From Levilactobacillus brevis (GTDB taxonomy: Bacteria; Bacillota; Bacilli; Lactobacillales; Lactobacillaceae): a stretch of 64,000 bases of DNA. Where the stretch lies: NCBI GenBank assembly GCA_021383565.1, contig CP079699.1, positions 248,001-312,000 on the forward strand. The letters run 5' to 3'. Under the pieces are notes generated by a model, which did no database searches, was not told where the DNA came from, and was given only the letters and a program-made list of their open reading frames with translations. Below, piece after piece: positions 1-64,000 of the stretch; position 1 is the first letter of the stretch, and the number at the start of each line of letters is the position of its first letter. Both the position numbers and the translations under genes were made by a program.

Positions 1-1
1 T

Positions 2-14
2 GATTGGATTTAAT
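2..14. repeat. Left target-site duplication of the IS30 element
   Basis: The 13-mer GATTGGATTTAAT lies here and again, in the same orientation, at 1280-1292. The two copies abut the two inverted repeats of the IS30-family element. Read on the minus strand the copy encodes L-N-P-I in the frame of the interrupted glycosyltransferase gene. Confidence 0.8.
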
Positions 15-1279
15 CGCAAATTGCAAGTGCAAGTTAGCCAGCGCAGGCGAAGACAGCTGGCGGAAAGGTTTCAGTGAGTTTCAATTGAAGAAAGCTAAGC
101 AGTATGAGCCTTGCGAGCACGCTTGACTTCTCTTTCAAAAGCTTCGGCTGGTGTTTTGAACTTTAAAATTCGCCGAGGCAGGTTGTTCAGATGCGATTGA
201 GCAATCTGAACTTGGCTTGGAGTGGCAATGTCGAGTGATTGCCCCTTGGGAAAATAGCGACGAAGCATCCGATTATGAACTTCATTAGTGCCTCGTTCTG
301 AAGATGTGTACGGGTGGGCAAAATAAGTGTCAGCTATGCCATTCAGTGCAGTCTCTAAGGTCGTAAACTCAGTACCATTATCTGCCGTCACGGTCTTGAT
401 AATATCACCATATTGATTAACAATATTTCGCAATGCATACGATACTGAATCTGCGTCTTTACCCTCAATCAAGCAGACTATTTCAAAGCGTGTTTTACGC
501 TCTGTGAAAGTCAACAAGACGCTCTGGCTACCATTACGCTCACCAACAACGGTATCAATTTCAAAATGTCCAAACTCATGACGGTTATTGACCTTCTTGG
601 GGCGTTCATCAATACTTTTAGAACCGGCCAGCCGTTTAACTTTCGTTGTTTTATGATGAGCCATTCGGCGTCTTACTTTCTCCACAAGATCGATATTGCG
701 GATCTCCAATAATTGTGCATCAATATAGTTGTACAGTGTCTTCGCACAAATCATCTTATGAGGTGAAAATAAACGGTGCTTTTTAGCATATCCTACCGTT
801 GCGTCGGGTGACCAGTGCTCCGTGTGAAACTTGTCATCAAAGTAGGCTAGGAAGTCGGTGACTTGCTTAAACTTTAATGGACGTCTACTATTGGACCGGT
901 TCTCCTCATAGCGAGCCTGAGCTGCTTCAGGACAATAAACCTTAAGGTAGTGCTTCTCTCCGTTAATCTTCTTAACCTGCTTAATAGTGCCACGAGAAAG
1001 CTCATTATTAATGGTTTGATGACTAACACCGATAATAGATGCAATCTGGCGTGCAGAATGGCCTTCGGAGTGTAGAGAAGCAATCATTCCACGTTCAATT
1101 TGAGTTAAGTGGTGACCCTTTTGACGATTTGTGGTAAGCTGTTGTTGCGTCAAGACGAAAACCTCTCTCATTGTTTAGTGTTGGAACTTCAATGATACCT
1201 GATTTTTCGTCTTGGTGTCTTTTTTTGACCATTTTTTGATCAATCAACATGGGTGGCTAACTTGATTATAAAATTCGCG
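15..1279 (-). mobile_element. IS30-family insertion sequence, about 1265 bp
   Basis: The ends are imperfect 26-bp inverted repeats at 15-40 and 1254-1279, matching at 19 of 26 positions; both begin CG and share AAGTTAGCCA at the inner edge. They are bounded by the 13-bp direct repeats at 2-14 and 1280-1292. The element carries one minus-strand transposase gene. IS30 elements usually make short target duplications (2-3 bp), so 13 bp is long for the family. The insertion splits a minus-strand glycosyltransferase-like gene. Confidence 0.85.
95..1153 (-). CDS. IS30-family transposase
   Basis: DDE transposase that cuts and rejoins the ends of its own element. The N-terminal part has a helix-turn-helix (SARQIASIIGVSHQTINNEL) typical of IS30. 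The C-terminal catalytic core shows the three acidic residues: D in FEIDTVVG, D in VTADNGTEF, and E in SERGTNEVHNRMLRRYFPKG. At about 350 residues it is the usual length and appears intact. An ATG at 1171 is possible, but a GAGAGAGG ribosome site sits just before a TTG at 1153, which I prefer. The element lies inside a disrupted glycosyltransferase gene. Confidence 0.9.
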   Translation of the reverse strand: MTQQQLTTNRQKGHHLTQIERGMIASLHSEGHSARQIASIIGVSHQTINNELSRGTIKQVKKINGEKHYLKVYCPEAAQARYEENRSNSRRPLKFKQVTDFLAYFDDKFHTEHWSPDATVGYAKKHRLFSPHKMICAKTLYNYIDAQLLEIRNIDLVEKVRRRMAHHKTTKVKRLAGSKSIDERPKKVNNRHEFGHFEIDTVVGERNGSQSVLLTFTERKTRFEIVCLIEGKDADSVSYALRNIVNQYGDIIKTVTADNGTEFTTLETALNGIADTYFAHPYTSSERGTNEVHNRMLRRYFPKGQSLDIATPSQVQIAQSHLNNLPRRILKFKTPAEAFEREVKRARKAHTA

Positions 1280-1292
1280 GATTGGATTTAAT
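1280..1292. repeat. Right target-site duplication of the IS30 element
   Basis: Second exact copy of GATTGGATTTAAT, directly after the right inverted repeat (1254-1279). Confidence 0.8.
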
Positions 1293-1378
1293 GCTGACGA
1301 TGTCGTGAGTTGATTGATTAGCGTCACCAACTTGTCGTCTGGATTGAGCGCTGGAATAATAACGCCGATGCTTAACAT
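1280..1378 (-). pseudogene. 5' fragment of a glycosyltransferase family 2 gene, cut by IS30
   Basis: Reading the minus strand from an ATG at 1378 gives a 33-codon open fragment beginning MLSIGVIIPALNPDDK and running exactly into the target duplication. The hydrophobic strand followed by IPALN is the usual start of a GT-A fold (GT2) glycosyltransferase. A ribosome site (GGGGA) precedes the ATG at good spacing. The rest of the gene should lie beyond the left edge, because the other duplication copy (2-14) continues in the same frame. The likely role, transfer of a sugar for a surface polysaccharide, is inferred from the family only. Confidence 0.7.
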
Positions 1379-2050
1379 AATAGTTCCCCGTTTCTGGGTT
1401 CGAGCCAAGACTAACCCCTAGTAATTAATCTATTTTACTATTCATCGTAATACTATTTATTGGTGGACAATATATACGTGAACGCACATTATATCATTTA
1501 TGCTGAGTGAGGTAAATGCTCAAAGCAACTGATGTAGATAAAGTAACTAAATCTGCCGGTAGGTGCTCGAACGCTTAAGACTACGCTACCGCACGGTTAA
1601 GATAGTGACCAAGTGGAAAAAATAGTGGCTTCAGTGTAGAAAAACACTTTATACATGTAGTGCATAATCCAATAGTAAGATTTAACTTGCCTGTTCGGGA
1701 CTGTTAGGCCCAGGTTAAGGAGACTTAGTGGTGCTTTACAGATGGAAATGCCCGTTGTTACAGAACTGGACATCATGCAAAATGATTAAGTTAAATGTGT
1801 TTACTAACACTATATCTTCATTATAAGCTAAGAATCCGTGAACAACGAGCTGAATTTATTTTTGTAATAATTATGATGTTATATAAATGGTAAGAACAAT
1901 TGTAATAGTGGATAAATTAATTACCTCATACCATATAAGCAGATGCGAACTATCATTTAGGCGTTGCGACCGCAAAATCAAGCGATGCAAATAGACATCA
2001 ATTCTGAATTCAAGTACAATGTATGTATTCAATCAAAAATGGGGTCGAGT
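1379..2050. other. AT-rich intergenic stretch with no supported gene
   Basis: About 670 bases between the broken glycosyltransferase and tmk. It is clearly richer in A and T than the genes to the right, with frequent stops in all frames. The minus-strand promoter of the glycosyltransferase and a promoter for tmk must lie here, but I see no convincing -35/-10 pair. In many lactobacilli recR lies just upstream of tmk; its absence suggests a rearrangement. Confidence 0.5.
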
Positions 2051-2695
2051 ATGTTGTCAGGAACGTTTATTAGTTTTGAAGGACCCGATGGCGCCGGTAA
2101 GACCAGCGCTCTCGCGGCCATTACCGCTAAGATTCAGCCCGTATTGGGTGATCGGTTGACGATTACCCGGGAACCGGGGGGCAACCCGATTTCCGAGAGT
2201 ATTCGGTCCATCATTTTGGACCGGGCGAATACGGCGATGGATTACCGCACCGAGGCCCTGTTGTACGCGGCGGCTCGGCGGCAACACCTGGCAGAAACGA
2301 TTCTACCAGCACTGGCAGCCGATCAGTTGGTTCTGTGTGACCGGTACGTGGACAGCTCCATTGCGTATCAGGGTGCCGGCCGCCAGATTGGCGAGGCCGC
2401 CGTGGCCGAGATGAACACCTTCGCCACGGATGGCCTACTGCCCGAGCTGACGGTGTACTTCGACGTTCCCGCCGAGGTAGGGTTGCGGCGGATTCAAGCA
2501 CACCGCCAGGCCGACCAAGTCGATCGCCTCGACGTTGAGCAGGAAGCCTTCCACGACCGGGTTCGGGCGGCCTACCTGCGCCTACAACAGGCCCATCCTG
2601 AACGGATCAAGTTAATCGATGCCACGCAAGCCCCCGAACAAGTGGTGGCCGAGGCGTTGGCACTCATCAAGCAAACAGCAAAGCGTTATTTTTAA
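2051..2695 (+). CDS. tmk: Thymidylate kinase
   Basis: Phosphorylates dTMP to dTDP with ATP in the cytoplasm, a required step for dTTP supply. The 214-residue product begins MLSGTFISFEGPDGAGKT; the P-loop GPDGAGKT is at residues 11-18, the DRY motif is in LCDRYVDSS near residue 95, and an arginine-rich lid (RRIQAHRQ) follows. The frame is open upstream to a TTG at 1964, but that 29-codon extension is unlike the family, so the ATG at 2051 is chosen. It heads a tight operon with darA, holB, yabA and rsmI. Confidence 0.95.
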   Translation: MLSGTFISFEGPDGAGKTSALAAITAKIQPVLGDRLTITREPGGNPISESIRSIILDRANTAMDYRTEALLYAAARRQHLAETILPALAADQLVLCDRYVDSSIAYQGAGRQIGEAAVAEMNTFATDGLLPELTVYFDVPAEVGLRRIQAHRQADQVDRLDVEQEAFHDRVRAAYLRLQQAHPERIKLIDATQAPEQVVAEALALIKQTAKRYF

Positions 2696-2720
2696 ATCGG
2701 CATTTGAGGGAGGAACAGCA

Positions 2721-3050
2721 ATGAAATTACTAATCGCCATTGTCCAAGATAAGGACGCGAACCGCCTGAGCAATGAATTCATCGATCAGAACATTCGGGC
2801 CACGCGGTTGTCCACGACCGGTGGCTTCTTGAAGTCCGGGAACACCACGTTTATGATTGGGGTGGAAGAGGAACGTGTCGATGAGGTCTTGAATATGATT
2901 AAAGAGGCCAGTCACACGCGTCAACAGTTCATGACACCACCGGTTAACCTGGATGCCCAGTTGGACAACACGTCCTCTTATCCCGTCGAGGTGCAGGTCG
3001 GTGGGGCGACGGTCTTCGTCTTACCCGTCGATCAGTTCCATCAGTTTTAG
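2721..3050 (+). CDS. darA: Cyclic di-AMP receptor, PII-like (DarA/PstA, DUF970)
   Basis: Small trimeric PII-like protein that binds c-di-AMP; its downstream partner is not well settled. The 109-residue product starts MKLLIAIVQDKDANRL, with the family glycine/threonine loop RLSTTGGFLKSGN and the hydrophobic C-terminus. The ATG at 2721 follows the ribosome site GAGGGAGGA. It lies 25 bp after tmk and 9 bp before holB, the usual Firmicutes order. A second c-di-AMP link in this window is the KimA-type transporter with a riboswitch-like leader at 19.5-21.7 kb. Confidence 0.93.
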   Translation: MKLLIAIVQDKDANRLSNEFIDQNIRATRLSTTGGFLKSGNTTFMIGVEEERVDEVLNMIKEASHTRQQFMTPPVNLDAQLDNTSSYPVEVQVGGATVFVLPVDQFHQF

Positions 3051-3059
3051 GAGGCTCGC

Positions 3060-4076
3060 ATGACCGAAGAATCTCTCGTGGCGATGACCCAGCGTTTGCA
3101 GCCGCAGTTGTTAAGCCATTTTATGACGCTGATTACCGAGAACCGACTGGCCCACGCCTACCTCTTCAATGGGGCGGACGGCACCGGGCGACAACAGTTG
3201 GCGCAGGTCATTGCCATGCGGTTATTTTGCCAAAATGTCACAGCGGATGGCCTGCCATGTGGACAGTGTTCCGAGTGTCGGCGGATCATGGCGGGTGACC
3301 ATCCCGATGTGGTGACGGTGATTCCCGACGGTCAGCGCATCAAGGTTGATCAGGTCCGTTACCTAAAATCCGAGTTCACCAAGAGTGCCGTTGAAGGTAA
3401 TCAGAAGATCTTCATCGTCGATCAGGTGGAACGGATGACTACCGGGGCGGCCAATAGTCTGCTGAAGTTCATCGAAGAACCGGTGGGCAATACGGTGGCC
3501 CTACTGTTGACGGCCAACAAGAATCTGATTCTGCCTACGATTCTCTCGCGGACCCAGATTGTCGATTTTCTCCGGGTTGCGCCCAGCGCCCTGGCCGATG
3601 CCTTGGCGACGGCCGGCATTGCGCCCAGTCAGCGCCACCTGTTGGCGACTCTGACGGAGAGTGTTCAGGCGGCTAAGGCGTTGACTGCCGAGGACTGGCT
3701 CAAGAACGCCCAGACCAGCGTTGGTCAATGGTTCACGGCGGCCTGCGCGGGTGATGAACGCGCCTTTGTTCGCGTCCAGACGGAATTATTACCGCTGGGC
3801 ACGAATCGCGATTTGCAGGGGACACTCCTCGACATGGTGGTCCAAGTCTGGCACGATGTCTTACGCCAGCAAAACGCGACCGTTCCCACCGAACGACTGG
3901 CCTTTCCCCAAGTGGCTAAGGTCAGTGGTGAAATGGCGCGGCGCCTGAGCATTGAACAGTTGGTGGCCATCATGACGTTGACGTTGGAGACGCGGAGTCA
4001 GCTGGCCGGCAACATGAACTTTCAAGGCATCTTAGAAGCCTTGACCTTACAGATCCTATCGCAGATTTCGCGCTGA
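3060..4076 (+). CDS. holB: DNA polymerase III, delta prime subunit
   Basis: Part of the clamp-loader complex that loads the sliding clamp at replication forks. The 338-residue protein has a zinc-binding module with cysteines at about 57, 67, 70 and 73 (C...CGQCSEC). In the P-loop position it reads GADGTGRQ (38-45), with arginine in place of the catalytic lysine, as expected of the non-ATPase delta prime subunit. The SRT motif is present in LSRTQIVDFL. The start follows TAGGAGG. Operon gene between darA and yabA. Confidence 0.93.
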   Translation: MTEESLVAMTQRLQPQLLSHFMTLITENRLAHAYLFNGADGTGRQQLAQVIAMRLFCQNVTADGLPCGQCSECRRIMAGDHPDVVTVIPDGQRIKVDQVRYLKSEFTKSAVEGNQKIFIVDQVERMTTGAANSLLKFIEEPVGNTVALLLTANKNLILPTILSRTQIVDFLRVAPSALADALATAGIAPSQRHLLATLTESVQAAKALTAEDWLKNAQTSVGQWFTAACAGDERAFVRVQTELLPLGTNRDLQGTLLDMVVQVWHDVLRQQNATVPTERLAFPQVAKVSGEMARRLSIEQLVAIMTLTLETRSQLAGNMNFQGILEALTLQILSQISR

Positions 4077-4102
4077 TTAGTCAGCATTGGAGGGGTGGCA
4101 AC

Positions 4103-4441
4103 TTGGAAAAACAAGAAGTATACGATCAATTTAAGCAGCTCGAGAGCCAATTACAAGAAGTGCTCGCCCAATTCACTGACTTACAAGGCGAGATGACCCA
4201 AGTCTTTGAGCAAAATGCCGAGTTAGAAATCGAAAATCAACATCTCCGCGATCTTCTCCGGGAGCTCCAACGGAACTTACCCGAGGACCCGGAGACGCCG
4301 CAGGGCTTGTCCAAGTCGCGGCAAATCTTGGAGAAATTATACGAAGAGGGCTTCCACGTTTGCCGTGAGTTTTACGGAACCCGGCGTAAACAGGACGAGG
4401 AATGCGCCTTTTGTCTAGAAGTTATCTATCGTGATCAGTAG
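4103..4441 (+). CDS. yabA: Replication initiation control protein YabA
   Basis: Negative regulator of initiation that bridges DnaA and the sliding clamp DnaN in Firmicutes. The 112-residue protein has a long N-terminal coiled coil (about 1-60) for oligomerisation and a C-terminal zinc motif H85-x-C87...C101-x2-C104. The start is TTG at 4103, well placed after GGAGGGG. The stop overlaps the upstream reading region of rsmI, consistent with translational coupling. Confidence 0.92.
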   Translation: MEKQEVYDQFKQLESQLQEVLAQFTDLQGEMTQVFEQNAELEIENQHLRDLLRELQRNLPEDPETPQGLSKSRQILEKLYEEGFHVCREFYGTRRKQDEECAFCLEVIYRDQ

Positions 4442-4457
4442 GAGGTCCGCACCATAC

Positions 4458-5339
4458 ATGGAACGTCAACGTAGTTTTCAAGCCGCAGACAGCGGCCACT
4501 TATATCTGGTGCCCACGCCGATCGGCAACCTCGATGACATGACCTTTCGCGCCGTGAAGACGCTGAAGGCCGTCGATCTGATTGCCGCCGAAGACACGCG
4601 GAATACGCAAAAACTGTTAAATCATTTTGAAATTGAGACCAAACAAATCAGCTTTCATGAACACAACACGCAGGAGCGGATTCCCCAGTTGGTGGCTAAA
4701 CTCCAGCAGGGTCTGCAGATCGCGCAGGTGAGTGACGCGGGGATGCCGTCCATTTCGGACCCCGGGCACGAGCTGGTCAACGCCTGTATCGCGGCCCACA
4801 TTCCGGTGGTGCCGTTACCCGGAGCTAATGCGGGACTGACGGCGCTGATTGCGTCGGGACTAGTGCCGCAGCCATTTTATTTCTATGGTTTTTTAGACCG
4901 CAAGCCCAAGGATCAACGGGCGGAAATTGACGAATTGGCACAGCGGCCCGAGACCCTGATCTTTTATGAGGCCCCACATCGGTTGAAGAAGACCCTGAAG
5001 AATCTCGCCGATGGTATGGGGGCCGATCGTCCGGCCGTCCTATGTCGTGAACTGACCAAGCGCTATGAGGAATTTCTCCGCGGGAGCCTGAGTGACCTGG
5101 CCGAATGGGCCGCCACGGATACGGTGCGGGGGGAATTTGTCGTCCTAGTCGGTGGCAATCCACATCCCACGACCACCGCGACCACGGCTGTCGATCTGAG
5201 TGAACCCATTGAGACGCAAGTCGACCGGCTGATTGCGGCCGGCGACAAGCCCAATGCGGCCATCAAGGAAGTCGCCAATCTCCGCGGCTTGAAGAAACAA
5301 GATGTTTACCGAACTTACCACCATTTAGATGAGGAGTGA
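4458..5339 (+). CDS. rsmI: 16S rRNA (cytidine-1402 2'-O)-methyltransferase
   Basis: SAM-dependent methyltransferase of the tetrapyrrole-methylase fold that modifies C1402 of 16S rRNA. The 293-residue product has the family motifs TPIGNLDD, AAEDTRNT, SDAGMPSISDPG and GANAGLTALIASGL. The frame is open to a GTG at 4431, but AGGAGG at 4440-4445 points to the ATG at 4458. The stop overlaps the next gene region by a few bases. Confidence 0.94.
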   Translation: MERQRSFQAADSGHLYLVPTPIGNLDDMTFRAVKTLKAVDLIAAEDTRNTQKLLNHFEIETKQISFHEHNTQERIPQLVAKLQQGLQIAQVSDAGMPSISDPGHELVNACIAAHIPVVPLPGANAGLTALIASGLVPQPFYFYGFLDRKPKDQRAEIDELAQRPETLIFYEAPHRLKKTLKNLADGMGADRPAVLCRELTKRYEEFLRGSLSDLAEWAATDTVRGEFVVLVGGNPHPTTTATTAVDLSEPIETQVDRLIAAGDKPNAAIKEVANLRGLKKQDVYRTYHHLDEE

Positions 5340-5344
5340 CCCGC

Positions 5345-6088
5345 GTGGCCCAAAATGAATTTCGTGAACCGCACCGGGTCGTCTACTACGAAGCCGACGA
5401 CACCGGCCATTTAACATTGGCGATGCTGATTAATCTGTTCGTGCTGGTGTCCGAGGACCAGAACGCCGCGCTAAAGCTGACGCCAGCGGACATCCACCGC
5501 CTGGGCGTAGGCTGGGTCGTTACCCAGTACCACTTACAAGTGGACCACTTGCCAAAGATTGGTGATACGGTGACGCTGAAGACGCGTGCGACGGCCTTTA
5601 ACAAATACTTTGCCTACCGCGAGTATTGGTTATTAGACGCACAGGGCGAGCAGTTGGCCTATGGCGAAGGCATCTGGGTGACAATGAGTTATGCCACCCG
5701 TAAGATTGCGACGATTCCGGCCGCCATCATGGCGCCATACGGCACGGCACCGGTGAAACGCTTGCCGCGACTGCCCCGGCCAGATCGCCGCGATGAGACG
5801 GCCACCAGTTACGTGAAACCCTACACGGTGCGCTACTTCGATATCGATGAGAATGGCCACGTGAACAATGCCCACTATTTCGATTGGATGCTCGACACGT
5901 TGCCAGCCGATTGGCTACGGCAACATCAAGTTGTCGATGTCCGGATTCGTTTCGAAAATGAAGTCAAGTACGGCCATCAGGTGACGAGTGAGGTCACGCA
6001 CAGCACGCCAACGACCACGCAACACGCGGTCAAGATTGGCACCACCACGGCGGTGCTCGCCACACTGACTTGGCAGGCTGTTGAATAG
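5345..6088 (+). CDS. Acyl-ACP thioesterase (FatA-like)
   Basis: Hydrolyses acyl-ACP to release free fatty acid, ending chain growth. The protein of about 247 residues has two hot-dog domains. The second carries FDIDENGHVNNAHYFDW, containing the conserved N-x-H cluster of the plant FatA/bacterial thioesterase family (PF01643). GAGGAG at 5331-5336 favours the GTG at 5345; a GTG at 5336 is also in frame and would overlap rsmI. It follows rsmI directly and is probably co-transcribed. Confidence 0.85.
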   Translation: MAQNEFREPHRVVYYEADDTGHLTLAMLINLFVLVSEDQNAALKLTPADIHRLGVGWVVTQYHLQVDHLPKIGDTVTLKTRATAFNKYFAYREYWLLDAQGEQLAYGEGIWVTMSYATRKIATIPAAIMAPYGTAPVKRLPRLPRPDRRDETATSYVKPYTVRYFDIDENGHVNNAHYFDWMLDTLPADWLRQHQVVDVRIRFENEVKYGHQVTSEVTHSTPTTTQHAVKIGTTTAVLATLTWQAVE

Positions 6089-6149
6089 GGCGACGCGGCT
6101 AATCATGAAAAAGTGTTTATTTTTGACAAAGATAGGCAGAGAAGATGTT

Positions 6150-6316
6150 GTCGACCGGTCTTTGTGGTAATATAGGACACTGATATGAACAGTACACGAA
6201 GAAAAGTAAGTAACCGGGTACCGGGAAAAGCGGTGAGCCGCTAGCCAGCCGCCGCTTTTGCCATCTCCTGGTCTCGGCAGTGGTCACCATACACATGAAG
6301 GGGAACCCAAGCAAAT
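6150..6316 (+). promoter_or_regulatory. tsaB leader with short ORF and inverted repeat
   Basis: Before tsaB there is an 18-to-19-codon reading frame (ATG at 6185, stop at 6242-6244). It overlaps the inverted repeat AAAAGCGG (6226-6233) / CCGCTTTT (6252-6259). This could be an attenuator: the downstream arm ends in four T. A promoter is likely near 6150-6175 (TTGTCG, then TATAGG) but is weak. Function is inference. Confidence 0.35.
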
Positions 6317-7039
6317 ATGAAGATTTTAGCAATTGACACATCGAATCGTCCGCTCAGTGTTGCCGTCTTGGATGACACAACGGTCTTGGCGGCCATTACG
6401 GTCACGGTTCATCAGAAACACGCGGAATATCTGTTGCCGGAGATTGAACGGCTCTTGGCAATGGCGGATTTAAAGCCCACCGATCTGGATCGGATCGTGG
6501 TGGCGGCCGGTCCCGGGTCCTACACGGGGATTCGGATTGCCGTGACGACCGCTAAGACGTTGGCCACCACGCTAAATATTGATTTAGTCGCGGTCTCCAG
6601 TTTGGCGACCTTGGCGGCGAACGTCCCAGTCGAGGGGGCCTTGGTTGCGCCGATGTTTGACGCGCGTAATCAAAACGTCTTTGCCGGCTTATACCGGATC
6701 AAGGGCGGCGTGCCCACCGTTGAGATTGCGGACGCGCATACCGACGTGACCAGCTTTCTGACGGCGGTCGGCGGTTACAGCGAGCCCGTGTGGTTCCTAG
6801 GGGATGCCGATCATTTCAGCGCGTTGATTGGAACCACGGTCTCGGCGGCCACACCGGCGATTAGTCCGTGGTTGAACCTGCCGCAAGTTGCGACGATTGG
6901 TTTGTTAGGTCAGAAGATGGCGCCTGTCAGTGATGTTGATCGGTTCGTGCCGAACTATTTGCGGTTGACGCAGGCCGAAGCCGAATGGCGGGCCAAGAAC
7001 CCAGAAGAGGATACCGGATCGTATGTTGAAAAAATTTAA
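6317..7039 (+). CDS. tsaB: t6A37 tRNA modification protein TsaB
   Basis: Scaffold partner of TsaD in making N6-threonylcarbamoyl-adenosine at position 37 of ANN-decoding tRNAs. The 240-residue actin-fold protein begins MKILAIDTSNRPLSVAV and contains GPGSYTGIRI, the family signature. It overlaps rimI by 17 bp and is followed by tsaD, the usual Firmicutes order. Confidence 0.93.
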   Translation: MKILAIDTSNRPLSVAVLDDTTVLAAITVTVHQKHAEYLLPEIERLLAMADLKPTDLDRIVVAAGPGSYTGIRIAVTTAKTLATTLNIDLVAVSSLATLAANVPVEGALVAPMFDARNQNVFAGLYRIKGGVPTVEIADAHTDVTSFLTAVGGYSEPVWFLGDADHFSALIGTTVSAATPAISPWLNLPQVATIGLLGQKMAPVSDVDRFVPNYLRLTQAEAEWRAKNPEEDTGSYVEKI

Positions 7040-7643
7040 AAATTGGTATAAAAATGTATTTGGCAGTCGACGAGAAGTCGTCCGGGAAGAAACCATGGAT
7101 GTAAAAAATCATCGGGTCGATGTGCGTGGCGTGACGTATTTTGTCGCCAAGGCCCTGTTCACCGATATCCCAGAAATGATTGAGATCGAACGGGCCGTCT
7201 ATTCGGGGCAGGCCCCGTGGGATTCTACGGCGTTTGCCAACGAGTTGCGTCGTGAAAAGGATCGACTCTACTTGGTGATCCGCAAGAATGATAAGTTGTT
7301 GGCGTTTATCGGTAGCACCTTTGACGAGCGGAACCGGGACGCCCACATCACCAATATTGCGGTTTTGCCGGACTATCAGAATAAGGGACTCGGTCGCTTC
7401 TTGCTGGACATCATGATTCGTAAGGCACGCAAGCTGAATTATAAGACGGTCAGCTTGGAGGTTCGCGTCTCCAACAAGAACGCGCAGAAGCTCTATCGCA
7501 ATCTGGAATTTGAGCAGACGGGGATCAAACGTGGCTACTACTTTGGTGACCACGAGGATGCCGCCGACATGGCATTGTTCTTGAATGAAAATGAGGACGA
7601 GGCCCAGGATGGCGTCGAACCAGAGACTCGAGAACAGAACTAA
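7023..7643 (+). CDS. rimI: Ribosomal protein S18 alanine N-acetyltransferase-type GNAT
   Basis: GNAT acetyltransferase; the family acetylates the N-terminal alanine of ribosomal protein S18. The 206-residue protein has the acetyl-CoA motif VLPDYQNKGLGRFLL and a basic N-terminal extension of about 35 residues before the fold, so it is longer than the roughly 150-residue E. coli RimI. It also has an acidic C-terminal tail. The overlap with tsaB and the location before tsaD support the name. Confidence 0.85.
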   Translation: MLKKFKNWYKNVFGSRREVVREETMDVKNHRVDVRGVTYFVAKALFTDIPEMIEIERAVYSGQAPWDSTAFANELRREKDRLYLVIRKNDKLLAFIGSTFDERNRDAHITNIAVLPDYQNKGLGRFLLDIMIRKARKLNYKTVSLEVRVSNKNAQKLYRNLEFEQTGIKRGYYFGDHEDAADMALFLNENEDEAQDGVEPETREQN

Positions 7644-7654
7644 GCAGGGCAATG

Positions 7655-7683
7655 GCGGGCTGGCACTTGGCCACCCGCTTTTT
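7655..7683 (+). terminator. Hairpin with T-run after rimI
   Basis: GCGGG-TGGC pairs with GCCA-CCCGC around a short loop and is followed by TTTTT. It lies between rimI and tsaD, so it may only reduce read-through. Confidence 0.6.
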
Positions 7684-7713
7684 GCGTGAGATGATCGGAA
7701 GGAATGAAGAGGA

Positions 7714-8757
7714 GTGAGTCCAACGGAAAAGCGAAATTTGATTTTAGCGTTTGAGTCGAGTTGTGATGAAACGAGTGTCGCCGTCATTGAGGATGGCCAT
7801 AAGATTCTGTCGAACATTGTGGCGACGCAGATCAAGAGTCATCAACGGTTCGGTGGCGTGGTTCCCGAAGTGGCCAGTCGTCATCACATTGAAGAAGTGA
7901 CGCTGTGCATCAAGGATGCGTTGGCCGAGGCCCAAGTGGGGTACGATGACTTGGATGCCGTGGCGGTCACATATGGTCCCGGTTTGGTCGGAGCACTCCT
8001 AATTGGGGTTACGGCGGCTAAAACGGTGGCCTTTGCCCACAACTTGCCGTTGATCCCGGTCAATCACATGGCTGGTCACATCTACGCGGCCCGTTACGTG
8101 GAACCCATTGAATTCCCAGCCTTAGCCTTATTGGTCTCCGGTGGGCACACGGAGTTAGTTTACATGCCAGCCGAGAATGAATTTGAAATTATTGGCGAGA
8201 CCCGTGATGACGCCGCCGGTGAGGCCTACGATAAGGTCGGCCGAGTAATGGGCGTTAACTATCCTGCCGGTAAGACGGTTGATGAATGGGCCCACCAGGG
8301 GAAAGATACTTTTGACTTTCCACGGGCCATGGAGAAGGACGACAACTTTGACTTTAGCTTCAGCGGGTTGAAGAGTGCCTTCATCAACACCACCCACCAC
8401 GCCGACCAGATTGGCGAGACCCTGAGCAAGCAAGATTTGGCGGCAAGCTTCCAGCAAGCCGTCGTTGATGTCTTGGCCGAAAAGACGCAGCGCGCGTTAG
8501 CCGACTATCCGGTTAAGCAGTTGATCTTAGCCGGTGGGGTAGCCGCTAACCAAGGACTGCGCGAACGGTTGGAACGCGACCTCAGTAGCAATCCCACCAC
8601 GCACTTGGTCAAGGCCCCGCTGAAGTTGTGTGGCGATAACGCGGCCATGATCGGTGCCTTTGCTTATGTCGCCTTCAAGCACGGGGTGTTTGCCGATGCC
8701 ACGTTGAATGCCGATCCGAGTCTAGAATTTGACTGGGCGGCGAATTCGGCGAAGTAA
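7714..8757 (+). CDS. tsaD: tRNA t6A37 threonylcarbamoyltransferase TsaD
   Basis: Transfers the threonylcarbamoyl group to A37 of tRNA, with TsaB and TsaE. The 347-residue product has [12 protein letters not shown] near the start, the iron-binding HMAGH at 118-122, and [11 protein letters not shown]. The GTG at 7714 follows an A/G-rich ribosome site (GGAAGGA); the first few residues differ from the usual MKKNL start. Confidence 0.94.
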
Positions 8758-8814
8758 AGCGTGCCGATTTTAGTAGGCGCCCATCATGAATTAACACGAA
8801 TTTTAGCTAAAATA

Positions 8815-8854
8815 AAAGATGGTTTCATCCAGTTGAGATGAGACCATCTTTTTT
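8815..8854 (+). terminator. Terminator after tsaD
   Basis: Arms AAGATGGT-TCATC and GATGA-ACCATCTT form a long stem followed by TTTTTT. Confidence 0.85.
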
Positions 8855-8999
8855 GGTAAATTCTTTAGTTGTGGTCACCTACCGGCATATTGTATTGGCG
8901 CTGGTAAGTTTTCTATTCCAGCCTGTCCAAGATGCCGGTGGCCAAGTTAGCGTAGCTGATAGAATGAGACTGCTTTGATAGATCAATGATTTTAACGAT

Positions 9000-9296
9000 T
9001 TAATAACTGATTTGTGATAAGACGAAATTGTCGGTTCTAAAAACCTCGCCAGCTGTCGCACTAACCTTTTGGTGCGCATCACTGGCAATCAAGCGATCGA
9101 AACTAGCCTGGTCGGCGACGTCGATTACCATGCTGACGGTGTCGGCACTACCAGCCCAGCCCAACGAGCGGCCAACCGCCAGAGATTGAATTTCTGGAAC
9201 CGTGTCTTTCATAGCTTTCATATTTTGAATGGCTTGTTCGACGTTGGCATCTGACACGCCAGGCTTAATCGTTGCAATAAAAATGTGTTTGATCAT
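9000..9296 (-). CDS. Dabb (stress-responsive A/B barrel) domain protein
   Basis: Protein of 98 residues beginning MIKHIFIATIKPGVSD. It is a single dimeric alpha/beta barrel domain of the Dabb family (PF07876), whose biochemical role is mostly unknown. The motif around H4 and the middle segment with GRSLGW fit the fold. GGAGGA precedes the ATG at 9296. It is divergent from a LysR gene, which probably controls it. The 140 bases downstream (8858-8999) hold nothing I can support. Confidence 0.8.
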   Translation of the reverse strand: MIKHIFIATIKPGVSDANVEQAIQNMKAMKDTVPEIQSLAVGRSLGWAGSADTVSMVIDVADQASFDRLIASDAHQKVSATAGEVFRTDNFVLSQISY

Positions 9297-9358
9297 GATT
9301 GATTCCTCCAAGTTTAGGGTTAGTTGTTAAGCATTGCCATTAGTTTAAACGAAAAGCC

Positions 9359-9379
9359 ATTAAGTTTAAAATGCTTAAT
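9359..9379. promoter_or_regulatory. Probable LysR operator in divergent region
   Basis: ATTAAG and CTTAAT form an inverted repeat with a 9-base spacer, fitting the T-N11-A pattern of LysR-type sites. It lies between the divergent Dabb and lysR genes. Confidence 0.5.
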
Positions 9380-9414
9380 TTCTTAGATTAGTTATTTGTA
9401 TTTTGTATATCTAT

Positions 9415-9422
9415 GCTAAAAT
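9415..9422 (+). promoter_or_regulatory. Extended -10 element of the lysR promoter
   Basis: TG-C-TAAAAT about 35 bases before the lysR start. The -35 hexamer is weak. Confidence 0.45.
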
Positions 9423-9456
9423 ATGGCTAAATAAACCATAAAGGACGTGAGGATAA

Positions 9457-10323
9457 ATGGATATCCGGGTGCTCAATTACTTTTTAATTACGGCGCGTGA
9501 GGAAAATGTGACGCGGGCGGCGGCTTTGCTTCATATGACCCAACCGACCTTGTCGCGACAATTAAAGGGATTAGAGGCTGAGCTACAAGTCGACTTGTTT
9601 CGCCGGAGCAATCATAGTATTTATCTAACGCGGGAAGGCTTGCTCTTTCGCCGGCGGGCCCAGGATATGGTGAATATTCTAGAACGGGCGCGAGACGAGC
9701 TACAAGAAAAGCAGGAACTCGCGGGAACGATTGCCATTGGCTGTAGTGAACTTCATAGTATGGCGGAAGTCGCGAAATTAATTGATGCGTTTCAGGAGCA
9801 GCATCCCCAAGTCAAATTTAACTTGAGAAGCGGTAATAATGACGACATTAAAGGTTGGATTGAACAGGGTGTTTTAGACTTGGGGTTACTCATCGAACCG
9901 GTTGAGATTGGTAAATATGACTTTGTTCGTCTGGAGAGTCAAGAAGAGTGGGGAATCTTAGCGCATCAGGACTCAAAATTTGCGAGCTATGATGCCATTC
10001 GCCCGGGTGATCTGGTTGGGACTCGCGTCATCACGATTGCCGATCGGGTGGTTCAAAATGAACTCGTCAGCTGGTCGGGAGATTACGCAGTCAAGATGCG
10101 GAACAAGGCCCGTTATAATCTGCTTTATAGTGCGGCGATGCTGGCGCAACAAAATCACGGGGTCGTGATTTGTTTAAAGCTCAATCAGACCTTTGACCAC
10201 TTAACCTTTGTGCCATTAGAGCCGGCACTAAAATTAGATTCGGTATTAGCCTGGCGAGGTCAGCAGCCACATTCGGCGGCAACAAAAGCATTTATTGAAT
10301 TTGTCCGGCAAGAAAAAAACTAA
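9457..10323 (+). CDS. LysR-family transcriptional regulator
   Basis: 288 residues: an N-terminal winged helix-turn-helix (VTRAAALLHMTQPTLSRQLK, about 18-37), a linker helix, then the periplasmic-binding-like effector domain from about residue 88. It is clearly paralogous to the LysR at 28302 (MDIRVLNYF against MEIRVLRYF, same HTH). Divergent from the Dabb gene and upstream of the MerR-like gene and two aldo/keto reductases. The ligand cannot be read from sequence. Confidence 0.92.
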   Translation: MDIRVLNYFLITAREENVTRAAALLHMTQPTLSRQLKGLEAELQVDLFRRSNHSIYLTREGLLFRRRAQDMVNILERARDELQEKQELAGTIAIGCSELHSMAEVAKLIDAFQEQHPQVKFNLRSGNNDDIKGWIEQGVLDLGLLIEPVEIGKYDFVRLESQEEWGILAHQDSKFASYDAIRPGDLVGTRVITIADRVVQNELVSWSGDYAVKMRNKARYNLLYSAAMLAQQNHGVVICLKLNQTFDHLTFVPLEPALKLDSVLAWRGQQPHSAATKAFIEFVRQEKN

Positions 10324-10334
10324 AGGTGACGCGA

Positions 10335-10365
10335 AAGCGCCTGGGCGGTTTTATCCCAGGCGCTT
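10335..10365. terminator. Perfect 11-bp stem-loop after lysR
   Basis: AAGCGCCTGGG pairs perfectly with CCCAGGCGCTT across a 9-base loop. It lacks a clear T-run and is followed by a second hairpin. Confidence 0.55.
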
Positions 10366-10387
10366 CGACTATTTAAGAACAGACGTC

Positions 10388-10424
10388 AAGCGACCCGGGA
10401 TAAGACATCCCAGGCCGCTTTTTA
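10388..10424 (+). terminator. Terminator after lysR
   Basis: The stem AAGCGACCCGGGAT / ATCCCAGGCCGCTT (two wobble pairs) is followed by TTTTT. Confidence 0.8.
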
Positions 10425-10579
10425 GATATTTAAAATACGTATTTCTAATCAGCCAAAATAGGCATTTAACATATCTAAAAAATCGCGATACACTACAGGC
10501 ATCGATTAGCAAGGGCATCACCACTGATGGTTTTACTAAGTGAGAAAATTTTGAGCAATTGGTTGTTCAGGAGAAAGCG

Positions 10580-10933
10580 GTGAGATTAGTGAACCAAGAT
10601 GATGTTCAGGCCAAGTATCATTTTCCCAGTCAACTTTTATCGGATTATGAGTCGTGGCGAGTGAAGCAGTTTGCAGGTCAGCTCACGCCGGCAACCTATA
10701 CGTTGGCTGATATCGAAGCGTTGCGGCTGATGATCCGGCTACAACAAATTGGATTTTCTTCAAATGAAATTGAAGATTTTTTAGCACTTAATCTGCGGAA
10801 ACAGGGGCCGCCTGTCAAGCTGATTGCGATACTAACCCAGCATCGGCAAGAACGGTTAGCCGCGATTCACCAATACGAGCGACAGATTGCTGGGATTGAC
10901 TATTTAAGATTTCAACTGACCGAAAATCACTAA
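10580..10933 (+). CDS. MerR-like regulator with coiled-coil tail
   Basis: About 117 residues. The segment TLADIEALRLMIRLQQIGFSSNEIEDFL is the second half of a MerR-type DNA-binding domain. The C-terminus (ILTQHRQERLAAIHQYERQI) is a predicted dimerising helix. The usual first MerR helix-turn-helix is weak. The GTG at 10580 follows CAGGAG; a TTG at 10559 is in frame but has no ribosome site. It lies 14 bp before two aldo/keto reductase genes and may regulate them. Its tail resembles the small protein at 27940-28179. Confidence 0.7.
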   Translation: MRLVNQDDVQAKYHFPSQLLSDYESWRVKQFAGQLTPATYTLADIEALRLMIRLQQIGFSSNEIEDFLALNLRKQGPPVKLIAILTQHRQERLAAIHQYERQIAGIDYLRFQLTENH

Positions 10934-10947
10934 AGGAGATTATTAAA

Positions 10948-11805
10948 ATGGAATTTACAACTTTAAACAATGGGATCAAAATGCCTAAGTTAGGCTTAGG
11001 CGTCTTTCGGGTAACGGATTTGGCCGAAGCCGAGGAGGCCGTTTATCAAGCCATTAAGTTGGGTTACCGGTTGATTGATACGGCTGCCGCGTATGGCAAT
11101 GAACAGGCGGTTGGGCGTGCCATCAAGCGTAGTAGGGTTGACCGGTCGGAACTCTTCGTGACATCAAAGCTGTGGCTGACCGACAACTCCTATGAGGGGG
11201 CCCAACGAGGTCTTGAACGGTCTTTGACTAATTTAGGCTTGGATTACTTAGATTTGTATTTAATCCATCAACCGATAAGCGATTATTATGGTGCTTGGCG
11301 CTACCTGAGTGAAGCCTATCGTGCCGGCAAGGTTCGGGCCATTGGGGTCGACAATTTCACCCAACAAAAGCTGGTTGATCTCATTAATTTCACGGACGTT
11401 AAGCCAGCCGTGAACATGATTGAAGCCAACGTCTTTAACCAACGTGAGGCGGACCAACAAGCCATGATCGATTATGATGTTCAAATGGAAGCCTGGGCAC
11501 CATTCTCTTCGGGCAATCATCAGGTATTTGAGCTACCAGAATTAAAGGAAATTGCGCAAGCTCACGGTAAATCGACGGCCCAAGTGATTCTTCGTTGGTT
11601 GATGCAACGCGACATCGTTGCCATTCCCAAGAGCGTCCACGTTAACCGGCTGAAGGAAAATCTGGCTATCTTTGATTTCGATTTACGCGATGATGAAATG
11701 GCTAAAATCGCGACATTGAATACGGGCAACGGGTTCAACATGCCAGAAGATGCCAAGGATTTTCAAGCCATGTTAGACATGTCAAAGCAATTTTCAGTAG
11801 AATAG
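10948..11805 (+). CDS. Aldo/keto reductase
   Basis: NAD(P)H-dependent reductase of the (beta/alpha)8 aldo/keto family; 285 residues. The catalytic tetrad is visible: D44 and Y49 in LIDTAAAYGNE, K74 in VTSKLW, and H107 in LIHQPI. The C-terminal cofactor site is IPKSVHVNRLKENL. Substrate not predictable. First of two tandem paralogues, 9 bp before the second, and in a redox-type block with a nitroreductase. Confidence 0.93.
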   Translation: MEFTTLNNGIKMPKLGLGVFRVTDLAEAEEAVYQAIKLGYRLIDTAAAYGNEQAVGRAIKRSRVDRSELFVTSKLWLTDNSYEGAQRGLERSLTNLGLDYLDLYLIHQPISDYYGAWRYLSEAYRAGKVRAIGVDNFTQQKLVDLINFTDVKPAVNMIEANVFNQREADQQAMIDYDVQMEAWAPFSSGNHQVFELPELKEIAQAHGKSTAQVILRWLMQRDIVAIPKSVHVNRLKENLAIFDFDLRDDEMAKIATLNTGNGFNMPEDAKDFQAMLDMSKQFSVE

Positions 11806-11814
11806 GAGCAAATA

Positions 11815-12681
11815 ATGATGGATATGACTTCAACTTATACGTTAAATAATGGTTACAAGGTCCCGGTAGTTGGCTTCGGTACGATTATTCCGGACGGCCA
11901 CGAGACCGTGACAGCGGTTAAAAAGGCAATCAAAAATGGGTATCGGCTGATCGATACGGCTGAAATCTACGGCAATGAAGTGAGTGTGGGTCAGGGGATT
12001 CGTGAGGCAATGGCCGAAAACAACCTCAAACGAGAGGATATTCTGGTTAGCACGAAAGCCTGGCACAGTCATCGGGGCTATCAGCAGACGCTACAGGCCT
12101 TTAATGCGTCGTTGGACAAGTTAGGTTTGGACTATGTTGATATTTACCTCATTCACTGGCCGGCCAATGCCAAGTGGCATGACGATTGGCGCGAACTAAA
12201 CGCTGATACTTGGCGTGCCTTGGAAGAGTTGTATCGTGCTGGTAAGATCAAAGCCATTGGCGTTTCTAACTTTTTGGCGCATCATCTGAAGGCATTGGTC
12301 GAGGATAGTGAGATTAAGCCTATGCTAAATCAAATCGAATATCATCCTGGCTTTGCCCAGACGGCAGCGGCTGAGTACGCCCAGTCCCAAGACATTCAGG
12401 TTGAAGCCTGGAGTCCCTTCGGTGGGCCGGACAGCAACGTCTTACAAGACGCGACGGTTAACCAGATCGCTCAAAAATATGGCAAGCAACCCTCACAAGT
12501 GATTTTACGGTGGCTGATCCAAAAGAACATTATCCCTTTGACCAAGTCGACCAGTGATGCGCATATGCAGGCTAACTTGGATGATTTCGATTTTGCGTTG
12601 ACGTCGGCTGAGATGCAGGCCATCGACGAAGCCCCGTACAGTGGCGGATTCCAATTTGATCCGGACACGGCTAGATCATAA
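11815..12681 (+). CDS. Aldo/keto reductase (second tandem copy)
   Basis: 288 residues, same family as the previous gene. Tetrad D47, Y52 (LIDTAEIYGNE), K81 (VSTKAW) and H114 (YLIHWP); cofactor site IPLTKSTSDAHMQANL. The HWP form is closer to the 2,5-diketo-gluconate reductase-like group than the HQP of the first copy, so substrates may differ. GGAGCAAATA precedes the start. Confidence 0.93.
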   Translation: MMDMTSTYTLNNGYKVPVVGFGTIIPDGHETVTAVKKAIKNGYRLIDTAEIYGNEVSVGQGIREAMAENNLKREDILVSTKAWHSHRGYQQTLQAFNASLDKLGLDYVDIYLIHWPANAKWHDDWRELNADTWRALEELYRAGKIKAIGVSNFLAHHLKALVEDSEIKPMLNQIEYHPGFAQTAAAEYAQSQDIQVEAWSPFGGPDSNVLQDATVNQIAQKYGKQPSQVILRWLIQKNIIPLTKSTSDAHMQANLDDFDFALTSAEMQAIDEAPYSGGFQFDPDTARS

Positions 12682-12756
12682 GGGTTCAGGCTGACAGAAA
12701 CCAGGGTCACAGGGGTACAGTAGACCTAAGAAGGCTGGATGTTAGGAGATAATTAA

Positions 12757-13410
12757 ATGGATGTCTATCAAGCTTTAAATGAACGTCACGCAACGCGGTG
12801 GTTTACAGATCAACAAATTCCCAAGGCCACGCTGGAGAAAATTATTTCTGCGGCAGAAGAGGTCCCATCTTGGGTGAATTCGCAGCCTTATCAGGTCCAC
12901 GTGGTCACGGGTGAGACGCGGCAAAGCATTCGCCAAGAGCACCAACACCTGGGGGATGTCGGCGAACATGGTCATTCCGATTTACCCGTAATGGCGCGGT
13001 CGGCTTGGTCCGCACAAGCACAGGATAATATGCAGGCGTGGTCCGATGGCATTGCCCAGTCGGTTGGCCCCGATTGGCAGAAGATTATGGGGGATGCCGC
13101 GGGTAAACTCTATAATGCCCAGGCCATCGTCTACCTGACGTTACCTGAAGGCTACTCGGAGTGGTCCCTATACGACTTGGGGGCATTTGGCATGGCGCTG
13201 ATGTTAGCGGCTAAAGATGCCGGCATTGATTCCATGCCCGCTTATCAGTTCGTCAGTTTTCCGGAGGAAGTTCGGCACAATATTCAGCTGGAAAATGGCG
13301 AGAAGCTCATCATGGGGATTGGCTTAGGGTATCGTGATGCGGAGGCGGCGGTTAATCGGATTACATCTACGCGATTACCGATCGATCAGATGACGACGTT
13401 TCATGACTAG
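12757..13410 (+). CDS. Nitroreductase family protein
   Basis: FMN-dependent oxidoreductase of the nitroreductase fold; 217 residues. The N-terminal RHATRWFTDQQIPKATLEKI and SWVNSQPYQVHVV supply FMN contacts; YDLGAFGMALMLAAKDAGID is the central helix. It probably reduces quinones or nitro compounds with NAD(P)H; substrate unknown. The ATG follows TTAGGAGA. Likely part of the same operon as the aldo/keto reductases. Confidence 0.9.
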   Translation: MDVYQALNERHATRWFTDQQIPKATLEKIISAAEEVPSWVNSQPYQVHVVTGETRQSIRQEHQHLGDVGEHGHSDLPVMARSAWSAQAQDNMQAWSDGIAQSVGPDWQKIMGDAAGKLYNAQAIVYLTLPEGYSEWSLYDLGAFGMALMLAAKDAGIDSMPAYQFVSFPEEVRHNIQLENGEKLIMGIGLGYRDAEAAVNRITSTRLPIDQMTTFHD

Positions 13411-13444
13411 CCGACTGAATGGCTCTTACACCAGTAAATAGAAG

Positions 13445-13482
13445 AAAACTGTCAGCCGATTTATTCGGACTGGCAGTTTTTT
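13445..13482 (+). terminator. Terminator after the nitroreductase gene
   Basis: AAAACTG-CAG-CCGA pairs with TCGG-CTGGCAGTTTT, followed by more T. Confidence 0.85.
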
Positions 13483-13505
13483 CTTTGAGCGAACGCTCTA
13501 ATTAT

Positions 13506-13750
13506 TTACCTTACCCCGTGAATGATGGATTCCACCAGAAATAGAGCAAATGTGAGGATTAAATAGGTGAGCCCTAGAACCTCAAGCAGAAAAACGGGTA
13601 GCGATTCGGGCAGGAAAACGAAGATGAGTTGGAGCGTTAGTACCGGCCCCGCCCAAGGACTAACCGTCTAAACCACTTGGAATAATTCTTAAATAGACCG
13701 TTTGTTTTCGCGAAACTATCCTGAAAATATTGATTAAATACCTTTTTCAT
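13506..13750 (-). pseudogene. Small two-helix membrane protein with a -1 frameshift
   Basis: On the minus strand, ATG at 13750 (ribosome site GGGGAGAA) opens a frame starting MKKVFNQYFQDSFAKTNGLF that stops near 13646. One base added in the G-run near 13645-13656 would continue it as LTLQLIFVFLPESLPVFLLE and through a second hydrophobic helix (LTYLILTFALFLVE), to a stop at 13506-13508, about 81 residues in all. The good ribosome site and clean second half point to a recent single-base deletion or a sequencing error. Function unknown. The rest of 13411-14078 holds only terminators. Confidence 0.6.
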
Positions 13751-13937
13751 TAAAAGACTTCTCCCCGTGTCACGCGTATTCTCGGCGTAATTCGAGTATC
13801 CGTGCTGAATTAAAATGCAAATGTTTCTCCCCTGAAATCATCTAGAATTATAGACTTTGTCGGTTGTTGAGACAAGGTTCTTGATGAAGGTTCGAGTAAT
13901 CGCTGATTTTTGTGCAAGTCGGGGATTCGAATGAGCT

Positions 13938-13990
13938 AAAAAAATCAGTGCCGACCCTTAATCATTAAGGACCCGACACTGATTTTATGA
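13938..13990 (-). terminator. Terminator of the ABC-F gene
   Basis: AAAATCAGTG / CACTGATTTT forms the outer stem and CCTTAAT / ATTAAGG an inner one. On the minus strand the stem is followed by a run of T, fitting the end of the ABC-F transcript; it may work both ways. Confidence 0.8.
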
Positions 13991-14078
13991 ATAAACGGGG
14001 TAACGCTTGTATTTTTATTTTAGAGAGTCGAAACGTGTGCCCAAAGACGGCCGGTTCCGCTTAAAACTCATCTCGGCC

Positions 14079-16031
14079 TTAATCCGCGAAATCTTCCAGT
14101 TCCAGACTCTTTTCGGTCCACGCGTCTTCCGTTTCGCTGAGTTGCGTGGTAACGGTGGTGAGCTGGTTCTGAAGGTCGGCCAGCTTGCCAGCATCGTTGA
14201 AGTTTTCTTCTTGGCTCATTTCGGTTTCCACGGCCGTTTTTTGTTTCTCTAACTCGCCCATTTTTTCTTCGAGAGCCGTGACTTGCCGGCTAAGCTTTCG
14301 TTTGGCCTTGGCCTGATCTTTTTGCGCTTGGTAGTCGACTTGCGTCTGCTTCGGGGCGACAACGGTGGGGTGGGCTTCCTCCGCTTCGGCGGCTTCCTTG
14401 GCCGCGTAGGCATCTTGTTCGGCCTTCTTGGAAACGTAGTAGTCGTAATTCCCCAGGTACCGCGTGGTGCCCTCGGGACTGAGCTCGACGACTTGTGTGG
14501 CAACTTGGTTGATGAAGTATCGGTCGTGGGAAACGAAGAGAATAGTCCCGTCGAATTCGTTGAGCGCGGTCTCCAAGACCTCTCGACTGTCGATGTCCAA
14601 GTGGTTCGTCGGTTCATCGAGCATGAGGAAGTTGTCGTGACGCATGGCAAGCTTGGTCAGCAGCAAGCGGGCTCGCTCGCCCCCGCTTAGGCTATGGACA
14701 CTCTTGTCCACGTCGGCGCCGGTAAACAGAAAGCTACCCAGAATTGAGCGAATATCGCCCTCGGGCGTGGTGGGATGGTCGTCCCACAACTCGTGCAGGA
14801 CGGATTTCTTGTCGTGCAGCGTGGCTTGATCCTGGTCGTAGTAGCCGGTATCTACGCCGGTTCCAAAGATAATCTGACCTTGAATGGCGGGAATCCGCCC
14901 CAAGATGGTCTTCAGTAGGGTGGATTTTCCAATCCCGTTGGGGCCGACAATGGCGACGGCTTGGTGCTTCTTGATGTCCAAATTGACCGGTGCGGCCAGT
15001 GCCTGTCCGTCATAACCCACGGCGCCGTTGACCACGTCGAGAACCACGTTACCACTCTGACGTTTAGGCCGGAAGCTGAAGCGCGCGGCCTTCTCGTCGC
15101 CTTCTGGTCGATCCATGCGGTCCATCTTTTCCAATTGTTTCCGCCGTGCCTGGGCCCGCTTGGTCGTGGATGCCCGGACGATGTTCTTGTTGACGAAGTC
15201 TTCCAGCTTACTGATCTCAGCCTGTTGCTTGTCGTATTCCTTCCAAGCCAACCGCAGGCGCTCAGCCTTATCCGCGATGTAGTGTGAGTAGTTGCCGGGA
15301 TAATGGTCAAGTCCGCCGTGCGCCATATCGTAGACGTCGTTGACCACGTGATCGAGAAAGTACCGGTCATGGGAAACCACGAGGATGGCGCCGGGGTAAC
15401 CTTGCAGGTAGCCTTCTAACCAGGTTAACGTCTCCACATCCAAGTGGTTGGTCGGCTCGTCCAAAATTAACAGGTCTGGTCGTTCCAAGAGGAGCTTGGC
15501 CAGGGCCAGTTGGGTGCGTTGACCACCAGATAACTCGTTAATCGGTTTATCGTAGTAGTCTTCACCAAATTCGAAACCGTGCAGGACGCCACGAATCTCG
15601 GCCTGATAGCCGTAACCGTTTTGGTCGCTGAAGTCTTGTTGCAATTGGTCATAGTTTGCGCTGATCTGATCAAACTGTTCCTGATCGGCGATAACGGCGG
15701 GATCACTCATCTGTTGTTCGAGCTCGTGCATGCGTTTTTCCATGGCGATGAGCTTGGCAAAGACGCTAAGCATCTCGTTCCAAACGGTCTTGGTCGAGGA
15801 CAGACCGGCATTCTGGGCTTGATAGCCCATGGTCAGTCCACGTTTGGTGGTAATCTGACCGACGTCCGGCGACGTTTCGCCAGCGATCATTTTTAATAGG
15901 GTAGATTTCCCGGCACCGTTACGGCCGACAAGGGCCACGCGACCGTGCTCGGGTACATCCATACTGACATTTTCGAAGAGGACACTGGCGCCAAAACGCC
16001 GCGTGACCTGTTGAACTTGTAAAAGAATCAC
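14079..16031 (-). CDS. ABC-F family ATP-binding protein
   Basis: Soluble twin-ATPase protein acting on the ribosome (translation factor or ribosome-protection type); no membrane segments. 650 residues: first ATPase with GRNGAGKST (about 36-44) and LSGGQ, an arm linker, second ATPase with GPNGIGKST and LSGGERARLLL, then a charged C-terminal coiled coil (about 540-650). Both Walker B sites read LDEPTNHLD. Start GTG at 16031 after AAGGAGG. Closest in layout to B. subtilis YdiF. It faces rex divergently. Confidence 0.92.
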   Translation of the reverse strand: MILLQVQQVTRRFGASVLFENVSMDVPEHGRVALVGRNGAGKSTLLKMIAGETSPDVGQITTKRGLTMGYQAQNAGLSSTKTVWNEMLSVFAKLIAMEKRMHELEQQMSDPAVIADQEQFDQISANYDQLQQDFSDQNGYGYQAEIRGVLHGFEFGEDYYDKPINELSGGQRTQLALAKLLLERPDLLILDEPTNHLDVETLTWLEGYLQGYPGAILVVSHDRYFLDHVVNDVYDMAHGGLDHYPGNYSHYIADKAERLRLAWKEYDKQQAEISKLEDFVNKNIVRASTTKRAQARRKQLEKMDRMDRPEGDEKAARFSFRPKRQSGNVVLDVVNGAVGYDGQALAAPVNLDIKKHQAVAIVGPNGIGKSTLLKTILGRIPAIQGQIIFGTGVDTGYYDQDQATLHDKKSVLHELWDDHPTTPEGDIRSILGSFLFTGADVDKSVHSLSGGERARLLLTKLAMRHDNFLMLDEPTNHLDIDSREVLETALNEFDGTILFVSHDRYFINQVATQVVELSPEGTTRYLGNYDYYVSKKAEQDAYAAKEAAEAEEAHPTVVAPKQTQVDYQAQKDQAKAKRKLSRQVTALEEKMGELEKQKTAVETEMSQEENFNDAGKLADLQNQLTTVTTQLSETEDAWTEKSLELEDFAD

Positions 16032-16339
16032 AGTGAGCCAACCTCCTTTGTTGGGGTTTCATTTTTAGTAAGATAGTTTAAGTGTTGAAAATCAGGTTAA
16101 AATTGGCCATACTGATACGATGGTGTTCGTAGCTCTGGTGGATTTTGCGACCAGCGACGATTACCACGGAAGCCCAGTGGCAGATGGTGAAGCAGCGTTA
16201 CAAACTCGTCAGTAGGTGGCACAGTTAGTAGGGTTCACGAGAACGGCGCTGAACCGGTCATCCCACGGAACACGTCTAAGCACTATTTTAGCATATTCTA
16301 TAGAGAGACCGAAATAAGCAAATAAATTGTGAAAAAAAC
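16032..16339 (-). promoter_or_regulatory. Long structured leader of the ABC-F gene
   Basis: On the minus strand a -10-like TAAAAT near 16285-16295 leaves about 250 transcribed bases before the ABC-F start. These contain small inverted repeats (GGTTCA / TGAACC; CCAC / GTGG). Antibiotic-responsive ABC-F genes often have such leaders, but I see no clear terminator, so a regulatory role is inference. No gene is supported in this stretch. Confidence 0.35.
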
Positions 16340-16357
16340 TTGCAAATTCTTTCACAA
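16340..16357. promoter_or_regulatory. Rex operator overlapping the rex promoter
   Basis: TTGCAAATTCTTTCACAA fits the Rex consensus TTGTGAA-N4-TTCACAA: the right half is perfect and the left matches at 5 of 7. It overlaps the -35 of the rex promoter, consistent with self-repression. A further TTGTGAA half-site is at 16327-16333. Confidence 0.65.
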
Positions 16358-16378
16358 GATGAACGGTTATGCTATAAT
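16351..16378 (+). promoter_or_regulatory. rex promoter
   Basis: TTCACA, a 16-base spacer, then TATAAT (16373-16378) with a TG extension. Confidence 0.7.
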
Positions 16379-16475
16379 CTATAAGAAAGTTGATTTCACA
16401 ATCCAGACAATTATTTAAATATTAGGCTATCGCTTGTGAATGGTAGCCCGTTTCTTTGATTAGGAGGTCTCGTTT

Positions 16476-17114
16476 TTGACAGAACAAAAAATCCCTCGGG
16501 CGACAGCCAAACGTTTGCCCATCTACTATCGCTATCTCAATATTTTGCTAGACGCTGATAAGACCCGAGTGTCTTCGACTGAATTGTCCGAAGCCGTTAA
16601 GGTCGATTCCGCAACAATTCGTCGAGACTTTTCGTATTTCGGTGCGCTCGGTAAGCGGGGATACGGTTATGACGTTGAAAGTTTAATCAAGTTCTTTAAG
16701 AAGATTTTGAATCAGGACCGCCTTACCAGTGTTGCCCTGATTGGGGTAGGAAATTTAGGCCATGCGCTGTTGAACTTTAATTTCCACCAGGACAGTAACG
16801 TCCGGATCAGTGCCGCCTTTGACGTGAAGCAAGAGATTGCCAACACGATTCAAAGCGGGGTGCCAATCTATCCGATGACGGATCTGCGGACCCAACTGGA
16901 AGAACAGCAGATTGAAGTGGCCATCTTGACGGTTCCCTCGCAAGTGGCCCAAGAGGTCACCGATGAAGCCGTATCTGGCGGGGTCAAAGGGATCTTGAAC
17001 TTCACACCGCTACGTATCACGGTGCCCAAGGGTGTCCGGGTTCAAAATGTGGATTTGACCAACGAGCTACAAACGTTGATTTATTTCCTGGAACACTACA
17101 ATAATTTAAGCTAA
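16476..17114 (+). CDS. rex: Redox-sensing transcriptional repressor Rex
   Basis: Senses the NADH/NAD+ ratio and represses fermentation and redox genes when NADH is low. 212 residues: a winged helix-turn-helix ([20 protein letters not shown], about 33-52) and a Rossmann domain with GVGNLG (90-95). The start is TTG at 16476, 7 bases after AGGAGGT. The usual Lactobacillus neighbour, groESL, follows. Confidence 0.95.
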
Positions 17115-17120
17115 CGACTG

Positions 17121-17151
17121 AATCGTAATCCTGCGGGGTTGCGATTTTTTT
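17121..17151 (+). terminator. Terminator after rex
   Basis: AATCG-AA-CC pairs with GG-TT-CGATT, then a T-run. Confidence 0.8.
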
Positions 17152-17282
17152 GACCAAAAGTTTGGGGTAGCCCTGGGATGAGCCGGCCGCCGTATCATTC
17201 GTCCCAGATGAGTTGAAAAGCTTGGAACCCTAGGCGTCACGGGCCAGCGCGGTGGTTACCCGGAATTTGTTTGTCAAATTCC

Positions 17283-17311
17283 TTGATTTTTATAGGGAAA
17301 AACCATATATT
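17283..17311 (+). promoter_or_regulatory. groESL promoter
   Basis: TTGATT, a 17-base spacer, TATATT, placed just before the CIRCE operator. Confidence 0.75.
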
Positions 17312-17323
17312 AGATATTGTTGA

Positions 17324-17350
17324 TTAGCACTTATGTTAGTCAAGTGCTAA
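17324..17350. promoter_or_regulatory. CIRCE operator (HrcA site)
   Basis: TTAGCACTT, 9 bases, AAGTGCTAA: a perfect 9-bp inverted repeat close to the CIRCE consensus TTAGCACTC-N9-GAGTGCTAA. It implies HrcA control of groESL by heat shock. Confidence 0.92.
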
Positions 17351-17385
17351 TAGTGCTAAAAAGTAAGTTTATTGGAGGGATTCAA

Positions 17386-17670
17386 GTGTTAAAACCATTA
17401 GGAGACCGCGTCATTTTGGATCAACCAGAAGAAGAAGAAACCACGGTTGGCGGCATTGTGCTCGCAAGTAACGCTCAAGAAAAGCCACAAACGGCAAATG
17501 TTGTTGCTGTCGGTGATGGCCGTGTGTTAGACAATGGCGAAAAGGTAGCCCCAACTGTTAAGGTTGGCGACAAGGTATTGTTTGATAAGTACGCTGGTAC
17601 TGAAGTAAAGTACCAAGACGCCACTTACCTTGTTTTACACGAAAAGGATTTAGTCGCCGTTATCGACTAA
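17386..17670 (+). CDS. groS: Co-chaperonin GroES
   Basis: Heptameric lid of the GroEL chaperonin. 94 residues starting at GTG 17386 ([20 protein letters not shown]) after GGAGGGA. The mobile loop region is [20 protein letters not shown]. An in-frame ATG at 17317 lies upstream of the CIRCE operator and is not credible. Followed by groEL after 65 bp. Confidence 0.96.
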
Positions 17671-17726
17671 TCTTTTCCCACTTAAGAAGACTATCCAAAT
17701 AATTCAAAAATTTTAGTATGAGGTGA

Positions 17727-19361
<1,635 letters not shown>

Positions 19362-19397
19362 AAATTTAACCCACTAGTTCGCTAGTGCGTTGAGCGA

Positions 19398-19431
19398 AAG
19401 GGCCAATCGGATTTTCCGGTTGGTCCTTTTT
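19398..19431 (+). terminator. Terminator of groESL
   Basis: AGG-CCAATCGG and CCGGTTGG-CCT around ATTTT, then TTTTT. Confidence 0.85.
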
Positions 19432-19539
19432 CTATATGGTTATTAAGCGTGATAGGGACGTGTCTCGGGCGTTATTACCGGTGCCCCGTAGTGAGTTGTC
19501 CGAGCAGAAACAAGCGGGAAAGATTGGGAAAACAGGCAC

Positions 19540-19855
19540 TCTACGCAGTGTCACTGGTGGGCTTGGGTAGGCATCCATTTAGAACGGGAGGAACCCTGGT
19601 CAGCGGTTTGAACAGTGAACAAGAAATCCCATAAAATTTCACAATCCCATGAATAGCAGGTAAAACGCTTTCTTTTGCCGTAGGTCAACCTTGGGGAATT
19701 GACGGTCACTGCGGGATACCACACCATTTGCGGTTTTCTTAGTTGCTATGCTGAACAAGAGTGGTATTGTGGAGTTAGTTGTAGTAGAATTACGTTTGCG
19801 TTTGAATTTGGAACGAATTAATTAAGACTTTTTAGGCGGGTGCAAGCCCGTTTTC
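19540..19855 (+). promoter_or_regulatory. Candidate c-di-AMP (ydaO-type) riboswitch leader
   Basis: The 500-base gap before the KimA-type gene holds blocks resembling the ydaO/yuaA riboswitch: AACGGGAGGAACC at 19582-19594, TTGGGGAATTGACGG near 19691-19705, and GCGGGATACC at 19711-19720. Near the gene a stable hairpin (CGGGT-GCAA-GCCCG, 19837-19850) is followed by TTTTC and could be the off-switch terminator. The insertion between the first two blocks is longer than in the model RNA, so the call rests partly on the downstream gene. Bases 19432-19540 show nothing clear. Confidence 0.45.
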
Positions 19856-19884
19856 ATTATTTATGGGATAAGGAGTAAGTAGTC

Positions 19885-21720
19885 ATGTGGCGTTATTTAA
19901 AGCGGGTTTTGATTGGAAAACCCCTAAAGACCATGGATGAAGGCGGTCAGGCACTGACGAAGTTTAAGGCATTGGCCTTACTGTCATCTGACGCATTGTC
20001 CTCCGTGGCTTATGGTACTGAGCAAATTACGACAGTTCTGATTACCTTATCCGCGGCAGCTTTGATGTATCAATTGTGGGTTGCGGCGCTGGTCTTAGTC
20101 CTGTTGTTTGCGATCACGCTTTCTTACCAACAGATTATCCATGCCTATCCGACCGGTGGTGGCGCCTACGTGGTTGCCAGTACCAACTGGGGGCAGTCGG
20201 CCGGCTTAGTTGCCGGGGGATCGCTGCTGGTTGATTATATGCTGACCGTGGCGGTTTCCACGACATCTGGGACCGAGGCGATTACCTCGGCCATACCGGC
20301 ACTCTCACCTTATTCGGTGTTGGTTTCGGTATTGATTGTGATTGGAATCATGCTGTTGAATTTACGGGGGATGCGCGAATCCGCGGCATTCCTCACCGGT
20401 CCGGTTTATTTCTTCATTCTGATGATTGTCGTTATGATCGGGGTGGGCTTCTATAACATTGTGACCGGGAACATTACCTACCACGCTTCGGCACGGCTAG
20501 GCGGTTCCGTCTCCGGCATGACACTGTTGCTGTTCTTCCGGGCGTTCTCGTCTGGGTCTTCTTCCCTAACCGGGGTGGAAGCTATCAGTAATGCCGTGCC
20601 AAACTTTAAGAAGCCCAAGAGCCACAATGCATCGGCGACGTTGGCAATTATGGCGACCATCTTGGCCATCTTCTTCGGGGGCATCACGTTCCTTAGTTAC
20701 TACATGGGGATTCGGCCCGAAGCCAGCCAAACGGTGCTCTCGCAAATTGGGGTCGGCGTTTTTGGTCACGGGGTTATCTACTATTTGTTACAACTGTCAA
20801 CGGCTTTGATCTTAGCCGTTGCCGCCAACACCGGGTTCTCGGCCTTTCCAATTCTGGCCTACAACCTGGCGAAGGATAAGTTCTTACCTCACGCGTACCT
20901 GGACCGGGGGGATCGGTTGGGCTACTCCAACGGGATTATTTCCCTGGCGGTTGGCGCGATTGTCCTCATCTTCATCTTCCACGGGCAAACGACGCTGTTG
21001 ATTCCACTGTATGCGGTCGGGGTTTTCGTACCGTTTACCTTGTCACAATCTGGCATGATTATTCACTGGTTCCGTACGCGAGAAGGGTTCTGGCAGGGGA
21101 AGGCCTTTATCAACTTGATTGGAGCGCTGATTTCGGTGGTCCTGGTCATCTTCCTCTTGTTCCTGCACTTCGCCAACGTTTGGCCATACCTGATCATCAT
21201 GCCCCTGCTGCTGTTGCTGTTCTACCGCATTCACCAACATTACAAGAAGGTTGCTCGGCAACTGCGGGTGGCAGCCAAGACCAAGGCTGATATGCACGAA
21301 TACGATGGGGCAACGGTCATTGTGTTGGTCAGCAACATCACTCGGGTGACGGCCGGGGCCATCAACTATGCGCGGTCCATTGGGGATTACGTCATCGCGA
21401 TGCACGTGTCCTTCGACGAGAATCCGGAGAAGGAACACAAGACGGCTCAGGAATTCAAAGAAGAATTCCCGGACATCCGTTTCGTGGATATTCACTCGTC
21501 TTACCGGTCGATTGCGACGCCAACGTTGCGGTTCTGTGATGTCATTGCCAAACGGGCGGCTGAACGAAACTTTACCACCACGGTATTGGTTCCACAGTTT
21601 GTGCCGCGGCATCCTTGGCAAAACGTCCTGCATAACCAGACGGCGTTACGCTTACGGACGACCTTGAACTCACGAGAAAACATTATTGTCTCGACTTATA
21701 ACTATCACTTGAAAGAGTAG
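19885..21720 (+). CDS. kimA: KimA-type high-affinity potassium transporter (APC fold)
   Basis: 611 residues: about 12 membrane helices in the first 460, then a soluble C-terminal domain (from about 465). B. subtilis KimA (formerly YdaO) has the same length and layout; it takes up K+ with protons and is inhibited by c-di-AMP. The N-terminus (DEGGQALTKFKALALLSSDALSS) and SGTEAITSAIP are typical. AAGGAG precedes the ATG. A general amino-acid permease is the alternative. The riboswitch-like leader supports the potassium role. Confidence 0.8.
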   Translation: MWRYLKRVLIGKPLKTMDEGGQALTKFKALALLSSDALSSVAYGTEQITTVLITLSAAALMYQLWVAALVLVLLFAITLSYQQIIHAYPTGGGAYVVASTNWGQSAGLVAGGSLLVDYMLTVAVSTTSGTEAITSAIPALSPYSVLVSVLIVIGIMLLNLRGMRESAAFLTGPVYFFILMIVVMIGVGFYNIVTGNITYHASARLGGSVSGMTLLLFFRAFSSGSSSLTGVEAISNAVPNFKKPKSHNASATLAIMATILAIFFGGITFLSYYMGIRPEASQTVLSQIGVGVFGHGVIYYLLQLSTALILAVAANTGFSAFPILAYNLAKDKFLPHAYLDRGDRLGYSNGIISLAVGAIVLIFIFHGQTTLLIPLYAVGVFVPFTLSQSGMIIHWFRTREGFWQGKAFINLIGALISVVLVIFLLFLHFANVWPYLIIMPLLLLLFYRIHQHYKKVARQLRVAAKTKADMHEYDGATVIVLVSNITRVTAGAINYARSIGDYVIAMHVSFDENPEKEHKTAQEFKEEFPDIRFVDIHSSYRSIATPTLRFCDVIAKRAAERNFTTTVLVPQFVPRHPWQNVLHNQTALRLRTTLNSRENIIVSTYNYHLKE

Positions 21721-21725
21721 TACCG

Positions 21726-21763
21726 AAAGGCCCGCAAAACCAATTTGGTTTTGCGGGCCTTTT
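21726..21763 (+). terminator. Terminator after kimA
   Basis: Near-perfect 16-bp stem (AAAGGCCCGCAAAACC and its complement), then TTT. Confidence 0.9.
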
Positions 21764-21943
21764 ACATAGGTTAAAAGTAGAATTAACGCATTAGGTTCTG
21801 TAACAACAGTGTTCTTTCCGCTAAAATTTGTGAAACCAGAGGTCGGTGCCTGCTATGAAGGCCACCGCCAGCCCTAGTAATCTCTGGCGGAGTGATGCTT
21901 ACAATAACACCGGCGTTTGGCGAGCGGCAGGGCAGCGACCAAG

Positions 21944-22750
21944 CTACCGCAATCCCACCAGCGAGGCGAATGGGGGCACGAGGAGGTCGACCACAATGGA
22001 GATGATGACCACCGCAATCGAGGCCATGGACCCTTGAATGGAGCCCAGTTGAACGGCCTTGGCCGAGCCAACGGTGTGTCCAGCCGTCCCCAACCCTAAT
22101 CCGGCACCAATCGGGTCTTTGTCAATCCGGAAGAATTTAACCAGCCAGTCGCCCAGCGCGTAAATGATGACGGAGTTGAGGATGCAGGCCGTCGCCGTGA
22201 CCGCACCGACCCCGCCAATGGCATTGGAGATGGGCATGGCGATGGCCGTAGTCGCCGCCTGAGGGAGCATGGAGGCAATTCCCACCGTGTCGAGGCCAAT
22301 GAGCTTAGCCGCCTCGTAGATCACCAGCAGTGAGATGCTGAGGCCAATGATGAGGGACAAAATGATTTCTAGCCAAAAGCGTTTGACAATGTCGTTCCGG
22401 CGATAAAGCGGTACGGCAAAGGCAATGGTGGCGGGATTTAAGAACCAGAAGATGATGTCGCCCCCGGGCTTGTAGGCCGATCGGTAGAAGGTCTCCGTTG
22501 AGGTGCCGAAGGTCTTGGCTAGTAGAAACAGGACCAGGATACCGAGAACCATACCGACAAAGAGCGGTTGGAAGAGGAAGAAGCCCTTACTGATCTTGAA
22601 GAGCCACTGACCAATTAAGTAGACGACCAGCGATAAGAAGATACCAAAGATGGCATTACCAGCGGTGGAGCCGTCGGCGTTGAGTCCGAGACCGTCGCCG
22701 AGCCATTTGCCCCACAACGCTAAATTGGGGTTTTCCGCTAAAATTAACAT
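21944..22750 (-). CDS. lrgB: LrgB/CidB family membrane protein (first copy)
   Basis: 268 residues, all hydrophobic helices, with the family motifs YKPGGDIIFWFLNPATIAFA and GLGLGTAGHTVGSAKA. LrgB works with LrgA; the pair was described as an antiholin-like system modulating murein hydrolases, and in B. subtilis as a pyruvate facilitator (PftAB). The start at 22750 follows GAAGAAGG, 24 bp after lrgA. It is about four-fifths identical by eye to the second copy at 23553. A perfect 7-bp stem (CCGCCAG/CTGGCGG) lies downstream at 21865-21890. Confidence 0.9.
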   Translation of the reverse strand: MLILAENPNLALWGKWLGDGLGLNADGSTAGNAIFGIFLSLVVYLIGQWLFKISKGFFLFQPLFVGMVLGILVLFLLAKTFGTSTETFYRSAYKPGGDIIFWFLNPATIAFAVPLYRRNDIVKRFWLEIILSLIIGLSISLLVIYEAAKLIGLDTVGIASMLPQAATTAIAMPISNAIGGVGAVTATACILNSVIIYALGDWLVKFFRIDKDPIGAGLGLGTAGHTVGSAKAVQLGSIQGSMASIAVVIISIVVDLLVPPFASLVGLR

Positions 22751-22774
22751 GTTATAACCTTCTTCGTTTAGGCG

Positions 22775-23218
22775 CTAAAGTGTCGACTCTTGCTTCACCG
22801 CACAACTACGGTGAAACAGGTGTTGCCGAAGCCAGATTAGTCCAACGGCGGTGTAGCTGACCAGCACCAGCATGACGATGGTGGCAATCAATACGACGGC
22901 CGTGATCTGCAAGCCCTGAGCCTTTAAAATATCCAGGCTGGCTGCAAGCTGAACGCCGGCAGGAACAAAGAGAAAAGCAATCAGGCTGATCATGAAATCA
23001 GCGAATTTTTCAACTTGACGTAATTTTAAAATATGGGTGGCCAGTAGAGTGTAGAGAATCACAATCCCGATGACTGGCGTAGGGACGGGGAGCGAGGCGG
23101 GGAACAGAGGAGAGATCAGACTTGCCACAAAGAGAATTGCAGCGAAGATACTCATCTGGACCAGAATTGGTGCCGGTTGTTCCTCGGTCGTCTCAGTCGT
23201 TGAATGCTGTTGAGCCAA
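22775..23218 (-). CDS. lrgA: LrgA/CidA family membrane protein (first copy)
   Basis: 147 residues from TTG at 23218, which follows AAAGGAGAT; an in-frame ATG at 23272 has no ribosome site. Four membrane helices with the motif SPLFPASLPVPTPVIG and a holin-like overall form. The hydrophilic N-terminal 25 residues are Thr/Glu-rich. Pairs with the lrgB just downstream. A cre-like site and promoter lie upstream, absent from the second pair. Confidence 0.9.
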   Translation of the reverse strand: MAQQHSTTETTEEQPAPILVQMSIFAAILFVASLISPLFPASLPVPTPVIGIVILYTLLATHILKLRQVEKFADFMISLIAFLFVPAGVQLAASLDILKAQGLQITAVVLIATIVMLVLVSYTAVGLIWLRQHLFHRSCAVKQESTL

Positions 23219-23308
23219 GATAAAATCTCCTTTCAAACGCAAAGCTAGGTACTGCGATGCGAGAGAGTTCACAAAGGAAACCTTGGCAGAGGCAGAATGA
23301 AACTCACT

Positions 23309-23323
23309 GTGAAACCGCTCTCA
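23309..23323. promoter_or_regulatory. cre-like site (CcpA) before lrgAB copy 1
   Basis: GTGAAACCGCTCTCA matches the cre consensus WTGNAANCGNWNNCA at every fixed base but the first. It lies 14 bases downstream of the -10, where CcpA would block transcription. B. subtilis pftAB is also under CcpA control. Confidence 0.55.
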
Positions 23324-23336
23324 ATCGCTCACCATT

Positions 23337-23365
23337 ATTATATGGGATTCGAGCGGCGTGCACAA
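23337..23365 (-). promoter_or_regulatory. Promoter of lrgAB copy 1
   Basis: On the minus strand TTGTGC, a 17-base spacer, TATAAT. A second hairpin (CACTTG-TGCAG / CTGCAAGTG, 23399-23428) lies upstream of it; its role is unknown. The rest of 23366-23552 shows nothing else. Confidence 0.7.
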
Positions 23366-23552
23366 GTTCGAACTGCGCTGTGACGCGGTTTATAGGGCCA
23401 CTTGTGCAGTGATCTGGTCCTGCAAGTGACCGAGTGAGGTTTCAAAAAGCTTTTCAGGACGACTATTTTTTCACAAGCGCGGAATTTTTCTTCAAAAGGG
23501 GGCCACGATTGGCAGAAACGACCAAAACTAAAATTATTTTTGTTGAATGTGG

Positions 23553-24359
23553 CTACTTGAGCCCCATGAATGCGGCGAATGGCGGAACGACGATGTCAAC
23601 CACGATGGAAATAATGACGACCGCGATGGACGCCATGGACCCTTGAATGGATCCCAGTTGCAGGGCTTTGGCAGAACCCACTGTGTGACCAGCCGTTCCT
23701 AAGCCGAGTCCGGCGCCGATGGGGTCGTTGTTGATCCGGAAGAATTTAACCAGCCAGTCGCCCAGCGCGTAAATAATGACGGCGTTGAGGATGCAGGCCA
23801 TGGCGGTAACCGCGGCATTGCCCCCAATCGCGGTGGCAATTGGCATGGCGATCGCCGTGGTTGCGGCTTGTGGTAGCATAGAGGCGATGCCAATGTCGTT
23901 GAGTCCGAGGAGCTTGGCTGCGCCGTAAATGAAGAACAATGACGCAATCAAACCAATAATTAAAGACAAAACGATTTCGAGCCAGAACCGCTTGACGACA
24001 TCATTTCGTCGGTACAGCGGGATAGCAAAGGCAATCGTGGCGGGGTTTAAGAACCAGAAGATGATGTCCCCACCGGGTTTGTAAGCGGACTTATAGAAGG
24101 TTGCGGTCGTGGTGCCGAAGAACTTCGCCATGAGGAAGAGGATAAAAATCCCCAATACCATGCCGACGAAGAGGGGTTGGAAGAGGAAGAACCCCTTGCC
24201 AATCTTAAAGAGCCATTGGCCGATTAAATAAACTGATAAGGAAAGAAAAATTCCAAAGACGGCATTGCCTGCGGGTGCGCCGGCGGCATTAGTGCCGAGT
24301 GCGTCGCCTAACCACTTACCCCAGACAGCCATGTGTGGCGCGGTTGTCAAAATTATCAT
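23553..24359 (-). CDS. lrgB: LrgB/CidB family membrane protein (second copy)
   Basis: 268 residues from ATG at 24359 (a GTG at 24365 is also in frame), with the same motifs as the first copy (YKPGGDIIFWFLNPATIAFA, GLGLGTAGHTVGSAKA). Partner of the lrgA at 24407. The two lrgAB pairs lie head-to-tail on the minus strand, so the pair has been duplicated. Confidence 0.9.
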   Translation of the reverse strand: MIILTTAPHMAVWGKWLGDALGTNAAGAPAGNAVFGIFLSLSVYLIGQWLFKIGKGFFLFQPLFVGMVLGIFILFLMAKFFGTTTATFYKSAYKPGGDIIFWFLNPATIAFAIPLYRRNDVVKRFWLEIVLSLIIGLIASLFFIYGAAKLLGLNDIGIASMLPQAATTAIAMPIATAIGGNAAVTAMACILNAVIIYALGDWLVKFFRINNDPIGAGLGLGTAGHTVGSAKALQLGSIQGSMASIAVVIISIVVDIVVPPFAAFMGLK

Positions 24360-24406
24360 GAACACTCATCTCTCTTATGCGTTTAAACCGATGACGGAAC
24401 AACCAA

Positions 24407-24847
24407 TTATGACTTAATATCAACGCTGCGGTGGAAGATGTGCTTCCGAATCCAAATCATGCCGGCGGTAGTATAGGCCACGACGACCAACATGACAATC
24501 GTTGCGATTAGGACCACACCCACAATCTGTAGGCCTTGGGTCTTGAGAATGTCCAGGCTGGCGGCCAGTTGAATCCCAGACGGAACGAACAGAAAGGCAA
24601 TTAGGCTGATCATAAAATCACCAAATTTTTCAACATTCCGGAGCTTGACGATGTGTGTTGCTAGTAGGACGTAGAGTATAATGAGCCCGATAACCGGCGT
24701 GGGAACAGGAAAAGATGGCGGGAAGAGGGGCGAAATCAGACTGGAGACAAACAAAATTGCGGCGAAGATCGCCATTTGCACAATGATTGGCGAGGGCTTC
24801 TCCTCAGTCTGCTCTGTCGTTTGGGGAACTTTATCTTGGCTAGCCAT
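24407..24847 (-). CDS. lrgA: LrgA/CidA family membrane protein (second copy)
   Basis: 146 residues from ATG at 24847 after AAAGGAGAT. Four helices; motif SPLFPPSFPVPTPVIG. The hydrophilic N-terminus (about 23 residues) differs most from the first copy. It forms holin-like oligomers in the family model, or the small subunit of a pyruvate facilitator. Confidence 0.9.
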   Translation of the reverse strand: MASQDKVPQTTEQTEEKPSPIIVQMAIFAAILFVSSLISPLFPPSFPVPTPVIGLIILYVLLATHIVKLRNVEKFGDFMISLIAFLFVPSGIQLAASLDILKTQGLQIVGVVLIATIVMLVVVAYTTAGMIWIRKHIFHRSVDIKS

Positions 24848-24967
24848 AGAAAAATCTCCTTTCGATGAAACACCAAATCTAAGTGACCATCAACTCAATT
24901 TCACAAGGAAATTAGGCGCCTATTATGAATAAATTAATATGGGCTTAAAATCTCCTGAACTAACCTC

Positions 24968-24996
24968 ATTATATTGGGGCCCTTCTAATTACACAA
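24968..24996 (-). promoter_or_regulatory. Promoter of lrgAB copy 2
   Basis: On the minus strand TTGTGT, a 17-base spacer, TATAAT. The layout matches the copy 1 promoter, but no cre site is seen near it. The leader is about 110 bases. Confidence 0.75.
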
Positions 24997-25183
24997 GCTT
25001 AATCTCCGCCATTTCGGTAATTACGGTATATTTATTAACTAATATTGTGACGAATAAAGTAGGCATTTGTTTTCATCAGTTTTTCGCTGAACTAACTAAG
25101 TGTTGAATGGAAGATATGAGTTTGTGAAAAATGGTCAGACCAATTGAAAACCTTAACTTTTCTGAACATTCTTAAAATGGCGG

Positions 25184-25212
25184 TTGTGTTTAAATTGGGA
25201 GATTTGTATAAT
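25184..25212 (+). promoter_or_regulatory. tagO promoter
   Basis: TTGTGT, 17-base spacer, TATAAT, 37 bases before the start codon. The stretch from 24997 to here is AT-rich and shows nothing else. Confidence 0.8.
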
Positions 25213-25248
25213 TAGCAAAAGATATGTAGAAAAGAAAGAGGACACTTT

Positions 25249-26343
25249 ATGAGATTTGAGATTATTGTTAGCTTATTTGCTACCATGATTATCTCCGCAG
25301 TCCTAACGCCGTTTGTACGCCGCTTCGCGTTTCAAATTGGTGCGGTGGATAAACCGAATCAGCGACGGGTCAATAAGATTCCAATGCCAACGTTGGGTGG
25401 CCTGGCGATTTTTATTGCGTTTACTTTTTCAACCATGTTCCTCTTGCGTGACCAGATGCCAACGCAACAGTTGTGGGGCCTGTTCGGCGGTGAATGTATC
25501 ATTATCGCCGGGGGCATGATTGATGACGTTTTTGAATTAAAGCCACGGCAAAAGGTCATGTTTCAATTGGCCGCAGCCCTGGAAGTTTACTTCGTGGCGG
25601 GCGTCCGGATGCGTTACCTGACGTTACCGTTTGTGGGCGTCTGGCACTTTGGCTGGTTGGCCTTGCCGATTACGCTGTTGTGGATTGTGGCCATCGTTAA
25701 CGCCATCAACCTGATCGATGGGCTGGATGGTCTGGCAACGGGGGTCTCAATCATTGCATTGACGACCACCGGGATTACGGGGTTGTTCTTCTTAAACGTC
25801 GCCAACACTTGGGTGGCCATCATGATCTTTGCGTTGGTGGCCGCGATGGTCGGCTTCTTGCCGTATAACTTCTTCCCGGCGCGCATTTATTTGGGAGACA
25901 CCGGGGCTCAGTTCATTGGATTCATGATTGCCTGTTTCTCGCTGTACGGGTTGAAGAATGTCACGTTTATCTCCGTGATCATCCCCGTGATTATCCTCGG
26001 GGTACCCATCACGGATACGGTCTACGCCATGATTCGGCGGATCTTGAATAAGCAACCCATCTCACACGCGGACAAGCACCACTTACACCATCGCTTGATG
26101 CAACTGGGCTTGACCCACCGGCAGACGGTACTCGTGATTTACGGGATTGCGCTGATTTTTTCCTTTATTTCACTGCTGTATCCATTGTCCACGATTTGGG
26201 GGTCCGTCCTCCTGACGATTGCCATTCTGATTGGTTTGGAACTGTTCGTCGAGGCCATTGGCTTGGTGGGCTCGGATCGCCAGCCACTGTTGCACTGGAT
26301 TAAGCGTATTGTGAAGCAGTTGACGTCTAAAAATTCAGATTAG
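25249..26343 (+). CDS. tagO: Undecaprenyl-phosphate GlcNAc-1-phosphate transferase
   Basis: Starts teichoic acid or surface polysaccharide synthesis by moving GlcNAc-1-phosphate from UDP-GlcNAc to the lipid carrier, at the membrane. 364 residues, about 11 helices, MraY/WecA family. Motifs: GGMIDDVFELKPRQK, NAINLIDGLDGLATG, YLGDTGAQFIGF and the HADKHHLHHRL loop. Monocistronic: its own promoter and terminator. Confidence 0.93.
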   Translation: MRFEIIVSLFATMIISAVLTPFVRRFAFQIGAVDKPNQRRVNKIPMPTLGGLAIFIAFTFSTMFLLRDQMPTQQLWGLFGGECIIIAGGMIDDVFELKPRQKVMFQLAAALEVYFVAGVRMRYLTLPFVGVWHFGWLALPITLLWIVAIVNAINLIDGLDGLATGVSIIALTTTGITGLFFLNVANTWVAIMIFALVAAMVGFLPYNFFPARIYLGDTGAQFIGFMIACFSLYGLKNVTFISVIIPVIILGVPITDTVYAMIRRILNKQPISHADKHHLHHRLMQLGLTHRQTVLVIYGIALIFSFISLLYPLSTIWGSVLLTIAILIGLELFVEAIGLVGSDRQPLLHWIKRIVKQLTSKNSD

Positions 26344-26382
26344 TTTTGAGTGACCTCTGTGTCAGGGGCGGTCAAACGATTA

Positions 26383-26430
26383 AGGGCCGCGTGCTCACCT
26401 CATTCGCAGGTGGGGACGCGGCCTTTGCTT
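26383..26430 (+). terminator. Terminator after tagO
   Basis: AGGGCCGCGT-CACC pairs with GGTG-ACGCGGCCT around CTCATTCGCA; the T-run is short. Confidence 0.75.
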
Positions 26431-26461
26431 ATATCTTCCGCAGCTTGGTTGGGAGCTGGAC

Positions 26462-26636
26462 GCCTTGCCGTTCGCGGAATCTAGGCTGGATCGCTGGGGA
26501 AGGACGGTCCAAGCCATAGGGCGGTCTCGGACCTTGCTTTGAGCCGGGAACCCGTCGTCTCAAAGTCACCGATTTTGTGGCAAAACTCACCACGAAATCC
26601 CCCGGCTGAGCCTAGATTCCGCTTCACTCTCGGCTA
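26462..26636 (+). repeat. Structured intergenic element, type 1, copy A
   Basis: Head GCCTTGCCGTTCGC, tail GCTTCACTCTCGGCTA. Stem P1 CGGAATCTAGGCT / AGCCTAGATTCCG is a perfect 13 bp. P2 is GGTCC-AG / CT-GGACC, P3 CTTTGAG / CTCAAAG, P4 ATTTTGTGG / CCACGAAAT. Copies at 36021 and 60685 keep the same head, tail and loops but have different paired stem sequences. No reading frame. Function unknown. Confidence 0.8.
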
Positions 26637-26825
26637 CGATGGTCAACGGTCAACAAAAATGAGCTCAAGGCCGATACCAGTTGCTTCAGCAGTTGAGTAG
26701 TGGGTCGACCCCCGAACTTTAAAAATCCCAATCATTTTCAGTGACAATGCTTGATAACGACGAGACTTGCACTGCTATTATTGTTGTAGCAACGATTAAC
26801 TATTGTTCATGGCAGGTATTCTGTG

Positions 26826-26862
26826 TAGCCGTGAGTGAGTCAAATTTGGCGAACGGCAAGGC
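26826..26862 (-). repeat. Minimal type 1 element (head joined to tail)
   Basis: On the minus strand GCCTTGCCGTTCGC is joined by CAAATTT to GACTCACTCACGGCTA. It looks like a type 1 copy that has lost the whole P2-P4 core. It faces copy A tail to tail. The bases between (26637-26825) hold nothing I can name. Confidence 0.7.
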
Positions 26863-26884
26863 GACTAGCTCTGCAGTTTACAGC

Positions 26885-26930
26885 AAAAAAGCCCGGTCGA
26901 TTGTAAATAGGCAATCGGCCGGGCCTTTCG
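26885..26930 (-). terminator. Terminator of the hydrolase gene
   Basis: On the minus strand GGCCCGGCCGATTG pairs with CAATCGACCGGGC, then TTTTTT. Confidence 0.85.
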
Positions 26931-26941
26931 TAAGACGTGAT

Positions 26942-27943
26942 TTAGTTCAGATATTGGTTAAAGAAGGTAGCCAACTTGTCAAATGGAATCAGATCACGGT
27001 TGACGCCACCGTCATACAGGTCGGTATGCACGGCGCCAGGAATCGTCATGAATTCCTTGTTGTCGGTGTACTTGGAGTTGGTCGTCATCTTCTTGTATTC
27101 ATCCTTACTAAAGTAGTAGGAGTGCGCCTTGTCCCCGTGGACCATCAGAACAGCACTGCGAATTTCGTTGGTGTACTGGTTGATTGGCTGGTTGACGAAG
27201 AACATTGTCCCCGTGACGTTCCACCCCTCATTGGAGTTGACGGAACGGGCATGGTAACCGCGATCAGTCTTGTAGTAAGCATTGTAATCGCGGATGAATT
27301 GGGGCGCATCGGCGGGGACGGGATCGACCACGCCCCCGGCCCGCTTGTAAGCCCCGCTTTGGTAATCGGCCGTCCGTTGCTGATTGAGGCTGACCTTCAG
27401 TTGATGCCGGTCTTCTTCGTTATCGTTGTCATCGAAGTAGCCGTTGGCGTTGACCCGGCTCATGTTGTACATGGTCATGGTTGCGGTGGCCTTCACCCGA
27501 GTGTCGAGCGAAGCGGCGTTTAAGGCCATACCGCCCATCCCACAGATACCAATCATCCCTAGTTTGTCGGGATCGACGTTGGGTTGTGTGGCGAGAAAAT
27601 CAATGGCGGCCTGGAAGTCTTCGGTGTTAATGTCAGGAGAGGCCATGAACCGGGCTTGACCACCACTTTCACCCGTAAATGAGGGGTCAAAGGCAATCGT
27701 CAAGAAGCCGCGTTCGGCCATCGTTTGGGCGTAGATACCGGAAGATTGTTCCTTGACGGCACCAAAGGGTCCACTGACCGCGATGGCAGGCAGTTTGCCG
27801 GTGGCGTTCTTAGGGGTGTACATGTCGGCGGCTAAGGTAATGCCGTAGCGGTTGTGGAAGGTGACCTTTTGGTGGTCAACTTGGTCACTCTTGGGAAAAG
27901 TCTTGTCCCAGTCGGTAGTAAGCGTTAATTTTTCGTTTGTCAT
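26942..27943 (-). CDS. Alpha/beta hydrolase with cysteine nucleophile
   Basis: 333 residues. The nucleophile elbow reads GICGMGG (about 132-138), with cysteine where serine is usual, as in dienelactone hydrolases. An acid in LMVHGDKAHS and a histidine in GAVHTDLYDGG near the C-terminus complete the triad. The oxyanion region is VSGPFGAVKEQ. No signal peptide. Substrate unknown. It overlaps the small gene upstream by 4 bases (ATGA), and the two are divergent from a LysR regulator. Confidence 0.85.
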   Translation of the reverse strand: MTNEKLTLTTDWDKTFPKSDQVDHQKVTFHNRYGITLAADMYTPKNATGKLPAIAVSGPFGAVKEQSSGIYAQTMAERGFLTIAFDPSFTGESGGQARFMASPDINTEDFQAAIDFLATQPNVDPDKLGMIGICGMGGMALNAASLDTRVKATATMTMYNMSRVNANGYFDDNDNEEDRHQLKVSLNQQRTADYQSGAYKRAGGVVDPVPADAPQFIRDYNAYYKTDRGYHARSVNSNEGWNVTGTMFFVNQPINQYTNEIRSAVLMVHGDKAHSYYFSKDEYKKMTTNSKYTDNKEFMTIPGAVHTDLYDGGVNRDLIPFDKLATFFNQYLN

Positions 27944-28179
27944 TTATCTGACTCCCTTTTCTTTAGTTGGCAGGCAAGAAAGTCCAAACAGTCAATTTGT
28001 GATTCGGTCTGGCGCAGTTCTTGTAGGAGATGCTGACGATGTTGCTGTAAGAGTAACTGTGAGTGGGGATGATCACCGGCGTTGAAACTGACTAAAAACT
28101 TTTGCGTCAGGCGCGCGTCACATCCTGCATCGGCAAGGTTCTGTTGAATAAGTCCTAATTTGTCATTTACATTAACCAT
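27940..28179 (-). CDS. Small helical protein resembling a MerR-regulator tail
   Basis: 79 residues. The segment LLLQQHRQHLLQELRQTESQ followed by CLDFLACQL parallels the tail of the MerR-like gene at 10580 (ILTQHRQERLAAIHQYERQI, then GIDYLRFQL). It has no DNA-binding half, so it may be a stand-alone dimerising or effector domain, or a shortened regulator. Start ATG at 28179 after GGAAGGA; translationally coupled to the hydrolase. Confidence 0.65.
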   Translation of the reverse strand: MVNVNDKLGLIQQNLADAGCDARLTQKFLVSFNAGDHPHSQLLLQQHRQHLLQELRQTESQIDCLDFLACQLKKRESDK

Positions 28180-28208
28180 GGCTTGTCCTTCCTTTGCTGT
28201 GAGTACAG

Positions 28209-28237
28209 TTTACCTGCAACCACCAATTATGTATAAT
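28209..28237 (+). promoter_or_regulatory. Promoter of the second lysR gene
   Basis: TTTACC, 17-base spacer, TATAAT. Confidence 0.65.
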
Positions 28238-28248
28238 ACTTAATGAAG

Positions 28249-28277
28249 ATAACTGGTTATTCTGATTAGTTATAACT
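28249..28277. promoter_or_regulatory. Two palindromes before lysR, probable operator
   Basis: ATAACTGGTTAT (28249-28260) and AGTTATAACT (28268-28277), just downstream of the promoter. They would suit binding by the LysR product and self-repression. Confidence 0.45.
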
Positions 28278-28301
28278 GCTGATGATTGGAGAGGTGATCA
28301 C

Positions 28302-29198
28302 ATGGAAATTCGGGTACTCCGTTACTTTGTGGAAGTCGCTAGGCAGTCCAGTATTACGCGAGCTGCCGAGGCCTTACACGTCTCTCAGCCTACGCTATCC
28401 AAGCAACTCAAGGATTTGGAAAATGAACTGGGGAAGAAGTTATTTCAACGCAGTAATTACGGGATTACGCTGACTGATGCCGGGATTCTCATGCGTAAGC
28501 GGGCGGAAGATATTCTGTCCATGGTCGATAAGACCAGCGCGGAATTTCAGACGATGACGGACCTTACCGGCGGTGACGTTTACATTGGGTGTGCCGAGTC
28601 GCAACTCATTGGGCAGTTGACCACGACCATCAAGGAGTTTCGGCACCAGTATCCCGGCCTACGATTTCATTTAATGAGTGGGGAGACCAAGACGGTGACG
28701 GAGAAATTGGACCAGGGACTAGTCGACTTCGCGATTATCGTGGAGCCGCCGGACTTGGAGCACTACACGTATCTGGAGGTTCCGGGAGAAGATACCTGGG
28801 GGCTGGTGATGCGCCGCGATGATCCGTTGGCCCAAAAACAGACGATTACGGTGGCCGATTTAGCGGATCAGGCTATCATTTGTTCGGAACAGTCAATTCA
28901 CACCGATATTCCACGGTGGGCTGGCGACCAGACGGCCGATCTGAATTGGATAGGGACAACCAATCTTTTCTTTAATGGATCGGTCTGTGTCCGCAACGGC
29001 TTGGGTGTCTTGCTGACATTCAAGGGGCTCTGCGATACCAGCGCCACGAGTGACCTGACCTTTCGTCCGCTGGCCCCACAGCTGACTACGAAGATGTACG
29101 TGATTTGGAAGAAATATCAGGTGTTTACGCCGATTGCTGAACGTTTCATCAAGCAACTTCAGACGGATTTCTCCACGGAGACGACTGTTCACAAGTAG
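28302..29198 (+). CDS. LysR-family transcriptional regulator (second)
   Basis: 298 residues: HTH ITRAAEALHVSQPTLSKQLK (about 18-37), effector domain from about 90. It is a paralogue of the LysR at 9457. Divergent from the hydrolase and small helical protein, which it likely controls. The same pairing of a LysR gene with a MerR-like gene and a metabolic enzyme occurs in the 9-13 kb block. Confidence 0.92.
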   Translation: MEIRVLRYFVEVARQSSITRAAEALHVSQPTLSKQLKDLENELGKKLFQRSNYGITLTDAGILMRKRAEDILSMVDKTSAEFQTMTDLTGGDVYIGCAESQLIGQLTTTIKEFRHQYPGLRFHLMSGETKTVTEKLDQGLVDFAIIVEPPDLEHYTYLEVPGEDTWGLVMRRDDPLAQKQTITVADLADQAIICSEQSIHTDIPRWAGDQTADLNWIGTTNLFFNGSVCVRNGLGVLLTFKGLCDTSATSDLTFRPLAPQLTTKMYVIWKKYQVFTPIAERFIKQLQTDFSTETTVHK

Positions 29199-29216
29199 GC
29201 AATAATAAAGTTGTCA

Positions 29217-29253
29217 AAAGGCACCAATCTGAAAAAATCAGGTTGGTGCCTTT
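29217..29253. terminator. Bidirectional terminator between lysR and yigZ
   Basis: AAAGGCACCAA-CTG pairs with CAG-TTGGTGCCTTT; A-run and T-run at the two sides serve the convergent genes. Confidence 0.85.
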
Positions 29254-29275
29254 CATGGTGATGAGCAACTCTAGT

Positions 29276-29938
29276 TTAGGCGTCCGTGCGGTGGCTAGCG
29301 TTGATTTCGACCGGAACCTCGTTGTAAATGACGTCGCCAGTCTTCATGGTCAGCCGGTCACTGAGAAGATTCGTGATAGCCGTGCGGATGGTGTCCACGG
29401 CTGTCAGGTCGACGGCAATCGTCACGGTGACTTGTTCGGTGTAGGTCGTGTCACGGACGATAATCTTTTCCTCAGTGAGGTAGTGCGTGAGCCGATCAAA
29501 GTTGGGGTAATCCACGGTAATAGCGATCTCTTGCTGGCGAACGCGTTTGACCACGCCCACGGCTTCGATAGCGGTGGAGGTGGCATTGCTATAGGCCCGG
29601 ATTAGGCCACCGGCCCCCAGCTTAATGCCGCCAAAATAACGGGTGACCACAGCGATAACGTTGTGGAGTTGGTTACGCTGGAGCACCGTAAGAATGGGGA
29701 CGCCGGCCGTTCCCGAGGGCTCGCCGTTATCGCTCTCTCGTTGAATCTCGTCGTGTTCCCCGAGAACGTACGCCCAGCAGTGATGGGTCGCCTTAGCTTC
29801 CCGGTCACTCACCGCGGCAAGGAAGGCCTTGGCTTCGTCTTCGGTAGTTACGCGGGCGATGTCGGTGATGAAGCGTGATTTTTTAATTTCGATGGCGTGT
29901 TGGCCGGTCGCTTGAATGGTTAAATAGTCGGTTTCCAT
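29276..29938 (-). CDS. yigZ: YigZ/IMPACT family protein
   Basis: 220 residues: UPF0029 N-terminal domain (SRFITDIARV, ESDNGEPSGTAGVPIL, VTRYFGGIKLGAGGLIRAYS) and a DUF1949 C-terminal domain. The family has an RNA/translation-related fold; the exact role in bacteria is unsettled. ATG at 29938 follows GAAAGGTG; an in-frame GTG at 29947 is less likely. Divergent from comFA, as in many Firmicutes. Confidence 0.9.
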   Translation of the reverse strand: METDYLTIQATGQHAIEIKKSRFITDIARVTTEDEAKAFLAAVSDREAKATHHCWAYVLGEHDEIQRESDNGEPSGTAGVPILTVLQRNQLHNVIAVVTRYFGGIKLGAGGLIRAYSNATSTAIEAVGVVKRVRQQEIAITVDYPNFDRLTHYLTEEKIIVRDTTYTEQVTVTIAVDLTAVDTIRTAITNLLSDRLTMKTGDVIYNEVPVEINASHRTDA

Positions 29939-30014
29939 AAAAAACACCTTTCTCGAAAATTTTCAGCCACTTTTTACGGAGTTAGTCTCAGTACCACGAG
30001 AGGGGCAAAACGTG

Positions 30015-31337
30015 ATGAATGAGTTGTCAGAATTCTTTGGTCGGCGCTTGCCGGCTCAACCAGGAAACGCCCAGTTGGGCCCCGGTGAGCTGGCTATCCA
30101 ACGGGAGAGTCAGCGTTACCGGTGCCAGCGTTGTCGTCAGTGGATTGCCACCACGGATCGGCTACCCAACGGCGATTGGTACTGCCGGCACTGTTTACAA
30201 ATGGGCCGGTTGACCTCACAGACTAAATTATACACTATTCCGGAGCCTAACCGGTTCGTAATCCCGACGACACCGGTGCTGACCTGGACCGGGACGCTCA
30301 GTGACGACCAGCAACGCGCGGCCCAGGCGGTTTGCAGGTTGGTCCAGCAACAACAGAATCAGTTGCTATGGGCGGTCACCGGTGCCGGTAAGACCGAGAT
30401 TGTTTATCCGGCGTTGGCGTGGGCCTTGGCACAGGGCTGGCGAGTGGCCTGGGTCTCGCCGCGGGTTGACGTCTGCTTGGAGTTGGCACCGCGGATTCGC
30501 CAGGCCTTTCAGACGACCAGTCAATGTCTCTTGTATGGCGAGCAGTCGGTGCCCTATACGTATAGTCAGTTGACGGTCTGTACGACCCACCAATTGTTAC
30601 GGTTCGAGCGGGCTTTCGATTGGATTATCGTGGACGAAGTGGATGCCTTTCCCTTAGCGACCAGTCCGTTGCTGCAGACGGCCATCACGCGTGCCGAGAA
30701 AGTTTCCGGTCGCCACCTTTATTTAACAGCGACACCCGGTGAATCCTTACAGCGTCAGATTAGACGGCACGAGGTTGCGACAACGTACTTACCGTTGCGC
30801 TATCACGGTTTCTTACTGCCACGGCTACAAGTGAGATTGGCATGGCGGTGGCGGACTCTTCTGGAGAAGTCCCGGTTGCCGGCGGCGTTGGTACGACAAT
30901 TACTGGCCTATCAGCAGGTGGGGCAACGTTTTCTGCTGTTCGTTCCGCACGTGCGTGATCTAGACGCCGTGATGGCCGCATTGATACATGCCAAAATTAA
31001 AGGCGGGGTCAGCGTACACGCAACCGATGAGCAGCGTACGGACAAGGTGCAAGCGCTGCGCGAACGTCGGGTGGCCTTTCTCGTGACCACTACGATTTTA
31101 GAGCGTGGCGTGACCTTTCCTAACATTGCCGTGGTCATCTTAGGCGGAGACGATGCCATCTTTTCCACGGCAGCCCTGGTACAGATTGCCGGTCGGGCAG
31201 GGCGGCACGCGGACTTTCCCCGTGGTGAAGTCACCTGCTACGTCCAGAGTCAGACACGGGTGGTGCGTCGCGCCCAGCGTATGATTGATCAACTGAATCG
31301 GCAGGGGAAGCGCCGGGGCGGGCGGTGGCCAGCATGA
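30015..31337 (+). CDS. comFA: DNA uptake helicase/translocase ComFA
   Basis: Membrane-associated DEAD-like ATPase that helps pull single-stranded DNA into the cell in natural transformation. 440 residues: N-terminal four-cysteine zinc finger (CQRC...CRHC), Walker A AVTGAGKTE, Walker B DEVDAF, and TATPG, ERGVTFP and AGRAGR helicase motifs. Followed by comFC with a 4-base overlap. Nothing looks broken, so the competence locus may be functional. The start is taken at ATG 30015; GTG at 30012 adjoins. Confidence 0.93.
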   Translation: MNELSEFFGRRLPAQPGNAQLGPGELAIQRESQRYRCQRCRQWIATTDRLPNGDWYCRHCLQMGRLTSQTKLYTIPEPNRFVIPTTPVLTWTGTLSDDQQRAAQAVCRLVQQQQNQLLWAVTGAGKTEIVYPALAWALAQGWRVAWVSPRVDVCLELAPRIRQAFQTTSQCLLYGEQSVPYTYSQLTVCTTHQLLRFERAFDWIIVDEVDAFPLATSPLLQTAITRAEKVSGRHLYLTATPGESLQRQIRRHEVATTYLPLRYHGFLLPRLQVRLAWRWRTLLEKSRLPAALVRQLLAYQQVGQRFLLFVPHVRDLDAVMAALIHAKIKGGVSVHATDEQRTDKVQALRERRVAFLVTTTILERGVTFPNIAVVILGGDDAIFSTAALVQIAGRAGRHADFPRGEVTCYVQSQTRVVRRAQRMIDQLNRQGKRRGGRWPA

Positions 31338-32011
31338 CCCGCTGTGTCTGGTGTCAACAGCGCTTCCAACCCAGCGTCGCGCTACGGGATCTTTTGAGCT
31401 GGCGACCGTTGCCAGTACCGCCACTTTGCCCACGTTGTCAGGACCGATTCGTCCCCATTACGGCCCAGCATTGTCCGGACTGCGGCCGCCAACAGGAGCA
31501 GGCCGTTCGCTGCCACGACTGTGAACGCTGGGGGATGGAAAGCCTACAGAATCGAGCACTCTTTCGCTATGATGTGGGGATGAAGGCCTACATGCAACAG
31601 TATAAATTTCAGGGGGATTACGCGTTGCGTAAGGCCCTTCAGGCGCCACTCCAGCGGGCACTGGCTCAGCAGGATTATGATATTTTAGTCCCCATTCCTA
31701 TCGATCAACAGACGTGGCTGACGCGAGGCTTCAATCAGGTCACGGGGTGGCTGCGGGGCCAACCTTATCACCAAGCACTGGTGGTGAAGGCCACGCACAA
31801 GGCTCAGCCGCAATCGGCCAAGACCCGGGCCCAACGGTTGCTCACACCACAGCCATTTCAACTGGATCCACGAGTGGCGCCAATCCTAGTTAATCAACGG
31901 GTTTTGCTATTAGATGACGTCTACACCACGGGGCGGACTTTGCGGCACGCCGCCGCGCAAATTTATTTGGGTGGCGCGAAAGCGGTTACTAGCCTGACTT
32001 TAGCGCGTTGA
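31334..32011 (+). CDS. comFC: ComF family protein (phosphoribosyltransferase fold)
   Basis: 225 residues: cysteine-rich N-terminus (CVWC, CPRC, CPDCG, CHDC) binding zinc, and a PRTase domain with VLLLDDVYTTGRTL. Needed for transformation; it interacts with ComFA and DprA in Firmicutes. Start ATG 31334 overlaps the comFA stop (ATGA), so it is translationally coupled; a GTG at 31325 is also open. Confidence 0.92.
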   Translation: MTRCVWCQQRFQPSVALRDLLSWRPLPVPPLCPRCQDRFVPITAQHCPDCGRQQEQAVRCHDCERWGMESLQNRALFRYDVGMKAYMQQYKFQGDYALRKALQAPLQRALAQQDYDILVPIPIDQQTWLTRGFNQVTGWLRGQPYHQALVVKATHKAQPQSAKTRAQRLLTPQPFQLDPRVAPILVNQRVLLLDDVYTTGRTLRHAAAQIYLGGAKAVTSLTLAR

Positions 32012-32036
32012 GGCCGATTAAATTTCGTGAGAATAA

Positions 32037-32065
32037 TTGTTTCTGGTAGGGCTTTCTATTATAAT
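32037..32065 (+). promoter_or_regulatory. hpf promoter
   Basis: TTGTTT, 17-base spacer, TATAAT, about 85 bases before the start. Confidence 0.8.
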
Positions 32066-32149
32066 AATAGTAAGCAAAGCATATTAGAAGAGTGGTCCTT
32101 CTAATGCTGAGCAAACCGAGTTTATCTTGGTTGAAGGGAGAGAAGTTTT

Positions 32150-32704
32150 ATGCTCACATTTAATATTCGTGGTGAAAACATCGAAGTTACTGACGCAATA
32201 CGGGATTACGTTGAAAAGCGTATCAGCAAGTTGGAGAAATATTTCGACAACAAAGTTGAGGCAATTGCGCATGTCAACCTGAAGGTCTACCAAAACAAGA
32301 CGGCGAAGGTTGAAGTAACAATCCCACTCCCATACTTGACATTACGGGCAGAGGAAACTTCTCCGGACTTATATGCAAGTGTTGATTTGGTTACCGATAA
32401 GCTGGAACGGCAAATTCGCAAGTTCAAGACCAAAGTTAACCGTAAGTCCCGGGAGAAGGGCTACAAGAATCTCGACTTCGCACCGGAAGCTACGGAACCA
32501 GATCCAGCTGAAAGTAAGGAGTTAGAGGTTGTTCGGACCAAGCGCGTTTCGCTGAAGCCAATGGATAATGAAGAGGCTGTTCTGCAAATGGACATGTTAG
32601 GCCACGACTTCTTTATCTACGAAGATGCTGAAACGAACGGCATTAGCATTGTGTACCGTCGTAACGACGGCCGCTATGGTTTGATCGAAGCCGACGACCA
32701 ATAA
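32150..32704 (+). CDS. hpf: Ribosome hibernation promoting factor, long form
   Basis: Makes inactive 100S ribosome dimers in stationary phase or stress. 184 residues: N-terminal S30AE/RaiA domain (MLTFNIRGENIEVTDAIRDY to about 100), a charged linker, and the C-terminal dimerising domain (KRVSLKPMDNEEAVLQMDML to the end). The two-domain layout is the Firmicutes long form. Own promoter and terminator; typically just upstream of secA, as here. Confidence 0.95.
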   Translation: MLTFNIRGENIEVTDAIRDYVEKRISKLEKYFDNKVEAIAHVNLKVYQNKTAKVEVTIPLPYLTLRAEETSPDLYASVDLVTDKLERQIRKFKTKVNRKSREKGYKNLDFAPEATEPDPAESKELEVVRTKRVSLKPMDNEEAVLQMDMLGHDFFIYEDAETNGISIVYRRNDGRYGLIEADDQ

Positions 32705-32727
32705 ACCAATAATGTTAACAACTAACG

Positions 32728-32755
32728 AAGCACTGCCTAGCGCGGTGCTTTTTTA
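32728..32755 (+). terminator. Terminator after hpf
   Basis: AAGCAC-GC / GC-GTGCTT with TTTTTT. Confidence 0.85.
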
Positions 32756-33266
32756 GTGCTCAGTTAAAGCGGTGAAGTCTTTCGATGAGCGGAGAGGACG
32801 GCGAGAGTAGCAGGGAGAGTTGGTGGCGTAACGGGTAGCCGCTGTAACCGGAAGCCAGTGTTTGTTTGCTCACCCTACCAAGCTGTACAGCGTCAGCGCC
32901 TCGTCTTTGCAGGGATGCCACGCGGTTCATAGAATAGAAGGTAACCCGGTCATTTAGGTGTCGAACTGGCCGATTGGTATTTCGGTTTTTGCCGGTGTGG
33001 CGCAATAGTTGAGGGGGCTCATCCATTCGGCTGATTGTCATGGGATTGTTAAGCAACTGTTAAGCAAAAAGACAATACTTTCACCGATGAATCTGGTAAA
33101 ATTAATAAGATTACTCCTGGACTTCCGGGCAGTTCCCACAGTATCAGTGGTGGGTTGGCGGGAGGTTCGACTTGATATAGGTGAAACAATAACTGACGGT
33201 GGGGGAATTTTAACTAAGGATAATGCGAAAGAAAGCGGTTTTACGGCATTTACATGATTAGAAAAG
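32756..33266. other. Unexplained intergenic stretch between hpf and the secA promoter
   Basis: About 510 bases without a gene I can support. The first half is GC-rich; the second has an open frame of about 80 codons (33009-33257) with no ribosome site and no family I recognise. It shares no block with the dispersed structured elements. Confidence 0.4.
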
Positions 33267-33295
33267 TTTCATCTTAGCCGGGTTAGTGTTAAAAT
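33267..33295 (+). promoter_or_regulatory. Probable secA promoter
   Basis: TTTCAT, 17-base spacer, TAAAAT (33290-33295) with TG extension. It leaves a leader of about 280 bases before secA. Confidence 0.5.
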
Positions 33296-33384
33296 GTAGA
33301 TTGATTTATTGTCAAAATAAATGATTTAAATCCTATCCCTCGCGCGATGCAGATACCTTGATTGATGCGAGGAATATTCTTGTA

Positions 33385-33543
33385 ATGGGGTTTGTGATTT
33401 TATCAATTACTCAAATGTCCGCGCCGCAACCTGCGGACAGTAACGATCCGGGTTATTGGGATGGTGATCCACCCCGGATAAATTGCGAACACGGCGTTTG
33501 GTGTCGTGGTTGCGAGCTTCTAATGCAAGTTAGAAGTGGTTGA
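33385..33543 (+). CDS. Possible secA leader peptide, 52 residues
   Basis: An ATG at 33385, 11 bases after GAGGA, opens a frame ending 37 bases before secA. It begins with a short hydrophobic stretch (GFVILSI), followed by a Pro/Asp/Gly/Trp/Cys-rich tail that includes GYWDGDPPR and VWCRGCELL. The frame is overlaid by three hairpins. By analogy with SecM-type secretion monitors it could tie secA translation to export, but this is only inference; it may be non-coding structured RNA. Confidence 0.3.
33416..33536 (+). promoter_or_regulatory. Three hairpins in the secA leader
   Basis: TGTCCGC / GCGGACA (33416-33439), CCGGG / CCCGG (33448-33477, with inner GGAT / ATCC), and CTTCTAA / TTAGAAG (33517-33536). 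The last ends 30 bases before the secA ribosome site. Confidence 0.6.
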
Positions 33544-33580
33544 CGACGACTTATTAAAATGTACTGAAGGGAATTCTCAC

Positions 33581-35944
33581 ATGGCAAATATTTTAAAACG
33601 ATGGGTCGAAAGTGATCGACGGACTTTACGACGCCTCAGTAAATTAGCGGATCAAGTCGGCGCTTACGCTGATGAATACGCAAAGCTTTCGGATGAAGAT
33701 CTGCAAGCAAAAACGCCTGAATTGAAGCAACGCTATCAGGATGGCGAAACTTTGGACGACTTACTGCCTGAGGCTTTTGCTGCTGTCCGTGAAGGCGCTA
33801 AGCGGGTCCTTGGCCTTTACCCATTCCACGTGCAAATTATGGGAGGAATTGTGCTTCATGAAGGTAACATTGCCGAAATGAAGACCGGTGAAGGGAAGAC
33901 CTTGACCGCCACAATGCCCGTTTACCTGAACGCCTTAGCCGGCGAAGGGGTTCACGTGGTTACGGTTAACGAATACTTATCCGCACGTGATGCCACTGAA
34001 ATGGGTGAGTTGTACAACTGGATGGGCTTGACCGTCGGGTTAAACTCCGCCGAAAAGTCACCAGAAGAGAAGCGTGAAGCCTACAAGGCTGATATCACGT
34101 ACTCGACCAACGGGGAAATCGGGTTCGATTACCTGCGGGATAACATGGTGGTATACAAAGAAGATATGGTCCAACGGCCATTGAACTTTGCGATTGTCGA
34201 TGAAGTTGACTCCATCTTAATTGATGAAGCGCGGACCCCATTGATTATTTCTGGTCAGTCTGAAGGGACGAGTGCGCTCTATCAACGGGTGGACCGGTTC
34301 GCAAAGACGTTGCACGAAAAGGAAGACTTTAAGATCGACCTTGAATCTAAGACGGTGGCGCTGACCGACGTCGGGATTGAAAAGGCTGAAAAATACTTCA
34401 ACTTAAAGAACTTATACGACACGGACAACACCGCGTTAACCCACCATATGGACCAGGCCTTACGGGCTAACTTCATCATGTTGCGGGATAAAGACTACGT
34501 GGTTCAAGATGGTGAAGTCTTGATCGTTGATTCCTTTACTGGACGGGTGATGGAAGGTCGTCGGTACTCCGATGGTCTGCACCAAGCCATCGAAGCCAAG
34601 GAAGGCGTTGAGATTCAAGAAGAAACTAAGACTATGGCCAACATCACGTACCAAAACTTATTCCGGATGTACAAGAAACTTGCCGGGATGACTGGGACGG
34701 CCAAGACCGAAGTTGAAGAATTCCGGGAAATCTACAACATGGACGTTATCTCCGTGCCAACCAACAAACCGGTGGTCCGGGTCGATGAACCTGACCTGTT
34801 GTACCCAACCTTGGAATCCAAGTTCGATGCCGTGGTTAAAGAAATTAAGATGTTACACGCAAAGGGTCAACCGATGTTAATCGGGACCGTGGCCGTTGAA
34901 ACGTCCGAATATATTTCACAACGGTTGGACCAAGAAAACATTCCGCACGTGGTCTTGAACGCTAAGAACCATGCCAAGGAAGCTGACATTATTCAAAATG
35001 CCGGCCAACGGGGCGCGGTAACGATTGCGACCAACATGGCCGGGCGGGGGACCGATATTAAATTGGGACCCGGCGTGGTTGAAATTGGTGGTTTAGCCGT
35101 TATCGGGACTGAACGACACGAGTCACGGCGGATTGATAACCAGCTTCGTGGACGTTCCGGTCGGCAAGGTGACCCTGGTATGACCCAGTTCTACCTGTCT
35201 TTGGAAGATGACTTGATGCGCCGGTTCGGTTCCGAACGGGTCAAGAGCTTCCTGGAACGGATGAACGTGGATGGTGAGGACGCCGTTATTCGGAGTCGGA
35301 TGATCACCAAGCAAGTTGAATCCGCGCAGAAACGGGTTGAAGGGAACAACTACGACTCCCGGAAGAACGTGCTGCAATATGATGATGTTATGCGGCAACA
35401 GCGTGACGTGATCTATGGCGAACGGAACCAAGTGATCAACCAGGATAAGTCCCTCAAGTGGGTCTTAATGCCGATGATCAAGCGGACCGTCGACCGGGTG
35501 GTTAACTTGCATACGCAAGGTGACCAATCCGATTGGGACCTAGATACGTTACTGGACTTCGGGATTTCCGCAATGGTTTCACCAGACAAGATTAGCCTAA
35601 GCGATCTGCAAGGCAAGTCGGCTGATGAAATCAAGGCCTTCTTCATGGGCTTAGCCGAAGATGTCTACCAAGAAAAGCAGAAGCAACTCTACGATCCAGC
35701 ACAGATGTTGGAATTCGAAAAGGTTGTGCTGTTACGTTGTGTGGACTCTCACTGGACCGACCACATCGACACCATGGACCAATTGCGTCAATCAATTGGA
35801 CTACGGGGTTATGGTCAGTTGAACCCATTAGTTGAATATCAACAAGAAGGATTCCGGATGTTCGGTGAAATGATCTCTGACATCGATTACGATGCCACTC
35901 GTCTATTCATGAAGTCAGAAATTCGACAAAATATTACCCGTTAG
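33581..35944 (+). CDS. secA: Preprotein translocase ATPase SecA
   Basis: ATP-driven motor that pushes secreted proteins through SecYEG. 787 residues: Walker A MKTGEGKT (about 100-107), [25 protein letters not shown], and the helical scaffold and wing domains. It lacks the C-terminal cysteine zinc tail, as in other lactobacilli. ATG 33581 follows GAAGGGA; the frame is open 15 codons upstream. Followed by a structured repeat and prfB, the usual secA-prfB order. Confidence 0.96.
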
Positions 35945-36020
35945 TGCGGGAGATGACGAGGCGGGAAGCAATTCCGGCCTCGTTTTGTCTAAACGTGACT
36001 TGTTTGTCCGCTTGCCTGCC

Positions 36021-36196
36021 GCCTTGCCGTTCGCAAAATATGCGCTGGAACGCGGTGGGGAGGACGGTCAAAGCCTGAGGAGCGGTCTTTGACCTCGCTT
36101 GGAACCGCCAAGATCGCGTTTCCAAGTCGCCATTTTCTAAGCAACCCGCTTAGAAAATCCCACGGCTGAGCGCATATTTTGCTTCACTCTCGGCTA
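36021..36196 (+). repeat. Structured intergenic element, type 1, copy B
   Basis: Same head (GCCTTGCCGTTCGC) and tail (GCTTCACTCTCGGCTA) as copy A. P1 CAAAATATGCGCT / AGCGCATATTTTG, P2 GGTCAAAG / CTTTGACC, P3 CTTGGAA / TTCCAAG, P4 ATTTTCTAAG / CTTAGAAAAT, all perfect. The P1 sequence is almost wholly unlike copy A, yet pairing is intact. Lies just after secA. Confidence 0.85.
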
Positions 36197-36276
36197 GAGT
36201 GCTGTGTGGGCATCAGAGCTTCGATCAGATGGCTGGTTTGCTCCAACGCGAAGACGACAATAACGCGACTATCATT

Positions 36277-36462
36277 GCCGGAGGAGGTCAGTAATGGAGC
36301 CAGCCGTGACGACGGTGTTAGCTGGCGTTTCTTCAGCCAGGTTACACCGTGGGGCGACTTGGGAGACTTGCGTGTTTTGCAAGGCTTCTAAGCGAGGTGG
36401 AAGCCCGCTCTTTGGCTGGAACCGTTCCCCACAGCAGGCGGAATTGCTGACAGCCGCAGGCA
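36277..36462 (-). repeat. Structured intergenic element, type 2, copy C
   Basis: Minus strand: head GCCTGCGGCTGTCAGCAATT, tail ending CCTCCTCCGGC. P1 GTCAG-AAT / ATT-CTGAC; P4 CGGTGT / ACACCG with inner CTGGC / GCCAG. P2 and P3 are degraded. It faces copy B tail to tail, with about 80 bases between. The stretch 36463-36548 is the prfB leader. Confidence 0.75.
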
Positions 36463-36548
36463 CGGATGTGGACTTGTTGAATTAAGAAGTGTAGCTATCT
36501 TTTGGAAAACCCAAAATCAAAATCTAATTAAAAAAGGAGCCAACCACG

Positions 36549-37665
36549 ATGGAATTAAGCGATGCAAAACGTGACATTGCCACCATGAAGGAACAACTTG
36601 CCGGCTTTAGGGGGTCACTTTGACTTTGATGCCCTGAGTGAGAGCATCAGTGTCAATGAAGGCCAGATGGCCCAACCGGGATTCTGGGACAATGCGCAGT
36701 CAGCCCAAAAGCTGATTGACGAAACCAATGAAATGAAGAAAAAGGTCGAGGAATTCAAGAAACTCAGCGACCAGATTGATGATTTGGAAGTCGCCGTATC
36801 TCTGCTACAAGAAGAACCAGACCCCGACATGCAAGCCGAGTTCGAGCAGAACTTCAAGACCGCCCAGGCGGCGCTACATCAGTACAGCCTGAACCAATTA
36901 TTGAATCAGAAGTATGACAAAAACAATGCCATCCTCGAAATTCATCCGGGGGCGGGGGGCACGGAATCCCAAGACTGGGGTGAAATGCTCATGCGGATGT
37001 ACACGCGTTGGGCAGAACAACACGACTTCAAGGTCACGGTCTTGGATTATCAACCCGGCGAAGTCGCCGGTCTGAGCAGTGCTACGTTGCTAATTGCCGG
37101 GCACAACGCCTACGGTTATTTACGCTCCGAGAAGGGTGTTCACCGACTGGTGCGGATTTCACCGTTTGATTCGGCCGGACGGCGGCACACCTCGTTTGCC
37201 TCGGTTGACGTCTTGCCAGAGCTGGATGACACCGTGGATATTGAAATCAATCCGGCCGATTTGAAGGTCGATGTGTACCGGGCTTCCGGGGCTGGGGGTC
37301 AACATGTCAACAAGACCTCCTCGGCCGTGCGAATCACGCATATTCCGACCGGGATCGTCACGCAGAGTCAGGCGCAACGGTCACAGCTACAGAACCGGCA
37401 AACGGCCCTGGGCATGTTGCGGGCGAAGTTGTATGAACGCGAAGAAGAGAAGAAGGCCAAGGAAAAGGCGGCCATCGAGGGTGAGCAGATGGATATTGGT
37501 TGGGGATCACAGATTCGCTCCTACGTCTTCCATCCCTACACCATGGTGAAGGATCACCGGACGGACTACGAGACCGGCAACGGGCAGGCCGTCATGGACG
37601 GTGACCTAGACCCCTTCATCGATGCGTACTTGCAATGGCAATTGAGCCAGAAAAATCCAGACTAA
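36549..37665 (+). CDS. prfB: Peptide chain release factor 2 (programmed +1 frameshift)
   Basis: Ends translation at UGA and UAA. Translation starts at ATG 36549 (after AAGGAG), meets an in-frame TGA at 36621-36623, and shifts +1 at CTT-TGA-C. The mature frame therefore joins 36549-36620 to 36622-37665, 371 residues. An internal Shine-Dalgarno-like AGGGGG (36609-36614) lies before the slip site, the classic autoregulatory arrangement. The GGQ motif is in GAGGQHVNKTSSAV, and the SPF tripeptide in RISPFDSAGRR. Confidence 0.96.
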
Positions 37666-37753
37666 CGATTCATGAGGGGCCACGAACGTCGTTTCTTTCG
37701 GCGGCCTCGGATCGGTGGTTAACGGTGAGATAGTCGTAAGCGAAAATCATTGG

Positions 37754-37790
37754 GCGGGTAACACGAATGTCGTGCGACCCGCTTTTCTTT
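37754..37790 (+). terminator. Terminator before the PDZ membrane gene
   Basis: GCGGGT-CACGA pairs with TCGTG-ACCCGC, then TTTTCTTT. An extended -10 (TGCTATACT, to 37801) follows and likely starts the next operon. Confidence 0.8.
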
Positions 37791-37837
37791 CATGCTATAC
37801 TGGGGTCAGTTATTTTTTCAAGAAAGGTGTCGATGAC

Positions 37838-39010
37838 ATGCGGATAGTTATTGCGTGTGGCAGTTACCTCCTCCAACTGATGGTTTGGGTGGCGGTACTG
37901 CGGTTGTGGGTGACGAGTCGCTCACGGATTAAGCACGAACGGCAAAATTTTGGGAGTGCCGTTTACAGCGATCATTTTGAATTGCGTCATTTCTTAACTC
38001 AGGGGCTGGTGTTGGGGGCCGCCCTATCGGTAGTGAACGTGCTGGTTGGGTTCAGCCTGCCACTGCTGTGGGTTGTGATTTATGAACTCCTGGCGGTGGT
38101 GACTCTGATTGTTCTACCGACCACCGTCTTACCCCTAACGTTAATTGTGGTGAGCACGCTCATCACGATTGGCGCCAGCACCTTGGGGGGACCTTACATA
38201 GCCGAGCTTCCCAGCTTGGCACCGACCGGTCTGAAATGGGGGCTGAACGCTGTGCCGGTCCAGAATTACCTGTGGCTGGCGGCCTTCTTCTTCCTGATTT
38301 TAGGGCACTGGTTGTCACGGTATGGCGGTCGCTTCACGGCCCCTCGAATCTACGCGAAGCAACGGGGCAAGCGCATCGCTGGCTATCCTTGGCGAGAATT
38401 CTTAGTCTTGCCAATGGTCACACTGGTTCCCGGCGACTGGTTTGCCAGTCATTGGGCCTTTTGGCCGTTGCTGACGATTCACGGCCAGACCTTTGCCGTA
38501 CTGGTTGTGCCGTTACTTGTGGGACTACGGTTTACCGTTTTCCGGCAGGTGCCCCGAGTCGTCTATCAAGGCATTGCCAAAAAGTTGGTATGGTTGGCTC
38601 TGGCGGCGCTGGTTTTCTTCGGTTGGACCATCTACCGGCCCCAAGATGTGGCCATTACCCTCGTCTTATTGTTAGTTGGTTACGCCATCATCCTATGGCG
38701 GGCTAAACGTTATGACGCACAGCAACAGTTCTGGTATTCTCAAGTTGATGACGGGGTACGGGTTTTAGCCATCCGGCCACGGACACCGGCAGTAAAGCTT
38801 GATTTGGCTGCTGGCGATATTATCTTGGAATGTAACCACCAACCAATCGACAGTGAAACATCCTTTTACGAAGCGCTCTTAATCAATCCCACGTATTGCC
38901 ACTTGAAGGTGCGCAACATGGCGGGGGAATTGAAGGTGACCGAGACGGCGATTTATGCCGGCGCGCCACATGAAATCGGGATTGTTTTATTTAGAGATCA
39001 GGAGGGATAA
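37838..39010 (+). CDS. Multispanning membrane protein with C-terminal PDZ domain (MinJ-like)
   Basis: 390 residues: about eight hydrophobic helices, then a PDZ domain (from about 300; VRVLAIRPRTPAVKLDLAAG). Layout matches MinJ-type topology proteins that link DivIVA and MinD at division sites, but sequence alone does not prove it. ATG 37838 follows AAAGGTG; the frame is open further upstream without a ribosome site. It ends 3 bp before phoP, so it shares an operon with a two-component system. Confidence 0.7.
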   Translation: MRIVIACGSYLLQLMVWVAVLRLWVTSRSRIKHERQNFGSAVYSDHFELRHFLTQGLVLGAALSVVNVLVGFSLPLLWVVIYELLAVVTLIVLPTTVLPLTLIVVSTLITIGASTLGGPYIAELPSLAPTGLKWGLNAVPVQNYLWLAAFFFLILGHWLSRYGGRFTAPRIYAKQRGKRIAGYPWREFLVLPMVTLVPGDWFASHWAFWPLLTIHGQTFAVLVVPLLVGLRFTVFRQVPRVVYQGIAKKLVWLALAALVFFGWTIYRPQDVAITLVLLLVGYAIILWRAKRYDAQQQFWYSQVDDGVRVLAIRPRTPAVKLDLAAGDIILECNHQPIDSETSFYEALLINPTYCHLKVRNMAGELKVTETAIYAGAPHEIGIVLFRDQEG

Positions 39011-39013
39011 CCC

Positions 39014-39721
39014 ATGAGTAGAGTCCTAGTCGTCGATGACGAACCAGCAATCGTGACCCTCTTGCAGTACAACTTGGAACAGGCAGACTATCAGGTTGTG
39101 ACTGCAATTGACGGGGAGCAAGCGTTGAATTTGGCACTGCATGAGAAGTTTGATGTGATTTTATTGGATTTGATGCTACCAAAGTTAGATGGTGTTGAAG
39201 TGACCAAACGGTTGCGGCAAGAAAAAATCAGCACACCCATCATCATGATTACGGCTAAGACCAGTGAGTTTGATACCGTCTTTGGCCTAGAACTCGGCGC
39301 GGATGATTACATCACCAAGCCATTTAGTCCCCGTGAAGTGATTGCGCGCATGAAGGCTGTGATGCGGCGGTACCACGGGGATGAACCGGAAGAAAAGCCA
39401 GCGACACCAGCGGCTAATCTGCTACACGTCGCGGATTTGACGATTGACCAGGATAAGTTCCAGGTCAAACGCGGCGACCAGACGATCGAGTTAACCCCCA
39501 AGGAATTCGAACTCCTCTTGTTCTTTGCTAAACGGCCGGGTAAGGTGTGGAGCCGTGAACAGTTACTCGAAGGCGTGTGGGGCTTTGACTACAGTGGTCA
39601 GACCAGAATGGTCGATATCCACGTGTCCCATTTGCGCGAAAAGATTGAAATTGATCCCAAGCACCCCAAGCTCCTTAAGACCGTTCGCGGCTTTGGGTAT
39701 ACGTTTGAGGCCCAATCATGA
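39014..39721 (+). CDS. phoP: OmpR-family response regulator (PhoP-like)
   Basis: 235 residues: receiver domain with acidic pocket D8-D9, phospho-acceptor D52 (LLDLMLP), T80-region TAKT and K in TKPF; then an OmpR winged helix ending VDIHVSHLREKIEIDPKHPK. The PhoP name comes from the following phoR and the Pst operon with a PHO box. WalR-type regulators are similar, but the neighbours favour phosphate control. Stop overlaps phoR (ATGA). Confidence 0.88.
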   Translation: MSRVLVVDDEPAIVTLLQYNLEQADYQVVTAIDGEQALNLALHEKFDVILLDLMLPKLDGVEVTKRLRQEKISTPIIMITAKTSEFDTVFGLELGADDYITKPFSPREVIARMKAVMRRYHGDEPEEKPATPAANLLHVADLTIDQDKFQVKRGDQTIELTPKEFELLLFFAKRPGKVWSREQLLEGVWGFDYSGQTRMVDIHVSHLREKIEIDPKHPKLLKTVRGFGYTFEAQS

Positions 39722-41067
39722 AACGCCTACTCGTGGTGTGGCTAACGGTGGGCGTAGCCAATACGCTATTGGTCTGGTTGGTACGGCCGTCACAGCTCGG
39801 GATTGCGGTCTTCATCAGCTGGTCGGTGGCCCTCATCGAGACGGCGGGGGTGAGTGTGCTCTTACGATGGGGCGACCAACGGATTGGTATTCTCACCAAG
39901 AAGGTCGAAGGGATTCGTCACGCCAAGACACCAGCCCACGTGCTCTTGTCGCCGCATGATCCCTTCTACCAGTTGGCCCTCCAGATTAATTATTTGCAGA
40001 CGCACCAACGGAAAGTCCAGCGTCAAATGGCCGGACAGAATCAGGAATTTGCGACGCTACTGGATTATCTTCCCATTGGGGTCATGGTGATCGACCGGTA
40101 TCGAAAAGTTGAACTGGCCAATCCGGCGATGGAGCAGTTCTTACAGCAACAGATTTCACCGCGACGGCATCCATTTACGCAGGACGTCCGGCAGTTCGAG
40201 CTGGCCAGCCTCATCAACACGGCGTTAAGCGAATCAACCACCCAGCATCGGGTCCTAAAGTTACCAGGGACACCGCATGAACGGACGGTCGATGCTCAGG
40301 CCATTTATACGGAAACGTCTCAGGATTATTTCCAAGTCTTGGTCTTGCTGTATGACGTAACGGAGGTCTACGCGGTTGAGCAGATGCAGGTGGACTTCGT
40401 GTCCAATGCTTCGCATGAACTGAAGACACCGGTGACGGCCATCTCGGGTTTTGCCAAGACGCTCTTGGCCGGCGCTAAGGATGATCCCGAGAAGCTGACG
40501 GAATTCTTGAAAATCATCGACGAGCAGAGTGAACGGCTCGTGGAGCTCATCAACGATGTGTTGACGATTTCTCATCTGAAATCTGGTAACGCGGTCGAAT
40601 TGGCGGAAGTGCCGGTGGGCCAACAGATTGGGATGCAGGTCTCCCTGTTGCAACCATTGGCGGCGGTCAATCAGGTTACCTTGATTAATGAGGTACCGAC
40701 CGATCTAGTCGCGGCCACGGACCAGCACAAATTTGATCAAATCTTGAAGAACGTCTTGGGTAACGCCATCAAATACAATCGGCCCAACGGCACAGTCACG
40801 TTGACAGCGGCGGTGACTGGTAAGACGTGGTCACTACGGATTGCGGATACCGGCGTGGGCATTTCTGCGCAGGATCAACTGCGCGTCTTCGAACGCTTCT
40901 ATCGAGCGGAAGTCTCTCATTCCAATCAACGGGTGAGCGGTAGTGGCTTGGGCCTCGCCATTGTTCGCGAGTTGGTCGAGTCACTCAACGGTAAGATTGA
41001 TTTGCAAAGCAAGCTGGACGAAGGGACCACGGTCACTCTGACTTTCCCGGTGAATGCGCCGAGTTAG
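39718..41067 (+). CDS. phoR: Sensor histidine kinase (PhoR-like)
   Basis: 449 residues: two N-terminal membrane helices (about 4-22 and 28-50) with almost no extracellular loop, a PAS-like domain (about 108-215), dimerisation helix with H233 in SHELKTP, and ATP-binding N (NVLGNAIKYN), G1 (DTGVGIS) and G2 (GSGLGLAI) boxes. The short sensor loop suggests it does not bind phosphate itself but reads the state of Pst/PhoU, as known for PhoR. Partner: the upstream regulator. Confidence 0.88.
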   Translation: MKRLLVVWLTVGVANTLLVWLVRPSQLGIAVFISWSVALIETAGVSVLLRWGDQRIGILTKKVEGIRHAKTPAHVLLSPHDPFYQLALQINYLQTHQRKVQRQMAGQNQEFATLLDYLPIGVMVIDRYRKVELANPAMEQFLQQQISPRRHPFTQDVRQFELASLINTALSESTTQHRVLKLPGTPHERTVDAQAIYTETSQDYFQVLVLLYDVTEVYAVEQMQVDFVSNASHELKTPVTAISGFAKTLLAGAKDDPEKLTEFLKIIDEQSERLVELINDVLTISHLKSGNAVELAEVPVGQQIGMQVSLLQPLAAVNQVTLINEVPTDLVAATDQHKFDQILKNVLGNAIKYNRPNGTVTLTAAVTGKTWSLRIADTGVGISAQDQLRVFERFYRAEVSHSNQRVSGSGLGLAIVRELVESLNGKIDLQSKLDEGTTVTLTFPVNAPS

Positions 41068-41154
41068 GGTCGGCAGTGTCCGCCCTCCACAGCAGTTGGT
41101 TCGGTCCGTAGCGCAGTTGGCTCAAATTTTTTCATTAATTGAATCGTGCAAGAC

Positions 41155-41195
41155 TGGCGGAATTTGCCCTTAATTGAGGCGGGTTCCGCCATTTT
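41155..41195 (+). terminator. Terminator after phoR
   Basis: TGGCGGAA pairs with TTCCGCCA around a 21-base loop, then ATTTTG. Confidence 0.7.
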
Positions 41196-41311
41196 GATGT
41201 CGTCATTTAAAATTTGAAACGGTGATCGTGGTTAAACGGATGGCACTGGTCACGTTTGGTCGTATGCGTTGCGATTTGATGGGGATATCAAGGACAGTCA
41301 CCGTCCTAACT

Positions 41312-41349
41312 GCCCCCCACAGCAGACGGAACCTCTGGCGGGCGCAGGC
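41312..41349 (-). repeat. Truncated type 2 structured element, copy D
   Basis: Minus strand shows only the type 2 head region (GCCTGCGCCCGCCAG, then CTGCTGTGGGG). Core and tail are missing. The rest of the 465-base gap before pstS holds a terminator and the PHO box. Confidence 0.6.
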
Positions 41350-41427
41350 AAAGCCCCATATCCATCGTGCCACGATTAACCTGTAGACCGAGTGATTTCG
41401 GGAAAAAGTTATCAATACCGGGCAACA

Positions 41428-41466
41428 TTTACATAACCTTTACAATACGCCTACACGACATTTACA
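41428..41466 (+). promoter_or_regulatory. PHO box: four hexamers spaced 11 bp
   Basis: TTTACA at 41428, 41439 and 41461, and CCTACA at 41450, each starting exactly 11 bases apart. This is the direct-repeat pattern bound by phosphorylated PhoP. A -10 TATACT follows at 41476-41481; the -35 position is filled by the repeats, so activation by PhoP is implied. Confidence 0.85.
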
Positions 41467-41532
41467 TTGGTTCGGTATACTTATTTTTGAAAAGGTCGCG
41501 CAGTAGCGTGCGGCCGATAGGAGGTTAGCGGT

Positions 41533-42417
41533 ATGTCGAAGAAACGCTGGTGGCAAGGATTGGGTCTACTACTTGTGGTGGGCCTGGGTCTCTTTGCCTA
41601 TCAAACGCGTGAAGTCAGTCACGCGGGCGAATCCATTACGGCAGTTGGGTCAACGGCCTTGCAACCCTTGGTGGAAGCGGCTGGTGAACAATATACGGGC
41701 GAACATCTGGGAACGTTCATTAACGTTCAGGGTGGCGGGACCGGGACGGGGCTGAGCCAGATTCAGGAAGGCGCCGTTCAAATAGGTAATTCAGATCTCT
41801 TTGCCGGTGAGCAGAAGGGGATCAAAGCCCAGCAACTGGTGGACCATCGCGTCGCCGTGGTGGGCATTACACCGATTGTGAATAAAAAGGCGGGGGTCGA
41901 CCACCTGACGACCGCACAACTCATTCAAGTCTTTACGGGTAAGGTGACGAACTGGCGCGAAGTGGGCGGCCGCAATGTCCCAATCGTATTGGTGAACCGG
42001 GCACAAGGGAGTGGGACGCGGGCCACATTTGAGCAATTTGGCTTAGCCGGTCACCAGTCCAAGACTGCTCAGGAGCAGGATTCTTCGGGGATGGTGCGCC
42101 AGATTGTGGCGACGACCCCCGGTGCGATTAGCTACGTGGCTTTTTCCTACGTGGATAAGACCGTGCAGGCCCTTACGTTAAATCACGTGGCGCCCACGGA
42201 AGCCAACGTGGTGACGAATCAGTGGAAGATCTGGTCGTACGAACATTTATATACGAAAGGCCAACCAACTGGCTTAACCAAGAACTTCATCCATTATGTG
42301 CAATCACCAGCAGTGCAGAAGACGCTGGTCCGACAACTCGGCTATCTGTCACCTGATCAGATGCAGGTTAACCGGGACGTCAACGGTCAAATTACGAAAT
42401 TGGAGGGCGCAAAGTGA
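41533..42417 (+). CDS. pstS: Phosphate-binding protein PstS
   Basis: Captures phosphate outside the cell for the Pst ABC transporter. 294 residues: N-terminal hydrophobic anchor (about 7-25), then the periplasmic-binding fold with VGSTALQPLVEAAG and VNRAQGSGTRATFEQF (phosphate contacts). There is no lipobox cysteine near the start, so it is probably held by an uncleaved signal anchor or released by signal peptidase I. First gene of the Pst operon, under the PHO box. Confidence 0.93.
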   Translation: MSKKRWWQGLGLLLVVGLGLFAYQTREVSHAGESITAVGSTALQPLVEAAGEQYTGEHLGTFINVQGGGTGTGLSQIQEGAVQIGNSDLFAGEQKGIKAQQLVDHRVAVVGITPIVNKKAGVDHLTTAQLIQVFTGKVTNWREVGGRNVPIVLVNRAQGSGTRATFEQFGLAGHQSKTAQEQDSSGMVRQIVATTPGAISYVAFSYVDKTVQALTLNHVAPTEANVVTNQWKIWSYEHLYTKGQPTGLTKNFIHYVQSPAVQKTLVRQLGYLSPDQMQVNRDVNGQITKLEGAK

Positions 42418-43346
42418 TGAAAACCACAGAACAACTGGAACAACAGCTGAAGCGTCATTCCAAGGCCGCCAAGCTAGAAATTTGGGGCAAGGTGGTTAGC
42501 TTCTCCGCGCTCCTGCTGATTGTGGCCGTCGTGGTGGCTATCATTGGGTTCGTGGCCTCCAAGGGACTCGCGACATTCTTTAGCAACCACGTGAGTCTCT
42601 GGGATTTCTTGTCCGGCAAGAGTTGGAATCCAGGCGTTACGGATGCCCACGGTAAGCCGGAAGTCGGCGCCCTGCCGATGATCGTTGGCTCGTTTCTGAT
42701 TACGATCCTGTCGGCCATCGTGGCGACGCCGTTTGCGATTGGGACGGCAGTCTTCATGAATGAGATTTCGCCTAATAAGGGGGCGAAGATTCTCCAACCG
42801 GTGACGGAACTGCTGGTGGGGATTCCCTCCGTGGTTTACGGCTTCATTGGGCTATCCGTGGTCGTTCCCGTGACCCGGACCATCTTTGGCGGCAGTGGTT
42901 TCGGGATTCTCTCCGGAACCTGCGTACTCTTCGTCATGATTCTTCCTACGGTGACGTCGATGAGCGTGGATGCCTTGCGGTCGGTGCCCCGGTACTACCG
43001 GGAAGCCTCACTGGCCCTCGGCGCCACGCAATGGCAGACCATCTACAAAGTGGTCTTGCGCGCCGCTACGCCGGGCATGATGACGGCGGTGGTCTTCGGG
43101 ATGGCGCGGGCCTTCGGTGAAGCGTTGGCCGTGCAAATGGTGATTGGGAACGCCGCGTTGATGCCAGGAAGTCTGGTTGATCCGGCCTCCACTCTGACCT
43201 CCGTGTTGACGACGGGGATCGGGAACACCGTCATGGGGTCGCTACAAAACAATGCGTTGTGGTCCTTAGCCTTAGTCCTGCTCCTCATGTCCTTAGTCTT
43301 TAACCTGATCATTCGTTTGATTGGTCGAAAGGGGCGTCTCCAATAG
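42417..43346 (+). CDS. pstC: Phosphate ABC transporter permease PstC
   Basis: Membrane subunit, 309 residues, about six helices. Typical permease segment EASLALGATQWQTIYKVVLR (EAA loop contacting PstB). N-terminal 30 residues are cytoplasmic and charged. Start taken at ATG 42417, overlapping the pstS stop; GTG 42414 is equally placed after GGAGG. Confidence 0.93.
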   Translation: MKTTEQLEQQLKRHSKAAKLEIWGKVVSFSALLLIVAVVVAIIGFVASKGLATFFSNHVSLWDFLSGKSWNPGVTDAHGKPEVGALPMIVGSFLITILSAIVATPFAIGTAVFMNEISPNKGAKILQPVTELLVGIPSVVYGFIGLSVVVPVTRTIFGGSGFGILSGTCVLFVMILPTVTSMSVDALRSVPRYYREASLALGATQWQTIYKVVLRAATPGMMTAVVFGMARAFGEALAVQMVIGNAALMPGSLVDPASTLTSVLTTGIGNTVMGSLQNNALWSLALVLLLMSLVFNLIIRLIGRKGRLQ

Positions 43347-43348
43347 TG

Positions 43349-44233
43349 ATGAATCCAAAAACACAAAATAAAGTAGCGATTGGAACGTTGTACGGCGTTG
43401 CTGGGTTGGTTGTCTTGATTTTAATGGCGCTTCTCGGCTATATTCTGGTCAGCGGCCTCCCCCAACTGAGTTGGCACTTCTTGACGGCACCAGCCAAGGC
43501 CTTCTTAAAGGGTGGTGGGGTCGGTATCCAACTGTACAATTCGTTTTATCTTTTGATTCTAGCAATGCTGATTTCGTTTCCGATTGCGTTGGGCGCCGCC
43601 ATTTACCTTTACGAATACGCGAAGGATAACTGGGTGACCACTACGATCCGGACGGCGATTGAAATCCTGAGTTCGTTACCTTCCGTGGTGGTGGGATTGT
43701 TCGGCTTCCTGTTCTTCGTGGTTAAGCTGAACCTGGGCTTCTCGATTCTCTCTGGGGCCTTTGCCCTGACGTTCTTCAATCTCCCGTTATTGACGCGGAG
43801 CATTGAAGATTCGCTGCGAACGATTGACACCACGCAACGCGAGGGGGGCTTGGCACTGGGGTTATCGCGTTGGGAAACGGTCACACGGGTCATCTTACCG
43901 GCCGCAGTTCCCAGCATCCTGACCGGGGTGATCTTGAGTGCCGGGCGGGTCTTCGGTGAAGCCGCCGCCTTAATCTACACGGCGGGACAAAGCGCACCGG
44001 CGTTGGACTTTACCGACTGGAATCCCTTCAATATTTCCAGCCCACTGAATCCGATGCGGCCCGCCGAAACGTTGGCGGTGCACATCTGGAAGATTAATTC
44101 GGAAGGGATTATGCCGGATGCCAAGGCCATCTCGTCGGGGTCCTCAGCCGTCTTGGTGCTCGCCATTCTGTTGTTTAACTTTGCCGCGCGTTACTTAGGT
44201 AAGCGGCTGTACAAGCGGTTAACGTCCGCGTAA
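43349..44233 (+). CDS. pstA: Phosphate ABC transporter permease PstA
   Basis: Membrane subunit, 294 residues, six helices. EAA loop [20 protein letters not shown] and the family [20 protein letters not shown]. Coupled to pstC: GTG at 43346 overlaps the pstC stop, and the ATG follows directly. Forms the channel with PstC. Confidence 0.93.
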
Positions 44234-44246
44234 AGGAGGGTCGCCC

Positions 44247-45071
44247 ATGTTTTTAAGTAATGATGTTACCCAGAACACGGAGATGCTGGACCGGCACGTG
44301 GTTCAACCAACCGATCCGCAGCATCCGACAATTCTATCCACCGAGGACTTGCACGTCTATTATGGTAAGAAGGAAGCCATTTCCGAGGGTGATCTGCGGT
44401 TCGCCAGCAACCAGATCACCGCGTTAATCGGGCCGTCTGGTTCCGGTAAATCGACCTTTCTGCGTTCTTTGAACCGGATGAACGACCGGATCGCCACGGT
44501 GACTGGTAAGATCATGTATCGCGGCGTGGATATCAATCAACCCGACATCGACGTCTACGAGATGCGGCGCCGGGTGGGGATGGTCTTTCAGCGACCGAAT
44601 CCATTTGCCAAATCCATCTACGACAACATCGCCTTCGCACTGCGACTACGGGGCGTGACCGATAAGCACGCGTTAGATGAAATCGTAGAAACTTCCCTCA
44701 AGCAGGCCGCCCTCTGGAATCAGGTTAAAGATGATCTGAACAAGAGTGCGCTAGCGCTGTCGGGGGGGCAGGCACAACGCCTGTGTATTGCCAGAGCCAT
44801 CGCGGTCAAGCCGGATATCCTGTTGTTGGATGAGCCGGCCAGTGCGTTGGATCCGGTGTCGACCAGTCAGTTAGAAGACACTTTGTTGGAGCTTAAGCAG
44901 CACTACAGCATTATTATCGTGACCCACAACATGCAACAAGCCGGGCGGATTAGCGAGTATACGGCATTTTTTAACCAGGGGCGCGTATTGGAATACGATA
45001 CGACGAGCCATATCTTCACCAATCCGCAGGTGCAGGTCACGAGTGATTACGTTTCGGGGAACTTCGGTTAA
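44247..45071 (+). CDS. pstB: Phosphate ABC transporter ATPase PstB (first copy)
   Basis: ATPase driving phosphate uptake. 274 residues: Walker [10 protein letters not shown], signature [14 protein letters not shown] (usual QQQR replaced by QAQR), Walker [13 protein letters not shown]. It carries about 25 extra N-terminal residues compared with the second copy. Two pstB genes in tandem are common in lactobacilli and streptococci. Confidence 0.94.
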
Positions 45072-45088
45072 CGAGGAGGAGAATAAGA

Positions 45089-45847
45089 ATGAGTAAGGAA
45101 ATTTTAACCACGCAGGATCTTCATTTATATTACGGAGACAAGGAGGCCTTGAAGGGGATTAACCTCAACTTTGAGTCCAAGGGGATTACGGCCTTGATCG
45201 GCCCATCCGGGTGTGGGAAGTCCACGTATTTGCGGACCTTGAACCGGATGAATGACTTGATTCCCAACGTCACGATTACGGGAACCATTAAGTTTAAAGG
45301 TCAAGACCTGTACGCGCCGAGTGCCGATACCGTACAGATTCGAAAGGAAATTGGGATGGTGTTCCAGCAACCCAATCCGTTCCCATTTTCCATCTACGAT
45401 AACGTGATCTACGGTTTGCGTATCGCCGGGGAAAAGGATAAGGAAAAGCTGGACGCCGTGGTTGAGAAGTCCTTACGCCAAGCGGCCGTTTGGGACGAAG
45501 TGAAGGATCATTTACATGAAAGTGCCTTGGCCTTATCTGGTGGGCAACAGCAACGGGTCTGCATCGCGCGGGTCCTCGCCGTTTCGCCAGAAATTATCCT
45601 GTTGGATGAACCGACGAGTGCCTTGGATCCCGTTTCCAGCAGTCAAATTGAAACAACCCTCTTGAATTTACGTCACGATTATACGATTATTACAGTAACC
45701 CACAATCTCCAACAGGCGTCACGAATCGCGGATCGGACCGCGTTCTTCATGAACGGTGAGTTGGTGGAAGTGGACCAAACTAAGAATATTTTCATGAATC
45801 CCGCTGAAAAGCAGACGGAAGATTATATTAGCGGTCGATTCGGTTAA
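45089..45847 (+). CDS. pstB: Phosphate ABC transporter ATPase PstB (second copy)
   Basis: 252 residues: Walker [10 protein letters not shown], signature [14 protein letters not shown], Walker [13 protein letters not shown]. It has the consensus signature and standard length, so is probably the canonical ATPase; the pair may act as a heterodimer or under different conditions. 17 bp after the first copy, GAGGAG ribosome site. Confidence 0.94.
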
Positions 45848-45858
45848 GGAGGCAAGTT

Positions 45859-46536
45859 ATGCGTAGATTGTTTGATGACGAGTTGGCGGAACTGGACGCA
45901 GACTTTACGGAAATGGGCATGTTGGTCAGCGAGGTTGTGCAGCAGGCGGTGGATGCCTTTATGGATCGCGATGCCGTGGCAGCCCAGAAGCTGATCGACC
46001 ACGACCACGAGATCAACCAACGTGAAATCTCTCTGGAGCAGAAAACCTTTGAGATGATCGCCTTGTATCAACCCGTAACGACGGACCTGCGTGAAATTGT
46101 GACGATCTTAAAGGCCGTTTCCGAGTTGGAGCGAGCCGCGGATCATGCCCGTAACGTGGCGCATTCCGCCATTAAGTTCGGCAGCAAGCAGAAGATTGCG
46201 GTACTTGAGCAGTTGATTGGTGAGATGGGGCAGATTACCACGCGAATGATTCGCGAAGTGTTGGCGGCCTACGTGAACAAGGACGACCATGCCGCCCGTG
46301 AATTGGCGGAGGTTGACCGCAAGCTTGATCAACTGAATCATCAGATTCGTGCCGACAGTTATCAGCAGATGCGACTGGACCCGGCGTTTGAGACCGGGGC
46401 GTCAATCTACCTAAACGTTGCGCAAGACCTCAGCCGAATTGGGGATTACGTGACTAACGTGTGCGAATGGATTGTTTACCTGAAGTCCGGACAGATTGTG
46501 GAATTGAACCCGGCCAATTCGGATAGTCCCAACTAA
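45859..46536 (+). CDS. phoU: Phosphate-specific transport system regulator PhoU
   Basis: Links the Pst transporter to PhoR, keeping the kinase inactive when phosphate is plentiful. 225 residues forming two three-helix bundles, each with the metal-binding E/D pattern (ELERAADHARN and DLSRIGDYVTN). Last gene of the Pst operon. Confidence 0.94.
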   Translation: MRRLFDDELAELDADFTEMGMLVSEVVQQAVDAFMDRDAVAAQKLIDHDHEINQREISLEQKTFEMIALYQPVTTDLREIVTILKAVSELERAADHARNVAHSAIKFGSKQKIAVLEQLIGEMGQITTRMIREVLAAYVNKDDHAARELAEVDRKLDQLNHQIRADSYQQMRLDPAFETGASIYLNVAQDLSRIGDYVTNVCEWIVYLKSGQIVELNPANSDSPN

Positions 46537-46613
46537 AATTCCCGCGTTAGGGGCGACACGTGTTTCGTTGAAAAGCTTAACCTATCTTGAAGATTTACCG
46601 GAACGGTCACTGG

Positions 46614-46640
46614 AAACTTGCTTTCAGTGGCCGCTTTCGT
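46614..46640 (+). terminator. Terminator after phoU
   Basis: CGG-CACTG pairs with CAGTG-CCG, then CTTTCGTT. Confidence 0.6.
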
Positions 46641-46690
46641 TATTCTTGCCATAAAAGGAATTTAGGTTTAAAGAAAAGGAGTGTCCGCCG

Positions 46691-47029
46691 ATGGCAGCAA
46701 AAAAGCGCTTTGTTCGTTCTCGTACCAACCGGTTAGTGGGTGGTGTCCTGGGCGGAATCGCTGACTATTTTAATTGGAATGCTAATCTATTACGGGTGAT
46801 TTACGTGCTGATCACGGTCGCCATGCCGTTTGCTCATGGGATTTTGGGCTTGGCCGTTTACGTGATTCTTTACACGTTCATGCCCCTCGAGGAACGCGCA
46901 GAGGGCAGTGGCCCCAATCTGCGGGATTTATTCCGTGGCGCCAGTCCGACCCCCAAGGATAGTGGACGCAAGGTCATTCATGATGTGACGGAACAGGACG
47001 TCAAGGATTCGCACAAGGACGGTGATTAG
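46691..47029 (+). CDS. PspC domain membrane protein
   Basis: 112 residues: PspC domain (RTNRLVGGVLGGIADYFNWN) with one to two helices (about 35-62), then a charged cytoplasmic tail. The family is linked to envelope stress responses; a PspC protein upstream of a holin-like membrane gene and hprK is common in lactobacilli. GGAGTG precedes the ATG. Overlaps the next frame slightly. Confidence 0.85.
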   Translation: MAAKKRFVRSRTNRLVGGVLGGIADYFNWNANLLRVIYVLITVAMPFAHGILGLAVYVILYTFMPLEERAEGSGPNLRDLFRGASPTPKDSGRKVIHDVTEQDVKDSHKDGD

Positions 47030-47030
47030 T

Positions 47031-47402
47031 ATGCGCTTTTGGACCAGAATTCTAGTCAATGCCGTGATTTTCTTGGCATTGGCTGGTTTTTTTCAAAGCT
47101 CGATGGCCGGCAGTCTGCAGAACGCCTTCTACGTATCGGGTGTGGGCATCGCGTTACTGGCAAGCTTCGTTCTCGCCCTGCTAAATGCGGTCGTCAAGCC
47201 GATTCTATTCGTGTTATCGCTACCGATTACCGTGCTGACGCTGGGGCTCTTTAGCGTCGTGATCAACGCGATCATGTTGGAATTAACCGCGTGGTTCGTG
47301 GGGAGCAACTTCGCCTTCGCTTCGTTTTGGATTACCATGATGGTGGCGGTAATCATGTCCATCTTCAATGCCATCATCAGTGATCATTTCGCCCGGAATT
47401 AA
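47031..47402 (+). CDS. Phage-holin-like family 4 membrane protein (DUF360)
   Basis: 123 residues with four membrane helices, typical of PF04020. No phage genes are nearby, so the name only reflects the family. The ATG at 47031 directly follows the pspC stop; a GTG at 47022 is also open. Function unknown, possibly an envelope-stress partner of PspC. Confidence 0.8.
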   Translation: MRFWTRILVNAVIFLALAGFFQSSMAGSLQNAFYVSGVGIALLASFVLALLNAVVKPILFVLSLPITVLTLGLFSVVINAIMLELTAWFVGSNFAFASFWITMMVAVIMSIFNAIISDHFARN

Positions 47403-47490
47403 GTTACCCGATACGAATGAATTTGGTAGGAGTAACCCCGGTAAAGTGCTAAAATTAAAGTAGTTCACTATGCAATAAGGAGGAACTCCT

Positions 47491-48426
47491 ATGCCAGAGA
47501 GTGTTACAGTGGCTGATCTTGTGAAGGCGAACCGGCTAGATGTCTATTCCGGTGAGGATCACTTGGATCGGCTGATTACAACCAGTGATATTTCACGTCC
47601 CGGTCTGGAATTAACCGGGTACTTTAACTATTATCCAGCTAAACGAATTCAACTATTAGGGATTACGGAAACGTCCTTTGCTAAAGGGATGACTCACGAG
47701 AAGATTCTCGACGTCATGCGGAAAATGTGTCAACCGGAGACCCCGGCGTTCGTGATTTCTACCCAGCTGGATCCCCCCGAGGAATTGAAACAATCCGCCG
47801 AAGAGGCCGAGATTCCAATCCTGGGGACCAAGTTGACGACGTCTCGGGTCTTGAGTAACATGACCAACTTCCTCGAAGGTAAGTTGGCCGAACGTCAGTC
47901 TGTGCACGGCGTCTTGGTTGATATCTACGGGGTCGGGGTCATGATTACCGGAGATTCCGGTGTTGGTAAAAGTGAAACCGCTTTGGAGCTGGTCAAGCGG
48001 GGCCACCGGTTGATTGCCGATGACCGGGTTGAGGTTTATCAACAGGATGAACAGACCCTGGTCGGGGCCGCGCCAGCCATCCTGAGTCACTTGCTGGAAA
48101 TTCGGGGGATTGGGATCATCGATGTCATGAACCTGTTTGGTGCGGGTGCCGTGCGGTCCGAGACCGATATTGACCTGATTGTCCACTTGCAGGCTTGGAA
48201 GGACGACAACCATTTCGACCGATTGGGGAACAACAGCGAGTCACAGAAGTTCTTCGATGTGGTCGTACCAAAGATTACGATTCCCGTCAGAACTGGGCGG
48301 AACCTGGCCATTATCGTTGAAGCCGCGGCCATGAACTTCCGGGCACGGTCAATGGGCTACGATGCCACCAAGGTCTTCGACGAGAACTTGAACCGATTAA
48401 TCAAACAAAACTCACAAAACAAATAG
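47491..48426 (+). CDS. hprK: HPr kinase/phosphorylase
   Basis: Phosphorylates and dephosphorylates HPr at Ser46, the signal for carbon catabolite control through CcpA. 311 residues: P-loop GDSGVGKS (154-161), catalytic H139 region ([11 protein letters not shown]), signature [27 protein letters not shown] ribosome site. It heads the hprK-lgt-gpsA-galU-trxB string; an extended -10 (TGC-TAAAAT) lies about 35 bases upstream. Confidence 0.95.
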
Positions 48427-48431
48427 GGGAG

Positions 48432-49295
48432 ATGGGCGTTATTTTTTCACCAATCATGGCGGCGCTTAATCCCATCGCCATTCATCTAGGGCCCATCGCA
48501 GTCCACTGGTACGGCGTTATCATCGCCACCGGTGTGGTCATTGCCGTAATTCTGGCAGTGCGCGAGGGTCGTCGTCGGGGGATTAATCCCGATGACATTT
48601 ATGATATGATTTTATGGGCGTTACCCGCGGCATTGATTGCGGCGCGGACGTATTACGTGGTTTTTCAGTGGCCGTATTATGCCAAACACCCCGGCGAGAT
48701 CATTGCCATTTGGGACGGCGGTATCGCCATCTATGGCTCATTGATTGGGGCCGGCTTGGTCGTCTTCTTTTTCTGTCGTTCGCGGTTCATTCCCGTCTGG
48801 CTTATGTTGGACGTAGCCGCGCCGACCGTGATTCTAGGTCAAGCCATCGGCCGGTGGGGCAACTTTATGAATCAAGAAGCCTTTGGCCGGATTACCAGCC
48901 TGGCGTTCTTGCAGGGCCTGCATTTGCCCGACTTTGTCATTAATCAGATGTTGATTAACGGCGCTTATCGGCAACCGACCTTCCTGTACGAATCAACCTG
49001 GGACCTCTTAGGGTTCGTCGTGCTGATGAGTCTGCGGCACACGCCGGGGCTCTTTAAGCAGGGCGAGGTGTTCCTCAGTTATGTTTTGTGGTATGCCTTC
49101 GGTCGGTTCTTTATCGAGGGGATGCGAACGGACAGCCTGATGTTGTTCGGTGGCCTGCGGGTATCACAGCTCTTGTCCGTGGTACTGGTCGTCGGGGCGT
49201 TGATCATCTGGATCTATCGGCGTCGGCAGCAGGTTCAGCCGGCCGCTTATCTGGATGGCAATCCGTTTCGCGAACAATCTAAACTTTCTAAATAA
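48432..49295 (+). CDS. lgt: Prolipoprotein diacylglyceryl transferase
   Basis: Adds diacylglycerol to the lipobox cysteine of prelipoproteins, at the membrane. 287 residues, seven helices; signature [14 protein letters not shown] and the HWYG near the start. The ATG at 48432 sits only 2 bases after GGGGAG, so ATG 48456 is an alternative, but the longer start fits the family's usual N-terminus. Confidence 0.93.
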
Positions 49296-49310
49296 GGAGA
49301 ATCCATTACT

Positions 49311-50324
49311 ATGTCAGAGAAAATTGCAGTACTTGGTGCCGGTTCATGGGGGTCAATCTTAGCGAGTGTCTTGGATGAAAACGGGCATGATGTCCGATTA
49401 TGGTCGTACAATCCGAAACAAGTTGAGGAATTAAACACGGATCACACGAATTCACACTATATCAAGGATTTTAAGTTTTCTCCCTCGTTAGTAGCTTACT
49501 CCGACTTAGCGAGTGCCCTAGATGGCGTGCAAACAATTCTGTTTGTCGTCCCAACTAAGGCCGTGCGCTCCGTTGCTGGTCAAGTGGCCACGATCTTGCA
49601 GAAGACCGGGAACCGGCCGGCTCTGATCCACGCCAGCAAGGGGATCGAGCAGAAGACCTACAAGCGCATCTCTCAGGTCTTGGCCGAGGAGATTCCGGCC
49701 GACAACCGGCAATCCATCACGGTTTTGTCCGGCCCCAGTCACGCCGAGGACGTTGCTCGGCATGACCTGACGCTGGTGACGGCGGCTAGTGAAAGTTTAG
49801 ATGCCGCAAAGCATACACAAAAGCTGTTCATGACCAATTACTTCCGGGTTTACACCAACCCCGATGTGATTGGCGTTGAAATTGGTGCAGCCTTGAAGAA
49901 CATTATCGCGTTGGGTGCCGGGGCCTTACATGGCCTGGGCTACGGCGACAATGCCAAGGCAGCGTTGATGACGCGGGGCCTGGCCGAAATTTCACGGCTG
50001 GGAACCTCGTTTGGTGCCGATCCGATGACCTTTATCGGGTTATCCGGTGTCGGTGATATTATTGTGACGGCCACGAGTTCCAATTCACGGAACTGGCGCG
50101 CCGGCGATGAGTTAGGTCGTGGCGAAGCCCTAGATGACGTGATCAACCATATGGGGATGGTGATCGAAGGGGTTGCTACGACGAAGGCTGCTTACGAATT
50201 ATCGAAGCAACGTGGCGTGTCCATGCCGATTACCGAAGCCATTTATCAAGTACTGTATGAAGGCAAGGACATTCGCACGGCTATTTCAGAATTAATGCAA
50301 CGCGAAGGTCGTTCAGAATTTTAG
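49311..50324 (+). CDS. gpsA: Glycerol-3-phosphate dehydrogenase (NAD(P)+)
   Basis: Makes sn-glycerol-3-phosphate from dihydroxyacetone phosphate for phospholipids and teichoic acids. 337 residues: Rossmann GAGSWGS (8-14), catalytic K in [13 protein letters not shown], and [21 protein letters not shown] ribosome site. Confidence 0.95.
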
Positions 50325-50354
50325 TTTAGTGGGGATACAGGAGGATATAGAATT

Positions 50355-51260
50355 ATGAGAAAAGTTAGAAAAGCCGTCATTCCAGCCGCAGGTCTTGGGA
50401 CCAGATTCTTACCTGCAACCAAAGCCTTAGCCAAGGAAATGTTGCCTATCGTGGATAAGCCAACGATTCAATTTATCGTTGAGGAAGCCCGTAAGTCCGG
50501 GATCGAAGACATCGTGATTGTCGATGGAAAATCCAAACGCTCGATCGAAGACCATTTCGACTCCAATCCCGAATTGGAAGCCAACCTGCGTGCTAAGCAC
50601 AAGGATGAAATGTTGCGGCAGGTTCAGGAAACGACGGGCATGAATCTCTACTTCATTCGCCAGCCGTATCCACGTGGCTTGGGTGACGCTGTTTTAACTG
50701 CCAAGGCCTTTATCGGGGACGAACCGTTCGTTGTGATGTTAGGGGACGACATGACCGATAGCAAGGAACCTCTTACTAAGCAATTGATCGACCGGTACAA
50801 CCAGACCGGTGCCTCGACGCTGGCCGTCATGCGGGTACCGCACGAGGATACCGCCAAGTATGGGGTCATTAACCCCTCTGAAGAGACGGCACCGGGTCTG
50901 TACAATGTGACGAACTTTGTGGAAAAGCCCCAACCAGATGAAGCGCCGAGTGATTTGGCCATCATCGGGCGGTACCTCTTCACCCCAGAAATCTTTGAAG
51001 CCCTGGAGAACACGCCAGTCGGTTTAGGAAACGAACTCCAGTTAACGGACGCCATCGATAACTTAAACAAGACGCAACGGGTCTTCGCCCACGAGTACAA
51101 AGGCAAGCGTTACGATGTCGGCAACAAGTTTGGCTGGATTCAAACGAACATTGAATATGGTCTGCAACACCCTGAAACCAAGGATGCTTTGCGCAAGTAC
51201 ATCAAGGAAATGGGTGCGAAGTTGAGTGCCGAAGATGAAAAGGCCCCCAAGTCAAAATAG
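50355..51260 (+). CDS. galU: UTP-glucose-1-phosphate uridylyltransferase
   Basis: Makes UDP-glucose for glycolipids, teichoic acid and polysaccharide. 301 residues: [39 protein letters not shown] and the family [17 protein letters not shown] ribosome site. Close to gpsA, both supplying envelope precursors. Confidence 0.95.
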
Positions 51261-51326
51261 GTGACAAACTTCCTTTTTGATAGTAAAGTACACTAAAGGC
51301 TTAGAGCAGAAGGGAGCGTTAAAGAA

Positions 51327-52268
51327 TTGAAAAACTATGATGTCATTGTAATTGGTGCAGGACCCGGTGGGATGACCGGTGCCCTCTACGCTTCACGGGC
51401 AAACCTTTCCGTCCTGATGTTGGACCGCGGAATCTATGGTGGTCAAATGAACAACACGGCGGCTATTGAAAACTATCCGGGGTTCAAGTCAGTTCTTGGA
51501 CCAGACTTGGCTAAGGACATGTACGACGGTTCTACTCAATTTGGGGCGGAATTTGCCTATGGTAACGTGGAAGGCATCGAAGACCACGGTGATCACAAGG
51601 TGGTCAAGACCGACGATGGTGATTACAGCGCCGGAGCTGTCTTAATTGCCTCAGGTTCCGAATACAAGAAGCTGGGTGTGCCTGGCGAAAATGAATTTGG
51701 TGGTCGCGGGGTCTCCTACTGCGCGGTCTGCGACGGTGCGTTCTTTAAGAACCTCGACGTCGTTGTCGTAGGTGGTGGCGATTCAGCCGTTGAAGAAAGC
51801 CTCTACCTGGCAGGGATTACGTCCAAGGTGACGGTTGTGGTTCGACGTGACCAACTGCGGGCCCAAAAGATTTTACAGGATCGGGCCTTTGCCAACGATA
51901 AGATTGAATTTGTTTGGAACACGAACGTCACCGAAGTTGTCGGTGACGATATGAAAGTAACGGGCGTCAAGACGAAGAACAATCAAACTGGCGAAACCGG
52001 CGAGATTGCGGCCAGTGGGGTCTTCATTTACGTGGGGAACCTGCCAATGACCGACGCCTTCACGAGCCTGGGGATCACGGACGACAAGGGCTGGATCAAG
52101 ACCGATGACCGGATGGCCACCGCAGTTCCAGGTATCTTTGCCATTGGTGATGTTCGGCAAAAGACCTTGCGGCAGATTACGACTGCTGTAGGGGACGGTG
52201 GGATTGCCGGCCAAGAAGCCTTCAGTTATCTGGAAGCTTTGAAGTCTAAGGCGGCTTCTGCCAAATAA
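51327..52268 (+). CDS. trxB: Thioredoxin-disulfide reductase
   Basis: NADPH-dependent flavoenzyme that reduces thioredoxin. 313 residues: FAD site GAGPGGMTGA (10-19), redox-active C132-AV-C135, NADPH site GGGDSAVEE, and the C-terminal FAIGDV. Start TTG at 51327 after AAGGGAG. No clear terminator follows before the structured element at 52364. Confidence 0.95.
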   Translation: MKNYDVIVIGAGPGGMTGALYASRANLSVLMLDRGIYGGQMNNTAAIENYPGFKSVLGPDLAKDMYDGSTQFGAEFAYGNVEGIEDHGDHKVVKTDDGDYSAGAVLIASGSEYKKLGVPGENEFGGRGVSYCAVCDGAFFKNLDVVVVGGGDSAVEESLYLAGITSKVTVVVRRDQLRAQKILQDRAFANDKIEFVWNTNVTEVVGDDMKVTGVKTKNNQTGETGEIAASGVFIYVGNLPMTDAFTSLGITDDKGWIKTDDRMATAVPGIFAIGDVRQKTLRQITTAVGDGGIAGQEAFSYLEALKSKAASAK

Positions 52269-52363
52269 GGTGTCACCGAGCGGGAACGACCTCACGGGGT
52301 GTTTCCGCTTTTTGTCAAATCACGGGCCAGTGTCCGGCTGGCTCGTACATAACCGTCGTTTGT

Positions 52364-52558
52364 TCGCCTTACCGTTCGCCAAAATAGTTTGATCTGCAAT
52401 TTGGATAAGGCTGGGTGCCTGCGGCCGACAGAAATTCCGCCTGCTGTGGGGGCCGCTGGTAGCTCCAAAATTGGCTTTCGGATCGCTTGGAATCCTGACT
52501 GACAACAACCGTCAGTCGCTGGTGCGGGCAGGAGGCAGTGCATAACGGCAAGGCGGCC
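52364..52558 (+). repeat. Chimeric structured element, copy E
   Basis: It starts with a type 1 head (GCCTTACCGTTCGC) and P1-like CAAAATAGTTTG, then a type 2 head (GCCTGCGGCCGACAG, CTGCTGTGGGG) at 52417, then a hairpin CTGACTG / CAGTCG region. It ends with an inverted type 1 head (GCATAACGGCAAGGC) at 52540-52558. The type 2 core is degraded. This fills most of the 340-base gap between trxB and yfbR. Confidence 0.6.
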
Positions 52559-52607
52559 AGCTGATGTTCTGGCACCCATTTAAATTAAAATAGAGGAGTG
52601 GTTCTAC

Positions 52608-53246
52608 ATGGGGATGAATCAATTTTTACAAAGTTTAAGCGATCTGGAAACGATCGACCGGGCGCCCGGTTACTTTAAATTTGAGCAACATTCCGTGGCA
52701 GCACATTCGTTTAAGGTTGCCGAGGTGGCGCAGTTCTTAGGGGATGTCGAGGAGAATGCCGGCCATCAAGTAAATTGGCGGTTGCTCTACGAAAAATCAT
52801 TAAATCATGACTACACGGAGCGGTTTATCGGCGATATCAAGACGCCCGTTAAGTACGCGACGCCCCAGTTACGTCAAATGTTGGCCGATGTCGAATCTTC
52901 ATTGACGGCTAACTTCATTAAGAACGAAATTCCCGAACAATTTCAGGCGGCTTATACCCGGCGTCTGGGCGAGGGAAAGGACGATACGCTGGAAGGGCAG
53001 ATTCTGTCGGTCGCTGATAAGGTGGATTTGCTGTATGAATCCTTTGGTGAGATTCAGAAGGGCAATCCGGAACCAGTCTTTACCGAGATTTATCGCGAGA
53101 GTCTAACCACGATTTTGAAATTCAAACGGATGGCCTGCGTGCAGTATTTCTTGGCGGAGGTCTTGCCAGAGATGTTGGCCGCCGATTTTAGCGACCGGCA
53201 GAAGCTCGCGACCTTAACGGATAAATTGTTGAAACAAGGAGACTAA
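52608..53246 (+). CDS. yfbR: YfbR-like HD-domain 5'-deoxynucleotidase
   Basis: Dephosphorylates deoxyribonucleoside 5'-monophosphates in the family model. 212 residues: H33 in SVAAHSFKVA, H67-D68 in LNHDYTE, and D in VADKVDLL give the HD metal site. GAGGAG ribosome site; overlaps nothing but is 2 bp from the next gene, so they form an operon. Confidence 0.88.
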   Translation: MGMNQFLQSLSDLETIDRAPGYFKFEQHSVAAHSFKVAEVAQFLGDVEENAGHQVNWRLLYEKSLNHDYTERFIGDIKTPVKYATPQLRQMLADVESSLTANFIKNEIPEQFQAAYTRRLGEGKDDTLEGQILSVADKVDLLYESFGEIQKGNPEPVFTEIYRESLTTILKFKRMACVQYFLAEVLPEMLAADFSDRQKLATLTDKLLKQGD

Positions 53247-53248
53247 GT

Positions 53249-53770
53249 ATGAAATTAGCTGAAGTTTGGAATCAAATGTTACCCGGCGCCACGGTACGGC
53301 CGTTGACTCACGCCGACGATGATTTAATCTATGCTTTTCAAGCAGCGCATCCCGCTTACTTTAATCACTTTCAAGACCATCCCGTCACCCGAAACGAGGC
53401 CATTCAGGACGTGACGGACGTGCCGATGAACGCCATGCCCGATCAGAAGGCCTATCTGGGTATCTTTCAGGGTGACCAACTGGTGGTGCTGGTGGACTTG
53501 ATTATCGACTACCCGCTACCGAGCCTGGTTTGGCTGGGGATGTGGATGACCGACGACCAGTTAGCCACCGAGCAAGCTGCCGACTATTACCGTAGTTTAG
53601 TGGCGACATTACGGGCCGCTGGGGCGGTTCAACTCCAACTCAGTGTCTTCATGGGTGACCGGGAAATGAAGCGGTTCTGGGAAGGCCAGCAGCTGCAGGC
53701 TATTCAAACAACCACGGTGGTTCGTGGCGACCGGACGGCTAACGTGACCATCTATCAGGATAAGTTCTGA
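53249..53770 (+). CDS. GNAT-like acetyltransferase
   Basis: 173 residues. The middle (LVWLGMWMTDDQLATEQAAD) and a C-terminal strand fit a GNAT fold, but the acetyl-CoA loop is not sharp. Substrate unknown. AAGGAGA ribosome site; the gene follows yfbR by 2 bp. Confidence 0.65.
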   Translation: MKLAEVWNQMLPGATVRPLTHADDDLIYAFQAAHPAYFNHFQDHPVTRNEAIQDVTDVPMNAMPDQKAYLGIFQGDQLVVLVDLIIDYPLPSLVWLGMWMTDDQLATEQAADYYRSLVATLRAAGAVQLQLSVFMGDREMKRFWEGQQLQAIQTTTVVRGDRTANVTIYQDKF

Positions 53771-53826
53771 GCATAAGGCCTGAGACTGGCGAAAGTATGT
53801 TCGGTATGGTAAAATATTTGAGCACG

Positions 53827-53855
53827 ATGGGAAGCAGATTGTTTCCCATTTTTTC
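53827..53855 (+). terminator. Terminator carrying the IS5 insertion site
   Basis: ATGGGAA pairs with TTTCCCAT, then TTTTTT. The IS element's TA target lies at the end of the T-run. Confidence 0.8.
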
Positions 53856-53872
53856 TAGGGTCCGTCTGAAAA

Positions 53873-54304
53873 CTACTTAAGTAAGATGCAAATTGAGGCA
53901 ATGTAGACCGTAGCCAGATAAACATGAGCGAGCTTATCATAACGCGTTGCAATCCTACGAAAGTTCTTCAACTGATTAAAGAAGTTCTCAATCAAATGGC
54001 GCTCACAATAAACGTGGTAATCACAGGTCCACTTGTCTTTGGTATTTTCCTTTGGCGGAATGGTATAGACGCCTGCTTTATCTTCAATATACTGGCGAAG
54101 TTTCGCGGTGCCATAGGCTTTGTCCGCGATAATATTTGATTGAGAAATATCGAAGCCTTCCAGCAACTCACTGGCAACTTGGCTATCATGTACTTGACCA
54201 CCTGTTAGGCGAAAACCCAAGGGATTCCCTAATCCGTCAACGAGTGCGTGAATCTTGGTCGTTCGGCCACCTCGACTTAGTCCAATAGCTTGATTTTCGA
54301 CCAT
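53873..54304 (-). CDS. IS5 transposase, second frame (catalytic part)
   Basis: 143 residues with SRGGRTTKIHALVDGLGNPL, the second D in IIADKAYG, and the E in NFFNQLKNFRRIATRYDK (YREK-like). Made as a -1 fusion with the first frame in this IS group. The reading frame is intact. Confidence 0.88.
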   Translation of the reverse strand: MVENQAIGLSRGGRTTKIHALVDGLGNPLGFRLTGGQVHDSQVASELLEGFDISQSNIIADKAYGTAKLRQYIEDKAGVYTIPPKENTKDKWTCDYHVYCERHLIENFFNQLKNFRRIATRYDKLAHVYLATVYIASICILLK

Positions 54305-54648
54305 ACATTCGGCGTTTTTTTTGCCCCAGTGGCCTTTTGATGCGCTCGAACGATCGTTGAATCTAAGCTCAAGTTTTCCATGTCGGGATCGTCAATCAAT
54401 TCGAGAAAAACCTGTTCGAACAAGCCTGAACTTACCCAGGCTCGGAAGCGACTATACACCGTTTTCCAAGAGCCATAGCGTTCAGGTAGATCACGCCAAG
54501 GAGCCCCGCTGCGCATGAGCCAGAGGATAGCGTTGAGGGCGGTACGGTTGTCTAGGCTTGATGGACGGCCAGTCCGGTATGGCGGGAAGTATCCTTTGAT
54601 TCGGTCCCACTGAGCATCTTCCAGTTCGTATCGTTTAGGTGTTGTCAT
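54277..54648 (-). CDS. IS5 transposase, first frame
   Basis: 123 residues with DUF4096-type N-terminus (ALNAILWLMRSGAPWRDLPE) and the first catalytic D in LSLDSTIVRAH. After the slippery A8 it would shift -1 and continue as KKNAECMVENQAIGLSRGG into the second frame. Confidence 0.88.
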   Translation of the reverse strand: MTTPKRYELEDAQWDRIKGYFPPYRTGRPSSLDNRTALNAILWLMRSGAPWRDLPERYGSWKTVYSRFRAWVSSGLFEQVFLELIDDPDMENLSLDSTIVRAHQKATGAKKTPNVWSKIKLLD

Positions 54649-54826
54649 CGGAATGCCTCGATTCGTTTTTCCTCAGATTGTACCTGAATTTTAAGTTTTC
54701 AGACAGTCCCTAGTGAACGAAGAAGTTTTAAATGCAAGTCGGACCAGCGTTGACGCGACGTATCGCGGACGACTGAAAATGGTCGTCAGGCTGGTTTAAA
54801 AAAGAATTTGGTAGGGAGGTTATGCC

Positions 54827-56833
54827 ATGATCGATCGACAGTCGGATCGGAAGTTTGATTTGGTTTCGAATTATCAACCCACGGGGGATCAACCGGAAGC
54901 CATTGCACAATTGACCAAGGGACTCAATGAACACGAGAAGGCGCAGATTCTGTTGGGGGCGACTGGGACCGGGAAGACTTTTACGATTTCTAACGTGATT
55001 AAAAACGTGAATAAGCCAACATTGGTCCTGTCTCATAACAAGACGTTGGCGGGGCAACTTTACGGTGAGTTTAAGGAGTTTTTCCCGAACAATGCGGTAG
55101 AATATTTTGTCAGTTACTATGATTATTATCAACCCGAAGCGTACGTGCCGTCGAGTGACACGTACATTGAAAAGGATTCCTCAATTAACGATGAGATTGA
55201 TAAGCTACGGCACTCGGCGACGAGTTCGTTGCTGGAACGAAACGATGTGATCGTCGTGGCCTCCGTGTCCTCAATCTTTGGGTTAGGGGACCCTACCGAA
55301 TATAAGAACCACGTGGTGTCGCTACGGGTCGGTCAGGAGATCGAACGGGATGCGTTGCTTCGTAAATTAGTCAATATTCAATTTGAACGCAACGACTACG
55401 ACTTTCAGCGGGGCCGCTTCCGGGTACACGGGGATGTCGTGGAAATTTTCCCCGCGTCACGGGATGACCGGGCACTGCGGGTCGAGTTCTTTGGCGACGA
55501 GATCGACCGTATCCGGGAAGTGGATTCACTGACCGGTGAAATTGTCGGCGATCGTGAGCACGTCGCAATCTTCCCCGCTACCCACTTTATGACTAACGAT
55601 GACATCATGGCCAAGGCCACGGCGGGCATCGAAGGCGAGATGAAGGACCGGGTTGCCGAGCTGGAAGGCCAGAGTAAGCTGCTGGAGGCTCAACGGCTCA
55701 AGCAACGGACGACCTATGACTTGGAAATGATGCGTGAAATGGGCTACACGAGTGGGATCGAAAACTACTCGCGGTGGATGGACGGTCGTAAGGCCGGTGA
55801 ACCACCATACACGCTGTTGGACTTCTTCCCGAAGGATTTCCTGTTGGTTGTCGATGAATCTCACGTGACGATGCCGCAAGTTCGCGGGATGTATAACGGG
55901 GACCAAGCGCGGAAGCAGCAGCTGGTGGATTATGGTTTCCGGCTGCCTAGTGCGCTGGACAACCGCCCCCTGAAGCTCTCCGAATTCGAACAACACGTCA
56001 ACCAAGTGATTTACATGTCGGCGACGCCCGGACCCTACGAACAAGAACAAACCAAGCACGTGGTCCAACAGATTATTCGGCCAACCGGGTTACTTGATCC
56101 TACGATTGAAGTTCGGCCAATCATGGGCCAGATGGATGATCTGGTCGGTGAGATTAACCAACGGGTTGAGGCCAACGAGCGGACATTTGTGACCACGCTG
56201 ACCAAAAAGATGGCGGAAGATTTGACCGACTATCTGAAGGATCTCGGGATCAAGGTGGCCTATCTGCATTCGGATATCAAGACGCTGGAACGGACGCAAA
56301 TCATGCGGGACCTCCGTTTGGGCAAGTACGATGTCTTAGTCGGCATTAACCTATTGCGGGAAGGAATCGATATTCCGGAAGTCTCACTGGTAGCGATTTT
56401 GGATGCTGACAAGGAAGGCTTCCTGCGTAACGAACGGTCCTTGATTCAGACGATTGGTCGGGCTGCCCGGAACTCGCACGGGTCCGTGGTGATGTATGCT
56501 GATTCCGTGACGGAGTCCATGCAGGCGGCGATTGATGAGACGGCCCGCCGGCGGAAGGTTCAGATGGCCTATAACAAGGAACATGGCATCACGCCAAAGA
56601 CGATTATTAAGCCGATCCGCGACCTGATTGCCGTGACCAAGAAGAACGATCACGAGGGCGAAAAGGACGATTTCGTTTCGAATGATTTCGAAGATATGTC
56701 CAAGGACGATCAGCGGAAGTTAATCTCGCGGTTGGAAGATGAGATGCGGGCAGCCGCTAAGAAGCTGGACTTCGAGCAGGCGGCTTCACTGCGGGATACT
56801 GTCATGGATATGAAGACCGAAATCGGTGATTAG
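54827..56833 (+). CDS. uvrB: Excinuclease ABC subunit B
   Basis: DNA helicase-like damage-verifying subunit of nucleotide excision repair. 668 residues: Walker A GATGTGKT (44-51), the DNA-clamping hairpin around [20 protein letters not shown], helicase motifs (IGRAARN), and a C-terminal UVR domain ([20 protein letters not shown]) that binds UvrA/UvrC. GGGAGG ribosome site. The IS5 element ends only 114 bases upstream, and I see no clear SOS box there. Confidence 0.96.
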
Positions 56834-56853
56834 GTCAGTGAGGAGAAGATGAA

Positions 56854-59715
56854 TTGTTAAACGATAAAATCGTGATTCACGGCGCAAGAGCGCATAACTT
56901 AAAGGATATCGACGTCACTATTCCCAAGAATAAGTTGGTTGTCATCAGTGGCCTCTCCGGTTCCGGGAAGAGTTCGTTAGCGTTTGATACCCTCTATGCG
57001 GAAGGCCAACGCCGTTACGTAGAAAGTCTATCGTCCTACGCCCGGCAGTTTTTGGGGCAAATGGACAAGCCGGACGTGGACTCGATTGACGGGTTAAGCC
57101 CGGCCATTTCGATCGACCAGAAGACGACCTCCAAGAACCCCCGGTCAACGGTCGGTACGGTGACCGAGATTAACGACTATCTTCGACTGCTGTGGGCCAG
57201 AGTGGGCACGCCGATCTGTCCTAACGATGGTACGAAGATTACCAGTCAGAGTGTGGAACAGATGGTCGATCAGGTGCTTGACCTGCCGGAGCGGACGAAG
57301 TTACAGGTGTTGTCACCGATCGTTCGGGCTAAGAAGGGCCAACACAAGAAGGTCTTTGACAAGATCCGGCGCGAAGGTTTCGTCCGCGTGCGGGTAGACG
57401 GGGACATCATGGATATTGACGATGTGCCGGAATTAAATAAGAATCAAAACCACGACATCGCGATTGTGATTGATCGGATTGTGGTCAAGAGTGGGATTCG
57501 GTCCCGGTTGTTCGATTCCTTTGAGGCGGCCCTGCGGTTGAGTGGGGGTTATGCGATTGCCGACTTAATCGACGGCGAACCCATGATCTTCTCGGAACAT
57601 TACGCGTGCCCCGTCTGTGGGTTTACCGTGGGCGAACTGGAACCCCGGCTCTTCTCCTTCAACGCGCCATTTGGGGCTTGCCCGGACTGTGATGGTCTCG
57701 GTGTGAAGTTGGAAGTCGACTTAGATCTGGTCGTTCCCGATAAGACCAAGACGCTGCGTGAGGGGGCCTTGGCGCCCTGGAACCCGATCAGTTCGCAATA
57801 CTACCCAGCCCTCTTGGAACAGGCTGCGGCAGCCTTTAACGTGGATATGGACGTGCCCTTTAAGGACTTGCCTAAGGCGGACCGCGACCTCGTGCTCTAC
57901 GGGTCGCAGGGCAAGGAATTTCATTTCCACTATGAAAATGACTTTGGTGGTGTCCGTGACGTGGACGTTGCCTTTGAAGGGGTTGTCCCCAACGTTAATC
58001 GTCGTTACAAGGAGACCAACAGTGACTTCACCCGTGACGTGATGCGTAAGTACATGGCCGAATTGACCTGCCAGACGTGTCACGGCTACCGGTTGAACCG
58101 GCAGGCCTTGAGTGTTCAGGTGAACCATCAACACATCGGAGCGGTCTCTGATCTGCCCGTCGACAAGGAATTGGCTTTTTTCAAGGACCTGAAATTCGGC
58201 GAACAGAACCAAGTCATTGCCCAGCCGATTTTAAAGGAAATCCGTGACCGGTTGACGTTCTTACGGAACGTGGGTCTGGATTATCTGACGCTGAGTCGTT
58301 CGGCTCGGACGTTGTCCGGTGGGGAAGCGCAACGGATTCGGTTGGCCACGCAGATTGGCTCGAACCTGTCCGGGGTCCTATACATCTTGGATGAACCTTC
58401 AATTGGGTTGCACCAACGGGATAACGACCGGTTAATCGCGTCACTGAAGCAGATGCGGGATCTAGGGAATACGTTAATCGTGGTCGAACACGATGAGGAT
58501 ACCATGCGTGCCGCGGATTACATCGTGGATATTGGTCCCGGGGCCGGTGAGAACGGGGGCCACGTGATGGCTGCTGGCACGCCTAAGCAGGTGATGCGTT
58601 CCCGGAAATCCTTGACTGGCCAATACCTATCCGGCAAACGTTACATTCCGGTACCTTTGAAGCGGCGACCGGGGAATGGCAAGTCCATTCGCGTGACCGG
58701 TGCGGCCGAGAATAATTTGAAGGATATCACGGTAGATTTTCCATTAGGGGAATTCGTCGTGGTAACCGGGGTTTCCGGCTCTGGCAAGTCGACGCTGGTG
58801 AACACCATTTTGAAGCGAGCCTTGGCGCAGAAGCTGAATCGGAACTCGGAAAAACCCGGGAAATACAAGAGCATTGCCGGCGTCAAGAACATCGAACGTT
58901 TAGTCGACATCGATCAGAGTCCAATCGGACGGACGCCTCGGAGCAACCCGGCAACCTATACTGGCGTGTTTGACGACGTTCGGACACTGTTTGCCCAGAC
59001 GAACGACGCTAAGATGCGGGGTTACCAGAAGGGCCGCTTTAGCTTCAACACCAAGGGAGGTCGTTGTGAGGCCTGCCACGGTGACGGGATTTTGAAGATT
59101 GAGATGAACTTTCTGCCCGACGTCTACGTTCCTTGTGAGGTCTGCCACGGCACGCGGTACAACTCCGAGACGCTGGAAGTCGAATACAAAGGAAAGAATA
59201 TTGCCGACGTCTTGGACATGACGGTCAGCGAAGCCCTGAAGTTCTTTGAAGCCATTCCTAAGATTACGCGGAAGCTTCAGACCATTCAGGACGTGGGACT
59301 GGGCTACGTGAAGTTGGGGCAGCCCGCCACGACCCTGTCCGGTGGGGAAGCCCAGCGGATGAAGTTGGCCTCCGAGTTGCACAAGCAACAGAACGGGAAA
59401 AACTTCTACATCTTGGATGAACCCACAACTGGCCTCCACACCGATGATATCAAGCGCCTGTTGACGGTACTTCACCGGCTGGTTGATAAGGGCAACACGG
59501 TGTTGGTTATCGAACACAATTTAGATGTCATTAAGACGGCCGATCATTTGATTGACCTAGGTCCTGAAGGCGGGGAGGCCGGCGGAAACGTCGTCGCTAC
59601 CGGTACGCCGGAAGAATTGGCCGAGGTCAAGAATAGCTATACTGGCCAGTACCTGAAGCCCGTCTTGGAACGGGATAAGGCACGCACGGAAGCAGACGCT
59701 GAATCGGCGTCATAA
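56854..59715 (+). CDS. uvrA: Excinuclease ABC subunit A
   Basis: Damage-recognising ABC ATPase dimer of nucleotide excision repair. 953 residues: two ABC modules (GLSGSGKSS and GVSGSGKST Walker A), two zinc sites (CPVCGF...CPDC and CEACHGDG...CEVC), and two LSGGEAQR signatures. TTG start at 56854 after AGGAG. 20 bp after uvrB, the usual operon. Confidence 0.96.
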
Positions 59716-59726
59716 AAATGTAAACT

Positions 59727-59770
59727 GGGACGAGGAAGCTTGCTAATTAGCGGTTTCCCCGTCCCTTTTT
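59727..59770 (+). terminator. Terminator of uvrBA
   Basis: GGGACG-GGAA pairs with TTCC-CGTCCC, then TTTTTG. Confidence 0.85.
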
Positions 59771-59861
59771 GTTAGGTGAACTTGTTTACCTCAGTAAAAA
59801 CCAGTACAATGGTTGAAAACCGGTCGCCACTTGACCGGAGTTGTGAGGAGATATGCAGACG

Positions 59862-60404
59862 ATGTTTAATATGAATCGAACACGGTGGGGCTTTGACTGG
59901 AGTGAATTTATTCTCGGTATCTTATTCTTAGTTGCCGCGTACGGTCTATTCCGCTCACCCAAGATTGGCTTAACTGGTTTAGCGATTATTTTTGCCATTA
60001 TGGCGCTATTAAGTGGATTTACCACGATTGCGGGTTACCGCAAGTTGCATGAAGCAACGGGCCTGCGAGCTAACTTTGCGTTGGTTTTAGGGATTTTAGA
60101 TATTCTGATTGCTGTGGTCTTCTTCTTCGACATGAACAGTGCCATCGTAACGTTAGGGTATCTGTTTGCCATCTGGTTTATCGTTGATTCCCTGGAACGT
60201 TTACTGGTTGCTAGCCACTTGCGGAGCTTCGGTGGTTTTTACTTCTGGCTCTCGATTGTCTTTGACGTGCTGGCGCTGGTTGTGGGGATCATGTTGTTCG
60301 TGCACCCCGTGGTCGCGGCCCTGTCATTGAACGGCTTGATTGCCATCTTCTTCACCATCTTCGGGGTCAACGCCATCTGGATTTCCATCGCTCGTAGTCG
60401 GTAA
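59862..60404 (+). CDS. DUF308 (HdeD-like) membrane protein
   Basis: 180 residues, six predicted helices in three pairs, typical of the HdeD/DUF308 family; role unknown. GAGGAG at 59845-59850 suits the ATG at 59862; ATG 59853 lies too close. Monocistronic. A structured element starts 12 bases after its stop. Confidence 0.82.
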   Translation: MFNMNRTRWGFDWSEFILGILFLVAAYGLFRSPKIGLTGLAIIFAIMALLSGFTTIAGYRKLHEATGLRANFALVLGILDILIAVVFFFDMNSAIVTLGYLFAIWFIVDSLERLLVASHLRSFGGFYFWLSIVFDVLALVVGIMLFVHPVVAALSLNGLIAIFFTIFGVNAIWISIARSR

Positions 60405-60415
60405 TGGTTATTATT

Positions 60416-60594
60416 GCCTGCGGCTGCCAGCAATTCCGCCTGCTGTGGGGACCGGTAAAAGCCTGGCGAAGCGGTCTTTTACCTCGACTTGGAGCCGAAG
60501 ACCACGTCTCCAAGTGCGTCCAGTGAAGTAACCTGGCCAAAAACGCCAGCTAACTTCACACCCACGGCTGGCTCCATTACTGGCCTCCTCCGGC
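60416..60594 (+). repeat. Structured intergenic element, type 2, copy F
   Basis: Best type 2 copy. Head GCCTGCGGCTGCCAGCAATT, tail GGCTCCATTACTGGCCTCC. P1 GCCAG-AAT / ATT-CTGGC, P2 GGTAAAAG / CTTTTACC, P3 CTTGGAG / CTCCAAG, P4 GTGAAGT / ACTTCAC with inner CTGGC / GCCAG. Against copy C, P1 and P4 both covary. Another small head hairpin is CAGCA / TGCTG. Confidence 0.85.
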
Positions 60595-60684
60595 GTGTTC
60601 AGTCCGCATCATGCGTTTATGGTATCCGGTATCAATCACGTTGGCGAGGGCTATTCAGCCACCTTTGATTGACACTCACCACCG

Positions 60685-60862
60685 TAGCCGTGAGTGAAGC
60701 GCAGGATGAGCTCAGCCGTGGGATTTTCCGAGTGTCTTTCTCGGAAAATGGCGACTTGGAAACGCTGATTTGGGGCGGTTCCAAGCGAGTTTCGAGACCG
60801 CTCTTTGGCTCGGAACGCCCTCCCCACCGCGTTCCAGCTCATCCTGTGCGAACGGTAAGGCG
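60685..60862 (-). repeat. Structured intergenic element, type 1, copy G
   Basis: Minus strand: head GCCTTACCGTTCGC, tail GCTTCACTCACGGCTA. P1 CAGGATGAGCT / AGCTCATCCTG, P3 CTTGGAA / TTCCAAG, P4 ATTTTCCGAG / CTCGGAAAAT. It faces copy F tail to tail. Just beyond its head lies a lone inverted type 2 head (60883-60902). Confidence 0.85.
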
Positions 60863-60930
60863 ACCAGGCCGACGTTAGGTTGCTGGCAGCCGTAGGCAAT
60901 GTTGTTGGCCTAGATAACTAAACATCAATA

Positions 60931-60968
60931 GCGCTAGCTCCGACCGCATGGTGGGGCTGGCGTTTTTA
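60931..60968 (+). terminator. Terminator between the repeats and rapZ
   Basis: CGC-AGC-CC pairs with GG-GCT-GCG, then TTTTT. Confidence 0.7.
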
Positions 60969-61079
60969 CTTGGGGATAAAAACTAACGGATTTGAGGAAT
61001 TTAAGGGAATTGTTAGGAAAAGACACGCCCGGTGTGTTATACTGCTTAAAGACGTTTTTAAAGAAGCTGGAGGAGAGCC

Positions 61080-61964
61080 ATGACAAATGAAATCCATTTA
61101 GTCATCATAACTGGGATGAGTGGTGCCGGGAAGACCGTCGCCATGCAGAGTTTTGAAGATCTGGGGTATTTCTGTATTGATAATATGCCACCTTCGCTAC
61201 TACCCAAGTTTTGGGATTTAGTCCGTGAGTCTGGCAAACTGTCGAAGATTGCTCTGGTCATTGATTTACGGTCTCGGGCCTTTTACGATGAAATCGTCAA
61301 TATGCTGAATAACGTGGCGGTTCACGGCACGATGAATGCTCAGGTCTTATTCCTGGACGCATCCGATGAGGAGCTGGTCTCGCGCTATAAGGAGACCCGG
61401 CGTTCCCATCCACTCGCTAGAAACGGCCGGGTGATGGAAGGCATTCAGCGCGAACGGCGGTTGTTGGCCCCGATTCGGCAGGCCGCTCAGTTGGTGATTG
61501 ACACCACCTCGCTGAGCCCGCGAAAGTTGCGAGAAGAGATTTTTCACAACTACGAGACCGAGTCCGCCCAGGTTTTTCACATCGAAGTCATGTCGTTTGG
61601 ATTTAAATACGGGCTGCCGATTGACGCCGATATCGTCATGGACGTGCGGTTCCTGCCCAATCCGTACTATATTCCGGCTTTACGGAATCAGACGGGGAAG
61701 GATCAGGAAGTCTACGATTACGTCATGGCCCAGCCCCAAACCGAAGAATTTTACGAACAATTTATCAAGCTCCTCACGACCATCGTGCCGGGCTATAAAA
61801 AAGAAGGTAAGGCAAATCTTACCATCGCGATTGGCTGTACGGGCGGGCAACACCGCTCCGTAGCCTTGGCGACGCGCATCGGTCAAGCACTAGGCAATAC
61901 CTACCCAGTCCACGTGACCCATCGCGATATTGAGAAGCGAAAGGAGTCCGCTAACCGCTCATGA
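61080..61964 (+). CDS. rapZ: RNase adapter protein RapZ (YvcJ)
   Basis: P-loop nucleotide-binding protein. In E. coli it guides RNase E to GlmZ; in Firmicutes its role is less clear (competence, cell wall). 294 residues: Walker A GMSGAGKT (12-19), a C-terminal domain with [27 protein letters not shown] ribosome site. An extended -10 (TGTTATACT) lies about 40 bases upstream. Overlaps yvcK by 4 bases. Confidence 0.94.
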
Positions 61965-62974
61965 GAGATCCATTGCGTACCCGCCGGCCCAAGATTGTGG
62001 TCATTGGTGGGGGGACTGGTTTACCGGTCATCTTAAGCAACCTCCGCGACCGTGATGTCGATATCACGGCTGTAGTGACAGTTGCCGATGACGGCGGTTC
62101 TTCAGGGATTATTCGCCACTACGTTAACGTGGTGCCGCCTGGAGATATCCGTAACGTCATGGTGGCCCTGGCCGAAGTCCCATCTATTTATAAAGACCTG
62201 TTTCAATACCGATTCGAAACGACGGATGATTTCTTTGCTGGCCACGCCATTGGAAACCTAATCATTGCCGCCCTGTCGGAAATGAAGGGCGGTATTTTTG
62301 ATGCTGTCCAGGAACTTTCCCAACTTATGCGGGTGAACGGTCACATTTATCCGGCCGCGAATGAGCCGTTGGAGCTGCACGCGCAGTTTGCCGATGGCAG
62401 TACGCTTAGTGGGGAATCCGAGATTACGGCGGCCCACAAGCTGATTAAACGGGTGTGGGTCGAGACCAGCAATCATCATGACCAGCCGCATGCGGTTCAG
62501 CAGGTGATTGATGCGATCATGGATGCCGACCAGATTGTTCTGGGTCCGGGGAGTCTATTTACCAGTATCTTGCCGAACTTGATGATCGATAGCGTGGGGC
62601 AAGCCGTCAAGGATAGTCCCGCCGAGGTCGTCTACATCTGCAATATCATGACGCAGAAGGGCGAGACGGAGAACTTTAGTGATGCCGATCACGTTCACGT
62701 CCTCAACCAACATTTGAACGAAAACTTTATTGATACGGTCCTGGTCAATTCACGAACGGTACCGGACCAATACATTGATTACCAGCGCTGGGACGAAATG
62801 TCGCAGCCAGTGCGTCACGATTTCCAGGGACTCCGCGATCAGGGGTGCCGGGTAATCTCGACGGATTTTCTCGAACTACGCGATAACGGGGCCTTTCATA
62901 ACGGGCAAGAAGTGGTGAATGAACTGCTGAACCTGATTGGGCAACCCCGCTACCGCATGAAACGGAGGCTTTAA
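61961..62974 (+). CDS. yvcK: Gluconeogenesis factor YvcK/CofD-like
   Basis: Needed for normal morphology and growth on gluconeogenic carbon in Bacillus; binds UDP-sugars. 337 residues: [45 protein letters not shown] and [14 protein letters not shown] are the family sites. ATGA overlap with rapZ; 3 bp before whiA. Confidence 0.94.
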
Positions 62975-62977
62975 CGA

Positions 62978-63916
62978 ATGTCATATGCCAGTGAAGTGAA
63001 GAAAGAATTAACGACCCTTGAAGTTCATCGGGACAATGCCAAAGCCGAGCTGGTAGCGTTGATTCGGATGAACGGCGCTCTGGGATTAGCGAACCACCAC
63101 TTCGTTCTGAACGTTCAGACGGAGAACCCAGCGATTGCCCGGCGGATGTACCAATTACTCAAGCAGTTCTATGATTTGGAAAGTGAACTGTTAGTCCGGC
63201 GCAAGATGAAGCTGAAGAAGAATAACTTATACATCGTGCGGGTGAAGACCGGCGTGACGGAAGTCCTGTCCGACCTGGGGATTTTTGACGGCATGCAGTT
63301 GCTTGAATCTGTCCCGGCGGAGATTTTAAATTCCGACATGTCCGTTCGTTCATACTTACGGGGGGCCTTTCTCGCCGGTGGGTCCGTGAACAATCCGGAA
63401 ACTAGCCGGTACCACCTCGAGATTTACTCTCTATATGAAGAACACAATCAAATGATTGCGGAGATGATGAACCGTTACAATCTGAACGCGCGGACCATCG
63501 TGCGGCGGAGTGGCTACATCACCTACCTCAAGAGTGCCGAGGAGATTGCGGATTTTCTGTCATTGATTGGGGCCACGACGTCCATGCTGAAGTTCGAAGA
63601 CATTCGGATTATGCGAGACATGCGGAACTCAGTCAATCGGCTGGTCAACTGCGAGAACGCCAACCTGGATAAGGTGGCCAACGCCTCCACGCGGCAGATT
63701 GACAACATTCAATTTATCGATGCGACGGTTGGCTTGGGCCAGTTGCCGATTAAGCTACGCGAAGTTGCCGAGACCCGGTTGGCGCACAAAGAAGTTAGCC
63801 TGAAAGAACTGGGCGATCTCGTGCCGGGTGGGCCTATTTCCAAGTCGGGGATTAATCACCGGCTACGGAAGATTAACGACTACGCTAAGCAGTTGCGTGA
63901 ACAGGCTTCTGCTTAA
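62978..63916 (+). CDS. whiA: DNA-binding protein WhiA
   Basis: 312 residues: N-terminal LAGLIDADG-like domain ([20 protein letters not shown]) without nuclease residues, and a C-terminal helix-turn-helix ([20 protein letters not shown]). In Firmicutes it affects cell division and chromosome segregation. Last gene of the rapZ-yvcK-whiA operon. Confidence 0.95.
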
Positions 63917-63932
63917 AGTTTTAAATATAACG

Positions 63933-63965
63933 AGACCTCGAGCTGAATGGCTGGAGGTCTTTTTG
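63933..63965 (+). terminator. Terminator after whiA
   Basis: AGACCTC-AGC pairs with GCT-GAGGTCT, then TTTTT. The last 35 bases of the window show no gene. Confidence 0.85.
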
Positions 63966-64000
63966 GACTGGTTTGAGCTCGCTAGAGATAGTGTCCTTGA

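Follow-up and report, generated by a model that had tools for sequence, protein, structure and literature searches.

Dispersed repeats of Lactobacillaceae with paired four-way-junction domains and strongly covarying stems: very probably MITE-like mobile elements

The window analyzed is a 64,000-nucleotide stretch of Levilactobacillus brevis DNA (contig CP079699.1, positions 248,001–312,000, forward strand), in which the initial annotation had described three full "type 1" copies of a dispersed intergenic element. On re-reading of the sequence, all three were present where claimed, with the claimed heads, tails and stems. The tail-to-tail architecture had been overlooked: each of the three copies has, or had, an opposite-strand partner beyond its tail. 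The features are as follows, with scores from the covariance model R1.

26459..26636, + strand: domain 1, class C (head, P1, P1', P2, P3, P4 and tail); 176.6 bits, sequence read directly
26826..26865, − strand: 40-nt remnant of its tail-to-tail partner, head and tail kept, interior gone; 32.1 bits, pattern matches
36018..36196, + strand: domain 1, class A; 196.4 bits, top match of the genome
36275..36466, − strand: domain 2 ("type 2"), partner of 36018..36196, tail to tail, 78-nt spacer; 29.0 bits, aligned to other domain 2 copies
about 52363..52560, no strand given: internally deleted fourth copy, 13.4 bits only; head-1 inverted repeats at 52366–52379 (+) and, this one having 3 mismatches, 52541–52554 (−) flank a domain 2 piece at 52416–52455
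60413..60433, + strand: left outer inverted repeat, head-2 type; read in sequence
60423..60586, + strand: domain 2; 48.8 bits
60685..60864, − strand: domain 1, class A, partner of 60423..60586, 98-nt spacer; 191.8 bits
60880..60900, − strand: right outer inverted repeat, head-2 type; read in sequence

In the 178-nt unit, a long helix leads into a four-way junction; the loops are conserved, and the stems covary strongly. Each domain of ~180 nt is predicted to fold as the long helix P1/P1' and a junction of three hairpins, P2–P4, with the unpaired blocks conserved. The complementarity noted for P1 is exact over the quoted stretch in all three copies, the third having an A.C further out; P4, given as paired throughout, is exactly so in the second and third copies and contains one T.G pair in the first. 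The folding z-score of 36018–36196 is −6.7 as single-stranded DNA and −5.2 (+ strand) or −6.3 (− strand) as RNA. The tail has 4 matches in the window with up to three mismatches (0.40 expected) and 32 in the whole genome with up to two (0 for the reversed control), and the head has 181 matches in the genome, versus 38 for the control. A chance origin of the repeat copies in the window is excluded.

The complete element measures ~0.3 to 0.6 kb and consists of two homologous ~180-nt domains placed tail to tail, a spacer (20–243 nt between facing domains in this genome) and short outer inverted repeats. Alignment shows domains 1 and 2 to be homologous on opposite strands. R1 matches "type 2" on the opposite strand, and the view that it has no relation to "type 1" was rejected for that reason; the second dispersed repeat of the window belongs to this same family and lies on the complementary strand. 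Unit pairs in three genomes are oriented tail to tail in 76 cases, in tandem in 24 and head to head in none, and the corresponding numbers from six other genera are 7, 1 and 0. Inverted doublets of repeat units, as in REPINs, are present. Copies occupy 35 convergent, 10 divergent and 43 co-directional gaps, compared with 78 convergent and 77 divergent gaps between all neighboring ORFs of the same stretches. The genes found between facing domains looked ordinary by eye, and they were rejected as cargo on that basis.

The R1 search gave at least 125 matches in this genome (best 150 of 974 candidates scored), at least 150 copies in each of genomes G012 and G026, and matches in 33 of the 35 genomes of the genus. 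No match was obtained in 23 genomes of other families, from which a restriction to the genus was first drawn; this was dropped after matches appeared in 9 of 40 genera (50 of 201 genomes) within Lactobacillaceae. Among the 80 matches listed by a database scan, 79 belong to Levilactobacillus or Lactobacillus sp. HBUAS51381, and the other, in a Solirubrobacterales MAG, was taken as chance. The initial annotation had recognized no known family. Rfam gave no match in the window at the gathering score and none at E≤5 for one copy; for seven further loci it returned only a TPP riboswitch, lying outside the repeats. Plasmid or phage carriage was rejected, one full element giving no match as a query. 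A description of the family was not found in a literature search that covered few subscription journals. The family is old and apparently undescribed, and it makes up a sizeable share of the DNA between the genes of food bacteria.

The copies are very probably MITE-like mobile elements, because one sub-class has terminal inverted repeats (TIRs) and 8-bp target duplications and because relatives have the corresponding sites empty or otherwise occupied. The class B TIR, CT[AG]AAGGTTGAAAG, occurs at 74 sites, versus 2 in the reversed control. An 8-bp duplication (at least 7 of 8 positions alike) flanks 7 of 16 class B copies, compared with a mean of 0.63 and a maximum of 5 in 5000 shuffles. For classes A and C, 19 pairs with head-1 at each end were listed, some of them nested or questionable, and a search for target duplications in these classes showed none. 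Orthologous sites in relatives are empty or differently filled, and the copies differ between species at every compared locus. A non-autonomous mobile element, one of the roles proposed initially, is thus borne out by terminal repeats, one-class target duplications, empty sites and copy number.

Facing class B TIR pairs were read where less than 3 kb apart; two further pairs lie 6.1 and 7.7 kb apart. Of the 15 pairs read, 14 are 238–585 bp apart, and no autonomous relative was found among the 15. No transposase frame was evident in 24 longer plus-to-minus intervals, as judged by eye from 60 residues at the start of the best frame. The fifteenth pair (2124 bp) is a class B copy with an inserted IS3-type insertion sequence (IS) that has other ends, the sole gene seen within the pairs under 3 kb. 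This IS, in the class B copy at C1:812023–814160, was rejected as an autonomous partner, since it has its own ends, lies inside domain 1 and has five more copies in other domains. All six copies sit at the same junction site of the domains, and the repeat family is a landing site for an IS. In loci L153 and L147, the domain interior beside the inserted IS is identical over ~115 nt, from P2 to P1', and the P1 arms and flanks differ. Therefore, the interior was exchanged between copies while P1 was kept, such that a whole-hairpin swap by recombination is shown in at least one case. The exchange sits beside the 1.7-kb IS, which offers homology.

Covariation, the check proposed initially, was examined in 30 aligned copies, in which standard pairs make up 89.4% of pair cells. 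Two-sided cells number 177, versus 60 in shuffles (0 of 500 as high) and at most 41 with one arm slid; the number of pair types alone shows no excess in these copies (406 of 500 shuffles as high). Covariation was also seen in the sequences read from six other genera, in an alignment fitted to the model. No excess of G.T over A.C was found in Levilactobacillus stems, the respective counts in three genomes being 42 and 64, 15 and 37, and 24 and 24. An excess of A.C was discarded as a pointer to the other strand, being seen in two genomes and not in G026 (24 vs 24). The other genera have 37 G.T and 21 A.C, or 14 and 21 if two inner P1' pairs, often G.U, are left out; G.U at these positions fits folding of the head-to-tail strand.

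Sister genomes were compared at 60 pairs of loci, filtered on element and flank identity. The 37 conserved pairs contain 61 one-sided and 11 two-sided changes, and the 23 changed pairs contain 109 two-sided Watson–Crick cells. Changes in conserved orthologous copies are therefore mainly one-sided, and they show no wobble bias. Before filtering, the 72 assigned pairs had given 290 two-sided cells; this figure was set aside as strong evidence, some assignments being duplicates or paralogs. Divergence between conserved orthologs is 2.4% in stems, 4.9% in loops and 8.1% in the 5' flank, all biased downward by the grouping of pairs on element identity. Class B stems are likewise more conserved than loops (0.046 vs 0.111). 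Stem changes fall in contiguous blocks; between L384 and L104, for example, P1 is replaced on both arms and P2 and P3 are identical. Multi-base changes on both arms at one locus are seen between sister genomes, for which one-step template switching and recombination are both candidate sources. The evidence favors, without proving, a fold at the level of DNA whose arms change in concert, rather than ordinary selection on RNA, because there is no G.T excess and copies at shared loci either decay one-sidedly or change on both arms in blocks. Paired change had initially been read as a hallmark of selection on structure or of hairpin copying. The covariation is indeed very strong, but orthologs drift mainly on one side, and hairpin copying is compatible with the en-bloc two-arm changes at orthologous loci without being demonstrated by them.

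Several other explanations were weighed. A structured non-coding RNA, or an RNA part of a selfish element, might be selected for its fold, with mobility merely spreading it. Model matches in nine genera, covariation outside the genus (with the fitted alignment), conserved loops, folding far below shuffles, stems more conserved than loops in both class B and conserved orthologs, and a TATAAT-like sequence upstream of class B heads all agree with this. However, every transcript would carry one domain sense and its partner antisense, Levilactobacillus lacks a G.T excess, and the copies lie mostly at gene 3' ends and differ between species at each compared locus. A promoter scan of one class B copy gave 1 site, versus 0.6 expected by chance, and was discounted as evidence for a promoter. 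An RNA function of this kind is considered unlikely, and the plain structured RNA suggested initially is disfavored by domains homologous on opposite strands, the lack of G.T excess, and one-sided ortholog changes without wobble bias. Gene conversion between dispersed copies, by which whole hairpins or domain interiors are swapped and paired changes merely imported, is a tentative possibility of somewhat greater weight. It draws on the L153/L147 exchange and accords with changes in contiguous blocks; a search of part of the copies, using the 72 unfiltered assignments, located the same helix in some other copy within the genome for 13 of the 21 changed P2 and all 7 changed P3, but for just 1 of the 14 changed P1 and 4 of the 13 changed P4. 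The P2 and P3 helices are short and common to many copies anyway. Moreover, no paralog of a changed part exceeds 0.91 identity, and the sole clear exchange adjoins the IS.

The repeats could also be a neutral by-product, in which quasi-palindrome correction (template switching during replication) alone keeps old inverted repeats perfect and the fold has no function. Template switching can yield multi-base paired stem changes in one step, as described for stems of rRNA and microRNA genes (PMC8794818); concerted arm changes at single loci, P1 stems that are mostly private (65 of 67 and 66 of 70 distinct) and A.C mismatches as common as G.T point the same way. Correction alone, however, would not keep the conserved mismatches (C.T in P3; G.G or T.G in P1') and loops, and folds recognizable in several genera need selection at some stage. 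With P1 arms ~145 nt apart and one-sided changes persisting in conserved orthologs (61 of 72 changed cells), this explanation is improbable. A REPIN/RAYT-like system, in which a resident Y1 (IS200-like) transposase would mobilize the inverted doublets, is very improbable. Inverted doublets with variable spacers, Y1 genes in 23 of the 35 genomes of the genus and an IS3-type IS targeting the repeat, much as IS1397 targets REP units (PMC1525189), would suit it. Yet among these draft genomes Y1 is not matched in 12 of 35, including G012 with at least 150 copies, and R1-negative G021 and G031 both carry Y1 genes; furthermore, the unit is ~180 nt rather than a short REP, and class B carries terminal repeats as well as an 8-bp duplication.

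The preferred explanation, given about even confidence, is that these are old non-autonomous MITE-like elements of Lactobacillaceae whose ends fold as DNA and whose stems change as blocks. Taken singly, use of the fold in DNA rather than in RNA is somewhat probable. A transposase acting in trans would recognize the two ends, which would have to fold as single-stranded or cruciform DNA with the conserved loops being contacted; the inverted, head-out placement would suit a transposase synapsing two ends. The arms may stay complementary since stems would change as blocks, through recombination with other copies (shown once) or template switching between arms, and since only foldable copies would spread; a copy once fixed would then drift. 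Arm-to-arm copying as the main source of paired changes is rather doubtful, its estimate having been lowered from somewhat less doubtful because the chimeric L153/L147 copy was found. That the elements form a new mobile class, with ends known by DNA shape, twin four-way-junction domains that have conserved loops, and stems rewritten on both arms at once, is decidedly unlikely. Lower stem divergence in conserved orthologs would also be expected from selection for pairing, the conserved asymmetric internal loop is RNA-like, and two-arm changes could also be rapid compensatory evolution; these observations count against the preferred explanation. The failure to find an autonomous relative in the intervals read, the lack of shown target duplications in classes A and C, and the frequent G.U at two inner P1' pairs of other genera weigh against it as well.

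When both arms of a stem change together, this is ordinarily taken to prove a functional RNA; here overwhelming covariation occurs together with signs of a DNA-level mobile origin, and it seems to stem at least in part from DNA copying and recombination. If the elements are such a new mobile class, paired stem changes are a by-product of element copying and recombination, covariation arises without RNA function, and each older copy carries a private yet perfect stem. Because orthologs in sister genomes can be compared singly, the family lends itself to testing, in a natural setting, if the effects of RNA selection can be mimicked by recombination or by the copying of hairpins.

Integron attC sites are DNA sites with poorly conserved stems and conserved folding, as here; the repeats differ in their long conserved loops and paired inverted domains. 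Parvovirus-type hairpin ends are inverted terminal palindromes, T- or cross-shaped, in which each arm serves as a template for the other; no replication gene, linear replicon or inverted interior was noticed in the repeat family, and the likeness is one of analogy only. REPINs consist of inverted structured units around a variable spacer. The repeats share this arrangement with REP/BIME/REPIN systems, as well as unit-specific insertion of an IS3-type IS, but have ~180-nt multi-helix units, where those systems have a short palindrome, and a misfitting Y1 distribution. BOX, RUP and SPRITE of pneumococci are short, non-coding, dispersed and highly folded repeats, regarded as parasites that are mobilized in trans (PMC3049150). 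The present family is similar in these respects, class B also having a TIR and target duplication; it differs in its two homologous inverted four-way-junction domains per element, its matches in nine genera, stems that are private to most older copies yet paired, and the lack of a found IS with the same TIR. The multi-base compensatory changes resemble those attributed to template switching in RNA stems, and occur here in dispersed repeats with >100 copies in each of the three genomes examined.

Re-reading of the sequence confirmed the three full copies reported in the initial annotation, with a common head (GCCTT[AG]CCGTTCGC), a common tail (GCTTCACTC[TA]CGGCTA) and complementary arms:
26459-26636, plus strand, full class C copy
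36018-36196, plus strand, full class A copy
60685-60864, minus strand, full class A copy

Thirty copies from the window's genome were aligned (alignment A1), the structure was written by hand from the pairing, and a covariance model of the repeat (R1) was made thereafter. The structure consists of helix P1 (14 pairs, its arms separated by ~145 nt), an asymmetric internal loop and helix P1' (8 pairs), inward of which the hairpins P2, P3 and P4 surround a junction. Standard pairs make up 89.4% of the pair cells in A1, and mismatches are conserved in two helices (C.T within P3; G.G or T.G within P1'). The annotation's claim that both arms change together is borne out, with two-sided changes at 24 pairs and in 177 cells, compared with 18.1 and 60.0 after shuffling (0/500 as high); with one arm slid out of register, at most 41 two-sided cells were obtained. 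The count of pair types in A1 was not above that of the shuffles. Folding of one copy against its shuffles gave z = -6.7 as DNA and, as RNA, z = -6.3 (minus strand) and -5.2 (plus strand).

A fold selected as RNA is expected to show G.U above A.C. Counted on the head-to-tail strand in pair columns that are at least 80% Watson-Crick, G.T versus A.C was 42 vs 64 in the top 78 copies of the window's genome, and 15 vs 37 (top 67 copies) and 24 vs 24 (top 70 copies) in the sister genomes G012 and G026. The count for other genera was 37 vs 21, or 14 vs 21 if the two inner P1' pairs, which are mostly G.U there, are omitted. Thus, with G.T not above A.C in Levilactobacillus and a mixed result in other genera, the pair counts argue against RNA-level selection of the fold, though not decisively. 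A transcript of either strand would carry one domain sense and its partner antisense.

The dispersed character noted initially holds well beyond the window. The window's genome contains at least 125 R1 matches at E≤0.001 (best 150 of 974 candidates scored). With up to 46 candidates scored per genome, R1 matched 33 of 58 genomes, all within the genus (33/35; none in G021 or G031), and none of 23 genomes from other families of the same order. Across the family, with stricter filters and up to 13 candidates scored per genome, 50 of 201 genomes and 9 of 40 genera matched; 42 of these 50 genomes belong to eight genera other than that of the window. Twenty stretches read from six of the eight contained 28 matches, with 93.3% of cells paired and 372 two-sided cells compared with 103 after shuffling, in an alignment fitted to R1 and hence biased toward structure. 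Among the 80 named matches listed in a head-pattern search, all but one were Levilactobacillus or Lactobacillus sp. An Rfam search placed no family on the repeats, the full element had no match among plasmid and phage records, and no description of the family was found in the literature searched on lactobacilli repeats, MITEs and structured RNAs. The nearest kind is that of the pneumococcal BOX, RUP and SPRITE repeats, as described in PMC3049150; Lac-1 is a stem-loop family inside coding sequences of Lactobacillus johnsonii, according to a 2008 survey (PMC2267715).

The window's second dispersed repeat (type 2) was picked up by R1 on the opposite strand, and the two types are facing halves, domains 1 and 2, of one element. 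They have conserved blocks in common, but on opposite DNA strands; in 36 aligned domain 2 sequences the helix order resembles that of domain 1, with a P1 of its own. All 17 close pairs in the window's genome are ordered plus then minus, with spacers of 20-243 nt. Among neighbours less than 400 nt apart in stretches of three genomes, weak R1 matches included, 76 were tail-to-tail, 24 tandem (all confined to G012 and G026) and none head-to-head; the 28 matches from other genera gave 7, 1 and 0, respectively. Between the sister genomes the spacer is much more divergent than the domains (3' flank with spacer 21%, versus 2-5% inside conserved elements). The outer ends are class-specific: in class B (45 copies, selected by P1 arm) a terminal inverted repeat (TIR), CT[AG]AAGGTTGAAAG ... 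CTTTCAACCTT[TC]AG, surrounds both domains, and in classes A and C the outermost inverted repeats are head-1 or head-2 sequences. Stretch L104 of G026 has a ~224 bp partner domain (1752-1975), nearly all of which is missing from L384 of G012, with the outer end kept; this difference is decay by deletion inside the pair.

The repeat family is mobile and MITE-like. Of the 16 class B copies with both ends recognisable, 7 are flanked by an 8-bp duplication matching at 7/8 positions or more; 5000 shuffles of the right flanks gave 0.63 such copies on average and never more than 5. The element at 60685 is absent from G023, G008, G001 and G011; the copy in G017 is a different one, degraded and scoring no more than ~13 bits with R1. 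Comparison of the 36018 locus, partly by eye, shows the element absent from G011, G023, G001 and G008, the gap in the last two being occupied by a member of another hairpin family; G017 has a different copy in opposite orientation, and several more distant species have R1-like copies of their own. Judged by eye, the class B copy at C1:1371400 (C1 being the contig of the window's genome) is absent from G012 and apparently reduced to a remnant in G017, and in G023 and G011 another element occupies the gap. At window position 46536-46572, G008 and G001 have an insertion in common, with left halves that are not the same; it is absent from G000 (the window's genome), G017, G023 and G011. Of 108 element clusters, 103 lay within the stretches covered: 35 are in convergent, 43 in co-directional and 10 in divergent gaps, and the remaining 15 overlap a mechanical ORF of at least 110 aa. 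Among the gaps between all neighbouring ORFs in these stretches, 78 are convergent and 77 divergent. This placement is as expected for tolerated insertions.

A resident IS200-like Y1 transposase is an improbable mobiliser, since its distribution over 35 genus genomes (drafts) does not track the repeat family: no match was found in 12 of these drafts, copy-rich G012 among them, and Y1 genes were found in both draft genomes without R1 matches. Separately, class B insertions at C1:1117624, 1865273 and 1371400 lie shortly downstream of T-runs of probable terminators, and two class B TIRs at C1:2003482-2003733, separated by just 252 bp and lacking an R1 match in the vicinity, are perhaps a MITE without domains.

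Stem changes were followed between G012 and G026 (at least 150 R1 matches each) in 40 stretches of each genome (of 48 and 45), with 115 and 113 matches and 60 loci paired after filtering. At 37 loci element identity is 92% or higher, with 61 one-sided changes (31 A.C, 11 wobble, 19 other) and 11 two-sided ones, 7 of them Watson-Crick in both genomes; stems have diverged by 2.4%, loops by 4.9% and the 5' flank by 8.1%, the stem and loop figures being lowered by the grouping on element identity. At the other 23 loci the 5' flank retains 90% identity, but the element differs by 17-19%; here 109 cells are two-sided and Watson-Crick, and 101 are one-sided. In the clearest case, L384 versus L104, P1 on both arms, P1' and a single P4 pair have changed, all still paired, and P2 and P3 are identical. 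An unfiltered search of 72 assignments, covering part of the copies, found the changed helix in another copy for 1/14 P1, 4/13 P4, 13/21 P2 and 7/7 P3. P1 arms are nearly private in the sister genomes (65/67 and 66/70 distinct), and in the window's genome one arm is common to 34 of 78 copies (the class B burst). Therefore, stems are copied along with the element and later diverge on two arms together.

Domain 1 is itself the target of an insertion sequence (IS), found inside a class B copy (C1:812023-814160):
C1:812152-813842, 1691 bp, IS3-type IS, one example of six copies

One of its two frames has HTH_Tnp_1 and HTH_28, and the other an rve core. At least six copies, 99.9-100% identical and three per orientation, were found in stretches of the window's genome (L120, L142, L147, L153, L164 and L375), all but one picked for R1 matches, so that more may lie elsewhere. 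All six are at the same site between P1' and P2 (GTGGG.AGGA ^ AGGACGG), with AGGA repeated, or nearly, in the three plus-strand cases. Plasmids gave no near match; relatives there have ~69% identity and are annotated as IS3 family, and both of the two examined lie outside R1 elements. The arrangement resembles IS1397 in REP units, as described in PMC1525189. The ~115 bases that run from the IS through P1' are identical between L147:2646-2766 and L153:2225-2345, while the P1 arms differ, each exactly paired; thus, the domain interior was swapped between copies and P1 was retained.

The inverted twin domains may be ends that a trans-acting transposase recognises in folded DNA form, and the need to fold for spreading would filter stem changes. 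Paired changes would arise from block events, either recombination between copies or template switching between arms, a source of such changes described in PMC8794818. Recombination is documented once, by the L147/L153 exchange. Because of this exchange, import of paired changes through recombination, previously considered unlikely, becomes a tentative possibility, and arm-to-arm copying as their main source, previously quite conceivable, drops to a tentative possibility of the same weight; a purely neutral account, and the idea of a new class of element with ends recognised by DNA shape and stems rewritten on both arms at once, both lose a little weight.

A second family of dispersed hairpins, similar in style, has blocks GAGCATTAAC, TTAAGCGGAA and CACGTTTCGGCNA and stems that vary and, by eye, look paired; one pattern gave 4 sites in the window's genome versus 0 in the control:
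L183, L186, L187, L192 and L198 (from G033, G001, G008, G019 and G032, respectively), second hairpin family in the gap after a secA-like gene
C1:1513880-1513904, minus strand, second hairpin family in the window's genome, plus three near matches

The names of genes near copies, such as the secA-like gene, are putative. A TPP riboswitch is located near repeat copies at L164:8652-8757 (minus strand).
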